Origin: Deltaproteobacteria bacterium
Lineage (GTDB): Bacteria; Bdellovibrionota; JACOXK01
Assembly (NCBI GenBank): GCA_016186995.1
Contig: JACPKQ010000020.1
Coordinates: 1-64,000 of the forward strand
Direction of reading: 5' to 3'
DNA length: 64,000 nt
Numbering within the stretch: the first letter of the stretch is position 1; every line of letters begins with the position of its first letter. Positions 1-64,000 of the stretch are shown piece by piece. The notes below the pieces were generated by a model. It saw nothing but the letters and a program-made list of their open reading frames with translations. It made no database searches and was not told where the DNA came from. A program made the position numbers and the translations under genes.

Positions 1-2
1 CA

Positions 3-293
3 GATTACCTATCAGCACTCACCTCTTTAGAATATACTTTACGCTCAGGCGTTCATCTCTCACTCCAACATGATTTTTCGTGGGCTGAAAATTTTAACAA
101 TTTTTCTTCCAGCGGACTTCCATTGGGAATCGCTGATCACTATCAAAACCTTCTTTTTGATGTTTCTTGGAAGCTTCAATCAGTAACCCTTTCTTCTTCT
201 TATGGTTTTGGTCTTTTTAAAACAAAAGGCAGAGGGCATCTTGACGATTATAATTACCATTATGCCATGGTTCAGGTTCACTCACCCCTTTGA
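3..293 (+). CDS. C-terminal part of a probable outer-membrane beta-barrel protein (5' end outside window)
   Basis: Open frame from base 3 to TGA at 291-293 (DYLSALTSLEYTLRSGVHLSLQHDFSW...YAMVQVHSPL*); alternating polar/aromatic pattern; not in ORF track because it lacks a start. Confidence 0.6.
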   Translation, partial: DYLSALTSLEYTLRSGVHLSLQHDFSWAENFNNFSSSGLPLGIADHYQNLLFDVSWKLQSVTLSSSYGFGLFKTKGRGHLDDYNYHYAMVQVHSPL

Positions 294-297
294 AAAA

Positions 298-323
298 ATA
301 AGTTTAACTTTTGTTAAACTTAT
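298..323. other. Perfect 11-bp inverted repeat with TTTT loop (ATAAGTTTAAC-TTTT-GTTAAACTTAT)
   Basis: Read directly; lies between the partial CDS and the next gene; no T-tract follows, so terminator or operator is undecided. Confidence 0.6.
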
Positions 324-365
324 GGTACAAACACCCGTCTTTTTAACAAAAAAGGAGATGTTTAT

Positions 366-1160
366 ATGTTTAAGAAGTTAGGGTTATTACTGGGTTTTTT
401 GCTTATTTCTCAGAGCATTTTTGCCGCTGAAAGTACTTCAACGGTCAAGACACAAATAAAGGAAGAGCCTTCTCAATCAAAAATTGTTACAGAAGAATCG
501 GCAACGCTGCTTTCTCAAGGAACCACACGTCTCAAACTTTACAAAATCACTTATGGTCTTACGGATTCTTTAGAAGTTGAAACAAACTTTTGGAAAAACA
601 GTTTAAAACTTTTAAATCTTAAAACCTCTTATCAATTGTTTAATAACCCTTACATGGCTTTAAAATCAGCTGTTGACGCGAATTACCTTCTTGAAACAAA
701 ACTACAAAAACCTGTTCTCTTTTTTGCTCCTTCTATAACAGCTTCTTTCTTTTCTCACAAAACTATTCAGCAACATTTTTATATTGGTTACCTTCCCTAT
801 GTTGTTTATTCAGGTCTAGCCTATAATGAAGAAAGTGATTCCGATACTCTTATGAGCATAGCCATTCCTAGTACAGCATGGGAAATGGAATCTAATACAG
901 AGTTTCAACTGATTAAAACAAATAATTACAAAACTTCTCTTTTTATTACACTTGGAACACTTATTTTTGATGCTTTTCATAATGAAGATCTCAGAGATTA
1001 CCGTATTAAAGATTTTTACAAAGCTTCTTTTACAATCCAAAATTCTTGGACAAATTTTCAATTGGGGTTGGGGGCTGGATGGAGTTCATTTTTAGCTTTG
1101 ACTCATAAATACGGATTAAAAGGTTTTTATCCTGTTATTGACTTAGCCTGGACATTTTAA
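366..1160 (+). CDS. Hypothetical exported protein, possibly outer membrane
   Basis: 264-aa ORF with signal peptide (MFKKLGLLLGFLLISQSIFAAES) and GGAG-like SD upstream. Confidence 0.65.
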   Translation: MFKKLGLLLGFLLISQSIFAAESTSTVKTQIKEEPSQSKIVTEESATLLSQGTTRLKLYKITYGLTDSLEVETNFWKNSLKLLNLKTSYQLFNNPYMALKSAVDANYLLETKLQKPVLFFAPSITASFFSHKTIQQHFYIGYLPYVVYSGLAYNEESDSDTLMSIAIPSTAWEMESNTEFQLIKTNNYKTSLFITLGTLIFDAFHNEDLRDYRIKDFYKASFTIQNSWTNFQLGLGAGWSSFLALTHKYGLKGFYPVIDLAWTF

Positions 1161-1163
1161 AAA

Positions 1164-1487
1164 ATGTATTTCTTAGCAAGTCTCTATTTAGAATTTAAAT
1201 ATTTTTTTTCTGATTTTCTAAACCTCCATTCTGACACCATTCACGTTTATCTAGGTTGCGCTGTTCTTTTTCTCTGTTATTTTCTTTTTAAAATAAAACT
1301 TAGTTCTTTTAAAATTCTCATTCCTGTTTTTGTGCTTGCCGTAGGAATGGAGGTTGTAGATATTTATGAGCACTGTGTATCTTACGGGTTTGTAAAATGG
1401 TATGAAAGTTTTAAAGACATCATCAACACCTCTCTTCTTCCGACACTTCTCGTGTTCTTTTTTAAACAACAATCTAGCCAGCCTTAA
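1164..1487 (+). CDS. Hypothetical small membrane protein
   Basis: 107-aa ORF with hydrophobic helices; starts 3 nt after the preceding stop; its stop lies within a dispersed repeat (TTAAGTTCTTGAAATGG). Confidence 0.5.
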   Translation: MYFLASLYLEFKYFFSDFLNLHSDTIHVYLGCAVLFLCYFLFKIKLSSFKILIPVFVLAVGMEVVDIYEHCVSYGFVKWYESFKDIINTSLLPTLLVFFFKQQSSQP

Positions 1488-1508
1488 GTTCTTGAAATGG
1501 TTCGTTTA

Positions 1509-1667
1509 CATAAAGTTACCTAGTATATTTTTCAGGCACAGCGGTTGTTTTCCCCTGCGAGGAAAACCCCGCTCGCCTCTCAGCCTTCGCTCTTTTTTGC
1601 TTCACAAAAAATCCGTGCCCGCTTTGGCTTCCGAGACGGCCTTCAAAACATACTAGGTAACTTTATG
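1509..1667. repeat. MITE-like element with 18-bp perfect terminal inverted repeats (CATAAAGTTACCTAGTAT)
   Basis: 1509-1526 and 1650-1667 are exact reverse complements; a further copy of the arm (CATAAAGTTACCTAG) lies at 2880-2894. Confidence 0.75.
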
Positions 1668-1702
1668 TCATATTTATACGAACGCAAATAAACTTATGGG
1701 GC

Positions 1703-1856
1703 AAAAGATAGGGATAGTGCTTACAGAGGGTCGTGTCGGAAGGCAATCTGGCTTGGTCCACATAGAATATGTGGCAGATTGACTGAGACGCGAGGCGCAC
1801 TTTTTCGCAGGAAAAAAGTGACGCCGTACCCGAGGGAAGCACTATCCTTATCTTTT
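1703..1856. repeat. Structured inverted-repeat element (20-bp arms, internal hairpins)
   Basis: AAAAGATAGGGATAGTGCTT (1703-1722) vs reverse complement of 1837-1856, 19/20 match; internal CCACATA-GAA-TATGTGG hairpin flanked by AATCTG/CAGATT, plus a GCGCACTTTTT/AAAAAAGTGACGC stem. Confidence 0.75.
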
Positions 1857-1936
1857 GTGGCTATTTCAAGAGCGAGCCATGAAGTGGAAGACACTGACCA
1901 TTTTAAGAACTTAAAATTGTAGAAAAAGAGAAACAC

Positions 1937-1969
1937 TGGATCCCGGGTCTTCGCCTGGGATAACAGAGG
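1937..1969. repeat. Short palindromic repeat (GGATCCCGGGTCTTCGCCTGGGATAACAGAGG type)
   Basis: Same family as GGATYCCCGCCTTCGCGGGRATGACAGAGG elements elsewhere in the window. Confidence 0.6.
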
Positions 1970-1985
1970 AAGAACAGGGGGGAAG

Positions 1986-2861
1986 TTAAGAAATCAGTAG
2001 CTTATCGACAAGCATGCCTATAAAAAGAATCGCAATATAAAAAATGGAGTAGGCAAAATATTTTTTACAATATGCAAGTGACGCATTTTTATAAATAGCC
2101 CACGCACCATAAATAAAACCAAGGCTTGAAACAAGCGCCAAACAACCATAAAGCCACCCAAAAGTACCTAAAAAATAAAGACTTAAAGAGAGAGGCAGTA
2201 AAGTAAGAGAATAAATAAAAATTTGCTTTCTTGTAACACTTTCCCCTTTCACAACAGGAAGCATAGGAAATCCAACCTTGGCGTAATCATCTTTATAATA
2301 AAGTGCTAAAGCCCAAAAATGGGGAGGAGACCAAAAAAAGATAATCAAAAACATAAGGATGGGTTCTAAACTCAAACCCGCAGTTACCCCAACCCAAGCA
2401 AGCACAGGTCCTAGTGCTCCTGCAACACCACCAATAACAATGTTATGAGGTGTGGTTGGTTTTAAATAAAGTGTGTAGAAAAAAGAATAAAAAAGTATAA
2501 GTCCTACCCCAATCAAAGCCGTCCACACATTTCCAAAAGAATAAAGAAGAATAATACTTAGAACACTTAAAACAACACTAAAAAGAAGTGCCTCAAAAGG
2601 TGTGAGTATCCCTAACGGAAGAGATCGTTTTGTTGCGGTTCTTTCCATACGCGCATCAATCTCTCTTTCAAAATATTGATTGAAAGCATTGGCCGCACCC
2701 CCAACACAAAAAACACCCATAATAATCATCCAAAAACGAAGTGATGATGCAGATAAGCTTCCTTCTGAAACAAGGCCTACAATGGCTGTAAAAGCAAAAA
2801 GAACAGTAATTCGAGGCTTTGTAAGACTGATATAAGCATTTAGTTTTTTCATATTAATCAC
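1986..2861 (-). CDS. ctaB: Protoheme IX farnesyltransferase (heme O synthase)
   Basis: UbiA-type signature NAFNQYFEREIDARMERTATKRSLPLG; polytopic; next to ctaA/cox. Confidence 0.93.
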   Translation of the reverse strand: MINMKKLNAYISLTKPRITVLFAFTAIVGLVSEGSLSASSLRFWMIIMGVFCVGGAANAFNQYFEREIDARMERTATKRSLPLGILTPFEALLFSVVLSVLSIILLYSFGNVWTALIGVGLILFYSFFYTLYLKPTTPHNIVIGGVAGALGPVLAWVGVTAGLSLEPILMFLIIFFWSPPHFWALALYYKDDYAKVGFPMLPVVKGESVTRKQIFIYSLTLLPLSLSLYFLGTFGWLYGCLALVSSLGFIYGAWAIYKNASLAYCKKYFAYSIFYIAILFIGMLVDKLLIS

Positions 2862-2878
2862 AATCTTGGTTCTGATTT

Positions 2879-3080
2879 ACATAAAGTTACCTAGCATATT
2901 TTTCTTAATAACAAACTTAAGTTCTTGAAATGGCAGTGTCTTCCGCTTCATGGCTCGCTGTAGCTGTCTCAACGAACTCTCTGTCATCCCTGCGAAGGCA
3001 GGGATCCAGTATTCTATTTTTTTTAAAAACCGTGTGCTGCGCTTTATTTCCGCTCCAGACACTGACCATTTCTTCACATA
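2879..3080. repeat. Degenerate composite repeat region
   Basis: Has CATAAAGTTACCTAG (2880-2894), TTAAGTTCTTGAAATGGCAGTGTCTTCCGCTTCATGGCTCGCT (2917-), which matches the inverse copy at 1870-1914, a TGTCATCCCTGCGAAGGCAGGGATCCAG palindrome (2982-3010) and inverted GACACTGACCATTTC near 3054-3070. Confidence 0.65.
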
Positions 3081-3112
3081 GCTATGAAATAAAAACAGAA
3101 TCTTAAGTTCTT

Positions 3113-3979
3113 TCATGATGACATTGTAAAACGTAACTTATATAGCATCACATAAACCATAGTAAAGAGACCTATGGCAAATGCTAAATGCAAAACTCTT
3201 ACTGCATAGGGTAAAGCAAACATCACATTTCCTATACCTAAAGCAAGTTGAAAAAGTGTTATTCCTAAAATTCCAAAAAGTGCTGATTTCAATTTTGACG
3301 GGATGGCTTGTTTAAATCCATAAATTGTAAACCCCACAACAAAAATAAAAACAACATAAGCTAAAATTCTATGTAAAAAATGGAAAACAATTCTGTAATC
3401 AAAAAAATGAGGCACCCACACGCCTAAGCATTTTGGAAATTCAGGACCACAAATAAGCCCAGCATGGCTTGAAGCGACAACCCCACCTACAAGAATTTGG
3501 ATGTAGATGAGGAGCAAAAGAAGAATGGTAAAGGTTTGGATTCCCGCCTTCGCGGGAATGACAGAGGGGTTTGAAAGACGTAGCCACATAGAAAGTAAAA
3601 GAGAGAAGAAAATAAGGGCAACCCCTAAATGGAATGTTACAAAATAATGAGGTGTACCTGCTAAAACAGTCACACCACCTAAAACGGCCTGGGCAATCAG
3701 TAAAATAAAAGCACTCACAACCAATTTTAAATATTTTTCTTTTAAATTGTTGTCTCTCACAATAAGAATGAGAAGAGCAAGTGTTAAGAAAACAACTAAG
3801 GAAGCAAGTAAGCGATGGGTCATTTCCAAAACAATATCAACACGAATGGGTGGTAAAAAACGCCCATGGCACAGCGGCCAATCAGGGCACGCAAGCCCCG
3901 CCCCTGCACTCCGAACAACACCACCCCACACCATCAGTATAAAAGTAAAAATAATATCTAATTGTAATAACTTTTTCAT
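3113..3979 (-). CDS. ctaA: Heme A synthase (COX15/CtaA)
   Basis: MVWGGVVRSAGAGLACPDWPLCHGRFLPP and ILVGGVVASSHAGLICGPEFPKC motifs; contains an in-frame SVIPAKAGIQ repeat insertion. Confidence 0.92.
   Translation of the reverse strand: MKKLLQLDIIFTFILMVWGGVVRSAGAGLACPDWPLCHGRFLPPIRVDIVLEMTHRLLASLVVFLTLALLILIVRDNNLKEKYLKLVVSAFILLIAQAVLGGVTVLAGTPHYFVTFHLGVALIFFSLLLSMWLRLSNPSVIPAKAGIQTFTILLLLLIYIQILVGGVVASSHAGLICGPEFPKCLGVWVPHFFDYRIVFHFLHRILAYVVFIFVVGFTIYGFKQAIPSKLKSALFGILGITLFQLALGIGNVMFALPYAVRVLHLAFAIGLFTMVYVMLYKLRFTMSS
3538..3569. repeat. Palindromic repeat inside ctaA (GGATTCCCGCCTTCGCGGGAATGACAGAGGGG)
   Basis: Direct reading; translated in frame as SVIPAKAGIQ. Confidence 0.75.
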
Positions 3980-3981
3980 AT

Positions 3982-4275
3982 CTACCGGACTAAAACATCC
4001 GAGAGGGTGAGTCCAACAAAAAGTGCCAAAAAGAAAAAAGCCGAAACAAAAACAACTTGATTCAGACGGTTATCTTCTATGAGATGCATGAAGTAAAGAC
4101 ACACGAGTGAGCCTTTAATCGTGGCAATGAGCATAGCAATAAAAATATTAAGAATACCCAAGTGAAAGGAAAGAGCCGTAAAAACAGTCATGGCTGTTAA
4201 AATAAGAAGCGCCACCCATACCTTTAAATAATTTTTTATATGATCCCCGCCTTCGCGGGAACGATGTTGACTCAT
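3982..4275 (-). CDS. coxD: Cytochrome c oxidase subunit IV family
   Basis: 97-aa KNYLKVWVALLILTAMTVFTALSF...LVCLYFMHLIEDNRLN; N-terminus encoded by a palindromic repeat (4241-4264). Confidence 0.85.
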   Translation of the reverse strand: MSQHRSREGGDHIKNYLKVWVALLILTAMTVFTALSFHLGILNIFIAMLIATIKGSLVCLYFMHLIEDNRLNQVVFVSAFFFLALFVGLTLSDVLVR

Positions 4276-4279
4276 ATTT

Positions 4280-4912
4280 TTATCCTATTAAATACAATAA
4301 AGGAAATAAGTAAATCCAAATAAGATCGACTAAGTGCCAAAAAAGCCCTACTAATTCAACAGGCGTATAATAAGACTCCCCCAAGTCCCCTCTCCGCGAT
4401 TTTAAATACACCCAAAAAATAAGACACATACCTGCAAAGACGTGAATTCCATGAAGCCCTGTCATAAGAAAATAAAGAGAAAAATAAAGTTGCATTTTGG
4501 GATGATGAGTTCCAGCATACTTAAATAGGCCACCTGGCAATAAACCCTCATGAATTTTATGAGTGTATTCAAAATATTTTATCACTATAAAGCAGGCTGC
4601 AAAAAAAAGTGTTAGAAGAAGCATTTTTTGAGCCTGTAGGTTTTTATTGAGGCGGGTGGAATTAACAGCCATAGCCATTGTAAAACTTGAACAAATCAAA
4701 ACAACTGTATTAATACCACCCATCATCACATTAAGATGATGAGAGGCTTCTCGAAACATTTCTGGATAAAGAGCACGGTTCACAATGTAAGCTACAAAAA
4801 GCCCACCAAACATCAAAATTTCTGTCGCTAAAAAAAGAAACAGCCCGAGCTTTGAAGATTGATAGGCCTGATCAGCACTTTCAAAATGATGAGGAAGAAC
4901 ATGCTCTGTCAT
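4280..4912 (-). CDS. coxC: Cytochrome c oxidase subunit III
   Basis: Typical subunit III motifs ([52 protein letters not shown]). Confidence 0.95.
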
Positions 4913-6486
4913 TTTTTCACTCCGTATTCATAAGGTCCTTCTGTAATTGTGGGTATTTCATAAAAGTTATCCACTGTAGGTGGAGATTCAGTATGCCACT
5001 CGAGCGTTTTACCACCCCACGGATTGTTTCCTGCTTTTTTACCCTTAAATAAAGACCACAACAATCCACCAAACATAAGTATAAGCCCTACATTTAAAAC
5101 CCAAGAACCCAAGGTTGCCAGTTTATGCAAACCTTCATACATAGGCTCATAAGTGGCGTAACGTCTAGGCATACCCTGGCGTCCTAACCAAAACATAGGT
5201 AAAAACGTCATATTAAAACCCACAAAAATAAAAAACCAAGAAATACGCCCAATCAACTCAGAATACATTCTTCCAAAGATTTTTGGCCACCAGTAATGAA
5301 GCCCTGCAAATAAAGCAATAACAGTGCCGCCCACCATGACATAATGAAAGTGAGCGACAACAAAATAAGTATCGTGCAGATGCACATCTACTGAAACAGC
5401 AGCCAAGAAAAGCCCTGTTAAACCACCGATAGTAAAAAGAAAAATAAAAGAAAGTGCATAAAGCATCGGGGTTTTTAAAACAATCGAGCCTTTATAAAGA
5501 GTCGCTGTCCAATTAAAAATTTTAATAGCAGTGGGCACTGCTACTAGCATTGTTAATATCGAAAATAAAAAATTAGCCCATGCAGATTGCCCACTGACAA
5601 ACATGTGGTGTCCCCACACAAGAAAACTAATGAAAGCAATTGCCAAACTTGAATAAGCAATCGCCTTATAACCAAAAATATGTTTTCTTGAAAAAACAGC
5701 AATCACTTCTGACACAATTCCCATTCCTGGAAGAATCATAATGTAAACAGCTGGGTGAGAGTAAAACCAAAAAAAGTGTTGGAAGAGAATAGGATCTCCC
5801 CCCAGTGAAGCATCAAAAATCCCCACCTGAAAAACTCTTTCCATCACCAATAACAAAAGGGTAATAGCAATAACAGGCGTTGCTAAAACTTGAATAATGG
5901 CTGTTGCATAAATAGCCCATATAAAAAGAGGCATTTTGTAAACAGTCATGCCAGGGCATCTTAATTTATGAGTGGTCACAATAAAGTTAAGCCCTGTCAG
6001 AATCGATGAAAAACCCATAACAAAAGCACCCATGGTTACTAAAATCACCGCTGTTTGTGTTTTAATGCTGTAAGGTGCGTAGAAAGTCCACCCTGTATCA
6101 ACACCCCCAAAAACTATGGCACTAGCTGCCAAAAGAGCACCTGCAATAAAAATATAATAACTTCCTAAATTAAGACGTGGAAAAGCAACATCTTTAGCGC
6201 CAATCATCATAGGAAGGAAAATATTTCCCAAGGCTGCTGGAATTCCAGGAATAATAAACATAAAAATCATAATGGCCCCATGAAAAGTAAAAAATTTATT
6301 ATAAAGATCTTTTGCAAAAGTGGCTTCAGGCGTCCACAGCTCATAACGTATGAGCGTAGAAAAAATCCCACCAATAGCGAAAAAAAGAAGTGTTGTGAAA
6401 AGATACATAACACCAATCTTTTTATGATCGAGTGTGACAAACCAGGATTTCCACCCACCTTCTTGTAAAAAATTTTTATGTTCCAT
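4909..6486 (-). CDS. coxA: Cytochrome c oxidase subunit I
   Basis: [34 protein letters not shown] heme-copper motifs. Confidence 0.97.
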
Positions 6487-7785
6487 TTAAATTCCCTTTA
6501 TATACTCCACCAAAGCCTTTATTTCCTCTTCACTTAATTCATGCTTATACGAAGGCATGAGGTTTGGAAATCCATCCACTACATACTGCCCTGGGTTTAT
6601 TAAAGACTCTTTTAAATATTTTTCACTTACCTCAATACTTCCTCCCCCTTGAAGTGGGCGGAGGGTGCCATAAATTTCTCTCAAACTTGGGCCCACACTT
6701 TTTTCACCATTGACTGTATGACACGCATTACACGCAAATTTTTCAAAATACTTCTCGCCTTTCTCTTCTAAACTTTCTTCATCCCCTTGAACCATGTCAT
6801 TGCGAGCCTGCGGAGCAGGCGTGGCAATCCCATCACTTAAACTCTTAAGATAAGCGACCACATGATTCACTTCCTCATCAGTGAGTTGTCCTCTAAATGT
6901 TGGCATAGCAGGAGGATACCCTTTAGAAATTTTTAGTTGTGGATCCATCAAAGACTCTCTCACATAATTCTCATCCATCAAAATTTCTCCACCACCTTCT
7001 AAAGGTCGCTTTGTTCCATAGGTTTTTAAAAAACTAGGCCCCACTAAAGGCTTTCCATCCACTGTATGGCAGGCATTACAAGCTTTCGCCTCAAAAACAA
7101 GGCGCCCTTTTTCTATAGGTGATGTGAGATCACCCTCTGTTTGTGTGGCTTCATCCTTCCAATTGTCATACCACTTTTTAAAAGCCTTGGGTCTTAAAAC
7201 CTTAACCCGCGCCAGCATTCGTGAATGATCAAAACCACAGTACTCAGCACAAAAGGCTGTATACTCACCCTCTTTCGTTGGCTTAAACCACAGCTTTGTA
7301 AATTGCCCTGGAACCACATCTTGTTTAATTCGAAAGTCAGGTATGTAAAAACTATGAATGACATCGGCTGAGGTCATCGTAAGTTTCACATCAGCCCCTT
7401 CAGGAACCACAAGCTCGTCTTTAAGTTTTCTTCCGTTAGGATATTCTGCATTCCAAAACCACTGCTTTCCAATAATATTAATCTCTAACGTTTTTTCTGG
7501 AGAATGAAGCATTTTTCTATAATCCATCCACCCCCAGGCAAAAATAACCATGACAAGAACAAAAAGAACCGCTGCCATAGCAAATTCAGTTGGTCCGTGG
7601 CCTTCTATATAAGGTGTAGAATCTTCTGCTTTGCGTTTTCTGTGGTATTTTAAAACAAAATACCCCATCATGCCCACAATAATAAAAAAACTTACAACAG
7701 AAACCCAAAAGATAAAATCATAAAGATGATCTACAAGAGGCGCAAAATTAGAAGCTTGAGGAAGTTTTGCAATAAGTGACATCAT
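6487..7785 (-). CDS. coxB: Cytochrome c oxidase subunit II fused to two tandem cytochrome c domains
   Basis: CuA motif FCAEYCGFDHSRM, then two CNACHTV domains, each ending in an M-containing segment; palindromic repeat in the inter-domain linker. Confidence 0.93.
   Translation of the reverse strand: MMSLIAKLPQASNFAPLVDHLYDFIFWVSVVSFFIIVGMMGYFVLKYHRKRKAEDSTPYIEGHGPTEFAMAAVLFVLVMVIFAWGWMDYRKMLHSPEKTLEINIIGKQWFWNAEYPNGRKLKDELVVPEGADVKLTMTSADVIHSFYIPDFRIKQDVVPGQFTKLWFKPTKEGEYTAFCAEYCGFDHSRMLARVKVLRPKAFKKWYDNWKDEATQTEGDLTSPIEKGRLVFEAKACNACHTVDGKPLVGPSFLKTYGTKRPLEGGGEILMDENYVRESLMDPQLKISKGYPPAMPTFRGQLTDEEVNHVVAYLKSLSDGIATPAPQARNDMVQGDEESLEEKGEKYFEKFACNACHTVNGEKSVGPSLREIYGTLRPLQGGGSIEVSEKYLKESLINPGQYVVDGFPNLMPSYKHELSEEEIKALVEYIKGI
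6797..6834. repeat. GTCATTGCGAG...CGTGGCAATCCC repeat in coxB linker
   Basis: Read directly; translated in frame as DGIATPAPQARNDM. Confidence 0.7.
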
Positions 7786-8681
7786 GTGAGTTTTTTTCTT
7801 CTTACTCGAGAAAGCATAAACATTAACAAAACTATTCCTAATACTGTTATCAAAGCCCCTACTTTCATAAAGTTTACCGCATAGAGAGAATATCTTCGAC
7901 CCTTCGGATCATAGTGATAACAAAAGAGAAGAAGTCTATCAACAAAATTTCCTATTTTTCCTTGGGATGCTTCAAGCAAAGAAAGCCGGAGATCTTTTTC
8001 TTTAAACTGAATTCCATAAAGTGTTCGTGAAAGAACCCCTTCTTGGGTTAATATAAAAAGTGCTGCCCCATGGGCAAATTGTTTTTGATCAGGATCGTAT
8101 TTGTAAGAAAAGCCGAGTTCCTCGGCTATCTTTTTTATATTTTCTTCTCGACCTGTTAAAAAATGCCAGTTCTCACTCACTTTTGTCATCGCGAGGGTTC
8201 TACAAGAACCCGTGGCGATCCCATCGCTACCGCGATGAGCTTGCTTCGTTTCACTCGCAATGACTTCTTTGGAGTGACAATATTCTTCTAAATAATTTTT
8301 CTTTTTCGCTTGAGCAATACGTGGGGTTTCTTTGGGATCAATACTGATACTTACAATCTTAAACTCGTCCCCTATATTCCATGAAAACTTTTTAAGAACG
8401 TCCACCAAACCATTTAAAAGAAGATTACAAAGATTGGGGCATGTATAATAAACAAGCGTTAGAATCACAGGCTTTGAATCAGAAAAAAGAGACCGTAAAG
8501 AGACTGTCTTTCCTTCCTCATTTATAAATTCTAAATCTAAAGAAATCTGAACCCCACGCTTATCTTCGATACCCACATCTTTAAGCTCATAGGGAACCGA
8601 CTCTGCTGCCCAAAGGTAAGGAAAAGTCATCCATACAATTAATAAACCCCTTAAAAAAAACATATAGCTACTTAAAATCAC
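7782..8681 (-). CDS. SCO1/SenC family copper-delivery protein
   Basis: TCPNLCNLLLNG CxxxC motif, VSIDPKETP, ENWHFLTG; ~26-aa repeat-encoded insertion before ENWHFLTG. Confidence 0.92.
   Translation of the reverse strand: MILSSYMFFLRGLLIVWMTFPYLWAAESVPYELKDVGIEDKRGVQISLDLEFINEEGKTVSLRSLFSDSKPVILTLVYYTCPNLCNLLLNGLVDVLKKFSWNIGDEFKIVSISIDPKETPRIAQAKKKNYLEEYCHSKEVIASETKQAHRGSDGIATGSCRTLAMTKVSENWHFLTGREENIKKIAEELGFSYKYDPDQKQFAHGAALFILTQEGVLSRTLYGIQFKEKDLRLSLLEASQGKIGNFVDRLLLFCYHYDPKGRRYSLYAVNFMKVGALITVLGIVLLMFMLSRVRRKKLT
8185..8264. repeat. 80-bp inverted-repeat element GTCATCGCGAG...CTCGCAATGAC inside the SCO1 gene
   Basis: Terminal inverted repeats read directly; encodes ASETKQAHRGSDGIATGSCRTLAMT in frame. 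Confidence 0.75.
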
Positions 8682-8806
8682 CCAAGATTTTAATTGTCAA
8701 TTTTAAGCATTAAAAAGATTGTAGCGATCCCATCTTCGCGTTTCATGAACTTCGTTGACAAAAAAAGACAGATTGATACATCAGTAAATACATTAAAGGA
8801 GATCCT

Positions 8807-8836
8807 ATTCCCGATTCCTGTCGGGAATATTTTTTT
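8807..8836 (+). promoter_or_regulatory. Hairpin ATTCCCG-ATTCCTGT-CGGGAAT plus T-tract, between SD and start codon of actA
   Basis: SD-like AAAGGAGAT at 8795-8803 and ATG at 8839; the hairpin at 8807-8828 is followed by ATTTTTTT. Confidence 0.6.
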
Positions 8837-8838
8837 AT

Positions 8839-9450
8839 ATGGAAGGGAAAAAACTTGATCAATACTTTAAGCTTATAAAAATTGTGACACCTTTTATTCT
8901 CGTTGTTTTAGGTATTTTAGGTTATATGGCTTTTTACTCCAATCAATTTACAGATGTAGGTTATGAACCCACTCAACCCATTCCTTTTTCTCATGAAAGG
9001 CACGTAGGCCAAGTTGGGCTCTCATGCTTTTATTGTCATGGCAATGCAGAAAAATCGGCTTCAGCCGGCATCCCCTCAACTCAAACCTGTATGAATTGCC
9101 ATCGTTTTATCAAAACGGACTCTCCTCACATTGAAAAAGTTCATGAAAGTTACAATAATAATGTTCCCATTGAATGGGTTAGGGTCCATAAACTAGGAGA
9201 TTATGCTCATTTTAAACATAATGTACATATTCAAGCTGGGGTTTCTTGCACAAATTGTCATGGCGATGTAGCAAAAATGAATGTGGTGAAACAAGTAAAA
9301 CCTCTTAATATGGGGTGGTGCCTTGACTGCCACAGAGGCAAAACAAAAGTTGAAATTGGAGAATGGACAAAATATAAAGTTCATGGTGAGTGGAAAAAAG
9401 ATCACCAAGGTTTTATAGCAAAAGATAAATGTTCTATTTGTCATTATTAA
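8839..9450 (+). CDS. actA: Alternative complex III pentaheme cytochrome c subunit ActA
   Basis: Five CxxCH motifs (CFYCH, CMNCH, CTNCH, CLDCH, CSICH), N-terminal anchor, followed by actB. Confidence 0.92.
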   Translation: MEGKKLDQYFKLIKIVTPFILVVLGILGYMAFYSNQFTDVGYEPTQPIPFSHERHVGQVGLSCFYCHGNAEKSASAGIPSTQTCMNCHRFIKTDSPHIEKVHESYNNNVPIEWVRVHKLGDYAHFKHNVHIQAGVSCTNCHGDVAKMNVVKQVKPLNMGWCLDCHRGKTKVEIGEWTKYKVHGEWKKDHQGFIAKDKCSICHY

Positions 9451-9454
9451 CGAT

Positions 9455-12382
9455 ATGAAAACAGAAAAAACATATTGGAAAAGTTTTGAAGAGATTGCCG
9501 CGTTGTCTTCGACTCCTCGCAATGACAATGGGGGCGACACATCGTTTGATATTTCAAGAAGAAAGTTTCTATCTCTTTTAGGGGCTTCAATGGCACTGGC
9601 CACTACAAGTTGTAGAAGGCCCATTCATAAAATTATTCCTTTTGTCAAAGAATCTGAAGCTGCTAAGCCCGGAATTGCAGAATATTACGCTTCTTCTTAC
9701 CCTATCAGTGATCACTCACTCGGCGTTCTTGTAAAAACAAGAGAAGGTAGACCCATAAAAATAGAAGGAAACCCAGAGCACCCCTTAAGTTTAGGAGGAA
9801 CAAACAGTTTTGTACAAGCTTCTGTCCTTGAACTATATGATCCAGATCGTCTTCGAACACCTAAGATTAAAAATAAAAAAGTTTCCGTTGAGGAATGGGA
9901 TTATTTAACCTCTTCCATCTTGCGACATGCTCACAAAGAAAAAAAAGTAGTGAGAATCCTCACAGAATCAACGGGAAGCCCGACCTTAAGAAATACACTG
10001 AACAGTTTTGTTTCTCAATTTTCAAATGCAAAGTGGTATGAATACGAGCCTTTCTCTCATGAAAACAGTCGGGCTGCTTACAAAGCTTCTTTTGGCAAGG
10101 CTCATAAACCAAAAATTCACCTTGAAAAAGCAAACGTTATTTTAAGTTTAAATTCTGATTTTTTAGGGGCTGATCTTTCAGCACCCACCTACATTAAAAA
10201 TTGGACTTCAAAAAGAAAAGTTCACGATGTAAGCGCCACCATGAGCCGGCTTTATGCAGTTGAAAGCAGATTCTCTCTTACAGGTGCTAATGCTGATCAT
10301 AGGCTTGCTTTAAAGCCCTCAGAACTTCTTATTTTTGCTCTCAATTTAGCTCAACTTTTGACTCATGATTTTGACGGAAAAAAAATACCTTCTTTCAAAC
10401 ACCGTTCTTCTTTTTCAGAAGAATTTATAAAAACAGTGGCAGAAGATCTTGCCTCTAACAAAAAGAAATCACTTGTTGTTGTAGGAGATCAAGAGAGCGA
10501 AGAACTGCACATAGTTGGAAACTTTTTAAACTTTATCCTTGGAAATTATGGAGAAACAATCTCTCGTAAAATTCAATCACCTTCTTTTTTCAATGGAATA
10601 AAATCTATGACACCGCTTATTGAAGAACTTGAAAAAGAAAAAGTAGATGTTTTGATAACGCTAGGAGGTAATCCTGTTTATCATCTTGGTGAAAAATTTA
10701 GAGAAGCTCTTTCAAAAGTAAAAGAAAGCATTCGTGTGAGCCTTTATGAAGATGAAACAGCACACTCTTCAACTTATATTGCGCCTCTTTCTCATTATTT
10801 AGAATCCTGGAGTGATCAAGAACCGGAAACAGGGCTTTACAGCGTGGGACAACCTACCATTCAACCCCTCTACCCCTCAAAAAGCATGGGGGAAGTTTTA
10901 GTTCTTTGGGGTGCTGCGCTTGAAAAAAAAGAAATAGATGCACTTCAAGTGTGGAGAAACGCCATTAAATCTTACGCGCAAAAAAGTACAAATACGACAT
11001 GGAAAAAACTTCTCCATGATGGTGTTGTTAAAACAGACAAAATCTCTCCACAAAATTATGAATTTAATATGGCTGCTTTAGAATCCACGCTCATGCTTGT
11101 GGCATCACGAGCAGAGCGTAATGACAGCGGTGATGATATTTTTGAACTTCAACTTGAACCTAGTTCTAAGGTATGGGACGGGCGTTTTGCTAACAGTGCT
11201 TGGCTCCAAGAACTGCCACACCCGGTTACAAAAGTAACGTGGGATAACGTTGCCTCCATGAGCCCTGAGACAGCAAAAAACTTAAATGTCACACAAGAAA
11301 ATAAAATTGAAATAACCGCCAATGGCGCAAGCCTCGTACTTCCTGTATTTATACAACCTGGACTTGCTCAAAACGTCATTACAACAGAAATAGGTTACGG
11401 AAGAACGCATGCAGGATCTGTAGGAAGTCATGTTGGGGTTAATGTCTTTCCTCTTATTCAAGCAACTAACATTAAAGTTCAAAAAGTTTCTGGCAGTCAC
11501 GAAGTAGCAACAACGCAAAAACACCATGATCTGATGGGTCGACCTATTATTTTTGAATCGACCCTCGAAGAATACAAACAAGAACCCGATTTTCCAAAAA
11601 AACAACATCATGTACCTGAAATGCATTCTATGTATAAAAATGACCATGAATACAAAGGGCATAAATGGGGTATGACCATTGATCTTAACAGTTGTGTTGG
11701 GTGTAACGGATGTGTCACAGCGTGCGATTCTGAAAATAATATTCCGGTTGTAGGCAAAGAACAAGTTCTTAAAGGTAGAGAAATGCAGTGGATGAGAATT
11801 GATCGCTATTACGATACAACAAATGAACACTCACCTACCGTGCTTCACCAACCTATGCTGTGCCAGCATTGTGAAAATGCACCTTGTGAAAATGTATGCC
11901 CCGTTGTAGCAACCACACATTCTGACGAAGGTTTAAATCAAATGATTTATAACCGATGTGTAGGAACTCGTTATTGTGCTAATAACTGCCCTTATAAAGT
12001 AAGACGTTTTAACTTCTTCAATTTTAATTATGATATGCAATCTCCAGAAGAACTTGGAAAAAATCCTGATGTCACAGTTCGCTTTCGAGGGGTTATGGAA
12101 AAATGTTCCTTCTGCGTTCAAAGAATTCATGATGGAAAACATGCAGCAAAAATGGAAGGCGTTTCACTTCAAGACGGAAAAATTAAAACAGCGTGTCAAC
12201 AAGCCTGTCCTGCAGAGGCCATTGTATTTGGAGACCTCAATGATCCGAACTCTTCAGTTTCAAAACTTTCAAACCTCTCACACGGCTATCATGTACTTGG
12301 GGATCTCAATGTAAAACCTTCTATTACCTATTTAGCTAAAGTAAGAAATTACCATCCAAACCTTTTTAAATTTTATGAATAA
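9455..12382 (+). CDS. actB: Alternative complex III Mo-oxidoreductase-like/Fe-S fusion subunit ActB
   Basis: TAT-like [45 protein letters not shown] and further 4Fe-4S clusters. Confidence 0.95.
9493..9531. repeat. GATTGCCGCG...TCCTCGCAATGAC repeat within the actB 5' coding region
   Basis: Translated as [12 protein letters not shown] just before the TAT motif. Confidence 0.65.
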
Positions 12383-13757
12383 TACACAAACCTTAGACAT
12401 TTTAGGAAATGAACCTCTTGTTTTAGGGCATCAAACTCGCTCTGAGATCACTGAAATGGTCGCAAGGCCCTTAGATACATTTCCAAATAAAAAATGGTTT
12501 ATTGCTTTTTTGGTTGCAATAAGCATTCTTGCTATGGGGTTAAGTTGCATAGGCTGGACTTTTTACAATGGTATTGGAGTGTGGGGAAATAATAACCCTG
12601 TGGGTTGGGGTTTTGATATTGTAAACTTTGTTTTCTGGATTGGGATTGGCCATGCCGGCACTTTGATTTCAGCCATTCTTTATTTGTTTAGGCAAAAGTG
12701 GCGTTGCTCTATTAACCGTGCAGCTGAAGCCATGACTATTTTTGCAGTCATGTGTGCTGGACTTTTTCCTTTGATTCACCTTGGACGCCCTTGGCTTGCA
12801 TTTTGGCTTTTTCCTCTTCCCAATCAAATGGATTTATGGGTGAATTTTAGATCCCCACTTCTTTGGGACGTCTTTGCTGTTTCAACCTATGCAACTGTTT
12901 CGCTTCTTTTTTGGTACATGGGTCTTATTCCTGATTTAGCAACTCTAAGAGACAGAACAAAAAATAAATTTAAAAAAACAATTTACGCTATTCTTTCTTT
13001 GGGTTGGCGTGGCTCTATGCGACAGTGGAATCACTATGAAACTGCCTACATGATTTTTGCAGGGCTTGGGACCCCTCTTGTTCTATCTGTTCACACCATT
13101 GTGAGTTTTGACTTTGCAACCTCTGTTATCCCAGGTTGGCACGCAACTATCTTTCCACCCTATTTTGTTGCAGGTGCTATTTTTGGTGGTTTTGCCATGG
13201 TTTTACTTCTTATGGTACTCACTCGACAGTTCTTCAACCTGCAAGGGCTTATCACAATGGCACATTTTGATGCCATGAATAAAGTTATTTTAGTCACAAG
13301 TCTTATCATCGGCTATGCCTATACCACTGAATTTTTTACAGCGTGGTATTCTGGAAACACATTTGAATTTTATGCATTTTGGAATCGTGCTACAGGCCCC
13401 TACGCCTGGAGTTATTGGATTATGGTCAGCTGCAATGTTTTAGCTCCACAACTTTTATGGTTTAAGAAATTTAGAAAAAGTATTCCTGTGATGTTTGGTG
13501 TCTCTATTGCTGTCACTATCGGTATGTGGTTTGAAAGATTCGTTATTATCGTCACCTCTCTCTCCAGGGATTTTCTTCCAAGCTCATGGGGCATGTATAT
13601 TCCAACACAGTACGATGTTGGTATACTTCTAGGATCTTTTGGGCTGTTCTTCACACTTTATCTTCTTTTTGTAAGAGTTCTTCCTGTAATCTCCATCAGT
13701 GAAATTAAAGGAATCATGAAACACAGTGCGCCAGTAGGAGAAAAAGACGATGTTTAA
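12375..13757 (+). CDS. actC: Alternative complex III NrfD-like membrane subunit ActC
   Basis: 460-aa polytopic NrfD/PsrC family ([24 protein letters not shown]); operon position. Confidence 0.93.
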
Positions 13758-14331
13758 AAAAATTCTTTCAAAAATTCCTTTTTTACAGAAAAAGAAAACT
13801 TATAAAGGTTTAGCTTGCCAGTTTGGAGAACCTACCCATCTTTTGGAATCAGTGAAAGATTTAAAGGAACTGGGGCTTTCAAATATAGAGGTTTATACAC
13901 CTTATCCTGTTCATGGCCTTGAAAAGGTCTTAGATCTACCACGCTCTCAAGTACCTTGGATAAGTCTGATTGCAGGCCTTATAGGTTTTGTTGTAGCTGT
14001 CGCCATGCAGTGGTGGATGAGCGCTGTGAGTTATAAAATAAATGTCGGGGGGAAACCTTTGTTCTCAGGCCCTGCTTTTGTTCCTATTATGTTTGAAGTA
14101 ACAGTTCTTTTTGCAGCACTGGCTACCTTTGTAGGCCTTTGGGTCTTCTGTGGCCTTCCCAAATTTGCATCACCTTTTGAAAATGATGAAAGAGCTCTTC
14201 GCTCTACGAATGACGAATTTACACTTTATGTGTGTACTTCAGATCCACAATTTGATGAATCTAAAATTCGCAATGTCTTAAGTTCCAAAAAATGCTTCAA
14301 CATTCGATACTTGGGAGAAGAGGGAGAATGA
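13750..14331 (+). CDS. actD: Alternative complex III membrane subunit ActD (DUF3341)
   Basis: 193 aa, two TM helices, FALFGxPTHLL-like N-terminus ([16 protein letters not shown]); operon position. Confidence 0.9.
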
Positions 14332-14843
14332 AACTTAAGTTCTTGAAATGGCTGTATCCTCAAAAAATCTATGTTTCAAAAATTTTTTTGATACTCTTCT
14401 TTATAAGTATTAATATAGGATGTTCTAAGGGAAAACCTCCACTTATGATTATTCCTGATATGGATGATCAACAAAAAGTAAAACCACAAACTGCTCTACA
14501 CATACCTCCAGAAGAAACTGTTGCTCGTGGAAGTTTAGAAGAAAACAAAACAAAATTAGAAATGACCCCTCGAAACATCAGTCGAGGTGATTTTCTCTTT
14601 CAAACTTATTGTATGCCCTGCCACGGAAACGATGGTGAGGGCAATGGTCCTGTTGTTCAAAGAGGTTATATTCCTCCACCCCCCCTTATCACAGGGCGAG
14701 TCAAAGGGTGGAAAGATGAAGAAATCTATAACGTCATTGCAGAAGGCCAAGGAACCATGCCTTCTTACAAACACCTTGTTTCATCCAAAGATAGACAAGC
14801 TATTATATCCTATTTAAGAAAAAAACAGAGCGAGGCACAATAA
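14328..14843 (+). CDS. actE: Alternative complex III monoheme cytochrome c subunit ActE
   Basis: CMPCHGNDGEGNGPVV heme site; lipobox-like INIGCS; ATGA overlap with actD puts the start at 14328; N-terminus (MKLKFLKW) matches a dispersed repeat. Confidence 0.88.
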   Translation: MKLKFLKWLYPQKIYVSKIFLILFFISINIGCSKGKPPLMIIPDMDDQQKVKPQTALHIPPEETVARGSLEENKTKLEMTPRNISRGDFLFQTYCMPCHGNDGEGNGPVVQRGYIPPPPLITGRVKGWKDEEIYNVIAEGQGTMPSYKHLVSSKDRQAIISYLRKKQSEAQ

Positions 14844-14847
14844 AACG

Positions 14848-16026
14848 ATGAATATAACTAACATTTCAGAAGCACATGTTTACATCAATCCAGAAGATCG
14901 CATTCATAAATTAAAAACAATAGCGCTGGTTTTATTTGTTTTAACCTCAGCTCATTTTGTTATTTCTTTCTTAGCCTCTCCGAAACATGCTTTATTTAAT
15001 TATCTTCTTTCCTTTTCAAATACTATGAGCCTTGCGCTCGCAGGACTTTTTTGGACTTTGGTTCATCATGCAACAAAAGCACACTGGAGTGTTGTTATAA
15101 GACGCATTTCAGAATCTTTTACTTTTGTCATTCCCTTTGGACTCCTTTTAACCATTCCGCTTTTTCTAGGACTCGATGTTCTTTACACATGGTCGCACGA
15201 TCACCATTTGCAACATAAAGCTCTCTATCTTAATGATGTTTTTTTTATTTTAAGAACCATTTTTTATTTTTCGATATGGCTATTGATTTACTTTAAAGTT
15301 GTAAAACCTTCTTACAAGCAAGACCAAGTAGAAGATCTTTCAATTACACAAAACATGTGGAAGTGGAGTTGTATTGGCCTTGTTCTTTTTGGTTTCACAA
15401 TCTCTTTTGCTGCCATTGATTGGCTGATGACACTTGATCCACATTGGTTTAGCACTATTTTTGGCGTTTATTATTTTGCTGGCTCTATTGTTGCTGGATT
15501 AGCTGCAATGATTCTTATTATTTCTTTACTTAAAAAACATGGCTACCTTCAGGTACTCAACGAAAACCATCTTCATGATTTAGGAAAACTTCTTTTTGGT
15601 ATGAATGTATTTTGGGCTTATATTGCTTTTTCTCAGTATCTTCTTATTTGGTATGGAAATATTCCTGAAGAAACCATCTTTTTTCACAAAAGAACTGTGG
15701 GTAGTTGGAATGAAGCCTCTCTTTTTCTTCCTTTAGGACATTTTTTAATTCCTTTTATGGTTTTACTTTCTCGCAGTGCAAAAAGAAATATAACTATTTT
15801 ATCTCTCGCTTCCATTTGGCTTCTTTTGATGCATTATGTTGATCTTTACTGGCTTATCATGCCAAACTTTTCACCTGAAAAAGCACCCTTAGGACTTTTA
15901 GAAGTATGTGGATGGGTGTGGTCTTTAAGTCTTGTTTTTATCATTGTTATTAAAATACTTGGAAAACATCCGCTGATTCCCCTTAAAGACCCACAACTAC
16001 AAGTATCACTTGAACACCATCAATAA
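14848..16026 (+). CDS. actF: Alternative complex III membrane subunit ActF
   Basis: 392-aa polytopic (FAAIDWLMTLDPHWFSTIFGVYYFAGSIVA), terminal gene of act operon. Confidence 0.92.
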   Translation: MNITNISEAHVYINPEDRIHKLKTIALVLFVLTSAHFVISFLASPKHALFNYLLSFSNTMSLALAGLFWTLVHHATKAHWSVVIRRISESFTFVIPFGLLLTIPLFLGLDVLYTWSHDHHLQHKALYLNDVFFILRTIFYFSIWLLIYFKVVKPSYKQDQVEDLSITQNMWKWSCIGLVLFGFTISFAAIDWLMTLDPHWFSTIFGVYYFAGSIVAGLAAMILIISLLKKHGYLQVLNENHLHDLGKLLFGMNVFWAYIAFSQYLLIWYGNIPEETIFFHKRTVGSWNEASLFLPLGHFLIPFMVLLSRSAKRNITILSLASIWLLLMHYVDLYWLIMPNFSPEKAPLGLLEVCGWVWSLSLVFIIVIKILGKHPLIPLKDPQLQVSLEHHQ

Positions 16027-16074
16027 AAAATAGTTTTTATTTCCAATAGCTTTCTTTGTTGTTATATTTATCTT

Positions 16075-17145
16075 ATGGCACGTTTTTTAAGAAAACGGGT
16101 TAAGAAAAGAGGTAAACCCCCTGGGACTCTCATTTATGTTGGTGATCATTCTGTAGAAAACATCAAAGTAAGACTTATCAGTTTTACTCAAGACAATTTT
16201 ATAGAAAAAGAAATCCAAAAAATTGAAGATTGCCTTCCTGAAAGCCACGATGAAAAAACCGTAACGTGGATCAAAATCGAAGGACTCTCTGATACAAAAA
16301 CCATTAGAGAAATTGGAGAGATCTTTGATATTCACAATCTTTGGCTTGAAGATGTTTTGAATACTGACCACAGACCTAAAATGGAAGAACTAGAAGATCT
16401 TGTTTTTTTAATCTTAAAAACGGTCATCATGAACGGTAAAAAAACAAAGGATTTTCGTTTGAGTCAAGTCAGTTTATTTTTGGGTAATAATTTTGTTATC
16501 TCTTTTGAAGATGAGCCTAGCGACCTTTTTGATACAGTTATTCAAAGAATTAAAATTGCTAAAGGAAGAATTAGATCTTCTCACATTGATTATCTTTTCT
16601 TTTCCCTCATAGATACTTGTGTAGATTCTTACTATCCTCTTGTCGAAAAAATAGGAAAAGCTGCAGACACACTTGAAATAAGAGTTTTAAAAAATAACTC
16701 AAATGACATTACTCATAAAATCGCTGAACTTAAAAGTGATCTTATTTATCTTAAAAAATCAGCAGGGCCTTTAAAAGAAAGTTTACAAAAAATTTATAAA
16801 AGTGAAAACAGTAGTATTCATGAAAAAACAAGATTTTATCTTTCTGATACCTATGATCACATCGTTCATATTTGTGATACCATAGATAGTTATAAAGAAA
16901 TGCTAATTGGCTTGCTCGGCATTTATGCTTCTCAGATGAGCCACAAAATGAATGAAATCATGAAGTTTCTTACTATTTTCGCCTCTATTTTTATTCCTCT
17001 TACTTTCATTGTGGGTATTTATGGTATGAATTTTAAAAACATGCCAGAAATTGATTGGAAATGGGGGTATTATTCGGTATGGATTATTATGATTACTATC
17101 ACTTCAGGATTGCTTTATTGGTTTAAAAAGAAAGATTGGCTTTAA
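16075..17145 (+). CDS. corA: CorA-family Mg2+/Co2+ transporter
   Basis: C-terminal PLTFIVGIYGMNFKNMPE (GMN motif) with two TM helices. Confidence 0.95.
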   Translation: MARFLRKRVKKRGKPPGTLIYVGDHSVENIKVRLISFTQDNFIEKEIQKIEDCLPESHDEKTVTWIKIEGLSDTKTIREIGEIFDIHNLWLEDVLNTDHRPKMEELEDLVFLILKTVIMNGKKTKDFRLSQVSLFLGNNFVISFEDEPSDLFDTVIQRIKIAKGRIRSSHIDYLFFSLIDTCVDSYYPLVEKIGKAADTLEIRVLKNNSNDITHKIAELKSDLIYLKKSAGPLKESLQKIYKSENSSIHEKTRFYLSDTYDHIVHICDTIDSYKEMLIGLLGIYASQMSHKMNEIMKFLTIFASIFIPLTFIVGIYGMNFKNMPEIDWKWGYYSVWIIMITITSGLLYWFKKKDWL

Positions 17146-17469
17146 TTAAAGCACTTCATCTAAATCGACAAGTAGGGTATCTCCTAAATCTTCTATTTTA
17201 AAAACAGGAAGTGAATCTTTGGCTGGCGCACAAAGTGCACGTCCATCTCGAAGATCAAACTTGGCGCCATGAAAGGGGCATTCAATGACTGTTCCTTTTA
17301 AACATCCTGAAGAAAGAGGTTCATCCCGATGTGTACACAGATCTAAAAAAGCATAATACGTCCCTTCGACCTCTGTAAGAGCTATTTGTATACCATGACT
17401 TAAAAAAACTTTTGAACGTCCTTGTGGGATATCAGATTTTCGAATTTTTAGAGTAAATTCTTGAGTCAT
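17146..17469 (-). CDS. Rieske [2Fe-2S] ferredoxin-like protein
   Basis: CTHRDEPLSSGCLKGTVIECPFHGAKFDLRDG. Confidence 0.9.
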   Translation of the reverse strand: MTQEFTLKIRKSDIPQGRSKVFLSHGIQIALTEVEGTYYAFLDLCTHRDEPLSSGCLKGTVIECPFHGAKFDLRDGRALCAPAKDSLPVFKIEDLGDTLLVDLDEVL

Positions 17470-18002
17470 ATTAATCCTAATTTTAGTTTAGCTTCTTCGC
17501 TCATTCGACTTTGATCCCAAGGAGGATCCAAAACAATGGCAACATCTACCATTTCAACATTATCAATATTTAAAAGCTTAGACTCAATATCTGATTTTAA
17601 AATATCCCCCATCCCGCATCCAGGTGCTGTTAAAGTAAATCGAACATCAATTTTATATTTTCCATTTTCCAAAGTAACCACATTACAAGCGTACACAAGC
17701 CCAAGATTCACAATATCAACAGGAATTTCTGGATCGTAACAAGTTTTAAGCTCTTCCCAAACTTTTTCTTCAATAGTTTTTGACCCCTGGATCCCCGCCT
17801 TCTCCACTACTTTTCCCAAAGCATCAGCATCTTTACCATCAATACGAACCATGTAACCCTGATCCGTTGTAACTGTAAAAGCACCCCCTAAAGATTGCGT
17901 AATAGTTACCTCTGATCCTTTTTCAAGGTCCACCTTATAGCCATCAGGAATAACAATGGCCTCAACCTTTCTTGTAAGTTGTACATGTTCTCTTTCTTGC
18001 AT
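17466..18002 (-). CDS. sufT: Putative Fe-S assembly protein SufT (DUF59/MIP18 family)
   Basis: VWEELKTCYDPEIPVDIVNLGLVY and LTAPGCGMGDILKSDIE; SUF operon. Confidence 0.9.
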   Translation of the reverse strand: MQEREHVQLTRKVEAIVIPDGYKVDLEKGSEVTITQSLGGAFTVTTDQGYMVRIDGKDADALGKVVEKAGIQGSKTIEEKVWEELKTCYDPEIPVDIVNLGLVYACNVVTLENGKYKIDVRFTLTAPGCGMGDILKSDIESKLLNIDNVEMVDVAIVLDPPWDQSRMSEEAKLKLGLI

Positions 18003-18005
18003 GAT

Positions 18006-18446
18006 TTACTCCGTTGTAACTGCTTTTCTCTCTCCATGTAAGAGAGATCGTAAAGTGTGCCATGCTAAAACAGCACATTTAACACGTATCGGAAATTCTT
18101 GCACCCCTTCAAAAACCTGTAGCTTTCCTAAATCAACACCTTTAAGCTCTCCCCCCGTAACAAGTCTTTGAAATTCTGCAATGATAGATTCCGCTTCATC
18201 AAAGCTTTTATTTTTCATAAACTCTGTCATAAGAGATGCTGAGGCTGTGGAAATAGCGCAGCCATTTCCTTCAAAACTGAGATCAGAAATTTTTTTACCT
18301 TTAAAAGATGCGTAAATAGTAAATTTATCTCCACACAAAGGATTATACCCTTCTAAATTTTGTGCCTTTTCTTGTAATTTATGAAAATTACGTGGACTTC
18401 TTGAATGATCCACAATCATTTCTTGGTAAAGTTCGTGTAATGACAT
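18006..18446 (-). CDS. sufU: Fe-S scaffold/sulfur relay SufU (NifU-like)
   Basis: VDHSRSPRNFHKL, NPLCGDKFTIYASF, FEGNGCAISTASASLMTE. Confidence 0.94.
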   Translation of the reverse strand: MSLHELYQEMIVDHSRSPRNFHKLQEKAQNLEGYNPLCGDKFTIYASFKGKKISDLSFEGNGCAISTASASLMTEFMKNKSFDEAESIIAEFQRLVTGGELKGVDLGKLQVFEGVQEFPIRVKCAVLAWHTLRSLLHGERKAVTTE

Positions 18447-19651
18447 TATCCCAAAACCTCAAATACTTTTTTAAGTGCTAAAACAAGAAGTGAAATATCT
18501 TCTTTTGTATTATAAATACCTAAAGACGCCCGTACCGTTGCAGGTACTCCATAAAAATTCATAACAGGCTGTGCGCAGTGGTGTCCTGTTCGAACCGCAA
18601 CCCCCTCTTGATCTAAAATCGTGCCTACATCATGAGGGTGTATGTTTTCCACAATAAATGATTGGAGAGCTGCTTTCTTTTCCGCCCTCCCAATCAATTT
18701 AATCTTAGGTAGTGTAAGAAGTTGTTCTTCCATATACTTTAAAAGTTCTTCTTCATATTTTTGAACTTTCTCCATATTCAAAGCACTCAAATAATCAAGA
18801 GCGCTTCCTAAACCAATGGCTCCAGCAATGTTTGGCGTTCCTGCTTCAAATTTAAAAGGCACATCATTATAAATAGTCTTTTCAAAAGTAACTGATTTAA
18901 TCATATCTCCACCACCTTGATAGGGCGGCATTTTTTCTAAATGTTTAAGTTTTCCATAAAGAACCCCAATCCCTGTAGGGCCATAAATTTTGTGGCCTGA
19001 TAAAGTATAAAAATCACAATCAAGTGCTTCAACATCTACTTTTAAATGAGAAGCAGCTTGAGCTCCGTCTACTAAAACAGGAACACCATGGTCATGACAA
19101 AAAGAGACTATTTCTTTAATAGGATTAATGGTTCCCAAAGCATTTGAAACATGAGCAATTCCTACTATTTTTGTTTTTGGGTTAACAAGTTTTTTAAACT
19201 CATCTATGAGAAGTTCTCCTTTTTGATTGATAGGCGCTATTTTTAAATGTGCTTTTTTTTCGCTACACAGTATTTGCCATGGAACAATATTAGAATGGTG
19301 TTCCATATGGGTAATGAGCACTTCATCTCCTTCTTGAACTCGTTCTCTTCCAAAGGTTTGAGCGACCAAGTTAATACTTTCTGTTGTGCCACGAGTAAAA
19401 ATAATCTCTCTTGAATCTTTAGCATGAATAAATTTTTGAACTTTTTCTCGGGCGGCTTCATATTCTTTTGTAGCTAATTCACTTAAATAATGAACACCTC
19501 TGTGTACATTTGAGTTTTGAGAAGAATAATACTTATTCAGTGTATCCATCACTACCTGTGGTTTTTGTGTTGTGGCAGCGCTATCAAGATACACAAGTGG
19601 CTTTCCACGAACTTTGATATTAAAAATTGGAAAATCTTTTCTAACCATCAT
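18446..19651 (-). CDS. sufS: Cysteine desulfurase SufS
   Basis: YLDSAATTQKPQ, TLSGHKIYGPTGIGVLYG, VRTGHHCAQPVM. Confidence 0.97.
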   Translation of the reverse strand: MMVRKDFPIFNIKVRGKPLVYLDSAATTQKPQVVMDTLNKYYSSQNSNVHRGVHYLSELATKEYEAAREKVQKFIHAKDSREIIFTRGTTESINLVAQTFGRERVQEGDEVLITHMEHHSNIVPWQILCSEKKAHLKIAPINQKGELLIDEFKKLVNPKTKIVGIAHVSNALGTINPIKEIVSFCHDHGVPVLVDGAQAASHLKVDVEALDCDFYTLSGHKIYGPTGIGVLYGKLKHLEKMPPYQGGGDMIKSVTFEKTIYNDVPFKFEAGTPNIAGAIGLGSALDYLSALNMEKVQKYEEELLKYMEEQLLTLPKIKLIGRAEKKAALQSFIVENIHPHDVGTILDQEGVAVRTGHHCAQPVMNFYGVPATVRASLGIYNTKEDISLLVLALKKVFEVLG

Positions 19652-19660
19652 AAATACCTC

Positions 19661-20989
19661 TTATGAAGAAAAAACAATATGATCTATCTTCTTTCTGACT
19701 GCTTCCTGTGGAATGCTTTCTATAATTTCACTTACAAAAGCATGAATGAGCATTTTTCGTGCTTCTTCCTCTGAAATACCTCGTGATTTTAAGTAAAAAA
19801 GCGCTTTTTGATCAAGCTGTCCTGTAGAAGATCCGTGAGTACACTCCACATCATCTGCATAAATTTCTAAATTAGGCTTTGCAAAAACTTGAGCGCCTTC
19901 TGATAAAAGTAAGTTTTTATTAATCTGACGTGCTTGTGTCCCTTTTGTTCCTTTAGCAACTATAATTTTGCCATCAAAAACTCCTTGAGCTTTTTCTTCC
20001 ACAACAGCTTTGAAAAACTGATCACTCACACAGTTGGAAACGTTATGTTCCACCAAAGTATGGAAATCAATCACCTGAGAACCTTTTGGTTTTAAAAGCC
20101 CCTTTAAAAAACACTGCGCATGTCCCTGCGTAAAAGGCACATTTACATCTTGTCTTGAAAATCTTCCACCAATGCCAAATAAAAAACTTCTCACTTCACT
20201 TTTTAACCCCTGCTCAAAATAAAGATCAGAAATATGAAAAGCATTTTTTCCCTCAAGCTGGAAACGATAATGTTCACATTGTGATTGTTCTTGTGTTACA
20301 ATTTGAGAAACAACAGAATTAAAATAGTGGGCGTTCTCTTCCCCTCCAAAAGATTCTAAAATAGTCACTTTCGAAGCTTTTCCTATGATAAAAAGATTCC
20401 TTAAATAATGAGCACTGTTAGAATTTGTAGAAAAATAAATAAAATGCAATGGTTTCTTTATTTTTTGACCCTCTCTTACATAAAGACAAGCTCCATTTGA
20501 AAAAAGCGCTGTATTTAAAGATGTAAAAGCATTTTTCTTCGAATGAAGTTTTTTATTCACATAGTTTCGAGCTATGTGAGGGTGACATTTTATAAACTCT
20601 TGTAAATTACCTAAAAATACTTGAGAAGGAAGATCTTCTATTTTAGATAAATCTTTTGAGAAAAGACCATTTATAAAAACAACTCTATAGCAATCAAGCC
20701 CTTCAAATATAAAAGGCTCAATATTTTCTTTCCCATCACCAAAGATTGCGAGATCACCACGGATTCTTTCAGAATCCTCGTGATGACGAGGTTTAAAAGA
20801 ACTCTCTAAAAAAGAAGAAATATCTGTATACTTCCATTCTTCTACTTTTTTGTTTGGAAATCCTTGTTTTTGAAATTGCTCTATGGCGCTGTCTTTAAGC
20901 TCTTTAAGCCAAGGAGACACACTTCCATTCAGAGATTGTTTTAAACTCTTGTATTGAGAAACATAATCTTGAACAGTGTGAAGTGTCAT
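19661..20989 (-). CDS. sufD: Fe-S assembly protein SufD
   Basis: DDVECTHGSSTGQLDQKALFYLKSRGISEEEARKMLIHAF; contains a palindromic repeat (20752-20789). Confidence 0.94.
   Translation of the reverse strand: MTLHTVQDYVSQYKSLKQSLNGSVSPWLKELKDSAIEQFQKQGFPNKKVEEWKYTDISSFLESSFKPRHHEDSERIRGDLAIFGDGKENIEPFIFEGLDCYRVVFINGLFSKDLSKIEDLPSQVFLGNLQEFIKCHPHIARNYVNKKLHSKKNAFTSLNTALFSNGACLYVREGQKIKKPLHFIYFSTNSNSAHYLRNLFIIGKASKVTILESFGGEENAHYFNSVVSQIVTQEQSQCEHYRFQLEGKNAFHISDLYFEQGLKSEVRSFLFGIGGRFSRQDVNVPFTQGHAQCFLKGLLKPKGSQVIDFHTLVEHNVSNCVSDQFFKAVVEEKAQGVFDGKIIVAKGTKGTQARQINKNLLLSEGAQVFAKPNLEIYADDVECTHGSSTGQLDQKALFYLKSRGISEEEARKMLIHAFVSEIIESIPQEAVRKKIDHIVFSS
20752..20789. repeat. Hairpin repeat inside sufD (GATCACCACGGATTCT-TTC-AGAATCCTCGTGATGAC)
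   Basis: Direct reading; translated as RHHEDSERIRGD. Confidence 0.65.
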
Positions 20990-20994
20990 ATTTT

Positions 20995-21732
20995 TTACCC
21001 AACCCCGTCATACCCCTTTTCTTCAAGAAGAAGTGCCAGATCTTTTCCTCCAGAACGAATAATTTTTCCATCTGAAAGAACATGAACCTTATCTGGAACA
21101 ATATAATTTAAAAGTCTTTGATAGTGGGTAATGACAAGAAAACTTGTATGAGGCCCTCTTAAAGAATTTACACCTTGAGATACAATTTTAATAGCATCGA
21201 TATCAAGACCCGAATCTGTTTCATCAAGAATAGAAAGTTTAGGCTCTAACATCGCCATCTGAAAAATTTCATTTCTTTTCTTCTCTCCACCAGAAAAACC
21301 TACATTTAAAGAACGACTCATGAAAACTTCATCCATTTGAAGAAGCTTCATCTTTTCTTTCATGAGTTTTAAAAAATCAAGAGCATCTATTTCACTTTCC
21401 CCTCGATATTTTTTAATAGAATTGACAGCTGTTTTAAGAAAGTTAGTGACAGAAACCCCTGGTATTTCAACTGGATATTGAAAGCTTTGGAAAACTCCTT
21501 TACAGGCTCTTTCTTCAGGTGCCATGTGAAGTAAGCTCTTTCCTTCATAAAGTACTTCACCTTGAGTCACTTCATAATCTTCTCTACCAGAAAGTACATT
21601 AGCCAAAGTACTCTTGCCTGAGCCATTAGGCCCCATAAGGGCATGTACTTCACCTTTTTTGAGCTCTAGATGAATACCCTTGAGTATTTCTTTACCCCCT
21701 ACTTTGGCATGTAAGTTTTTTATTACTAACAT
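20995..21732 (-). CDS. sufC: Fe-S assembly ATPase SufC
   Basis: Walker A GPNGSGKST, ABC signature FSGGEKKR. Confidence 0.96.
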   Translation of the reverse strand: MLVIKNLHAKVGGKEILKGIHLELKKGEVHALMGPNGSGKSTLANVLSGREDYEVTQGEVLYEGKSLLHMAPEERACKGVFQSFQYPVEIPGVSVTNFLKTAVNSIKKYRGESEIDALDFLKLMKEKMKLLQMDEVFMSRSLNVGFSGGEKKRNEIFQMAMLEPKLSILDETDSGLDIDAIKIVSQGVNSLRGPHTSFLVITHYQRLLNYIVPDKVHVLSDGKIIRSGGKDLALLLEEKGYDGVG

Positions 21733-21743
21733 AACTGACTCCT

Positions 21744-23204
21744 TTAGCCGACAGCGCCTTCAAGGCTTACGTCAAGAAGTTTTTGGGCCTCAACGGCAAA
21801 TTCCATAGGAAGTTTTCTAAAAACTTCTTTACAAAATCCGTTCACAATAAGCGAAACCGCATCTTCTTCTGACATCCCTCTTTGTCTGCAATAAAAAAGT
21901 TGATCATCCCTTATTTTTGAAGTTGTTGCTTCATGCTCTACCCGAGCTGTTTTATTTTTAGACTCAATATAAGGGAAGGTATGGGCCCCGCACTGACTTC
22001 CTAATAATAGAGAGTCGCATTGTGAATAATTTTGAGCCCTGTCTGCACCTTTTTGAATTTTGACAAGCCCTCGATAAGTATTTTGTCCATGCCCCGCTGC
22101 AATGCCCTTTGAGATAATAGTACTTCTTGTATTTTTACCAATGTGAATCATTTTAGTACCTGTATCTGCTTGTTGATAGTTATTGGTAAGGGCAACAGAG
22201 TAAAATTCACCTACTGAATTATCACCTTTTAAAATACAACTTGGATATTTCCATGTAATGGCAGAGCCTGTTTCAACCTGTGTCCAAGAAATTTTAGAAT
22301 TTTTTCCAGCACATTTACCTCGTTTAGTTACAAAATTATAAATACCACCCTTTCCTTCTTTATCCCCTGGATACCAGTTTTGGACTGTGGCATATTTAAT
22401 CTCAGCATTGTCTTTAGCTAAAAGCTCAACGACCGCTGCATGCAATTGATTTTCATCACGCATAGGAGCTGTGCAACCCTCTAAGTAACTTACATAACTT
22501 CCTTCTTCTGCAATAATAAGAGTTCTTTCAAACTGCCCTGTGTTGGCAGCATTAATTCTAAAATAAGTAGAAAGCTCCATAGGACATCGAACACCTTTTG
22601 GAATGTAGCAAAATGAACCGTCACTAAAAACAGCTGAATTGAGTGTTGCAAAATAATTATCAGTGTAAGGAACGACACATCCTAAATATTCTTCTATCAA
22701 ATGAGGATGCTCTCTCACTGCTTCAGAAAAAGAACAAAAAATAATTCCTAATTCTTTTAATTTCTTTTTAAAAGTGGTTGCAACAGACACACTATCGAGA
22801 ACTGCATCGACTGCTACACCCGAGAAGCGCTTTTGCTCATCTAAAGAAATACCTAATTTTTGAAACATAGATCTTAATTCTGGATCTACTTCATCCAAGC
22901 TCTTAAGCTCTTTTTTAGGTTTAGGTGCTGAGTAATAAATAATTTTTTGGTAATCGATAGGGGCATATTTCACATGCTGCCATGTGGGTTCTTCCATTTT
23001 AAGCCAATGCCTATAAGCTTTAAGGCGCCACTCGAGAAGAAAAAGAGGTTCTTTCTTTTTTTTGGAAATAAAACGTATAATATCCTCATTAAGCCCACAA
23101 GGTGCTTGTTCAGATTCAATGTGTGTTTCGAAGCCATATTTATACTCTTGCTCCGTTATTTTTTTAATGGCTACGTTTTTTTCTTGTGGCATCAGAGCCT
23201 CCAT
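21744..23204 (-). CDS. sufB: Fe-S assembly protein SufB
   Basis: [47 protein letters not shown]. Confidence 0.96.
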
Positions 23205-23268
23205 TTTGTTTCCTAAACTTCACGTTTTCTTAAATCCATACCTTTTTGTCAACTTTCTATTAAAAAAC

Positions 23269-23751
23269 CTATCTCATTCCAATAACCTTTGCCTGCTCTT
23301 GAATAATTTCTTCCATCTGTTTTTTCATGCCCCTTTCATCCTGAAGAAGCTGATCTAAAGTTACTTCGTTCATAACTGAACTCATGTATTTATAAATAAC
23401 ACTCCACACAGATTTCACTGAACAATTAGCATTATGCACACAAACATTTGCTAAACCCGTGTGATCCAAACAAAACTCACTATTAAACATAGAACTCCCC
23501 AAAGCCTTTGACACCTCTGCCAAACTAATGGAACTAGGGTCTTTCCTCAAAGAATATCCACCATGAACACCGCGTTTTGCTTCGATTAACTTTGACTTTT
23601 TCAAAAGGGAGGTAATTTTAGAAACATATTCTTGAGACAAACCTTCTTTTTCAGATATCTCTCTAATAGAAATACCCTCATCCCACACACGAGCTATCTG
23701 CAAAAGACATCTTAAGCCATATTCTTCTAAAGCAGTAATTTTCATGAACAC
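23269..23751 (-). CDS. Rrf2-family transcriptional regulator (probable SUF regulator)
   Basis: Winged-helix ALEEYGLRCLLQIAR...; three-Cys cluster CLDHTGLANVCVHNANC (CX9CX5C). Confidence 0.9.
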   Translation of the reverse strand: MFMKITALEEYGLRCLLQIARVWDEGISIREISEKEGLSQEYVSKITSLLKKSKLIEAKRGVHGGYSLRKDPSSISLAEVSKALGSSMFNSEFCLDHTGLANVCVHNANCSVKSVWSVIYKYMSSVMNEVTLDQLLQDERGMKKQMEEIIQEQAKVIGMR

Positions 23752-23775
23752 CCCCTACACTTTAATTATAGCAAA

Positions 23776-23803
23776 TCTATACTAAAAAGTACTCTTTTGT
23801 CAA
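23776..23803 (-). promoter_or_regulatory. Candidate sigma70 promoter of the suf operon (TTGACA ... TATAGA)
   Basis: Reverse complement of 23798-23803 is TTGACA and of 23776-23781 is TATAGA, ~16-nt spacer. Confidence 0.55.
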
Positions 23804-23849
23804 TAGTCTAACATATTGAAATTAAAGATATTTTTAAAATGGTGGCCGC

Positions 23850-24545
23850 TTAATCTTCAGGAAATTTAAGATGTCTGAGATATTGTAAATAGACAAATCC
23901 AAGAACTTGTTCATCATGTGGAGTGGGTTTGCGATCACAGACAGGGATTCTTTTAAAATACATAATATCTTCTTTATGATTCGAATGTTGCATGCCTATC
24001 AGATGTCCCACTTCATGCGTGACGATACCTTCAAGACAAAAGCTAAAAAAAACTTCTCGCAAGCCTTCCATATGCCATTGATCTTGTGTGTGAAAACCAT
24101 ACCACTCATTGATAACAATATCTCCTCCAACCGAGCTCCAGTTGCCATTTTCATCCAACAGATGATGGGCTTTAGCAAGTTTATGCTCATGAGGTTCATC
24201 AAACGCTTCTCTTCTCACAATATGAACCTGATCACCGGAATCAGTGGGAAAGTCTGCCAAACCTAAATATTTAAAATGAAAATTCGTTGCTGTTAATTTT
24301 CGAATGATGGGTTCCCAGTTTTTAAAGCCTTGCTGAATGGTTTCAATTTCTTCTTTCGTAAATGCGTTGTCTTGAATATAATACTCACTGGGGAAAATAG
24401 GCTTAATGTATTGATTGAAAATTTCTTTACGTTCTTGCTCCGGGATGTGAGAAATGTTGCAGCCTGCAAAAAATTGAATAATAACAACGCACAGAAATAA
24501 AACAGAACGCTTTCTTTTTAAGAAACTTTTAAACCACACAATCAC
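23850..24545 (-). CDS. Metzincin/matrixin-like zinc metalloprotease, lipoprotein
   Basis: Zinc motif HEVGHLIGMQHS followed by DIMYF Met-turn; lipobox FFAGC; paralog of 31817-32488. Confidence 0.85.
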   Translation of the reverse strand: MIVWFKSFLKRKRSVLFLCVVIIQFFAGCNISHIPEQERKEIFNQYIKPIFPSEYYIQDNAFTKEEIETIQQGFKNWEPIIRKLTATNFHFKYLGLADFPTDSGDQVHIVRREAFDEPHEHKLAKAHHLLDENGNWSSVGGDIVINEWYGFHTQDQWHMEGLREVFFSFCLEGIVTHEVGHLIGMQHSNHKEDIMYFKRIPVCDRKPTPHDEQVLGFVYLQYLRHLKFPED

Positions 24546-24685
24546 GGTCTAAAACACGTAAATAAACAAAGTTACTTTGTCAACCATCTTCGATGGTTTA
24601 TCCAAAAACTCACTTTTTCTCATCCCTGCGCAGATTGCAATTTTTTCATTGACCGGAAAATAAATTTCAAATATCACATAAGTGT

Positions 24686-25330
24686 ATGTATCGTATGTGT
24701 GTAACGTTGTTGTGTATGAGCCTATGCTTTCTTCCATTAGCCCATGGAAAAATTTCATTTGAGACAGAACAGATGATTCAGCAATTAGACTGGGATATGA
24801 CCCGAATCGGTCGTCAAGGTCAAAAAGCGCGAAATCGGGCAGTTACCAAATTGACTTGTCTTGGCAAAAGAGAAGAAGAAACACGTCAACGCGTTTTAGA
24901 AACCGCGGGCAGACTTCTGGGACATTCAAATATTATTGTAAATGAGGCGGCTATGAACGTTTTTCAAAATTTAGATGCCGTTCAAGAAATGAATGATTAT
25001 AAACAGAAATTTCTGCTTCGGTATGGATCTCCCCAAAACAGGAATGAAGTAAAAGAGATCTTTCATGAAATATTCACACGTGAAGATGAAGGGCTTGAGG
25101 TGATCAAAGAATTTTATCCGGATAGAGATGATGTCATCTATCTAAACGAACTCTCTGATTTATATAATGACCACACCGGTCAGAGACTCAAAATACGTTT
25201 GCGTACCTTTTCACTCAAATATCCTGATCGTCAAGAACGCGATAATATTTCACATATTCAGGCTGAAGTCATAGAAGATTTTCATGTGTCTGAAATGGTT
25301 CCAACGGATCCAGCTTGCAAGCCGCTTTGA
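24686..25330 (+). CDS. Hypothetical exported protein
   Basis: Signal peptide (MYRMCVTLLCMSLCFLPLAHG), 214 aa; divergent from metzincin gene. Confidence 0.55.
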   Translation: MYRMCVTLLCMSLCFLPLAHGKISFETEQMIQQLDWDMTRIGRQGQKARNRAVTKLTCLGKREEETRQRVLETAGRLLGHSNIIVNEAAMNVFQNLDAVQEMNDYKQKFLLRYGSPQNRNEVKEIFHEIFTREDEGLEVIKEFYPDRDDVIYLNELSDLYNDHTGQRLKIRLRTFSLKYPDRQERDNISHIQAEVIEDFHVSEMVPTDPACKPL

Positions 25331-25408
25331 CCCTGGTAATTATCCTAGGCCCCTTGGTACTTACATACCATTAAAGACTCTTCACACTATCACCGATAAA
25401 GAGTTGTT

Positions 25409-26698
25409 ATGTCACAAAACAATATTCTTACTTCTGCTATTAAACAAATGGAGAAAGCTCGGGAATTCACTGATATTTCACATGAAGTCATTGATAGATT
25501 AGAACATACAAAAAATATTCTTGAAGTCTCTATTCCTGTTCGCATGGATGACGGCTCTCTTAAAATTTTTACTGGCATGCGCGTTCGACATAATGATTTG
25601 AGAGGTCCAACCAAAGGGGGTATTCGCTATCATCCCGAGGTTAATCTTAACGAAATAAAAACTCTTGCATTTTTAATGACTTTTAAATGTGCTGTATTGA
25701 ACCTACCTTTTGGGGGAGCTAAGGGTGGTATTATTGTAAACCCTAAAGAGCTATCTCGTTTTGAACTTGAAAGACTGAGCCGTGGCTACATAGAAATGAT
25801 CTCTGATTTTATTGGACCAGATACAGACATCCCAGCTCCTGATGTTTATACAAATGAAATGATCATGGGTTGGATGGCCAGTGAATACAATATTATTAAA
25901 AGGCAAAAATATCCAGCCGTCATTACTGGAAAACCTTTAAGTTTAGGCGGAAGTCTTGGAAGAGATACCGCAACAGCACGTGGAGCTTTTTATATTATCG
26001 AGGAACTCAAAAAATTAAAAAAAATTAATCCTGAAAAAACAAAAGTTGCCGTTCAGGGATTCGGCAATGCCGGGTTTCATATAGCCGCTCTGCTCTTTGA
26101 TGCAGGTTATAAAATAGTAGCTGTGAGTGACTCACAAGGCGCTATTTATAGTGAAAAAGGACTTAACCCTTATCACGTAAAAAAATTTAAAGATGAACAT
26201 AAAGCTCTCAAAGCAGTTTATTGTGAAGAATCTGTGTGTGATATTCTTGAACATAAAAGTATTACAAATGCAGAACTTCTTGAGTTAGATGTCGATATAC
26301 TCATCCCTGCTGCTCTTGAAAATCAGATTACAAAAGAAAATGCTAGTACAATTAAGGCTCCTATCGTTGTTGAACTAGCTAATGGTCCTGTTACCGATGA
26401 GGCAGATGATATTTTAGAAAAAAAGAATATTCTAGTTATCCCTGATATTCTTGCTAATGCAGGGGGTGTCACCGTCTCTTATTTTGAGGGGGTTCAAAAT
26501 AAAAGTAGGTATTATTGGCCACTCAAAGAAATTCATGAAAAACTCTCTGAAAAAATGAAATCTTCATTCCATGATGTTTACAAGATTCATGAAAAAAATA
26601 AAATAACAATGCGCACAGCCGCCTATGTCCTAGCTTTGAAGCGAATTGGGGATGCCGTAAAATCTTTAGGGACAAAAGAATATTATATAGCTGCTTAA
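25409..26698 (+). CDS. gdhA: Glu/Leu/Phe/Val dehydrogenase (glutamate dehydrogenase)
   Basis: [47 protein letters not shown]-binding VQGFGNAG. Confidence 0.95.
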
Positions 26699-26701
26699 AT
26701 C

Positions 26702-27730
26702 TCACCTCATTTCTAAAAAATTTATAAAGTATATATGTCTCTCACCTCTGAAAAAGGACTTATCTTTTTGATAGTGAATTTTTCCTTTGATCACAACTTC
26801 TTTACCCCGATAATGTTTGAGCTCTGAATAGCGTTCTTTGGAAACCTTGACTGGGGTAATCGTATCTCCGTTAGCATCGACAAGCTTAAATTGCCCATAC
26901 TCGCCACCCCCACTTTTTAAAGTGCCCCTTAAAAGAATTTCAGATGCCTCTTCATACACAATGAAGTTTTGATGATACTGAACTCTTAAATCCGGAAACC
27001 AATCATTGACCATAACTTTAAAGATTTCTGATGAAATAGCTGGTTCATCGCTTAACGCAGTGAGGAAGAAAAAAGCCATTTCTTGGGCATATTTATCTAT
27101 TAATGTGGAAGGATTACCAGGAAGAGAAAAATCAGGAGGTAATATAGTCGTTGTTGCTAACAAGAGTGGCTTGATGTTGTGATACAAATCTATTAATTCA
27201 TTTCTTGGAAATTTTCTAAAAACCAACATGATAGATTTTAATGCTTCACCTCTTATGAGTGATAATCCTGCTGTTAAAAAGACCGTATTTTTAACTACGT
27301 CTGGAATCCTAGAAAAATAATTAAAAACATCACCTATCACAGACGTGTTTCCTAATTTTCCCATATTTTCCACCAATGCGCGCAGTAACCATTCTTGGTT
27401 TTTAGTAAAAAGATCCATCTTTGCTGGTGGTGTTTCTCTAAACAGTAACTGTTGAAAATAAGGATAAGCCTCTGGATGAGCATGTTTCCCCAATGCTTTT
27501 ATTGTGTATCTCACCACCATGGCATCTCTATCAAACAGAGCATCAAGCAGTGCATCAAAAGCTCTTTTACTTTCTTTATAGTCGCCAAGTTCAATCGCTG
27601 CACCAGCCCTCTCAACCCCCAACTCTGCATTTTTTAAGGTAAAAATGAGTTGATCTAATTTTTCCTCGGATCCAGCATAGGACCAGCTCGCAACGACCAT
27701 CAATGCAAATATGACAAGAATTTTTCTCAT
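26702..27730 (-). CDS. Exported HEAT-repeat-like protein
   Basis: Signal peptide plus HEAT-like helices (DALLDALFDRDAMVVRYTIKALGKHAHPEAYPYFQQLL). Confidence 0.65.
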   Translation of the reverse strand: MRKILVIFALMVVASWSYAGSEEKLDQLIFTLKNAELGVERAGAAIELGDYKESKRAFDALLDALFDRDAMVVRYTIKALGKHAHPEAYPYFQQLLFRETPPAKMDLFTKNQEWLLRALVENMGKLGNTSVIGDVFNYFSRIPDVVKNTVFLTAGLSLIRGEALKSIMLVFRKFPRNELIDLYHNIKPLLLATTTILPPDFSLPGNPSTLIDKYAQEMAFFFLTALSDEPAISSEIFKVMVNDWFPDLRVQYHQNFIVYEEASEILLRGTLKSGGGEYGQFKLVDANGDTITPVKVSKERYSELKHYRGKEVVIKGKIHYQKDKSFFRGERHIYFINFLEMR

Positions 27731-27829
27731 TGGAAAAAGTCCTCCTATCTAAAATTTTAAATTGCTACACAACACTCAACGACTGCAACCATTATATTGC
27801 TATACAAAATATTGTAAAGGCCTTTCCCG

Positions 27830-29152
27830 TTACCTCTTAAGAACTTCTCTCAAAGCAGGGAAAATTTTAGGTGGGGCATCTTCAGACTGAAATGTGACAT
27901 CAAAAAACTTAGCTACGTCGATCGCTGAACTCACAGCGTCTTCATGGAGTCCATATCCAAAATAACTTCCGCAAAAAAAACTATTTTTTTCCCCATTTAA
28001 AGTAGGCAGTTGCTGAATTGTTGGATACGAAGAAAAATCATAAATGGGTGTTCTTAAAGTAAGATCTAATTCTATGAGTTCATCCCGAATAGGAAAATTA
28101 GGATGTTGTGTACCAATATATTCACAATCTTTAGAAACATAAGATTGATGCCAGGTAGATCCACTCACAGATGTATCAACCACCCCATTTCTATTCGTAT
28201 AAAGGAATGTATAAGCTTGCATTAAATCGCGCGGTGGAAATGAGGAATAATCTCGATGAACGGCTAAACGACCATTATAGTATCTCCAAGCTCCTAAAAT
28301 TTTTCTCTCAGCATCGGTAGGACTTTCTATAAGAGGGAGAGCTTGATCTGCATTACAAGCAAAAACCACTTGATCAAAAGGACGTTTTTCTCCATCCTTC
28401 ATGACTAATGTAACACCTTTTTCATCTCGCAAAACAGTTTTAATCTGTGCATTAAAAATCACTTTACTGCGAAATGATGCAGACAGAGCCTCTACATAAC
28501 TCTTTGTACCTCCATCTACACAACGGATGGAATAAAGAGCCTTAGGAGAGAGAAAATCATTATGAACTTTAAGTTTATTCAGAAAAAAGCTTGCTGGAGA
28601 GTTTAAAATATCCGAACCCTTCATAGAAGAAAGCAAGCATAAAGTGCACATAAAAATTGTTCTTGCGTCTCCTTTAAACTGAGGAATTTTTTGTAGACAT
28701 TCATCTAAAGTAAGCCCCTCTACCTCACCTGCCTTCAATAAAGCTTGGGCTTTCTTTAATCCTAAATAAACTTGCATGAGCATTTTCAAACTGCTCGCCC
28801 GAAGAAGCTGAAATTTTTGTTTCCGAATACCTTTAAAAGTGGGTGTTAAATAAATTCCTTCATGGGTGTCCAAATCACGCAAACTCATAAAAGAAGTAGG
28901 ACACAAACTTGTTCCAATATCTAGCTCAGAAAGAAGAGCAAAAAAGTTTTTGTAGCCTTTTCTACCAAAAGCAGCAACTGCAACATCCATTGAGTCACCT
29001 TGAGGAGATATATGAGTATAAGCATTTCCTCCAATTCGTGAGGACTTTTCAAATAAAGTAACATCATGCTTTTGATTGATTAGATATCCAGCGGTTAAAC
29101 CCGCAATGCCGCCACCAATAATAGCTACATTCCTTCTTTTCATTTTCTTCAT
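27830..29152 (-). CDS. NAD(P)/FAD-dependent oxidoreductase (amine oxidase-like)
   Basis: GGGIAGLTAGYLINQKHDVTLFEKSSRIGGNAYT dinucleotide-binding motif. Confidence 0.85.
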   Translation of the reverse strand: MKKMKRRNVAIIGGGIAGLTAGYLINQKHDVTLFEKSSRIGGNAYTHISPQGDSMDVAVAAFGRKGYKNFFALLSELDIGTSLCPTSFMSLRDLDTHEGIYLTPTFKGIRKQKFQLLRASSLKMLMQVYLGLKKAQALLKAGEVEGLTLDECLQKIPQFKGDARTIFMCTLCLLSSMKGSDILNSPASFFLNKLKVHNDFLSPKALYSIRCVDGGTKSYVEALSASFRSKVIFNAQIKTVLRDEKGVTLVMKDGEKRPFDQVVFACNADQALPLIESPTDAERKILGAWRYYNGRLAVHRDYSSFPPRDLMQAYTFLYTNRNGVVDTSVSGSTWHQSYVSKDCEYIGTQHPNFPIRDELIELDLTLRTPIYDFSSYPTIQQLPTLNGEKNSFFCGSYFGYGLHEDAVSSAIDVAKFFDVTFQSEDAPPKIFPALREVLKR

Positions 29153-29919
29153 TCAATCAGTGTTGGTTCAAATAATATTCCCTCACAACTCGGAGAATAT
29201 AAAAACTGGATTTGCTTTCCAAGATTGAGCTCGTGGAAGGGTTGACTTTTAGGATGATCTCCCAATCGAAGACTCACTCGAGGCACCAAAAATGAAACCC
29301 CGAATTCTTTTTGATGAATGAAGACCTTTCCATGAAGTGGTCTTCCATCTTTGATTGGATAAGAGTTTAAAGTCATGATGTTAGACTTACTTCTTATCTT
29401 TATTTTTCGAGCCTCAAACTCTAAAATCAATTCTGACGACTCTTTGTCTCTTAATGTGCAAACACGATGAGTTGCAGTTTCTCTAAAGGTAATGTCAGCA
29501 AGATATTTTGGATAATTGAAATAATCAATCCCACCATAGAGAGCAACATCGGTAGTGACAGGAAGTTCTTTAATAAACCCGTAATAATCTGACTTTAAAG
29601 TAGACTTAAGTAAATGAATGAAGGTGTGATGAGTTTTTTTTCCATATTGAACCGCGAAGGAAAGAGAAACTTCATTATAAGGACCAATATCAGATTGCTT
29701 ATATTCCATACAATGAATAGCAGCTAAACCTCGTCCGGGTAAAATACTTAACGGATAATAATCCTCTGAAGGTAAATACTTTTGAATTGTTTTCAAGTCC
29801 GCCGTAAAAACGCAGCCCATTAAATTTATATCTTGATAAAATAAGGGAGATTTTCCTTTAAAATCACGAATGGGTAATTCTTTTTGTCTATACCCTTCAA
29901 AAAAATAATTTTGGTTCAT
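29149..29919 (-). CDS. Acetoacetate decarboxylase-like family protein
   Basis: ADC-like fold pattern (GVFTADL.KYLPSEDYYPLSILPGRGLAAIHCMEYKQSDIGPYNEVSLSFAV; PVTTDVALYGGIDYFNYPKYLADI). Confidence 0.65.
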   Translation of the reverse strand: MNQNYFFEGYRQKELPIRDFKGKSPLFYQDINLMGCVFTADLKTIQKYLPSEDYYPLSILPGRGLAAIHCMEYKQSDIGPYNEVSLSFAVQYGKKTHHTFIHLLKSTLKSDYYGFIKELPVTTDVALYGGIDYFNYPKYLADITFRETATHRVCTLRDKESSELILEFEARKIKIRSKSNIMTLNSYPIKDGRPLHGKVFIHQKEFGVSFLVPRVSLRLGDHPKSQPFHELNLGKQIQFLYSPSCEGILFEPTLIE

Positions 29920-30794
29920 GGATGGAATACCCCCTGATTCATTAACTTTTTATACACTCTATAAATTAAAGAATCATTAAAAGAAGGAACAAACTTTTTT
30001 AATAAATAAAAGGCATGAGCATCTGGATTAATCAAAGTAAGTTTTTTCTTGTGTACAATGGCTTGAATAATCGTGTGAGATGCTTTTTCTGGATTTGAGC
30101 CAAACTTTTTCACAATCCTATTCATTTTGTGAACCCGGTCATCCTCTCCTTCTCCGTGAGAAAGAGGCCCTAATATTGAATGACTCGCAATTTGTGTTTT
30201 GACAAAAGCGGGGCAAATCGTACAGACAGCGACTCTATCCTTAAGCTCTAGACTCAACGCCTCAGAAAACCCAACCACTCCAAACTTTGAAGTGCTATAA
30301 GCAACCATACCTGGCATGCCAATGAGTCCCCCCAAAGAAGAAATATTGACGATAGCCCCATTCTTACTTTCTAATAATTTTGGAAGTAGAGCTTTTGTGA
30401 GCCGAACAGTTCCCATTAAATTGGTTTCAATCACCGTCTCAAAATCTTCAATTTTTGATTTTTCAAAAAGCCCACTATAAGTAACACCCGCATTATTAAT
30501 GAGAATATCAAGGGGATGATCAGCAATTTCTTCTATAGCTTTTTCGAAATTTTTTTTTGATGACAAATCACAATGTAAAATTTTAATTTTTTGAGAACGA
30601 TGAGATGGATTGCCCACATCTTCTAAGTCTTTCTTTAATATCTCAAGTCCTTTTAGATTTTTATCTAATATGGTTAAATGACAATGCTCCTTAAAATAAA
30701 AATCCTTACTTAACTGACGCCCTATTCCTGACGCGGCACCTGTAATAAAAACGTGGTTATTTTTAAAATGAAACTTTTTTCGAAACAAACTCAT
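29916..30794 (-). CDS. Short-chain dehydrogenase/reductase
   Basis: VFITGAASGIGRQ, NNAGVTYSG, YSTSKFG catalytic motif; start moved to the internal Met (30794). Confidence 0.9.
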   Translation of the reverse strand: MSLFRKKFHFKNNHVFITGAASGIGRQLSKDFYFKEHCHLTILDKNLKGLEILKKDLEDVGNPSHRSQKIKILHCDLSSKKNFEKAIEEIADHPLDILINNAGVTYSGLFEKSKIEDFETVIETNLMGTVRLTKALLPKLLESKNGAIVNISSLGGLIGMPGMVAYSTSKFGVVGFSEALSLELKDRVAVCTICPAFVKTQIASHSILGPLSHGEGEDDRVHKMNRIVKKFGSNPEKASHTIIQAIVHKKKLTLINPDAHAFYLLKKFVPSFNDSLIYRVYKKLMNQGVFHP

Positions 30795-31067
30795 AACCCT
30801 ATATAGTATGCAAACATGTGTTGGCAAGGGACTTTCTTCAAGGGGCCCCTCTTCGCTGTCTAATTCTCCCAATCCCTCACCAGGTTTCACGACTTGAGTC
30901 AATACGGTAGAAAGCATACCCCTTACGGGATGCTGAGATGTGCTAAAATCGACAAATTGCGTCACATCCATGTAAACCAGATTAACAGAGATTCTTTATA
31001 AATAACTGAATTTACTCATATTTTATTTATTAAATTATGGCATGTGTTTTGCTATTTGTACTATGAT

Positions 31068-31742
31068 ATGAAGAAACGCTCTCTTTTCTACATTTTTGGT
31101 CTGGCTGCGCTTGGTTTTGTGGCGCTCAACGTAACACCTTCACATCAGATTTTTGCAGCAGCTACCCAGGAACGGTCTAAAATCCTAAAACCACATCAGA
31201 AGGTCAAAGAGTCTTCTAAAATTGAAGATATAAACCACTTTATTTTGGCAGATAAAACCGTGTACATGAGTGTGAGCAATCAGGTATGGATATCTCAAGA
31301 TATTAATGCAAAGGAATACTTAAAAAAAGTTTATCACATTCACGGAACATTAAATGCTGAGAGTAATAAAGATATCGATCCGAACCCCTGGTGGGGCAGT
31401 GGGTATGCAGGACAGGTCAACCATCACACCATAAAAACAGAAGTGGATGCTGAATATATGATATTTTTAGTCACATCTAGTTTCAAAGCTCATATATCCA
31501 TTAGAAAAAAGAATCATAATCTCGACTCGATTCTAGATTCAGCTTTTGAGACGACAGAAGATTTCGGTGGAAAAAATGTGAGTGCGAGCTTGCGTTTTAA
31601 AACAGATACAGGTGCTGTGAGGTTTGATGCTGGAACATTAGGTGAAACCCATATCAGTGTGAGCAATGGTATGGGTAATACTTCTCTTTATGGTGACTAT
31701 GACCTCATTGTTTTCAAAGTGCTTCCCTATAAATCTAAATAG
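31068..31742 (+). CDS. Hypothetical exported protein
   Basis: Signal-peptide-like MKKRSLFYIFGLAALGFVALNVTPSHQIFAA; 2nd Met used as start. Confidence 0.55.
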   Translation: MKKRSLFYIFGLAALGFVALNVTPSHQIFAAATQERSKILKPHQKVKESSKIEDINHFILADKTVYMSVSNQVWISQDINAKEYLKKVYHIHGTLNAESNKDIDPNPWWGSGYAGQVNHHTIKTEVDAEYMIFLVTSSFKAHISIRKKNHNLDSILDSAFETTEDFGGKNVSASLRFKTDTGAVRFDAGTLGETHISVSNGMGNTSLYGDYDLIVFKVLPYKSK

Positions 31743-31816
31743 ACGATCTTTAAAAGAAAAGCCGATCCCTTAGAATATTTCTAAATTAGCTTCATTCTAT
31801 CTTTTTCTAACTTCAT

Positions 31817-32488
31817 TTATTTAAATTGATATTGAATGAGTACTTTTAAATAAAGTTCTTCGAGGGCTCGTTCATCATTTTCAGTGGGTACACGAATACA
31901 AGTTGCATTTCCGCCTTTATACATCAAATCATTTGGATTTGTAGAATGCTGTAAACCTAAAAGATGTCCTACTTCATGTGCAACAGTATTCTCTAAGCAT
32001 TGTGAAAAGTACTCACGCCATCCACCCATATGCCACTGATCCATGGTATGAAATGAAACATCAGAGTTAATAAAGATATCTGCTCCCAAAAGTGGTTTAG
32101 AAGATTGATCATAACATGTTATTAGTTTTGTACATGCCGCTGTATTTGGAGATAAGTCCAACCTTACAACAACATGAAGATTATCACTATGATCAATAGG
32201 AACTTCTTTAATCCCCATATACTTAAAATGAATTTCTTTCCCTGCTAATTTTGAAAGAATTGGTTCCCAATTTTTAAATCCCTGTTTGATTGTGGCAATT
32301 TCTTCAGTTGTAAATTGATCGGGATAAATAGTGTATTCTGTTTGAAACACAGGTTGAATATAACGATTAAAAATGGAGGTTCTTTCACGACTAGAAAAGT
32401 CTGTTACCCGACATGCCGACAAAGAAAACATAACGGAAATAATAACGAAGAGCTTCAATTTCATGCCATGCATATAGTCATAAAACAA
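31817..32488 (-). CDS. Metzincin/matrixin-like zinc metalloprotease, lipoprotein
   Basis: HEVGHLLGLQHSTNPNDLMYKGG; lipobox SLSAC; collinear similarity with 23850-24545. Confidence 0.86.
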   Translation of the reverse strand: MFYDYMHGMKLKLFVIISVMFSLSACRVTDFSSRERTSIFNRYIQPVFQTEYTIYPDQFTTEEIATIKQGFKNWEPILSKLAGKEIHFKYMGIKEVPIDHSDNLHVVVRLDLSPNTAACTKLITCYDQSSKPLLGADIFINSDVSFHTMDQWHMGGWREYFSQCLENTVAHEVGHLLGLQHSTNPNDLMYKGGNATCIRVPTENDERALEELYLKVLIQYQFK

Positions 32489-32597
32489 ACATTATGCAAT
32501 ATGTATCTGGCCTTATTCAATAAATTATTGCGTCTTAAAAAAATTGAACGCATAGGCTTAGGTCGAAGTACGAGATATAGAAAACTGTAATTAAGCT

Positions 32598-32789
32598 TTT
32601 ATTAGAAAGCCGGATCTTCAATCTGGAAATATTAGTTACAAACTTATGAAATCTATTGGACAGGCAGAGGTTGTGGTCCCCATTTTACTTGGAATGAAAA
32701 AACCAGTTCACGTATTACAACACAACTGCTCTGTTACAGACATTGTTAACATGGCCGCCATAACAGTTGTTGAGGCTAAAGATAAATAA
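32598..32789 (+). pseudogene. C-terminal remnant of an NADP-malic enzyme/phosphotransacetylase-domain protein
   Basis: Frame FIRKPDLQSGNISYKLMKSIGQAEVVVPILLGMKKPVHVLQHNCSVTDIVNMAAITVVEAKDK* matches the C-terminal pattern of the PTA domain; preceded by an in-frame stop; rest of gene absent. Confidence 0.7.
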
Positions 32790-32810
32790 AGAATACCAAA
32801 AAGCCACCCA

Positions 32811-33584
32811 TCAAATGATTCCGCTTCCCAACAAAATAGCAATGATCCCTAACAAAACTGCGACGGATAGTTGAACACCTTTAAACGTTATTTTCTTCAA
32901 CAGCTTGTTTCCAATATAAGCACCGGTGAACGCAGATAGCGTTGCGGCAACCAACACAATAATATTGTCATTGAAGTTCAGTGCCAACATGTGTGTCCCA
33001 TAAACAGAAATTCGTATAAAATCAACCAAACACGCAGTCACGATCCCTGTTCCAATAAATTTTTCTTTGGATATGCCTGTACGAATCAGAAAAGCACTCC
33101 GCAAAGCACCTTGATGTCCTGACAGCCCACCGAAAAATCCACTAAGAACTCCGCCAAGCGGAAGGAGTTTCTTGTCCACAGTCCATTGATTTAGTTTTGG
33201 AACAATTTCAAACATACAAAAAATAACCATCAAAACAGCAATGGCAACCTTGACCGGTTCAACACTGTATTCAGTTCCATTGAGCATGTATGTGAACAGC
33301 GGATCAAAATCAGTTAGGGTAACAAGAAGATATGACCCCACAAACGCGGCAGGAATCGTCGGAAGTGAAAAGCGCAGGAAAACAGACTTGTCCACGTGCC
33401 TTCCAACAAGGCCAAGTTTAAACAGGTTGTTCAAAAAATGAACCACCGCTGTCAAACCAACAGCAACCTGAATCGGAAAAAAAAGCGAAAAAACAGGAAG
33501 TAAAATTGTTCCGAGGCCAAAACCTGAAAAAAAAGTCAGGCCCGAACCCATAAGTGCAACAATTGAAATCAGCAATATATCCAT
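32811..33584 (-). CDS. TauE/SafE-family sulfite exporter-like permease
   Basis: FSGFGLGTILLPVFSLFFPIQVAVGLTAVVHFLNNLFKL; GGLSGHQGALRSAFLIRTG. Confidence 0.9.
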   Translation of the reverse strand: MDILLISIVALMGSGLTFFSGFGLGTILLPVFSLFFPIQVAVGLTAVVHFLNNLFKLGLVGRHVDKSVFLRFSLPTIPAAFVGSYLLVTLTDFDPLFTYMLNGTEYSVEPVKVAIAVLMVIFCMFEIVPKLNQWTVDKKLLPLGGVLSGFFGGLSGHQGALRSAFLIRTGISKEKFIGTGIVTACLVDFIRISVYGTHMLALNFNDNIIVLVAATLSAFTGAYIGNKLLKKITFKGVQLSVAVLLGIIAILLGSGII

Positions 33585-33591
33585 ACAAGTT

Positions 33592-33664
33592 TGGACCCGA
33601 CTGGTTTCGAACCAGCGACCTCGTCAATGCCATTGACGCGCTCTCCCAGCTGAGCTACGGGCCC
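33592..33664 (-). tRNA. tRNA-Ala (anticodon GGC)
   Basis: Minus strand GGGCCCGTAGCTCAGCTGGGAGAGCGCGTCAATGGCATTGACGAGGTCGCTGGTTCGAAACCAGTCGGGTCCA folds as a cloverleaf; anticodon loop ATGGCAT; CCA not encoded. Confidence 0.9.
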
Positions 33665-33718
33665 ATATTGTATTCCAACTTCACTACCCATAACCCATTG
33701 TAGAAACACTCCCTTTTT

Positions 33719-34318
33719 TTATCCTCGAATAATACTTACTTTAGTAATCACCACATCTTTCAACGGTTTATCTCGCCCATCTCTTTCCACATGAGCTATT
33801 TGAGTCACAACTTCAAAGCCTTCAACAACTTGACCAAAAATAGAATGGCGATCATCTAACCAAGGTGTAGGCACCTCTGTAATAAAAAATTGAGAACCAT
33901 TCGTATTAGGGCCAGCATTGGCCATAGAAAGCATGCCGGGTTTATCGTGTCGAAGCTCTGAGTTAAATTCATCAGAGAACTCATAACCAGGGCCTCCCAT
34001 TCCTGTTCCTGTCGGATCTCCACCCTGAATCATAAAGTTAGGAATAACACGGTGAAAAACAATACCGTCATAATAAGGCCGTTTAACTTCTTCCCCTGTT
34101 TCGGGATCAGTAAATTCCTTTGTACCTTCAGCTAAACCCACAAAATTAGCCACTGTTTTTGGAGCTTGCTTATGAAAAAGCTCAATCTTTATGGTTCCCA
34201 TATTGGTTTCCATGATAGCATACATTTTTTTTCCCTCTCCTTTAACAAAAATTAAATAGAAAACACCTAAAACAACAAAACAAGTGAACACGACAGCTAA
34301 TATTTTTTTATATTTCAT
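33719..34318 (-). CDS. Cyclophilin-type peptidyl-prolyl cis-trans isomerase
   Basis: [32 protein letters not shown]-terminal anchor. Confidence 0.96.
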
Positions 34319-34409
34319 AACGGCTCCGGGAGAGTTCTTAGCCAGACTCTCGTGGGCTCATTTAACAATTCAGAATAATTTTTGACAAGATTTTTTTTAA
34401 AATGAGTTA

Positions 34410-34937
34410 TCACACAAACTTTTTTAAGTAACGATACATAATATAAATTAAAGAAATAAAAACCAAAACCCACTTTATCAAGGCACAAAAGGTGGCTAAG
34501 AATACAAGGTAAGAAAAGAGATCCTTCGCTGCGCTCAGGATGACGGGAGAGTCGCTCAGAACAACATTATTTAGTAAAATAAGATGAAAAGAATTTTCCA
34601 CCCAATCTAAAATGGCAGCAAGAAATGGTAGTAATAAAAAAGGTAGCTGTGCTTTCTGGATTCCGATAAGACTTGAAAGAAAAAAAGAATAAGCAATGGG
34701 AAAAAAATAATCAACATAAAGTATGTTTTTAAAAGCCTGTACGCCTTGATCTCCCCAAAGCATCAAGATGTTTTGAAAGGCTTCCAGAGAATAAACAAAT
34801 TGTATCTCTAAAGGTGTTGGAGAGTGTGAAGGGCGTGCTTGATCAAAATATCCAAAAATAAAAATACAAAGAAGACCTGCAAAAAAAGAACCCCATAAAA
34901 TGTAAGGAGATTTAAGTTTTTTATAAAAAGATTCCAT
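34410..34937 (-). CDS. Hypothetical membrane protein
   Basis: 175-aa polytopic ORF; contains in-frame repeat peptide SPVILSAAKDLF. Confidence 0.6.
   Translation of the reverse strand: MESFYKKLKSPYILWGSFFAGLLCIFIFGYFDQARPSHSPTPLEIQFVYSLEAFQNILMLWGDQGVQAFKNILYVDYFFPIAYSFFLSSLIGIQKAQLPFLLLPFLAAILDWVENSFHLILLNNVVLSDSPVILSAAKDLFSYLVFLATFCALIKWVLVFISLIYIMYRYLKKFV
34517..34553. repeat. GATCCTTCGCTGCGCTCAGGATGAC repeat within the 34410-34937 CDS
   Basis: Direct reading; encodes VILSAAKDLF. Confidence 0.65.
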
Positions 34938-34947
34938 TTATTTTAAT

Positions 34948-35379
34948 TTAAGACAAAGATTTTTCAAAGTTTTCAATTTTTTTTCTTAATTTATCCATCA
35001 TAGGAACAACTTTATTTTCATGATAATTATAAGTAACTTGAACAGTTTTTCCACTGGCTAAAAGGGTTCCTGTTTTGTGATCTTTCACTTCATAATCCAT
35101 ATCAAAACTGGAGTTTCCAATACGTGTTATGCCACAGAAAATATCTAATGAATCTCCTCCAAAACTGGGTGCTTTAAAATCACAACTGACATGGGCTAAA
35201 ATAAATGAAAAATCTTTTAAAGAACGAGCACGATCGTAACCCAAAGCCTTTACATAAGCTAAACGAGCCTCTTCAAAATAAGTAATATAAGCTGCATTAT
35301 TAGTATGGGCTAGGCCATCCACATCTGAAAAACGAACATGAAGACTGTGTTTAAATTTAAGTTTCATTTCTATAAGCAC
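34948..35379 (-). CDS. 4HBT/FadM-like acyl-CoA thioesterase
   Basis: VRFSDVDGLAHTNNAAYITYFEEARLAY hotdog motif. Confidence 0.9.
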   Translation of the reverse strand: MLIEMKLKFKHSLHVRFSDVDGLAHTNNAAYITYFEEARLAYVKALGYDRARSLKDFSFILAHVSCDFKAPSFGGDSLDIFCGITRIGNSSFDMDYEVKDHKTGTLLASGKTVQVTYNYHENKVVPMMDKLRKKIENFEKSLS

Positions 35380-35385
35380 CCTCCC

Positions 35386-35418
35386 CTTTGTCCCCTCCCA
35401 TCAAGGGAGGGGACAAAG
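35386..35418. repeat. Perfect 14-bp stem hairpin CTTTGTCCCCTCCC-ATCAA-GGGAGGGGACAAAG
   Basis: Direct reading; related to CTCTCCC-ATCAA-GGGAGAG at 51961-51980. Confidence 0.75.
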
Positions 35419-35423
35419 AAAAA

Positions 35424-36530
35424 CTAAAATAAATATTCTGGTGTTGGAAATTTATTAACTAATAAATGCTTTGCTTCAGTAAAAACTGTTTTATATCCCT
35501 CATCTTCATAAGTTACATCAAATTTCAAAAGCCCTTTAAGAACAACCTCGACTGAAGCTCTTTCAAATAAAATTTTATAAAGCCCTTCTGTAATAGGCAT
35601 TGGAATTTGAAATTTTTGAGAAATTTCGTAAGCAATTTCCGTTGTATAAACCCCTTCTACAACCATTCCAATTTCCTTTAAAATAGCTTCTTTGCTTTTT
35701 CCTTGAGAGAGTAGCCTTCCAAAAGTATTGTTCCGACTTAAAGTTGAAAAACAGGTTGTTACTAAATCTCCCATTCCAGAAAGCCCCAAAAAAGTCTCCT
35801 TTTGTGCCCCTAAAAAAACTCCTAAACGAGTCATCTCTCCTAACCCCCGTGTTACTAAAAATGATTTTGAATTTGTTTGAAGTCCTAAGCCCGTTGCAAT
35901 TCCAGATCCAATAGCAATAATGTTTTTGAGCGCACCCCCTAACTCAACACCTTTTAAATCATAACTACCATAAACTTTAAAAGGAAAATAGGAACTGGAT
36001 CCCGGATCTTTGTGCGGGATGACAGAGGTAGAAAACAAATCGATAACATCATGAATGACTTCTTCATAATGAGAACCCACCACAGCCCCTGAGGGCTGAC
36101 CTGATAAAATTTCATTTGCAATATTAGGCCCTGAAAGAGAGCCTACTTTTTTACAACAGGTTTCCTCCTTAAGAATATCTGACATTGTTTTGCATGTTCC
36201 TTTTTCAATTCCTTTCGTACCACTTACAAGAATCTGATCGCCCCTCACTGTATGACCTAATTCAAAGGAAACTTCACGAAAAACTTGTGAAGGTACAATC
36301 ACAAATATAATAGAACAGTGATCTGTCACTTCTTTTAAATTTTGAGTTGCTTTTATTTTTTTGGAAAGTGGAGAAGAACCTGTATATTTCTTATTGGTGT
36401 GATACTCATTCATCTCATGTAACACTTCTCTATTTCGAGTGCACAAAACAACATCGCGCCCATTTGTAGCTAACAGATGTGCAACCGTTGTTCCCCAATT
36501 ACCCGAACCTATAACACCCACTTTATTCAT
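35424..36530 (-). CDS. gpsA: NAD(P)-dependent glycerol-3-phosphate dehydrogenase
   Basis: VGVIGSGNWGTTVAHLLA, LSGPNIANEI, VELGGALKNIIAIGSGI; contains palindromic repeat 35996-36030. Confidence 0.95.
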   Translation of the reverse strand: MNKVGVIGSGNWGTTVAHLLATNGRDVVLCTRNREVLHEMNEYHTNKKYTGSSPLSKKIKATQNLKEVTDHCSIIFVIVPSQVFREVSFELGHTVRGDQILVSGTKGIEKGTCKTMSDILKEETCCKKVGSLSGPNIANEILSGQPSGAVVGSHYEEVIHDVIDLFSTSVIPHKDPGSSSYFPFKVYGSYDLKGVELGGALKNIIAIGSGIATGLGLQTNSKSFLVTRGLGEMTRLGVFLGAQKETFLGLSGMGDLVTTCFSTLSRNNTFGRLLSQGKSKEAILKEIGMVVEGVYTTEIAYEISQKFQIPMPITEGLYKILFERASVEVVLKGLLKFDVTYEDEGYKTVFTEAKHLLVNKFPTPEYLF

Positions 36531-38161
36531 AAACTCCCTCTTAAAGCACCTTCAATGTTATATCCCACAAGTCTATTATGATAATAATAAAGAAGAAAAA
36601 TATCTCCTATGTAAATTTCATTTCCCTTTCTATAAATAGTTTTTCTTTTATGATAAGTAGCGAAAATTCGAAGAGCGTTGTGAAGAATTTCTGAAGATGT
36701 TTTTTTTCTTAAACTGTCACTATAACTAATTTTATTCTTCGCACTTAAATCACTCAAGATTTTTCTAACCACATCAATCTGTTCACACACAACACCCACA
36801 GGAATAGGTTTAAAATAGGCGTGTTTCCGAGAAAACTGATAAATATCCCCTTTATTTTGAGAGGCTATGTATTCATAAAGAGTAAAAGCCACAAGATGAG
36901 TGCTTAAAACTCTATTATTTTTGTGAAAAACTTCTAAAAGTGATTGTCCTAATTCACGAGTATAGTTTTGATCTCTGTCTTCGTTTAGAAGTATTTTTCT
37001 ATTTTTCTCGACATATTTTTGAATATCAATAGTTCTTCCGTGTCGATCCATGGAAACCCCATTTTGATCCACTTGATTTCCAAAAAGATCAAGTGGATCA
37101 CCAAAATGAATGAATGTTTTAGAATGAAGTTTTGTATACGTTTTCAGAAAAGAAAAAATTCTTTGGGGTTTTGAAAATTCATCATTTTCAATAATGTACC
37201 TGGATTTTCCAACTGCTCTTAAAAAATCATCTATCAATGTTTCTGCTTCTAAAGTTAAATGCGAGCTTAAATTCATAGGAATGACAAAAATATTTTTATT
37301 TTTCTTCTTGTGTTGAAGATTGCGAATATAAGCCTTGATCCCCCCACCCATAAGACCTAGCTTAAGCTTTTTCTCAACAGCTCCTGAACGGCTTCTTGTA
37401 CCCCCTGGAAAAAACAAATTATGAAAACCCATCTCTAAAGAACTTGTTGTATATTCTTTAAGAACATTTTTATAAAGTTCATGAACTTTAAGCCGGTCTA
37501 CTTTATAAGCCCCTAAGTTTTTCATGAAATAACCAATCAATTTACTTCTAAAAAGATTAAGCCCTGCCCCGTACATCACAGGATCAAGCCCTGCTTGATG
37601 AAGTGCTGTTCCAATCAAAATAGAATCTAAGTTACTTACATGGGTAGGTGTGTAAATGAGAGTTGCTTCATGTGAGAGCTTTCCAATTCGTTCAAGATCT
37701 CCTGTAAGAACAAGATTTTCATTAATGAAAGATTTTGTATAAGAATAAAACCTCTTCAAAGAAGATGCATTCATAAGGAAATCTAAAAAACGAGGAATAA
37801 TCTGAACTGAAAAACGATAGGTTTTAGGGTTGAAGTTTCCAACAATTTCGTCGGTATAATTAAAAATAGCTTCCTTAAAAATATAGGCTTTATCTTCTTC
37901 ATCTAAAGTTTTTACGTATCTCTGCCTAAAACGATTCCAGTAAGAAAGCTCTCTTTTTTTCTTAAAACCCCATGAAACTCTCTTAACCCTTTGAGTTTCC
38001 CAATAAATCATGTCCTCAATAAGCTCATCTTTCTTGCTTTGAGGATAGGAAAGTACCTCTAGCAAAGAGTTATCAATAACTCTTTGCTTAAGCTCCTTTT
38101 TTCTATCTTCGGTAAAGTGGAATAAACTCATGGGAGGCACAACATAGGCTAAAATACCCAT
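36527..38161 (-). CDS. 1-acyl-glycerol-3-phosphate/glycerol-3-phosphate acyltransferase-like protein
   Basis: PlsC-like motifs TPTHVSNLDSILIGTAL and FFPGGTRSRSGAVEKKLKLG. Confidence 0.85.
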   Translation of the reverse strand: MGILAYVVPPMSLFHFTEDRKKELKQRVIDNSLLEVLSYPQSKKDELIEDMIYWETQRVKRVSWGFKKKRELSYWNRFRQRYVKTLDEEDKAYIFKEAIFNYTDEIVGNFNPKTYRFSVQIIPRFLDFLMNASSLKRFYSYTKSFINENLVLTGDLERIGKLSHEATLIYTPTHVSNLDSILIGTALHQAGLDPVMYGAGLNLFRSKLIGYFMKNLGAYKVDRLKVHELYKNVLKEYTTSSLEMGFHNLFFPGGTRSRSGAVEKKLKLGLMGGGIKAYIRNLQHKKKNKNIFVIPMNLSSHLTLEAETLIDDFLRAVGKSRYIIENDEFSKPQRIFSFLKTYTKLHSKTFIHFGDPLDLFGNQVDQNGVSMDRHGRTIDIQKYVEKNRKILLNEDRDQNYTRELGQSLLEVFHKNNRVLSTHLVAFTLYEYIASQNKGDIYQFSRKHAYFKPIPVGVVCEQIDVVRKILSDLSAKNKISYSDSLRKKTSSEILHNALRIFATYHKRKTIYRKGNEIYIGDIFLLYYYHNRLVGYNIEGALRGSL

Positions 38162-38315
38162 AAAATCAAACCCCTAAAAATCTACTAGCTTTTCTTTTTA
38201 ATTCTGCTATATTCGCCACCATTAAAGTTAACCAGTCGCAAGTGGGCTCGAGTTTTTTTGAAAAAATATTCTCCTTGCTCTTTTTAGCGACACCAAAACT
38301 CATAGGAGGGTATTT

Positions 38316-38630
38316 ATGGCAAAAAAACTTTATGTAGGGAATCTAAGTTACACAACCACAGAACAAGATCTTTCTGATCTGTTCTCACAATGCGGAACTG
38401 TTGAATCTGCAAAAATCATCACTGACAGAGACACAGGTCGCAGCAAAGGCTTTGGCTTTGTTGAAATGTCAAATGACGATGAAGCACAAGCAGCCATCAG
38501 CAAGTTTAATAATGCAGAACAAGATGGACGCGCACTTAAAGTCAACGAAGCAAGACCTATGGCACCACGAAGTGGTGGCCGTGGTGGCGGTGGCGGAAGA
38601 TTCGGTGGCGGCTTCAGCAGAAGAAGATAA
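38316..38630 (+). CDS. RNA-binding protein, RRM domain with Gly/Arg-rich tail
   Basis: KLYVGNLSYTTTEQDL, SKGFGFVEM, C-terminal GGRGGGGGRFGGGFSRRR; AGGAGG SD. Confidence 0.96.
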   Translation: MAKKLYVGNLSYTTTEQDLSDLFSQCGTVESAKIITDRDTGRSKGFGFVEMSNDDEAQAAISKFNNAEQDGRALKVNEARPMAPRSGGRGGGGGRFGGGFSRRR

Positions 38631-38650
38631 TTATTTTTCCAAACAAATAG

Positions 38651-38685
38651 AAAGAGGGTGGTAAACAAAACCACCCTCTTTTTTT
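38651..38685 (+). terminator. Rho-independent terminator after RRM gene
   Basis: AAAGAGGGTGGT-AAACAAA-ACCACCCTCTTT followed by T-run. Confidence 0.88.
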
Positions 38686-38737
38686 ATTTCCTCAAAAGTA
38701 TGGGTTCAAAGAATTAAAAAGCTAAAATAATTTAGTT

Positions 38738-39841
38738 TCAAAAAGGTAATGCATCTTTCAAATCTTGTAAAAGATCACCCCCCTCTTTTGTTGGTTTTTT
38801 CAAGATATCTGTAATTTTTTGAAGTCGGCTTAACTGCTTTTGAAAAGCTTCTGCCACAGCTTGGCTAATACCACTTACCCAACTAAAGTTAGGATCTTTA
38901 ATATCTCCATCAATTCTAAATCTAAGTTCAAGTTTGTCTCCTTGTGGACCTTGTATGAAAGCGAGAAAAGCGCCACCTAAAGCACTCGCAACATTTCGCC
39001 CTTGTTCAAGTTTTAACTTATGAAGTTGAAGCTCATGTTCAGATCGAAGGATGCTTCCCTGTAAATGCGCCTTTGAAGTTAAATGAGCTGTTCCACCTGT
39101 TGGATAAATATTAAAATAATTTCCTATAAGATCTCTTGTCACCGCAACAGTAACATCCTTTATTTTAAGTGTACTCTCTAGACTCAATTCCTTATTCTTT
39201 TTTGAAATGAAAGTACCTTGATAATCAAATTGAGCCTTTTCGGGAACTCTCATTTTTAAAGTAAGAGGTACTTTCATGGGTTCTGGATACTTTACATTGT
39301 GTGCTGTTAAATATCCTTTATCAATGACGTATTCAAACTGAGTATCTGGAAATTTTTCCTGAAAACTAAATTTAAAATTATTAACCCACACATTTTCAAC
39401 TGAAACAGTGTAATCAAATGGTTTTGCTTTTTTGGGGGAAGATTTTTCTTCTTTTACAGAAGCTGTTTTTCTTTGAGAGGCACTTAACTTAGAAAGATTA
39501 ATATTATTTTTTTCTTTTTTAACATAAATCCAAGGATCTTCAATTTTAACACCGTGAATAATAATTTTTTTCTTTAATAAAGGAAATAAATCAAAATTAA
39601 CATGGGCCATTCCTAGTTTAAAAATAGAATTTCCACGATCATGAATGTGAACATGGTTAACAGTTACAGTACCTTTTAAGAGTGAGACATTAAGACTTCC
39701 AATATTAAGCTCTGCTTGAGTTGCCTTTGCAAATTCTTTTTCAATAAATTTTTTAGCAACAAAAAGCCCACTATTTTTAACTAAAAAATACCCCCCAAAA
39801 ACAAAAATAATAAAAATAACAAGAAACTTAATTTTTCTCAT
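38738..39841 (-). CDS. AsmA/DUF748-like membrane-anchored protein
   Basis: N-terminal TM, KGTVTVNHVHIHDRG...GVKIEDPWIYVKKE pattern. Confidence 0.6.
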   Translation of the reverse strand: MRKIKFLVIFIIFVFGGYFLVKNSGLFVAKKFIEKEFAKATQAELNIGSLNVSLLKGTVTVNHVHIHDRGNSIFKLGMAHVNFDLFPLLKKKIIIHGVKIEDPWIYVKKEKNNINLSKLSASQRKTASVKEEKSSPKKAKPFDYTVSVENVWVNNFKFSFQEKFPDTQFEYVIDKGYLTAHNVKYPEPMKVPLTLKMRVPEKAQFDYQGTFISKKNKELSLESTLKIKDVTVAVTRDLIGNYFNIYPTGGTAHLTSKAHLQGSILRSEHELQLHKLKLEQGRNVASALGGAFLAFIQGPQGDKLELRFRIDGDIKDPNFSWVSGISQAVAEAFQKQLSRLQKITDILKKPTKEGGDLLQDLKDALPF

Positions 39842-39942
39842 AACATCTCCTTCTTTATTGAATATCTCGGTTAGTTATTAGAAAATCTTAAACTCGGTTG
39901 TGTTCAAAAAGTCTGGGATCTTCATTCACCCTCACCTCAGAT

Positions 39943-39963
39943 CCTCTCCCCTCGAGGGAGAGG
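39943..39963. repeat. Hairpin repeat CCTCTCCC-CTCGA-GGGAGAGG
   Basis: Direct reading, intergenic. Confidence 0.6.
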
Positions 39964-40044
39964 AAGGAAAGGAGAGGGGGACAGAATTCGAGTCCATGAG
40001 AGAATATCCCAATTCAGAAACAAGGTGGTAGAAAAAGATGGAAG

Positions 40045-42105
40045 CTACGCTTTTATGCCAAAGACTTTGAAGATGAAAGTATATTCTAAGGCAAAATCTT
40101 TGAGATATTCATAACGTCCAGAGGCACCAAAGTGGCCAGATCCCATTTTAATATAAAGAAGCTGATAGTTTTTATCTTTTTTAAGATCTCTTATTTTAGC
40201 AATCCATTTAGCAGGCTCCCAATAACACACACGAGGATCATTAAGTCCTCCGGTAGCTAAAATATGGGGATACTCACCCTCTTTTAAATTATCATAAGGT
40301 GAATAAGACTTAATATACTCAAAATATTCCTTGTCTTTTGGGTTGCCCCACTCATCATACTCTATTTGTGTAAGTGGTAAGGTATCATCAAGCATTGTAT
40401 TTAAGGCATCCACAAAGGGGACGTGTGCTACGACTGCTTTAAAAAGCTCTGGCTTCATATTAAGTACAGCTCCTACTAAAAGCCCACCAGCACTTCCTCC
40501 TACAATGACAATTTTCCCCTTGGATGTATAATTGTGAGAGATGAGCTCTTCTGCTGAAGAAACTAAATCTTTAAAAGTATTTTTCTTTTTCAAAAACTTT
40601 GCATCTTCGTACCAATACCGCCCCTTTTCAGTACCACCTCGAATATGGGCTAAAGCAAAAATAAAACCCCTTTCTAAAATAGAAATCCGATTGCTCGAAA
40701 ACTGAGGATCAATACTAATACCATAAGCACCATATCCATAAAGATAAACAGGGTTATTTCCATTTTTTTTAAGCCCTTTTTTATAAACAAGATCCATAGG
40801 TATCTTTTCCCCATCCCATGAAGTTGTATAAATACGTTCTGTTTCATACAAAGAAGTGTCTACATTGGGTACAACTTTATCTTTCTTAAGTTCTTGTGTT
40901 TTTGTTTTCATATTATAATCAAAAACTTTAAGTGGTATGGTAGGAGACGTAAGCGTGTATCTTAAAATTGTTGTATCAAATTCAGGATTGGTAGAAAGAG
41001 AAAGCTTATAAACAGGTTCATCAACATGGATGTAATGTTCTTTGGCTTCAACTAAATTGATTACTTTTATAAAAGTAAGGGCGTCTTTTCTTTCAAAAAC
41101 TATCAGGTGTTCTTTAAAAGCCTCAATATCAGCGATAAAAACGTCCTTTTGCGGTGCAATAATTTCTTTCCAGTTTTCTTGTTCTGGGTGGTCCACATGC
41201 ACCTTACAAACACGAAAATTGGGGTGAAGATCGTTTGTGAGAATAAAAAAATCTTCTCCATGATGCGCTAAATAATATTCATGTCCGCGTTTTCTTTTTT
41301 GAATGAGTCTTAGTTTTGAGTTAGAGTCGTCAGCATCTAAAATATGATTCTCTTGTGTCATAGCACCATGGATAGAGAGCACAAGATACTTTTCACTTCG
41401 TGTCTTATGACACCCTACAAACATTTCTGCTGTTTTTTCTTCATACACTTTTATATCTTTTTTAGGGTCTTCCCCTAGGCAATGTTTATAAACAGCATAA
41501 GGCCTGTGGTTTTTATCTAAAATACTATACAAAAAGGTTTTATGGTCATTAAACCAAGCAATGCTTCCAGCGGTGTTTTCAATTTTTTCTGGAGCAAGCG
41601 TTCTACCCTCTAAATCTTTAATAAAAAGAGTGTATTTTTCACTTCCATCGAAATCACAACTATAAGCTAAAAGTTTGTGGTTAGAAGAAAGCGCAAAACC
41701 ACCTAAAGAAAAAAATTTCTGCCCACAGGCCAACTCATTTAAATCTAAAATGATTTCTTCTTGTGGATTCCCGCTCTTGCCGGAATGACGTGGCGTACGG
41801 CAATAAATTTCATATTCTTTTCCCGCTTCGTAACGATAATAATAGTAATATTCACCATCTTTTTGAGGAACTGAAGATTCATTTTCAAGAATTCTTGACT
41901 TAAGCTCTGTAAATAAATTTTCACGAAGTTCTTTTTCTGGTTCTAAAATAGATTCTGTATATTTATTTTCGGCTTCTAAATAGTGAGTCACCTGAGGGTT
42001 TTCTTTTTCTCGAAGCCAAAAGTAAGGATCTTCGAGTATTTCTCCATGTATTTTTGTAGTATGATTTTTTTTCTCTGGTTGGGGTGCTTTTAACGCTTCT
42101 TTCAT
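40045..42105 (-). CDS. Prolyl oligopeptidase family serine peptidase (oligopeptidase B-like)
   Basis: GGSAGGLLVGAVLNMKPELFKAVVA; DPRVCYWEPAKW; contains in-frame repeat RHSGKSGNPQEE. Confidence 0.94.
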   Translation of the reverse strand: MKEALKAPQPEKKNHTTKIHGEILEDPYFWLREKENPQVTHYLEAENKYTESILEPEKELRENLFTELKSRILENESSVPQKDGEYYYYYRYEAGKEYEIYCRTPRHSGKSGNPQEEIILDLNELACGQKFFSLGGFALSSNHKLLAYSCDFDGSEKYTLFIKDLEGRTLAPEKIENTAGSIAWFNDHKTFLYSILDKNHRPYAVYKHCLGEDPKKDIKVYEEKTAEMFVGCHKTRSEKYLVLSIHGAMTQENHILDADDSNSKLRLIQKRKRGHEYYLAHHGEDFFILTNDLHPNFRVCKVHVDHPEQENWKEIIAPQKDVFIADIEAFKEHLIVFERKDALTFIKVINLVEAKEHYIHVDEPVYKLSLSTNPEFDTTILRYTLTSPTIPLKVFDYNMKTKTQELKKDKVVPNVDTSLYETERIYTTSWDGEKIPMDLVYKKGLKKNGNNPVYLYGYGAYGISIDPQFSSNRISILERGFIFALAHIRGGTEKGRYWYEDAKFLKKKNTFKDLVSSAEELISHNYTSKGKIVIVGGSAGGLLVGAVLNMKPELFKAVVAHVPFVDALNTMLDDTLPLTQIEYDEWGNPKDKEYFEYIKSYSPYDNLKEGEYPHILATGGLNDPRVCYWEPAKWIAKIRDLKKDKNYQLLYIKMGSGHFGASGRYEYLKDFALEYTFIFKVFGIKA

Positions 42106-42190
42106 AGAAAAGAATATTCTTTCATAAGAGCCTGTAAGTCAAAATAAATTTGGTTTTAAAGATTCAATAGGTTTTCAGATCATTTTAGAT

Positions 42191-42484
42191 TCATTTTGCT
42201 TCTTTTATTTTCTGAACCTGGTTACCTAGCTTGGAAAGAGCTAGATCAATAGAGGAATACATATCTGGGGATACCCCCTCAGCATAAAACTTCATATTGC
42301 GACCATAAAGTGTAATACATGCACTGTGTTCTTTCTTTTCAACATTAAAGACACAATTAACTGCTTCAACTTGGTTGCAATTTTTTTGAAGAGCCTTTAA
42401 CTTCTCCCGAAGGTATTTCTCTATTGCAAGGGATTTTCTTAAATGATGCCTAAATGTAAGTTGTATTTTAAAGTTCTCTTTCAT
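42191..42484 (-). CDS. hpf: HPF/RaiA-family ribosome hibernation factor
   Basis: IQLTFRHHLRKSLAIEKYLREKLKAL...YGRNMKFYAEGVSPDMYSSIDLALSKLGNQVQKIKEAK; start moved to the internal Met (42484). Confidence 0.75.
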   Translation of the reverse strand: MKENFKIQLTFRHHLRKSLAIEKYLREKLKALQKNCNQVEAVNCVFNVEKKEHSACITLYGRNMKFYAEGVSPDMYSSIDLALSKLGNQVQKIKEAK

Positions 42485-42519
42485 ACTCACACTCAACAAT
42501 AAAAATAAACAAAAAAATA

Positions 42520-42531
42520 TGACGAAGATCA
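42520..42531. promoter_or_regulatory. FNR-like box TGAC-GAAG-ATCA upstream of hpf
   Basis: Fits TGAYN4RTCA; ~37 nt upstream of candidate hpf TSS. Confidence 0.4.
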
Positions 42532-42544
42532 TATATTTAACTTT

Positions 42545-43270
42545 TTACTGTTCAAGGAACTGCTGCTTGAGAACCGTAATGGATTTAGCCTTTGTTTTAA
42601 TAAAACCCTTCTTTTTCCAGTCAGAAAAAACCCTAATAACTGTTTCTGGACGGGCTCCAATAAGAGAGGCGATTTCTTCTCTTGAAAGCAACAATTGTTG
42701 CTCACAATTTATATTTCTAAAAATCATTTTCAAAAAATGGGCTAAACGCTGCTCAACCGTTTTATCAGCTAGGTCAGTAAATTTCTCCTCAGCCTGTCTT
42801 AATTCAACGCACACCATTTTTAGAAACTCAAACCCTAGGTTTGGGTATTCTTTAAAAACCTTTTCAATTCCCTCTTTTTTAACAAAACAAAGTGTTGTTT
42901 CACTCACAGCCTGAGCCGAAGCTTGATATTTTTCACCGGAAAAAAAAGATCTATACCCAAGCATTTCACTCCCTTGCGAAAGAAGAAGAATTTGTTCTTT
43001 TCCACTTTCGGTTGTTTTAATAACTTTGACAACACCAGAAAACGTACAGTAAAAACCTTGAGGTGTTTCTCCTTGTCGAAAAATATAATCCCCCTTTTTA
43101 TAGGTTTGGGTTGATTTGTATTGATTAAGGGTTTTCAGTTCAAGTTCTTTTAAAGAACAAAAAAGCCCGTACAGCCTAGGAAGACAATCATTACAATCGA
43201 TCATATTTTTTGTTTCCACTAGAGCGGATATATCATGAGCACAAAGATTCTGTTCAAAAAAACACTCCAA
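42545..43270 (-). CDS. Crp/Fnr-family transcriptional regulator
   Basis: cNMP-like domain plus HTH SREEIASLIGARPETVIRVFSDWKKKGFIK; N-terminal Cys residues (CFFEQNLCAHD...CNDC). Confidence 0.93.
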   Translation of the reverse strand: MECFFEQNLCAHDISALVETKNMIDCNDCLPRLYGLFCSLKELELKTLNQYKSTQTYKKGDYIFRQGETPQGFYCTFSGVVKVIKTTESGKEQILLLSQGSEMLGYRSFFSGEKYQASAQAVSETTLCFVKKEGIEKVFKEYPNLGFEFLKMVCVELRQAEEKFTDLADKTVEQRLAHFLKMIFRNINCEQQLLLSREEIASLIGARPETVIRVFSDWKKKGFIKTKAKSITVLKQQFLEQ

Positions 43271-43273
43271 ACA

Positions 43274-43285
43274 TGATCTATATCA
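43274..43285. promoter_or_regulatory. FNR-like box TGAT-CTAT-ATCA between fnr-like gene and nrf cluster
   Basis: Palindrome ATGATCTATATCAT; -10-like TATACT at 43310-43315 puts the centre near -42. Confidence 0.6.
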
Positions 43286-43328
43286 TTTTTTTATTTCACT
43301 TTTTGAGATTATACTTGTTCTCATTAGT

Positions 43329-43739
43329 ATGAGTAAGTATTCAAGACTTTTTACCATTACAAGCTTGCTTTATCTTTTACTTGCCTCTCTCATGGGCTTA
43401 ACCATGGCAACCAATCCTTCTATGGCAGGACTTCTTCGATTTCCTCACATTCACACAATGATGATTGGCTGGGTTTCCATGATGATTTTTGGTTTGGCAT
43501 ATCATGTTGTACCCCGCTTTGCAGGAAGCCCCCTTATTAAAGACAGATGGCAAGGAATTCACTTTTGGTGCGCTAACATTGCCCTTTTAGGAATGATCTT
43601 AACCCCACAATCTTCATTTGTCTTTTTTGCTGTTTTTGGATCACTTCAAGGCGTAGGAATTCTTATCTTTGTTTTTACAATGCTTCGAGCTCTTAAATTT
43701 AAAATGCCTTCAAAACCTTGTTGCAACTCTTGTCAGTAA
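43329..43739 (+). CDS. Small cytochrome oxidase subunit I-like (cbb3-type) membrane protein
   Basis: 136 aa, ~4 TM helices, FPHIHTMMIGWVSMMIFGLAYHVVPRFAGSPL. Confidence 0.7.
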   Translation: MSKYSRLFTITSLLYLLLASLMGLTMATNPSMAGLLRFPHIHTMMIGWVSMMIFGLAYHVVPRFAGSPLIKDRWQGIHFWCANIALLGMILTPQSSFVFFAVFGSLQGVGILIFVFTMLRALKFKMPSKPCCNSCQ

Positions 43740-43788
43740 TGACCCTCTCTTAAGAAATTTTGAATTTGAAAGTTTTTGAGGAATTGCT

Positions 43789-44241
43789 ATGCTAAGACTA
43801 TTGATGAAAAACGGGGCCATTTTATTATTTTTTTCGATACCATTAGGAATAGGCCTTTATCTCTTCGTTTATGCCAAAGGGTATTCGTACCTAACCAATA
43901 ATCCAGAAACCTGCATGAACTGCCATGTGATGAGGGATCAATTTTCTACCTGGAATAAATCTTCGCATCATACCATTGCCTCTTGTCAAGATTGCCACAT
44001 GTCAGGATCCATTCTCAATAAAATAAAGATAAAAATTTCTAATGGATTTTGGCACTCATGGGCCTTTACAACAGGCCGCTTCAAAGAACCCATCCGAATT
44101 AAAGAGCATAATATGAAGATTGTTGAAAATTCATGTTTTCATTGTCATAGTGAATTATTGCAGTCATCCAATATCGGGGCTCATAAAGCAAAAGCACTCT
44201 CTTGCATGCAGTGCCATCAGGGTGTGGGACATATAAAATGA
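43789..44241 (+). CDS. nrfH: Cytochrome c nitrite reductase small subunit NrfH (NapC/NirT family)
   Basis: Four heme motifs CMNCH, CQDCH, CFHCH, CMQCH; N-terminal TM; adjacent nrfA. Confidence 0.92.
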   Translation: MLRLLMKNGAILLFFSIPLGIGLYLFVYAKGYSYLTNNPETCMNCHVMRDQFSTWNKSSHHTIASCQDCHMSGSILNKIKIKISNGFWHSWAFTTGRFKEPIRIKEHNMKIVENSCFHCHSELLQSSNIGAHKAKALSCMQCHQGVGHIK

Positions 44242-45614
44242 TTCTGAAGAAAAAAATAGTTTTATGGAGTTTTGTTTTTATTATTTTAATGGGTGCTACC
44301 ATACTTTCTGTAGTGCTTCTTGTAGATATTTTTGAAAAAAAACAAGAATCCAAAAATCCATTTTATCGTGTTGTTGATCTCACACATGAAACGGAAGACC
44401 CTGTTATTTGGGGAAAGAATTTTCCCCATCAATACGATGGTTATAAAAGAACAGTAGATCAAATCAGAACTCGCTATGGAGGAAGTGAAGCTATTCCCAA
44501 AACACCTTCGGATGTGGATCCTCGCTCTGTTGTAGCCCAATCTAAAATTGAAGAAGATCCCAGGTTGAAAAGAATGTGGGCGGGATACGCTTTTTCAATT
44601 GATTTTAGAGAGGAACGCGGGCATGCCTTCATGCTCGACGATCAAACTTATACAGAACGCCAGAAAGTTGGGCAACCAGGAACATGTATCAATTGCCATG
44701 CATCAACCTATGTCCCCATGATGAAATTGGGCAAAGGAAATATTATGCATGGCTTTGAACAATTGAATCAAATGCCCTATTCAGAAGCAAGAAAATGGGT
44801 CAAACATCCTGTCACTTGTATTGATTGTCATGATCCAAAAACGATGGAGCTACGAGTCACTCGCCCTGCATTCATGGAGGGAATTGCATCATATAAATCC
44901 AAAGATGGTATAAAAAATTATGAGGTCAATAAGACTGCAACTCGACAAGAAATGAGAACGTTTGTATGTGCTCAATGCCATGTCGAATATTATTTTAAGG
45001 GAAAGGAAAAAAGACTTACCTATCCATGGTCAAAGGGGCTCAAGGGAGATGAAATACTCGCCTATTATGATGATCTTCAATTTAAAGACTGGGTTCATAA
45101 AGAAACCGGGGCAGACGTTTTAAAAGCACAACATCCAGAATTTGAAATGTGGAGCCAGGGCATTCATGCAAAATCTAATGTCTCTTGCTCTGACTGTCAC
45201 ATGCCCTACCAACGCGTAGGTGCAATGAAAATAACCGATCACCACGTCAAAAGTCCGTTGCTTACAATCACAAGGTCGTGTCAAACCTGTCACCGATTGC
45301 CAGAGGCAGAACTTCGTGCACGGGTTGAAACCATTCAGAATCGCACCTTTGAAATGCGTAACCGCACCATGGATGCATTGATGGAACTTATTTCTGATAT
45401 TAAGGCCACCAAAGAATTATCAACAATTCATCCAAACTTAACAAAAGCACGAAACTATCAAAGAAAAGCACAGTTTCTGCTAGATTTCGTTGAAGCCGAA
45501 AATTCAACAGGCTTTCATGCCCCTCAAGAGGCTGCAAGGTTACTCAACCAATCACTCGATTATATTCGAAAAGGGCAAGTAAGTTTAAGAAAAAACTCTT
45601 CTACTCAAAAATAG
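44238..45614 (+). CDS. nrfA: Ammonia-forming cytochrome c nitrite reductase NrfA (pentaheme, CxxCH at heme 1)
   Basis: CINCH, CIDCH, CAQCHVEYYF, CSDCHMPYQR, CQTCH; ATGA overlap with nrfH. Confidence 0.94.
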   Translation: MILKKKIVLWSFVFIILMGATILSVVLLVDIFEKKQESKNPFYRVVDLTHETEDPVIWGKNFPHQYDGYKRTVDQIRTRYGGSEAIPKTPSDVDPRSVVAQSKIEEDPRLKRMWAGYAFSIDFREERGHAFMLDDQTYTERQKVGQPGTCINCHASTYVPMMKLGKGNIMHGFEQLNQMPYSEARKWVKHPVTCIDCHDPKTMELRVTRPAFMEGIASYKSKDGIKNYEVNKTATRQEMRTFVCAQCHVEYYFKGKEKRLTYPWSKGLKGDEILAYYDDLQFKDWVHKETGADVLKAQHPEFEMWSQGIHAKSNVSCSDCHMPYQRVGAMKITDHHVKSPLLTITRSCQTCHRLPEAELRARVETIQNRTFEMRNRTMDALMELISDIKATKELSTIHPNLTKARNYQRKAQFLLDFVEAENSTGFHAPQEAARLLNQSLDYIRKGQVSLRKNSSTQK

Positions 45615-45616
45615 CT

Positions 45617-46204
45617 CTACTCATTCACATAAGCCCTTGGCCTATTAAAATTTTCGAAGTAACTCATATTGACTTTCTTATCACCCATATCAAAAAGGCT
45701 TACAAAAAGCTTTTTCGAAACAGGAAGGCTATATAAAAATGCCTTTAATGAAGCTCTTTTTTCAAAGGAAAATATTTTCAATGTGTCATAAAAACTTTTT
45801 GGATAGATCCCAATGAGCGGCTCTAAACGAGTTGTATAAGGAACAACAATTTTGTTTGGATCTTTCAAAAGAGCCAAAGATTTAAGATATTCGACTGGTA
45901 GATTCGGTACATCACAAGGCAAAACAAAAACAAAGGGTGTTTTTGAATATTTTAATGCGGAAAGCACGCCAGCTAGAGGCCCTTCGACTTCTAAATCATC
46001 AAAAATATGAGGATATGGAGTCAAAGGTGATGGGGGAGAATCTCTAAAAACACACACTGTTTCAAAGCAAATCTGATTTAAATTTTGAAAACTAATCTCT
46101 AAAAGAGTTTTTCCTTTGTGTTGAAATAACCTTTTGTCAGATCCAAAGCGCTTGGACTTTCCTCCACAGATGAGAGCTCCAGTCATATCCTGAAACTTAT
46201 TCAT
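45617..46204 (-). CDS. mobA: Molybdenum cofactor guanylyltransferase MobA
   Basis: GALICGGKSKRFGSDKRLFQHKGKTLLE; VFVLPCDVPNLP. Confidence 0.93.
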   Translation of the reverse strand: MNKFQDMTGALICGGKSKRFGSDKRLFQHKGKTLLEISFQNLNQICFETVCVFRDSPPSPLTPYPHIFDDLEVEGPLAGVLSALKYSKTPFVFVLPCDVPNLPVEYLKSLALLKDPNKIVVPYTTRLEPLIGIYPKSFYDTLKIFSFEKRASLKAFLYSLPVSKKLFVSLFDMGDKKVNMSYFENFNRPRAYVNE

Positions 46205-46625
46205 GTTGGCATTGTACCCCTAACCATAAACTTCCATCTTCATAAAATTCTTTTTTCCAAAGTGGCACAGTTTTTTTCAAAGATCTCATTATGAATTGAG
46301 AAGCCTCGTAGGCTTCTTTTCGATGAAAGGATGAAATAAGCAGTGCTACTGCCGTTTCTCCTACACAAAGTCTGCCCACACGATGCACAAAAATACATTT
46401 TTCAAAAGGCCATTTGTGAAAAGCTTCTTCCACAATCTTGTGCATTTCTTTTTCTGCCATTTCTTTATAAGCGCTATACTCAAGAGAAAGAACTTTTTTA
46501 CTTTCGTTATGGTTTCTAACCTTTCCTAGAAAACAAAGCGTAGCACCACAAGTAGGACTCCACACCCAGTCTTCCAACCTTGAAACGTCAATTTTTTCTT
46601 CGGTTATAAAAACTTTGCTTTCCAT
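46197..46625 (-). CDS. moaE: Molybdopterin synthase catalytic subunit MoaE
   Basis: GATLCFLGKVRNHNESKKVLSLEYSAYKEMAEKEM; VHRVGRLCVGETAVALLIS. Confidence 0.94.
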   Translation of the reverse strand: MESKVFITEEKIDVSRLEDWVWSPTCGATLCFLGKVRNHNESKKVLSLEYSAYKEMAEKEMHKIVEEAFHKWPFEKCIFVHRVGRLCVGETAVALLISSFHRKEAYEASQFIMRSLKKTVPLWKKEFYEDGSLWLGVQCQHE

Positions 46626-46628
46626 AGA

Positions 46629-46874
46629 CTATCCTCCTGATACCGGAGGAACAAAAATGAGTTCGTCTCCTTCTTGTAGTACATGAGTTTTATCAACATA
46701 CTCTTGATTCACAGCAAAAAGGGTTGAAGATAAAAGCTTTTCTTTGAGAGGTGAGCTTTTTAAAAGCATTTTAAAAACATCTTCTACGTTCAAAGGTTTT
46801 TCTAAAACTATTTCTTCACACTCTTTTTTGAAATAATCTCTGTAAAATGCAAAATATTTTATTTTAATTTTCAT
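46629..46874 (-). CDS. moaD: Molybdopterin synthase sulfur carrier subunit MoaD
   Basis: Ubiquitin-like, ends ...DELIFVPPVSGG; ATGA overlap with moeB places start at 46874. Confidence 0.9.
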   Translation of the reverse strand: MKIKIKYFAFYRDYFKKECEEIVLEKPLNVEDVFKMLLKSSPLKEKLLSSTLFAVNQEYVDKTHVLQEGDELIFVPPVSGG

Positions 46875-47968
46875 AAGATTGCCACGTCGTCTTCGACTCC
46901 TCGCAATGACAGAGGGGCTTTGATTGCCACGTTGCTGCACTCCTCGCAATGACGAAGTGTGTCATAGCCCTGATCCAAAATAAAAACATTTTTAAAACCA
47001 TTTTCTTCTAAAACTCCTTTTGCAAAGGGGGTTTTAAGATGTTTTTCACAATAAAGCACATAGGTTTTATCCTTATCATAATTCTTGAGCGCGTCAGGCG
47101 ATTGCAATAACGACCGATATGAAAGATGCTCGGCCCCTTCTAGGGCATCTTTTTCATATTGTTCACGTTCACGAATATCTAAAAGAATAATATTTTTGTC
47201 CTTTTTTTTCCAATTTAAATAGGTGTTATAAGATATTTCGGGAAGAGAAGTACGACCATTCAAGCAATTTTTATTTTTCTTGATTTTTATTTTACTCACT
47301 TCAAAGTTTTTTGTATCAATCAAATAAAGAAAAGACTGGTTCCCCTCCGGAAAAAGGATTTCTTGCAAAACAAGCTGGGCTTGGAACATCGCAACCATAC
47401 CCACACTTGGCCCCAAAACGCCACTTTCATTGCAATTTTGAAAAAGTCCTTCTTCAATGTTAGGGAAAATACAATTCAAACAAGGGCCTCGACTTCGAAA
47501 CACAGCACATTCTCCGTGCCACTGATCAATACTCCCATACACCCATGTTTTGTTATTCTGTTTACAAAAATTATTAATCAAAAAGCGCGTTTTGAAATTA
47601 TCTGTTCCATCTACTACAATATCAACATTAGATAAAATTTTATCAATATTATTTTTCTGGAGATGAATCGGAAAAGATTCAACACTTATTGTTGAGTTGA
47701 GTTCTTTTATTTTTTTATGCATCGCATGAGCTTTGTTTTCTTTAATATCTTTTTCAGAAAATAAAATTTGGCGATGAAGATTGGACAACTCAACACTATC
47801 ACCATCAATAAGTTTTATTCGCCCAACTCCAGCGGGAGCAAGATAAGAGGCTATTACGTTTCCAAGCCCTCCTACACCTACAACAGCAACACTTGCAGCG
47901 TTCAGTTTTTTTTGACCTGCTTCGCCTATTTCCGAAAGCTTGATTTGCTTTTCGTATCTATTTTGCAT
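46871..47968 (-). CDS. moeB: ThiF/MoeB-like adenylyltransferase with C-terminal rhodanese-like domain
   Basis: VAVVGVGGLGNVIASYLAPAGVGRIKLIDGDSVELSNLHRQILF; rhodanese-like DIREREQYEKDALEGAEHLSYRSL; tail encoded by repeats. Confidence 0.92.
   Translation of the reverse strand: MQNRYEKQIKLSEIGEAGQKKLNAASVAVVGVGGLGNVIASYLAPAGVGRIKLIDGDSVELSNLHRQILFSEKDIKENKAHAMHKKIKELNSTISVESFPIHLQKNNIDKILSNVDIVVDGTDNFKTRFLINNFCKQNNKTWVYGSIDQWHGECAVFRSRGPCLNCIFPNIEEGLFQNCNESGVLGPSVGMVAMFQAQLVLQEILFPEGNQSFLYLIDTKNFEVSKIKIKKNKNCLNGRTSLPEISYNTYLNWKKKDKNIILLDIREREQYEKDALEGAEHLSYRSLLQSPDALKNYDKDKTYVLYCEKHLKTPFAKGVLEENGFKNVFILDQGYDTLRHCEECSNVAIKAPLSLRGVEDDVAIL
46877..46953. repeat. Two tandem GATTGCCACG...CTCGCAATGAC repeats at 3' end of moeB
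   Basis: Copies 46877-46910 and 46922-46953; encode the [19 protein letters not shown] tail. Confidence 0.75.
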
Positions 47969-47969
47969 A

Positions 47970-48491
47970 TTAATTAGATTTAGATCCCCGCCTCCGCGGG
48001 GATGACGGGGACGGATGCTCTGCTGTTCCTCTTAAAATTCCCAAACCATGTTCCAAAACTGGCATCAGAATTTCTAAAGATTCTTCTACCCCACGAGAAG
48101 AGCCTGGAAGATTAATAATAAGTGAGTTTTTACGAAGCCCCGCTATGGCGCGTGATAAAAGAGCCAAGGGTGTTTTTTTAAAACCCTCGAGTCGCATCAC
48201 CTCTCCAAAACCAGGAACCTCCCGTTCAATCACTTTCTTTGTGGCCTCAGGAGTAATATCTCTTTTTGAAAAACCTGTTCCTCCTGTAGTTAAGATAAGC
48301 CCCACACTCATTTCATCTACAAGTTTCTTTAAGTGGTTTTCAATAATATCCATTTCATCTGGAATGACTTCATAAGAAACAAGCTTGCAACTTGTATTCT
48401 TAAACATTTCTTGAATAATCTTGCCACTTTTATCAATACGCTTTCCTTCAGAACAACGATCACTGACTGTAACAATAGCTAAAGTCATCAT
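47970..48491 (-). CDS. mog: Molybdenum cofactor biosynthesis protein MoaB/Mog
   Basis: VSDRCSEGKRIDKSG; LTTGGTGFSKRDITPEAT; C-terminus encoded by a palindromic repeat. Confidence 0.92.
   Translation of the reverse strand: MMTLAIVTVSDRCSEGKRIDKSGKIIQEMFKNTSCKLVSYEVIPDEMDIIENHLKKLVDEMSVGLILTTGGTGFSKRDITPEATKKVIEREVPGFGEVMRLEGFKKTPLALLSRAIAGLRKNSLIINLPGSSRGVEESLEILMPVLEHGLGILRGTAEHPSPSSPRRRGSKSN
47982..48010. repeat. AGATCCCCGCCTCCGCGGGGATGACGGGG palindrome at 3' end of mog
   Basis: Direct reading; encodes PSSPRRRGSKSN tail. Confidence 0.7.
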
Positions 48492-49003
48492 AAAATATCC
48501 TGGATCCCAGCCTTCGCTGGGATGACACTCCTTGTCATTCCCGCGGAGACGGGAATCTTATTTGATTTAGTTTTTTCTAAAAGGCGAATGTTTTCAAAAA
48601 ACATGTTTTTATCTACCGCCTTACACATGTCATAAATCGTTAACAAAGCCACGTTCACTGCCGTTAAGGCTTCCATTTCAACCCCTGTTTTGGCACTTGT
48701 TATGACTTGAGCTTGCACTTCAATCCCCCCTTCTTGAAATTCAAAATCTATACTCACATGATCTAAGTTAAGAGAATGACAAAGAGGAATAAGATCTGCT
48801 GTTTTTTTAGCCGCTTGAATACCTGCAATGCGAGCACAAGCAAATACACTTCCTTTAGGTATTTTTTCATTTCGAATTTTTTCTAAAACAGATGGCGACA
48901 TTTTAATAAAACCTCGAGCCCGAGCATATCTCTCAACAATAGGTTTAGCCTGCACCGGAACCTGTCTGATTTCTCCTTTTTTATCTAAATGTGTCAATTT
49001 CAT
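48488..49003 (-). CDS. moaC: Cyclic pyranopterin monophosphate synthase MoaC
   Basis: LIPLCHSLNLDHVSIDFEF; KTGVEMEALTAVNVALLTIYDMCKAVDK; C-terminal SVIPAKAGIQDIL from repeats. Confidence 0.95.
   Translation of the reverse strand: MKLTHLDKKGEIRQVPVQAKPIVERYARARGFIKMSPSVLEKIRNEKIPKGSVFACARIAGIQAAKKTADLIPLCHSLNLDHVSIDFEFQEGGIEVQAQVITSAKTGVEMEALTAVNVALLTIYDMCKAVDKNMFFENIRLLEKTKSNKIPVSAGMTRSVIPAKAGIQDIL
48501..48557. repeat. Two adjacent palindromic repeats at 3' end of moaC
   Basis: GGATCCCAGCCTTCGCTGGGATGAC and TGTCATTCCCGCGGAGACGGGAATC. Confidence 0.75.
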
Positions 49004-49015
49004 ACTTCTCCTTTG

Positions 49016-50242
49016 TTAAGCCTCCAAGGGATAGACACTCACAAGTGTATCTTGAAGTACTGTGTCAGAACCTTCTGGTATTGAAATAAAACAATTTGCA
49101 AGGGATAAAGAAAGCACATTACCCGAAGAGAGTTTTAAAGGTGTGACACTTTCAACCCCTAAGTTACTTTTAAGAACTCCTGGAATAAAAACATGTCTTT
49201 TTTGTTGGTGAATTTCTTCTGTTACATAAGCATTTTTTTCCTCTAAAAAATAACAACAACGATTTTGCATTTTACAAATGAGGGGATAAATAAAATGGTA
49301 GAATCCCACTTGAGCAGATAAAGGATTACCAGGTAGTCCAAAAATAAATGTGTCCGCTTTTCTTGAAAATAAAATAGGTTTTCCTGGTTTTATGGATACT
49401 TTATGAAAAATAATACGAGCTCCCAACTCCTCTAAAATTTCTTTAACAAAATCGTGTTTTCCTACAGAAACACCACCTGTTAAAATAAGAAACTGAGGTT
49501 CTTTTAAAAAAATTTGTTTTATTTTTTCAGAAAGTTTGAAAGGTTCATCTGGAGATATACCTTCGTCTTCAAATTCACATCCCTCTTTTTGAAAAAGTCC
49601 TAGAAGAGAAAAGGCATTGCTATTATAAATGTGATGTTCTTGTCTTTGCTCTTCGAGAGAAATAATCTCATTCCCCGTTGCAAGATAAGAAACTTTAACC
49701 TTCTTATAAACAGACAGCCTTTTCTCACCAAAGCTTGCAAGCACTCCTAAATCATTCGGTTCTATTTTTTTTCCTTTTCTAAAAATAAGACTCCCTTTTT
49801 GAATGTATTCACCTTGAAGTCGAATATGTGATCCTTTGTGGCAAGGCTTTGAAAAATAAGCCTGATCTCCTTTTACTTGAACTTCTTCTTTCATCACAAC
49901 AGAATCAGCGCCTTGAGGTAACGGAGCTCCCGTTGCAATTTCTTGGACAAAACCTTCTTGAAGAACAGAAAAGGAAGAGCCTGCACTTTGATAAGATTGA
50001 ATCGGCAAACTTTGAGGGTTTTCTCGAGAGGCACTTTCCACATCTTCTGCCCTCACAGCAAAACCATCCATTGCAGAGTTTGTAAAAACAGGCTGATCAA
50101 AACGAGCAAAAAGTGAGTGCTCTAAAATACGACCTACTGATTCTTGCAAGTTTATTACTTCAACCCCCAACTCTTTATTTGATTCACGGGTGATCCTTTG
50201 CTGTGCTTCTTTAAGACTTATCATGGCAGTATTATCCTCCAA
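49016..50242 (-). CDS. moeA: Molybdopterin molybdenumtransferase MoeA
   Basis: FTNSAMDGFAVRAEDV; LTGGVSVGKHDFVKEIL; IFGLPGNPLSAQVGF. Confidence 0.95.
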   Translation of the reverse strand: MEDNTAMISLKEAQQRITRESNKELGVEVINLQESVGRILEHSLFARFDQPVFTNSAMDGFAVRAEDVESASRENPQSLPIQSYQSAGSSFSVLQEGFVQEIATGAPLPQGADSVVMKEEVQVKGDQAYFSKPCHKGSHIRLQGEYIQKGSLIFRKGKKIEPNDLGVLASFGEKRLSVYKKVKVSYLATGNEIISLEEQRQEHHIYNSNAFSLLGLFQKEGCEFEDEGISPDEPFKLSEKIKQIFLKEPQFLILTGGVSVGKHDFVKEILEELGARIIFHKVSIKPGKPILFSRKADTFIFGLPGNPLSAQVGFYHFIYPLICKMQNRCCYFLEEKNAYVTEEIHQQKRHVFIPGVLKSNLGVESVTPLKLSSGNVLSLSLANCFISIPEGSDTVLQDTLVSVYPLEA

Positions 50243-51221
50243 TATTTACAAAACTTTGTACATTTCCAATTTGTCCCTTTCCTAAATCATGGTGTTTGGG
50301 TTTCAATCGTAAGTTTTCTATTAATGTCTCTTCTAGTTTTTTCTCCCAATGCGAAGAACGTAAAATAGAAAGAAGATTTCTATCTTCCTGGCTAAAGAGG
50401 CACAGTTTGAGATCTCCTTTGGCTGTTATCCTGATTCTATTACATTTATCACAAAAATTATGTGATAAAGGAGAAATAAAACCAATTTCTCCTTTTCCCC
50501 CATCCACTTTAAAATAAGAAGAAGGCCCGGTTTGTTCTTTTTGAATTTTGGGGGTTAAAGAAAACTTTTCTTTTATTCTTAAAAGCGCCTCATGATTTGA
50601 AAAATAATAAACTTGATGCTCAGCTTGAGTAAAACCTGTCGGCATAAACTCAATAAACCGTACAATAAAAGGATAGTGAATAGAAAATCTTACAAAATCA
50701 AAAAGCTCTTCATCATTCATACCCTTGACAAGAACGGCGTTTATTTTAATAGGCTCCAAACCTACGTCATAGGCTTTCACAATACCTTTTTTGACTCTTT
50801 CTAAACTTAAAGTTTGCGTTATTTTTTGAAAAGATTTTTCATTTAGAGAATCAAGACTTACATTGACTCTGTGAAGGCCTGCTTCTTTTAAATCAAAGGC
50901 TTTCTTTTCAAGAAAAAAACCATTTGTAATCAAAGAAATATCTTGAATATAAGAATTGTCGCGCAAAACCCTCACAATATCTACAATATCTTTTCTCAAG
51001 AGAGGTTCTCCCCCAGTAAGTTTAACTTTTCTAATCCCTAGTCTTCCTAAAACAATAAAAAGTTTTTCGATATCAGCAACTGTTAAATAAGAATGATCAG
51101 GTACAAATTCTTGTTTAAAAAGTGAAGGTCTGCAATAAAAACATTGAAAATTACACTTATCAGTCACAGAAAGTCTTACGTAATCAATTTTTCTATTGTA
51201 TGGATCAATGAGTTGCTTCAT
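50232..51221 (-). CDS. moaA: GTP 3',8-cyclase MoaA (radical SAM)
   Basis: VTDKCNFQCFYCRP CxxxCxxC; KLTGGEPLLRKD; C-terminal CDKCNRIRITAKGDLKLCLF and GG end. Confidence 0.96.
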   Translation of the reverse strand: MKQLIDPYNRKIDYVRLSVTDKCNFQCFYCRPSLFKQEFVPDHSYLTVADIEKLFIVLGRLGIRKVKLTGGEPLLRKDIVDIVRVLRDNSYIQDISLITNGFFLEKKAFDLKEAGLHRVNVSLDSLNEKSFQKITQTLSLERVKKGIVKAYDVGLEPIKINAVLVKGMNDEELFDFVRFSIHYPFIVRFIEFMPTGFTQAEHQVYYFSNHEALLRIKEKFSLTPKIQKEQTGPSSYFKVDGGKGEIGFISPLSHNFCDKCNRIRITAKGDLKLCLFSQEDRNLLSILRSSHWEKKLEETLIENLRLKPKHHDLGKGQIGNVQSFVNIGG

Positions 51222-52518
51222 AAATACCTTTTCTTAAATATTGAACTCCATAATAAACACCACTACCCACTAAAAGAGCTCCTCCTGCATGCCAAAATAC
51301 AAAAGCACAACTTGTAGCCACTAAAGACACAACTTCTTTAAAACCACGAATTAAAAAAGCGCGCTTACAAAGATCAAAAGCTGGAAATATAAATAAAATC
51401 CCCAAAAGAGGTTTTGGGAAGTGTGTTGCAAGGGTCAAGAAAAAAGAACCTAATAAAAGTGCAACGGTTATTTTTAAAAAGCCCAAAAATACAATACTAA
51501 AACCAGTACGCGCTCCAAATATCATTTGTGCTGCTAAGCCCCCTGCACCATGACACGAAGGCATACCTCCAAAGGGGCACGTCAGTAAGTTGACCAAACC
51601 TACAGATTTTGAGATCTCTGAAACACCCACATGAGATTGTGGAAACTCATCTTGAATGAGAAGTGCTGGAGAAAAAATAGAGTTAGCCATTGTGAGGGGA
51701 AGCTGAATAAGGATCAGCAACAATATTGTTTGAGTACTGGATGACATGAAAGAATCGGGGGATGACAATAATGGTAGTTGGAGAAACTCTAATGAAAACC
51801 CTATATGAGGAAAAGCAAGCACCCCACTGTCAGATAAAACAAAAATACCAAAACCAAAAATTAAAAAAGTGAGAAGAAATTGTAATTTATGAAAGAAAAA
51901 GAACAAAAAGAAAATGACAAAAAAGAATAAGATCCCTATTAAGACACCCTCGCCCCACTCCTCTCCCATCAAGGGAGAGGGCGTTGAGAAGATTAATTCG
52001 AAGGCTTTTTTTAAAAAAACAATTCCCAAGCCCAGTTGGATCCCTCGAATGACAGCTTGTGGAAAAAAACGATAGAGTTTTTCGAAAAGATGGAGGTCAT
52101 TCAAAATAAGGATCACAACTCCCAAACAAAAACCTGCCAAGAGTAACTCTCCTTGAGAAACTCCGTAAGTAATAGCGTAAAGCCCCATTGCCTTCATAGG
52201 CTGCAAAGGAAGTGGAATTTTAAAGATAAACCCAATCACAATGTGACAAAGACCACTCCAAAAAAGAATACTTAAAGGGTTAAAACCTGCATGTTGTGAC
52301 AAACCCACTATGAGTATAAAAAAAAGTGGAAGATCTCCAAGTGCACCTGAAATTTCATGAATATAAAAAGAAAGCTTGTTCAAAAAATCTCCTTTCCAAA
52401 CTTGGGGAGGAAGAAGCGTTTCCATTTCTTCCCTATCGGTCTTAAACCTTAACAACAATGGATCCCCGTTTTCACGGGGATGACATTCTGCCGTAGGTTT
52501 TAAGACTCGGAGAATCAA
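51205..52518 (-). CDS. MOT1-like sulfate/molybdate transporter
   Basis: PLQPMKAMGLYAITYGVSQGELLLAGF and PFGGMPSCHGAGGLAAQMIFGARTG; Moco operon context; contains repeat-derived TPSPLMGEEWGEG. Confidence 0.8.
   Translation of the reverse strand: MILRVLKPTAECHPRENGDPLLLRFKTDREEMETLLPPQVWKGDFLNKLSFYIHEISGALGDLPLFFILIVGLSQHAGFNPLSILFWSGLCHIVIGFIFKIPLPLQPMKAMGLYAITYGVSQGELLLAGFCLGVVILILNDLHLFEKLYRFFPQAVIRGIQLGLGIVFLKKAFELIFSTPSPLMGEEWGEGVLIGILFFFVIFFLFFFFHKLQFLLTFLIFGFGIFVLSDSGVLAFPHIGFSLEFLQLPLLSSPDSFMSSSTQTILLLILIQLPLTMANSIFSPALLIQDEFPQSHVGVSEISKSVGLVNLLTCPFGGMPSCHGAGGLAAQMIFGARTGFSIVFLGFLKITVALLLGSFFLTLATHFPKPLLGILFIFPAFDLCKRAFLIRGFKEVVSLVATSCAFVFWHAGGALLVGSGVYYGVQYLRKGIYEATH
51947..51988. repeat. 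CTCTCCC-ATCAA-GGGAGAG repeat inside transporter CDS
   Basis: Direct reading; translated STPSPLMGEEWGEGV. Confidence 0.65.
52459..52484. repeat. TGGATCCCCGTTTTCACGGGGATGAC palindrome at transporter 5' end
   Basis: Direct reading; encodes CHPRENGDPLL. Confidence 0.65.
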
Positions 52519-52562
52519 ACTCTATCGTACCGAAGTTATCACGCTTTGGAAGGAAAAAAATA

Positions 52563-52574
52563 TGACCTAGATCA
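52563..52574. promoter_or_regulatory. FNR-like box TGAC-CTAG-ATCA between Moco/transporter operon and porin gene
   Basis: Fits TGAYN4RTCA; -10-like TATACT at 52594-52599. Confidence 0.5.
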
Positions 52575-52713
52575 ATTTTACTAATATAAATTATATACTT
52601 CGTGAGTATACCCTTCACTCTCGTTCAGGGTGACAGGGGGTTTCCAGGGATGACAAAGAGGGAAAGGGAGATGATAATAAGAGAAGTGAGTACAGTTAAA
52701 AAAAGGAGACAAG

Positions 52714-53856
52714 ATGAGAATAAAAATCACACGTTTTTTTGTAGGTGGATTCTTTTTATTAAGCTTATGGACGATGCCACAAGTAAGAGCTGAAAATAAT
52801 GTAACTTTAGCTAACGTTTTGACAAAGTTAAAAATTAAAGGACGTGCAGCCATGGGGTATCTGAGAGGTGGGCGTATGTCTTCTTTTCCATCGGGTTCTT
52901 TTGACATCCCTGATGCAAAAATTATTTTTAATTTTTTTCCTGATAATAATATTGATTTAACAGCTCGTTTCAACCTGAATAATGCTGGTGGATCCGCTGC
53001 CTCAGGTGCTACGAATGCTCCTTTAGTCGATTATCTTTATATACAAGGCAAAGATTTCATACCTTCTTTAAAAGGTACCCCTTGGAGTTTGAATGGTAGG
53101 CTTGGAAGGGCAAAAATAGGGGTTGGAGAAGAAACCTGGTCAGATAACCCTATTGAAGGACCTTTGCCCTCTAACTCTGCTGCAGCCTTAGGTGGAAGTG
53201 ATGAACTGGTAGAACTTTCTGGAAAATTTTGGGCTGTGAGTATTGGAAATGGAAGCCGAGGGGTTGTAACAGATACAAGTGTTGCTAAAGCTGTTTATGC
53301 AAGGCTTTTTTATACACCCTTAGATTCTTTGTATATCAGTGGATATTATTACAACTCAGGACAACTTGGAATAACTTCATCAGAAGCCTCTATTGCAGGG
53401 CTTGTAGCAGTACCTGCCGGTGCAACAAATTGGAAACGGCAGGTGTGGGGTGGAGATATACGGTATGATTTTAAAAAAGGGAAAAAATTTGTAAAACCCC
53501 TCTTTTTTTCTGATAGTAAAGCTGCTTTTCGCGTTTCGTTAGCTCAATTTAAAGATAGTGTAAGGGGTGCGGCTAATAGAAATGGAACATTTGGGCACAT
53601 CGATGGCATTTATAATTTTACATCATCATTTTTTGTGGCAGCGCGACTCAGTGGCATTCAATTAGCGGGCTCACAAACACAATCTATAAATACCGTAACA
53701 ACCCATTATTATGGGCGTGCCTCTTTAGGTGGTGGTTATCGTTGGTCAGACAATGTTTGTGTAAAGCTCAGTTACGATTACAACAAAAATGGAGGGGCTG
53801 GCACTAACGATGCCAATGATGATTTAGTTTCAGTGCTTCTCACGATGGCATTGTAA
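52714..53856 (+). CDS. Probable outer-membrane porin
   Basis: Signal peptide; beta-barrel pattern with aromatic girdles; GGAGAC SD. Confidence 0.7.
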   Translation: MRIKITRFFVGGFFLLSLWTMPQVRAENNVTLANVLTKLKIKGRAAMGYLRGGRMSSFPSGSFDIPDAKIIFNFFPDNNIDLTARFNLNNAGGSAASGATNAPLVDYLYIQGKDFIPSLKGTPWSLNGRLGRAKIGVGEETWSDNPIEGPLPSNSAAALGGSDELVELSGKFWAVSIGNGSRGVVTDTSVAKAVYARLFYTPLDSLYISGYYYNSGQLGITSSEASIAGLVAVPAGATNWKRQVWGGDIRYDFKKGKKFVKPLFFSDSKAAFRVSLAQFKDSVRGAANRNGTFGHIDGIYNFTSSFFVAARLSGIQLAGSQTQSINTVTTHYYGRASLGGGYRWSDNVCVKLSYDYNKNGGAGTNDANDDLVSVLLTMAL

Positions 53857-53880
53857 CGAATTATCGTCGAAAAATATGGC

Positions 53881-54615
53881 CTAGATCGAGAACTTTTTAT
53901 AGAGTTTCAGGCTTGCTTCAATATCATTCGAACTCACATGTTTATGAGATAAAGGAAGGATGATATTATCCTCTCTGAAAATATGAAGTCTCACCGTTTC
54001 TATGAGTGACTTTCCCTGCTCGAGCGCAGTATCTAAAACAACAATAGAAGATTTTTCTTGGGGTAAGCGAGGTGCCATCCCTAAAAGATTAAAACACACG
54101 GAGGCCGTTTGAAGAATTTTTATATGATCTTCCTCCATCATATCTACCGGGGTCATAGGGGCCTCATTATGACTGTGCTCGCCATTCTCTAACAATTTTT
54201 TATGAAGAAGAGGAAAAAGAATTTTCTCTTCTTTTTGATGATGTTTCAAAAACTCAGAATCAAAAAACTGAAAAAATTCTTTAAATTGATGAAAACTTTC
54301 CTTTCGCGGCCCCTTTTCTTGAACACTTAAGAGAGCTTCTTCAAATTGATCAAGTTCTTTTTTGAATTTAATATGTTCATCGTTAAGTTTTTGTAAAAAA
54401 GGGTGCATATCTTGATAAGCAACCAGTTCTTCCTTTTTAAGTGGTTCGTAGCTGTCGGGTGGGTCCATTGGGGAAAACTCCAGAGTTTCTAGATTTTTTG
54501 CAACACTTCTTTGTAAGGGATCATTTTTTTGTGTTTCACGTAAGTCCATTTTTTTCTCCTTTGAGTAGGGCGACGGAAAACTCGAATTCATGAGAGAGAG
54601 GGGGTATGTTTTCAA
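53881..54615 (-). CDS. Hemerythrin-like HHE-domain protein
   Basis: HPFLQKLNDEHIKFKKELDQFEEALL...FLKHHQKEEKILFPLLHKK...MEEDHIKIL...HIFREDNIILPLSHKH. Confidence 0.85.
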   Translation of the reverse strand: MKTYPLSLMNSSFPSPYSKEKKMDLRETQKNDPLQRSVAKNLETLEFSPMDPPDSYEPLKKEELVAYQDMHPFLQKLNDEHIKFKKELDQFEEALLSVQEKGPRKESFHQFKEFFQFFDSEFLKHHQKEEKILFPLLHKKLLENGEHSHNEAPMTPVDMMEEDHIKILQTASVCFNLLGMAPRLPQEKSSIVVLDTALEQGKSLIETVRLHIFREDNIILPLSHKHVSSNDIEASLKLYKKFSI

Positions 54616-54621
54616 TGACGG

Positions 54622-56175
54622 TTAGCACTTTACCTCCGAGTTTGTGCGATCGTAATACCACCAATTCAAAACAAGACAAATAAAATAATAAAGTGCAAAA
54701 CCATACAGTGCATACTCGGGATGCCCTATTTTAATTTGCTTTCCAAATACTTGCGGAATAATAAAAGCCCCATAAGCTGCGATTGCTGAAGTCCACCCTA
54801 ATACCGGACCTGCTTGATTTTTTTCAAAAATATAGGGAATACTTCTAAAAGTAGAACCATTTCCAATTCCTGTAGTAATAAATAAAATAAGAAATAAAAT
54901 GAGAAACGGAAAAAAATAAGTCTCAGGGGTTGTAGCTGTACGAGCACTCACCGTGCAATAAGCAACACCCAAAGCGGCGCCAATCATGGCGACCGTTGTC
55001 CAATGAGTCACTTTAGAACCACTCTGGATTTTATCAGAAAGCCACCCACCTATAGGGCGAACAAGAGAACCGACTAAGGGGCCTAACCAGGCATAAGCAA
55101 AAGGATTCGGTGCATGTGGATTTAAAGAACCATTGGGCAATACCCCAAAAATATCTTGAATCAATTTTGGAAAAGCTGCCGAGTAACCAATAAAGGAACC
55201 GAATGTCATGGTATAAATAACCGTCATCACCCAATTATGCTTATTATTAAAAATAGCAAATTGTTTATGAAGATTGCTTTTAAGCTCTCCAGGTGAAAGA
55301 TACTTCATGAAAAGAACAGTCAGAAAAATGGTAATAGGTAAAACAATCCACATATTCCATTGAAGTTGTAGTAAAAGAATAAGCCCTATTGCGGCAGCCA
55401 CCCCCCCCAAAGCGATGAGAAACAAAATTTTCCCGAAACTTACAAGTGTCGAACCTAACTCAGGTGAAGCTCCCAATAAATTATTCATCCCGAAAAAGGA
55501 GGCAACTGCAATCACGATCAGAATAGGCACCCATGTAAACCCACAGTTTTGAATATAAATAAAAGTTTCTTTTAAAATTTGCCCTTCACCACCTAAAACA
55601 CCAAACAAAGCAAAACCCATGGTCAAGGGAAGCAGAACTTGCATCACACTGACACCCAGATTTCCAAGACCTGCATTTAAGCCCAATGCAGTTCCTTGCA
55701 TGCTTTTAGGAAAGAAAAAACTAATATTTGACATGGACGAAGCAAAGTTACCCCCACCAAAACCAGAAAGTGCAGCTAAGACAGCAAAAATCATATAGGA
55801 AGTATTCTTATCTTGAAGTGCTACTCCAACACCTACTGTTGGAATAAGAAGTAAGGCTGTTGTGAGGAAAATGACATTCCTTCCACCGCCAATGGCTATT
55901 AAAAAAGAATTAGGAATTCTAAACGTAGCCCCAGCAAGACCTGCGATAGCAGGAAGTGTGTAGAAAAGAGCCCGATTCGCAGCTGGATCTGGATCAAATA
56001 CAAAACCCAAATTTTGCATCTGAACAATAATAATGCTCCAGATCATCCACACAGCAAAGGCAAGCAAAAGACAAGGAATGGATATAAGAAGATTACGCAT
56101 CGCACTTTTTTTACCTTGAGAATTCCAAAACTTTAGATCTTCCACATTCCATTCTTTAATATTTACTGATTTCAT
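54622..56175 (-). CDS. narK: Nitrate/nitrite transporter NarK (second copy)
   Basis: MFS; FRIPNSFLIAIGGGRNV, GFGGGNFASSMSNISFFFPKSMQGTALGLNAGLGNLGVS. Confidence 0.93.
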   Translation of the reverse strand: MKSVNIKEWNVEDLKFWNSQGKKSAMRNLLISIPCLLLAFAVWMIWSIIIVQMQNLGFVFDPDPAANRALFYTLPAIAGLAGATFRIPNSFLIAIGGGRNVIFLTTALLLIPTVGVGVALQDKNTSYMIFAVLAALSGFGGGNFASSMSNISFFFPKSMQGTALGLNAGLGNLGVSVMQVLLPLTMGFALFGVLGGEGQILKETFIYIQNCGFTWVPILIVIAVASFFGMNNLLGASPELGSTLVSFGKILFLIALGGVAAAIGLILLLQLQWNMWIVLPITIFLTVLFMKYLSPGELKSNLHKQFAIFNNKHNWVMTVIYTMTFGSFIGYSAAFPKLIQDIFGVLPNGSLNPHAPNPFAYAWLGPLVGSLVRPIGGWLSDKIQSGSKVTHWTTVAMIGAALGVAYCTVSARTATTPETYFFPFLILFLILFITTGIGNGSTFRSIPYIFEKNQAGPVLGWTSAIAAYGAFIIPQVFGKQIKIGHPEYALYGFALYYFICLVLNWWYYDRTNSEVKC

Positions 56176-56177
56176 GA

Positions 56178-57677
56178 TCACTCCTCTGCAAATGCATCTT
56201 CGTGTTCTTTGAGAAAAAAAGCACAATATATAAAACTAAAAAAAGCCCCTACTGCTACACAATAAAAAAAGGTTTTATCATCAACCAACGAATACAAAAC
56301 AAGATAGAAGACAGCGCCCACATTACCATAGGCCCCTGCCATACCTGCAACCTGTCCTGTCATTCTTCGATTCACTGTGGGAATAATAGCATAGGTTGCC
56401 CCTTCAGCTCCTTGAACAAACACGGAACAAAGAATGGTAATGACAATAGCAACAATAAGCCACACATTTCCTGAAAACTGGGGAATCACTGTTTGAACAC
56501 CATCAACAATAGGCCCCCATTTTCCGATAAAGCCCATTGCCAGAAAACCACACGTAATTCCAACCATGTAAATCAACATTGTACGTTTCCGGTGCCCCAT
56601 GCGATCAGAGAGCCACCCCCCCAAAGGACGTGCAAACAGATTCACAAAGGCAAAGGAAGAAGCAATTAAACCAGCTGCTGTCGCGCTCACAGTAAAGACT
56701 TTTTCAAAAAACATTGGCAACATGGAAACAACAGCAAGTTCTGCACCAAAGTTTGCAAAATAGGTAGTATTGAGAGCCGCTACATTACTCCACGCATATT
56801 TATCTTTTTCTGCGACCCCCTTCTGCAAAATAGGAAGATTAACATGTAATACCTTTAAGCAATGCACAATGTAAACAAGCCCTAAACCCCAGTAAACAAC
56901 ATAGATGTATTGGGTTCCTACGATTCCCCCTATGCGCCATGTTAGAAGACCGAGAGCTCCCATTAACGGAGCTGACCATATGAGGTATTGGAATAAATCC
57001 ACATAAGAAGACACAGTCATTGGCTGAACTTTTTCTACTTTTCTAAAGTGAAATAATTTGCTGACACCTGATTGAGGCACATCACGCACAAGAAAATAAT
57101 ACATAACACCGTAAACCAAACATACAAAACCATTAAGTGCCATAGCATAACGCCAACCATCCGTATAAGAACCAAAAAGTGTAAGAGCAACCCACGGTAA
57201 AGTCATCGCGGCAAAGGCTGAACCAAAGTTTCCCCAACCCGCATAAAATCCCTGAGCAAAACCAACATGCTTAGGAGGAACCCACTGTGCAACCATTTTA
57301 ATTCCAATTACAAAACTGGTGCCAATAACACTGAGAACCAAACGCGAAATAAGTAGTTGAGCAAATGTATTACCAAATGCAAATACAAACGTTGGAATAG
57401 ACATCGCAACCAGAAGTAGCGAGAAAATGAGCCTCGGTCCAAAGCGATCAATGAGTGCTCCGATAATAACCCGTCCTGGAATTGTAAGTGCAACATTGCA
57501 AATCGCAAAAATCTTCAGATGTTCAGCAGTCAGCCACCCCACATTTTTCAACATAGTTGTCGCAAGAGGAGCCATGTTAAACCATACATAGAATGAAATA
57601 AAAAAAGCAATCCAGGTAAAGTGAATAACTCTAATTTCTTCTCTATCAATTTTAAAAAGATCTCTTACTTTCATCAA
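56178..57677 (-). CDS. narK: Nitrate/nitrite transporter NarK (first copy)
   Basis: MFS; WVPPKHVGFAQGFYAGWGNFGSAFAAMTLPW; overlaps the nar operon. Confidence 0.92.
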   Translation of the reverse strand: MMKVRDLFKIDREEIRVIHFTWIAFFISFYVWFNMAPLATTMLKNVGWLTAEHLKIFAICNVALTIPGRVIIGALIDRFGPRLIFSLLLVAMSIPTFVFAFGNTFAQLLISRLVLSVIGTSFVIGIKMVAQWVPPKHVGFAQGFYAGWGNFGSAFAAMTLPWVALTLFGSYTDGWRYAMALNGFVCLVYGVMYYFLVRDVPQSGVSKLFHFRKVEKVQPMTVSSYVDLFQYLIWSAPLMGALGLLTWRIGGIVGTQYIYVVYWGLGLVYIVHCLKVLHVNLPILQKGVAEKDKYAWSNVAALNTTYFANFGAELAVVSMLPMFFEKVFTVSATAAGLIASSFAFVNLFARPLGGWLSDRMGHRKRTMLIYMVGITCGFLAMGFIGKWGPIVDGVQTVIPQFSGNVWLIVAIVITILCSVFVQGAEGATYAIIPTVNRRMTGQVAGMAGAYGNVGAVFYLVLYSLVDDKTFFYCVAVGAFFSFIYCAFFLKEHEDAFAEE

Positions 57678-57689
57678 AGTTTCTTCAAA

Positions 57690-58418
57690 TTAATTGTTCC
57701 GTGGACGAGTCACCGTCCACACCGTTTCAGCTCGACGCACCTTTTTTCGATCCCAATACCAAATGACAACTTGATAAGGCCTCCACACATAATGCAAAGG
57801 CACCATAAGAAAATGAATCAATCTTGTAAAAGGAACCAAAAGAATGATGAGAAATGCTCCTACAATATGAAGCTTAATCACCCAAGGCATCGCTTGCACA
57901 GCTCCTATTTCCGGGTTGAATTTAAAAATCGACCACAGATAAGGGGAGAGATCAGCCGCAAACCACGATGATCCCCAACGATAACCTAAGGCACTCCAAC
58001 AACCTAAAATCACTTGTGCTAATAATAAAAACTCAATAAAAATATCTGCGGGGCTTGTGACAACACGAATGCGCGCCTGGGAAAGACGTCTTACAATAAG
58101 TCCTACAAGACCTACGAGAACTAAAACCCCGAAAGTAAAAGCAGTGACTTCAAGAATAATGAGACGAATAGGCTGACTATTCCACAAAAGTTGTGTTTTT
58201 GGAAACATAAAAGCAAGAAGATGACCGAAAAAAACAACCACAATACCCCAGTGAAAAGGCACAGACCCCCAAAAAAGTTTTCTTCCCTCTAAAAACTGGC
58301 TTGAAAAAGAAGAAACTGTAAAGCCCGATTGGCGATAACGATAAATACAGCCAATCGCAAAAATAACGAGAGCTAAATAAGGTAATGCCACAAACAAAAA
58401 ACTATCTAACATATTCAT
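57690..58418 (-). CDS. narI: Respiratory nitrate reductase gamma subunit NarI
   Basis: VPFHWGIVVVFFGHLLAF; MPWVIKLHIVGAFLIILLVPFTRLIH. Confidence 0.94.
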   Translation of the reverse strand: MNMLDSFLFVALPYLALVIFAIGCIYRYRQSGFTVSSFSSQFLEGRKLFWGSVPFHWGIVVVFFGHLLAFMFPKTQLLWNSQPIRLIILEVTAFTFGVLVLVGLVGLIVRRLSQARIRVVTSPADIFIEFLLLAQVILGCWSALGYRWGSSWFAADLSPYLWSIFKFNPEIGAVQAMPWVIKLHIVGAFLIILLVPFTRLIHFLMVPLHYVWRPYQVVIWYWDRKKVRRAETVWTVTRPRNN

Positions 58419-59071
58419 GTGTGAACCCCTTCTATTTCTATTTCTTCAGTTACAGATTTTAGAAAATCCTTACTTTTGGAAAAATCTTTTTTAGGTGTGA
58501 TTTTAAAATCACTTTTTAAAATCTCATACAAAATTTTTAAGGGAAGAGAAAAAACAGTTGCCTTTTCTTCATCAAGCTCAATCAGTGTTTTATAATGTTT
58601 TTGATAGCGCTCTGATTTTTCTTTCATTTTTTGAACTTCAAACTCAGAAATCATTTTTCTTAAGGCAGGCTCTAAAATTTCTTCTACCAATTCTTGTAAA
58701 AGTGCATTGTCCTGAAGGAGGGGTAACAATCTTAAAATATTAGGAAGATGATCGGCCAGTTCATTTCGGCAGTCATTCTTATATTTACAATGTTCACGAT
58801 TTAAATGAGAAAGAAGCTCCCCTCTTTTATAATCATCTCCAAAAAGAATATAACCAACATCTAAAGTAGTAGCTGACTGAACAAGAAAGGTTCTTGTAAA
58901 AAGCTCTTCCACTTCATAAAAACTCATACTTGCAAGAGTGTCGGAGAAAAATTTGAAACTATTCACTCGCAATGACTGTAAATACTTTTCCACATTTTGA
59001 ATTTTTGTTTGATAATCTATTTGAGGGTAATCAAATACCTCGGCTAATAATACATAATGATTTAAATTCAT
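58415..59071 (-). CDS. narJ: Nitrate reductase maturation chaperone NarJ
   Basis: LLAEVFDYPQ; YVLFGDDYKRGELLSHL-like GYILFGDDYKRGELLSHLNREH; operon position. Confidence 0.92.
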   Translation of the reverse strand: MNLNHYVLLAEVFDYPQIDYQTKIQNVEKYLQSLRVNSFKFFSDTLASMSFYEVEELFTRTFLVQSATTLDVGYILFGDDYKRGELLSHLNREHCKYKNDCRNELADHLPNILRLLPLLQDNALLQELVEEILEPALRKMISEFEVQKMKEKSERYQKHYKTLIELDEEKATVFSLPLKILYEILKSDFKITPKKDFSKSKDFLKSVTEEIEIEGVHT

Positions 59072-59074
59072 TTT

Positions 59075-60637
59075 TTATAATCCTCTTTCTGCTGTAGCAT
59101 CTTTAAAACCAAAACCCGTACTTCCTTTGGCATCTCCTGCAAAATCAAGCATTTCGATGGCTTGCTCACGGTGAGAAGCTGGAATCACAAAACGATCATC
59201 AAACTTAGCAAGTGAGGTAAGATAATAAATTTGGTTCGCAAGTTTTCCTGTATACCCCACCTCAGCCAAAGCTTTGTTGGCTTTTTCTTGACTCACATCA
59301 CCCACTGTTTTCCACCGACGATAAAGCCTTACAGCCATAAGTTTTTTAAGCTTATCCTTTACTAACTCCTCATCACCAGCACTAAAAAGATTGGCCATAT
59401 ACTTGAGTGGAAAGCGCGCCTGCTCGATTGTCCCCCACAGCTCTTCTGTACTTGTATCGTAAAGCCAATTATCACTCCACACTTTAGAAATAGGATCTAA
59501 GTTCTTTTGTTGCTCTACTTTTTGTGTTGATTCTTTAAGGTTTGCCATCACAGGCAAAAGAGGTGGCACATAAAAAAGCATGGGTAATGTTCTAAACTCT
59601 GGATGCAAAGGTAATGCTAAACCCCATTTTTTCACAAACTTATAGGTTGGGGAGTCCTGGGCTGCTTTAATCGTTGAATCTGGAATTCCATTTTTTTGTG
59701 CATGTTTAATCACAACAGGATCATCTGGATCCAAAAGCAGTGAAAGTTGTGCTTGCACTAAATGATGTTCCTCAGAAGAAGCGACTGTGTGAATCTGATC
59801 TGCGTCGTAAAGAATAACACCTAGATAGCGAATTCGCCCAACACAGGAGTGCATACAAGCTGGAGCAAAACCAGCCTCAATACGTGGATAACAAAGAATA
59901 CACTTTTCAGATTTTCCTGTATTCCAATTGTAATAAGTTTTTTTATAGGGGCAGGCTGTAACACACATTCTCCAGGCACGACATACACTTTGATTAATAA
60001 GAACAATGCCATCTTCACCTCTTTTATAAAGAGCTCCTGACGGGCATGAAGCAACACAGGCAGGATTCAAACAATGATTACAAATACGTGGCAGATAAAA
60101 GAAGGCCATTCTTTCCAGTTGAAACATAGCCTCTTGTTCTGCAGCAGATAAATTTCCAAGATTAGGATCATGACGTGCATAATCAGGAGTTCCACTTAAA
60201 TCATCATCCCAATTAGGCCCCATTTTAATATCAATGGGACGTCCTGTAATGAGAGAAACAGGCCTGGCCGTGGGTTGATCATCCATATCTCCCGATTCAA
60301 TCAAATCTAAATACTTGTATGTAAAAGGCTCATAATAATCGTCAATGAGAGGTAAATGAGGATTATGGAAAATGTTAAGTAACCCTTTCCCCTTACCAGC
60401 ACCTTTGAGCTTAATGCCATCCCCGCTTTTTTCCCAACCACCTTTGTAAATATCTTGTTCTTCCCACTTGCTGGGGTAACCCGTACCTGGTTTCGTTTCA
60501 ACGTTATTCCACCACATGTATTCAGCACCTTTTCGATCAGTCCAAATATTTTTACAAGCGATGGAACAGGTGTGGCAGCCAATGCATTTATCCAGATGAA
60601 ATACCATTGAAATTTGAGCTCGAACATCCATAATCAA
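59075..60637 (-). CDS. narH: Respiratory nitrate reductase beta subunit NarH
   Basis: FHLDKCIGCHTCSIACKNIWTDRKGAEYMWWNNVETKPGTGYP. Confidence 0.97.
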   Translation of the reverse strand: MIMDVRAQISMVFHLDKCIGCHTCSIACKNIWTDRKGAEYMWWNNVETKPGTGYPSKWEEQDIYKGGWEKSGDGIKLKGAGKGKGLLNIFHNPHLPLIDDYYEPFTYKYLDLIESGDMDDQPTARPVSLITGRPIDIKMGPNWDDDLSGTPDYARHDPNLGNLSAAEQEAMFQLERMAFFYLPRICNHCLNPACVASCPSGALYKRGEDGIVLINQSVCRAWRMCVTACPYKKTYYNWNTGKSEKCILCYPRIEAGFAPACMHSCVGRIRYLGVILYDADQIHTVASSEEHHLVQAQLSLLLDPDDPVVIKHAQKNGIPDSTIKAAQDSPTYKFVKKWGLALPLHPEFRTLPMLFYVPPLLPVMANLKESTQKVEQQKNLDPISKVWSDNWLYDTSTEELWGTIEQARFPLKYMANLFSAGDEELVKDKLKKLMAVRLYRRWKTVGDVSQEKANKALAEVGYTGKLANQIYYLTSLAKFDDRFVIPASHREQAIEMLDFAGDAKGSTGFGFKDATAERGL

Positions 60638-60642
60638 TCTCC

Positions 60643-63600
60643 TTAAAAAATAACTTTATCCATTTTTTTCACAACCACGTGTGTATCTCTCTGTGGAGCA
60701 ATGGGCCCCCAATAATTAAAGTGATAGGAAAACTGTCCGTAACCACCTGCTAAAAAATTGGGTTTTAAATGAATTCGAGTAAAACTATTATGCCCACCCG
60801 CTCGTTTATTCCCCCGAACTTGTGATTTTGGAATACCCACCGTTCGTTCAGGCACGTGATAAACAATACACACTCCTTGTGGAATACGAGAACTCACAAC
60901 AGCGCGCGTACAATAAACACCATGATCATTATAAACCTCAACCCAATCGTTATCTTTGATTCCTAACTCTTCTGCATCTTTTTCATTAATCCAGCAAGGT
61001 TCACAACCCCGAGATAAGGTCAACATTCTTAAATTTTCCATATAGGTAGAGTGAATATGCCACTTACCATGAGGTGTAAGACAATTAAGAACTTTGGCTT
61101 TTTGATTTTTGAGTGTTTCTTTTAAATCTCCATAGACCTGAGGCCTTGGTGAAGGCTTATAGGTTGGAAGATGCTCTCCATAAGCTAAATACATTTCATG
61201 ATCGAGATAAAAATGCTGACGTCCTGTGAGCGTTCGCCATGGAACAAGTTTTTCAACATTATAAGTATAAGGTGCATAAGCCCGTCCCTTATTCATAAGA
61301 CCTGACCATAAAGGAGAAGTATTATACCTTCGAGGTTGCGCCTGAAGATCAGCGTAAGTCAAACGTAAATCTCGTTGTCCTTCTGATAAATCAACTAATT
61401 TTAATCCCGTTTTCTTTTCAACATTTTTATAAGCACGATAGGTAAGCTCCCCATTGGTGAGGGTTGAAAGATGTAAAACAACATTTGCCGCTGAAACATC
61501 TTCTTTTAAAGAAGGATAGATTTCTTCGTCCCACTCTTCTTTAGGGAAATGGTTTGAAGAAAGCATCTCATCATACTCCTCTTCGCACTTGTAAGAGTTT
61601 CCATGAGCACCTAACCCATTTTCTCTCACACCCTTACCCAAAGAAATGTATTTTTTGTAAAGTTTCGTATAATCTCGATCAACCACAGCTAACTTGTGCA
61701 TTGTTTTTCCAGGAATGGCTTCGCACTCCCCTAAATACCAATCTTTAACTTTAGGTTGAGTGATTTCTCCAGGTGAATCATGAGAAATAGGCTCTGCAAT
61801 AATATCTTTTTGAGACTCACTTAAATATTTTTCTGCTAATTCACTTGTTTTTTGAGCTAGATTCTTAAAAATATCCCAATCTGTTTTTGACTCCCACACA
61901 GGCGCTATAGCTTGAGAAAGCGGGTGAATAAATGAGTGAAGGTCAGTACTATTAAGGTCAGCTTTTTCATACCAAGAAGCCGCTGGAAGAACAATATCAG
62001 AGTAAAGGGCTGAAGAATCCATTCTGAAATTAAGATCCACAACAAGATCCATTTTTCCCTGAGGGGCCACTTCGTGCCATTTTATTTCATCAGTATGGCG
62101 AGAATCATCAGTGGAAATAGCATTTGAATGTGTTCCTAGATAATGTTTAAGGCAATATTCATGCCCCTTCATACTTCCCATAATGGCATTACCTCGCCAG
62201 ATGTACCACACACGTGGAAAGTTTTCGGGGGAATCTGGATCTTGAACTGCATAACCCAATTCTTTTGATTTTAATTTTTCAAGAACATATTTTTGAATTT
62301 CTTCGTTTGTGTGAGCACCCTTAGATTGAGCCTCTTTCGTTAATTCGAGAGAATTTTTATTAAACTGCGGATAGAATGGCATCCACCCCATTCGAACAGA
62401 TTTGAAAATTTGATCAGCTGTATGTTTTTTTGTCCATTCATTATCTGGCACTGTGTTGTATTTTGAAAACTGTCCATCATAACGATATTGGCACGTATTA
62501 ATATAATGCCAAATGGGGGCTTGTTGTAATCTCGAAGCCCTATGCCAATCTTTTCCAAAAGCAATGGAGCCCCACGAATCTACAGGTGCTAATTTTTCTT
62601 GACCCACGTAGTGGTTCATTCCTCCACCATTTCTTCCCACACAACCACACAGCATGAGGGCCATAATGGCAGAACGATACATAAGATTGGCATGATACCA
62701 ATGGTTAATACCAGCACCGATAATCACCATACATTTACCCTTCGTAACGTGGGCCGTATGTGCCCATTCTCTTGCAAATTGAATGACGGTTTTTTGATCC
62801 ACACCTGTAAAAACTTCTTGCCAGGCTGGGGTATAGCCAGCGTCTTTATCTTGATAATCTTGTGGATAATCACCTTCTAAACCACGACTCACACCATATT
62901 GAGCAAAAGTGAGATCATAAACTGTTGTGACAGGAATTTTTCCATCTACTGTTTCAATATATTTGACAGGAACACCTCTTAAGGTATCACGGCCCAAGCC
63001 AAATTCTTTTAAATGAATTTTCACAACTTCATCATGATCACTTAAGAAAGTAAGTTGTGGATCATAAGGTTTATGATCAGTGGAATTCTCAAGTTTCATG
63101 TTCCAATGACCACCCTCTTTTTCCCATCGATGCCCTGAACTTCCTTGAGGAACAACAAACTCTTTTGTTTTTTCATCGATGTTTAAAAACTTCCACTCCC
63201 CATTTTCGATATTTTTAAATTGGGAAAGGCGATTGGCACGAACAAGCTGCCCTGGCTCATAATGATCACCCACTTTTTTAAGTTCAACCAAGTAAGGGCT
63301 ATCTGTATATTGCTTGGTATACTCAATAAAATAAGGTGTTTTCTTCTCATGATGAAATTCTTTTAAAATGACATGTGTAGCAGCCATCCAAAAAGCGCCA
63401 TCACTCCCGGCATGAAGTGGCACCCACTGATCTGCATATTTACACACCTGGCTAAAATCAGGTGAAAAAACAACAGTTTTAGTACCGTTATGGCGTGATT
63501 CAGCAAAATAATGACAATCGGGTGTGCGAGTCATATTAAGACAAGCACCCATGTCTGCTATCATCTTGGCATTGTACCAATCAGCACTTTCACAAACGTC

Positions 63601-64000
63601 GGTTTGCTCACCCCAAATTTCTGGAAAAGCTGTGGGTAAATCACAATACCAATCATAGAAACTTAAATTCACCCCTCCAAAAAGTTGTAAAAACCGTGAG
63701 CCTGCTGCATAAGAAAGCATAGACATCGCAGGAATGGGTGAAAAACCGATAACCCGATCTGGACCGTATTTTTTAGCCGTGTAAAGATTGGCAACTGCCA
63801 TAAGCTCCAAAACTTCATCCCAACTAGCTCTTCGAAATCCACCACAACCTCGAGCTTTCTGATATTTTTTTCTTTTTTCTGAATTATTCTGAAGATTTTC
63901 CCACGCTTGATAGGGATCACCGCCTGCCTTTTCTTTTTCTTCTCGAAAAGCATCAATCAAAGCGCCACGTACCAGTGGGTATTTAATTCTTAAAGGACTG
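60643..64000 (-). CDS. narG: Respiratory nitrate reductase alpha subunit NarG (N-terminus beyond window)
   Basis: [22 protein letters not shown]...; [26 protein letters not shown]; open frame continues to window edge. Confidence 0.97.

Follow-up and report, generated by a model that had tools for sequence, protein, structure and literature searches.

Palindromic elements in the window

The window, by which we mean the whole stretch of 64,000 nucleotides analyzed here, belongs to contig 14 of a 1.68-Mb MAG (93% complete, 30 contigs, GC 37%). Relatives of its CoxA carry names such as Deltaproteobacteria and Bdellovibrionales, among others, and the lineage is therefore probably Bdellovibrionota-like. 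It holds a cox/ACIII/Suf/Moco gene neighbourhood interspersed with short palindromic repeats, comprising eight copies of family A, six exact half-sites of family B, three copies of family C and a copy of family D. Some of them lie outside genes. A family A copy at 2982..3007 (- strand) is intergenic and has no coding flank, a family C copy at 39942..39964 also lacks a coding flank, and another family C copy lies between genes at 35391..35413. Another dispersed repeat (CTTAAGTTCTTGAAATGG; TTTACATAAAGTTACCTAG), outside families A-D, was observed near A copies at window positions 1483-1560, 2876-2943 and 14331-14361.

Other elements lie inside open reading frames. Among the respiratory genes, ctaA (on the - strand) contains a family A copy at 3538..3563 (+ strand) whose peptide, SVIPAKAGIQ, falls in an inter-helix loop. 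Another copy of this family, at 4241..4266 (+), supplies RSREGGD at the N-terminus of CoxD. Neither is a provable insertion, because the ortholog loops of CtaA are similar in length and the N-terminus of CoxD varies across orthologs. CoxB forms a fusion with two cytochrome c domains (6487-7785), and a family B singlet (DGIATPAPQARND, 6795..6831) occupies the linker between them. The cytochrome c domain to which this linker leads is additional and absent from most orthologs, and an insertion is not provable there either. SCO1 gave a much cleaner picture. Its full family B doublet of about 81 bp (VIASETKQAHRGSDGIATGSCRTLAMT, 8184..8264) corresponds to a clean 27-residue insertion that was missing from 14 orthologs. 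An AlphaFold model of the protein had the SCO fold with a mean pLDDT of 89, and the insert, at 55-72, had the lowest values of the model. ActB carries a family B singlet near its N-terminus, ahead of the RRKFL motif (9493..9527, +), and a degenerate family B-like element in its middle linker (11099..11134, +).

Further along the window, a family B-type element (RHHEDSERIRGD, 20752..20788) in the N-terminal region of SufD is likely an insertion, although the alignment is weak in this region. A family D copy (34519..34544, -) encodes VILSAAKDLF in a membrane protein. At the inter-domain boundary of GpsA, a long-loop variant of family A (SVIPHKDPGSSSY, 35994..36028, +) adds extra residues compared with the structure 1z82. 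The family A copy in a prolyl oligopeptidase (RHSGKSGNPQ, 41765..41790, +) is not a clean insertion, as it brings just about four net extra residues relative to G001. Three Moco proteins stop inside elements, so that their C-terminal tails are supplied by the repeats: a MoeB-like protein by two tandem family B singlets (46875..46953, -), a Mog-like protein by a family A copy (HPSPSSPRRRGSKSN, 47982..48007, +) and a MoaC-like protein by an opposed pair of family A copies (48502..48558). Lastly, the reading frame of a MOT1-like transporter contains a family C copy (TPSPLMGEEWGEG, 51946..51984) and, at its 5′ end, a family A copy (52460..52485, +). The true start is probably downstream of the latter, where a better Met is found.

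All eleven peptides spelled out in an earlier note on this sequence were found in frame, inside open reading frames, where it had placed them, and the three Moco C-termini were as it had described. Its MOT1-like assignment held for the family C copy and probably failed for the N-terminal family A copy. Not all of the sites on its list can be shown to be insertions. By alignment, the sites in SCO1, ActB and GpsA are clear insertions, but those in CtaA, CoxD, CoxB, SufD and the oligopeptidase could not all be proven. Its suggestion that the repeats create new segments in linkers, loops and termini agrees with the alignments and with the SCO1 model, in which the insert was of low confidence and the rest of the fold was confident.

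Copy number and anatomy of the repeat families

Families A, B, C and D are real palindromes dispersed in the 1.68-Mb MAG. We found 67 genomic copies of family A (GGATYCCCGCCTTCGCGGGRATGA) at three or fewer mismatches, 80 copies of the family B half-site GTCATTGCGAG and about 18 loci of family C. The reversed control gave zero hits for each of the three, and the repeats are thus commoner than expected by chance. The earlier note's count of at least three families was correct for A, B and C; VILSAAKDLF belongs to a fourth palindrome family, D (GTCATCCTGAGCGCAGCGAAGGATCT), which is smaller, like family C. In five contigs of this genome (C2, C3, C7, C10 and C15 of G000), an element lay about 150 bp or less from the contig end, and the repeats therefore probably break the assembly.

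The family A consensus is TGTC-AT[TC]CC[CAT]GC-GAAG-GC[GTA]GG[AG]AT-C[CT]A, or, from the tag onward, TGTC-ATTCCCGC-GAAG-GCGGGAAT-CCA. It consists of a TGTC tag, an 8-bp stem starting with AT, a 4-nt loop and a CCA tail. GTC was present in nearly all of 74 copies and was preceded by T in 59 of them and by C in nine. The loop is GAAG or a variant of it, some variants having a long loop, and the unpaired tail reads C[CT]A in most copies. Among 34 distinct copies, 98.5% of the stem cells were paired and there were 37 two-sided changes versus 10.6 in shuffles, figures to be read with the caveat that the copies were gathered because they resembled one of two consensus sequences that are themselves palindromic. 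The signal disappeared when the partners were slid.

A family B singlet has the form GTCATTGCGAG-X-GCAATC, with a basal stem of about 5 bp (ATTGC/GCAAT) and a long and variable inner hairpin. In a full copy, two singlets stand head to head and flank a central palindrome that swaps among several versions, and the GTC tags point outward at both ends. The doublets are not built in multiples of three: their lengths ranged from 78 to 125 bp and included every residue modulo 3.

Distribution relative to genes and reading frames

The location of the elements was scored in stretches around A, B and C copies, which amounted to about 0.4 Mb, or some 24% of the genome, and were picked by copy presence. 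The codon model was trained on the open reading frames of the window. Calls were made at a cut-off of 2, and wrong-frame stretches never scored above 4. The classifier overlooks hydrophobic membrane stretches, such as that around the MOT1 family C copy. Coding sequence in one frame was found on both sides of 16% of the family A copies and 16% of the family B copies, compared with 59.7% of random positions. In this 24% sample, the elements are about fourfold depleted from gene interiors.

About 26 copies were scored as internal between same-frame coding flanks, and all of them were in frame, with no confirmed frame-breaking copy; a few of the family B calls among them (L127, L180) resemble half-sites that arose by chance and carry one mismatch, which does not affect the conclusion. 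The earlier note had proposed such a count of in-frame against out-of-frame copies. Five copies were flagged between coding stretches of differing frames. One was an in-frame element near a C-terminus, another was at a gene end, and the three in the window were at gene ends; none was a confirmed gene-breaker. Of 18 family A copies within genes, 12 were read in the hydrophilic DSRLRGND frame (P ~2e-5 against an expectation of 1/5), the frames being assigned by hand from the classifier output. One forward frame of family A always carries a stop, and no in-gene copy uses that frame.

Host genes

By their Pfam names, the hosts included UvrC, RecJ, MutS, an AddA-like helicase-nuclease, an SPL-like protein, RNase HII, RNase R, ValS, ThyX, riboflavin synthase, Lpd, a CcsA-like protein, PurN, a PurL-like protein, an outer membrane efflux protein, PepP and ScpA. 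Insertions were seen against solved structures (PDB chains) for ValS, RNase R, Lpd, PurN, RecJ and GpsA. The most heavily decorated genes were those of DNA repair. The uvrC gene (L120:15699-17744) has at least five palindromic elements, long-loop A variants among them. Its product, of about 675 residues compared with 567-610 in relatives, contains a block of about 32-38 residues that is lacking in G002, G003 and G010. The UvrC of G001, with 648 residues, seems to hold inserts of its own. In MutS, which has three to four elements, blocks of 48 and about 27 residues were missing from five relatives. Repair genes made up five of about 30 hosts (P ~0.006 with an assumed background of 4%), a figure that is only suggestive of enrichment.

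The density of repeats in bioenergetic genes had been regarded as unusual in the earlier note. We could not uphold this: the depletion from gene interiors is general, the hosts have all kinds of functions, and repair genes are the most decorated. The window just happens to hold the cox/ACIII/Suf/Moco neighbourhood.

The element in the middle linker of ActB differed between genomes: it was B-like in the one studied here (G000), a composite of D-like type in G001 and a copy of family A in G002. Close to the N-terminus, both G000 and G001 carried a B singlet of their own. In the ActA of G001 (L111, ~2300-2430), we also observed an in-frame insert that resembles a degenerate element (IATSPGFPLLAAPKGGND). 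A similar same-site case was reported for recB in Xanthomonas (PMC3733652).

Mobility and spread

Neither a Y1_Tnp gene nor an IS110 gene was found in this 93%-complete genome, which speaks against RAYT and IS110 as movers of the elements here. Y1_Tnp was present in four other carrier genomes and in the non-carrier G001, but no A or B copies were found in the sequence fetched around these Y1_Tnp genes. In four relatives, the fetched flanks of Y1_Tnp and IS110 genes were likewise free of A and B copies.

At one or fewer mismatches, family A occurred in nine of 291 genomes of the phylum, with a patchy distribution. All nine carriers (G213, G238, G010 and class relatives) have genomes of 1.2-2.0 Mb, and the pattern suggests that family A is linked with small genomes. 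The exact 27-mer of family A was also found in 34 IMG/VR contigs. When the literature was searched for the repeat sequence, the sole matches were to unrelated primers.

Comparison with known repeats

Di Nocera and colleagues (2013; PMC3733652) described CGTC REPs, which have a CGTC/TGTC end, an 8-bp stem starting with AT, a 4-nt loop and a CCA tail. Their stem variants keep pairing, dimers occur, and the superfamily takes in RPE-4 and RPE-6 of R. conorii. Judged by its architecture, family A is a REP of the CGTC-1 type: it agrees in tag, stem, loop and tail, and also in the absence of a flanking dedicated transposase. Family B shares the CGTC/TGTC tag and the head-to-head dimers, but it lacks the 8-9 bp stem with a 4-5 nt loop; with a basal stem of only about 5 bp, it is called CGTC-like only. 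The published CGTC REPs differ from ours in lineage, in the loops of family B, which are longer and variable, with swappable central hairpins, and in the number of elements per gene, which here reaches five in uvrC.

The likeness to Rickettsia palindromic elements (summarized in PMC10969869) that the earlier note had pointed out is borne out through the CGTC superfamily. In-frame copies in many unrelated protein genes and a small genome are shared features. RPE-1 is much longer (~100-150 bp), and the phylum is a different one. The likeness considered here is one of architecture and in-frame habit. The core of family A further agrees in pattern with dRS3 of Neisseria, ATTCCC(N8)GGGAAT, which is described as part of intergenic mosaic elements and as the target of a filamentous prophage (PMC3898611). 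Copies whose loop is CTGC correspond in pattern to the Nf1 subtype ATTCCCRCCTRCGCGGRAAK. REPINs and BIMEs, which are associated with RAYT transposases (GTAG REPs), share paired, head-to-head palindromes with our families. Unlike these, our copies are without the GTAG tag and the genome is without Y1_Tnp.

Probable origin and tolerance of the in-gene copies

We are confident that the elements are REPs (A of the CGTC-1 type, B CGTC-like, and C and D further palindromic families) that would have been copied around the genome as non-autonomous hairpins, pruned by purifying selection and tolerated in frame. The lack of Y1_Tnp in this genome, and of A or B copies in the flanks fetched around the Y1_Tnp genes of other carriers, weighs against this reading. 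Insertion was probably blind to frame. As copies that break genes would be purged by purifying selection, most survivors would be found between genes, at gene ends or, when inside a gene, in frame. Copies inside genes would survive where a loop or linker tolerates a hydrophilic peptide some 8-30 residues long. The decorated genes stay open and, to judge from this, the stop-free and frame-keeping inserts are presumably read by the ribosome.

It could be argued that the proteins are unaltered because splicing removes the inserts or the ribosome skips them, as with introns or mitochondrial byp elements. The elements are indeed strong hairpins, and palindromic inserts in yeast mitochondria are bypassed, as cited in PMC6649704. 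Yet neither process needs inserts to keep the frame or to be free of stops. As the copies within genes preserve the frame and avoid the one that bears a stop, we reject this explanation as very improbable. It is hardly conceivable that the peptides of the window stem from inverted repeats that arose by chance or from ordinary protein sequence. Although the CtaA loop and the oligopeptidase are unclean insertions, the absence of hits in reversed controls, the stem covariation and the clean insertions at other sites speak against chance, which is refuted for families A and B.

Selection might also have retained the peptides in place for new functions, as linkers or regulatory loops, chiefly in respiratory and repair proteins. 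The different elements in the ActB linker of three genomes, the preferred frame of family A and the strong decoration of repair genes are all in line with it. Nevertheless, we consider it improbable: the overall depletion from genes and the varied, unrelated hosts fit tolerance, and tolerance by itself already predicts the hydrophilic frame. The authors of PMC3733652 also saw insertions in varied proteins as an argument against functional constraint. With barely more conviction, we mention that permissive linkers (the middle of ActB and the sites in UvrC and MutS) might have been filled time and again, and independently, by different palindrome families across lineages, owing either to a benefit from the added peptide or to an insertion hotspot at the site. 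If this were true, the repeats would be more than tolerated debris and would supply proteins with new segments again and again.

Tolerated insertion of REPs is not new in itself. In-gene copies, with dimers that encode 20-30 residues, hosts that are often repair genes, related genes hit at similar sites and the lack of a dedicated transposase have already been published (PMC3733652). What is new here is the lineage; the phenomenon, known from Rickettsia and other bacteria, is ordinary in kind and rich in degree. In-frame insertion of REPs has its best documentation in Rickettsia, and our results add to it a lineage with small genomes, akin to Bdellovibrionota, in which decorated genes are many and can hold several elements each. 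For annotators, such peptides should be recognized as repeat-derived. Carrier and non-carrier species amount to natural insertion mutants, which map the tolerance of essential proteins to extra sequence.
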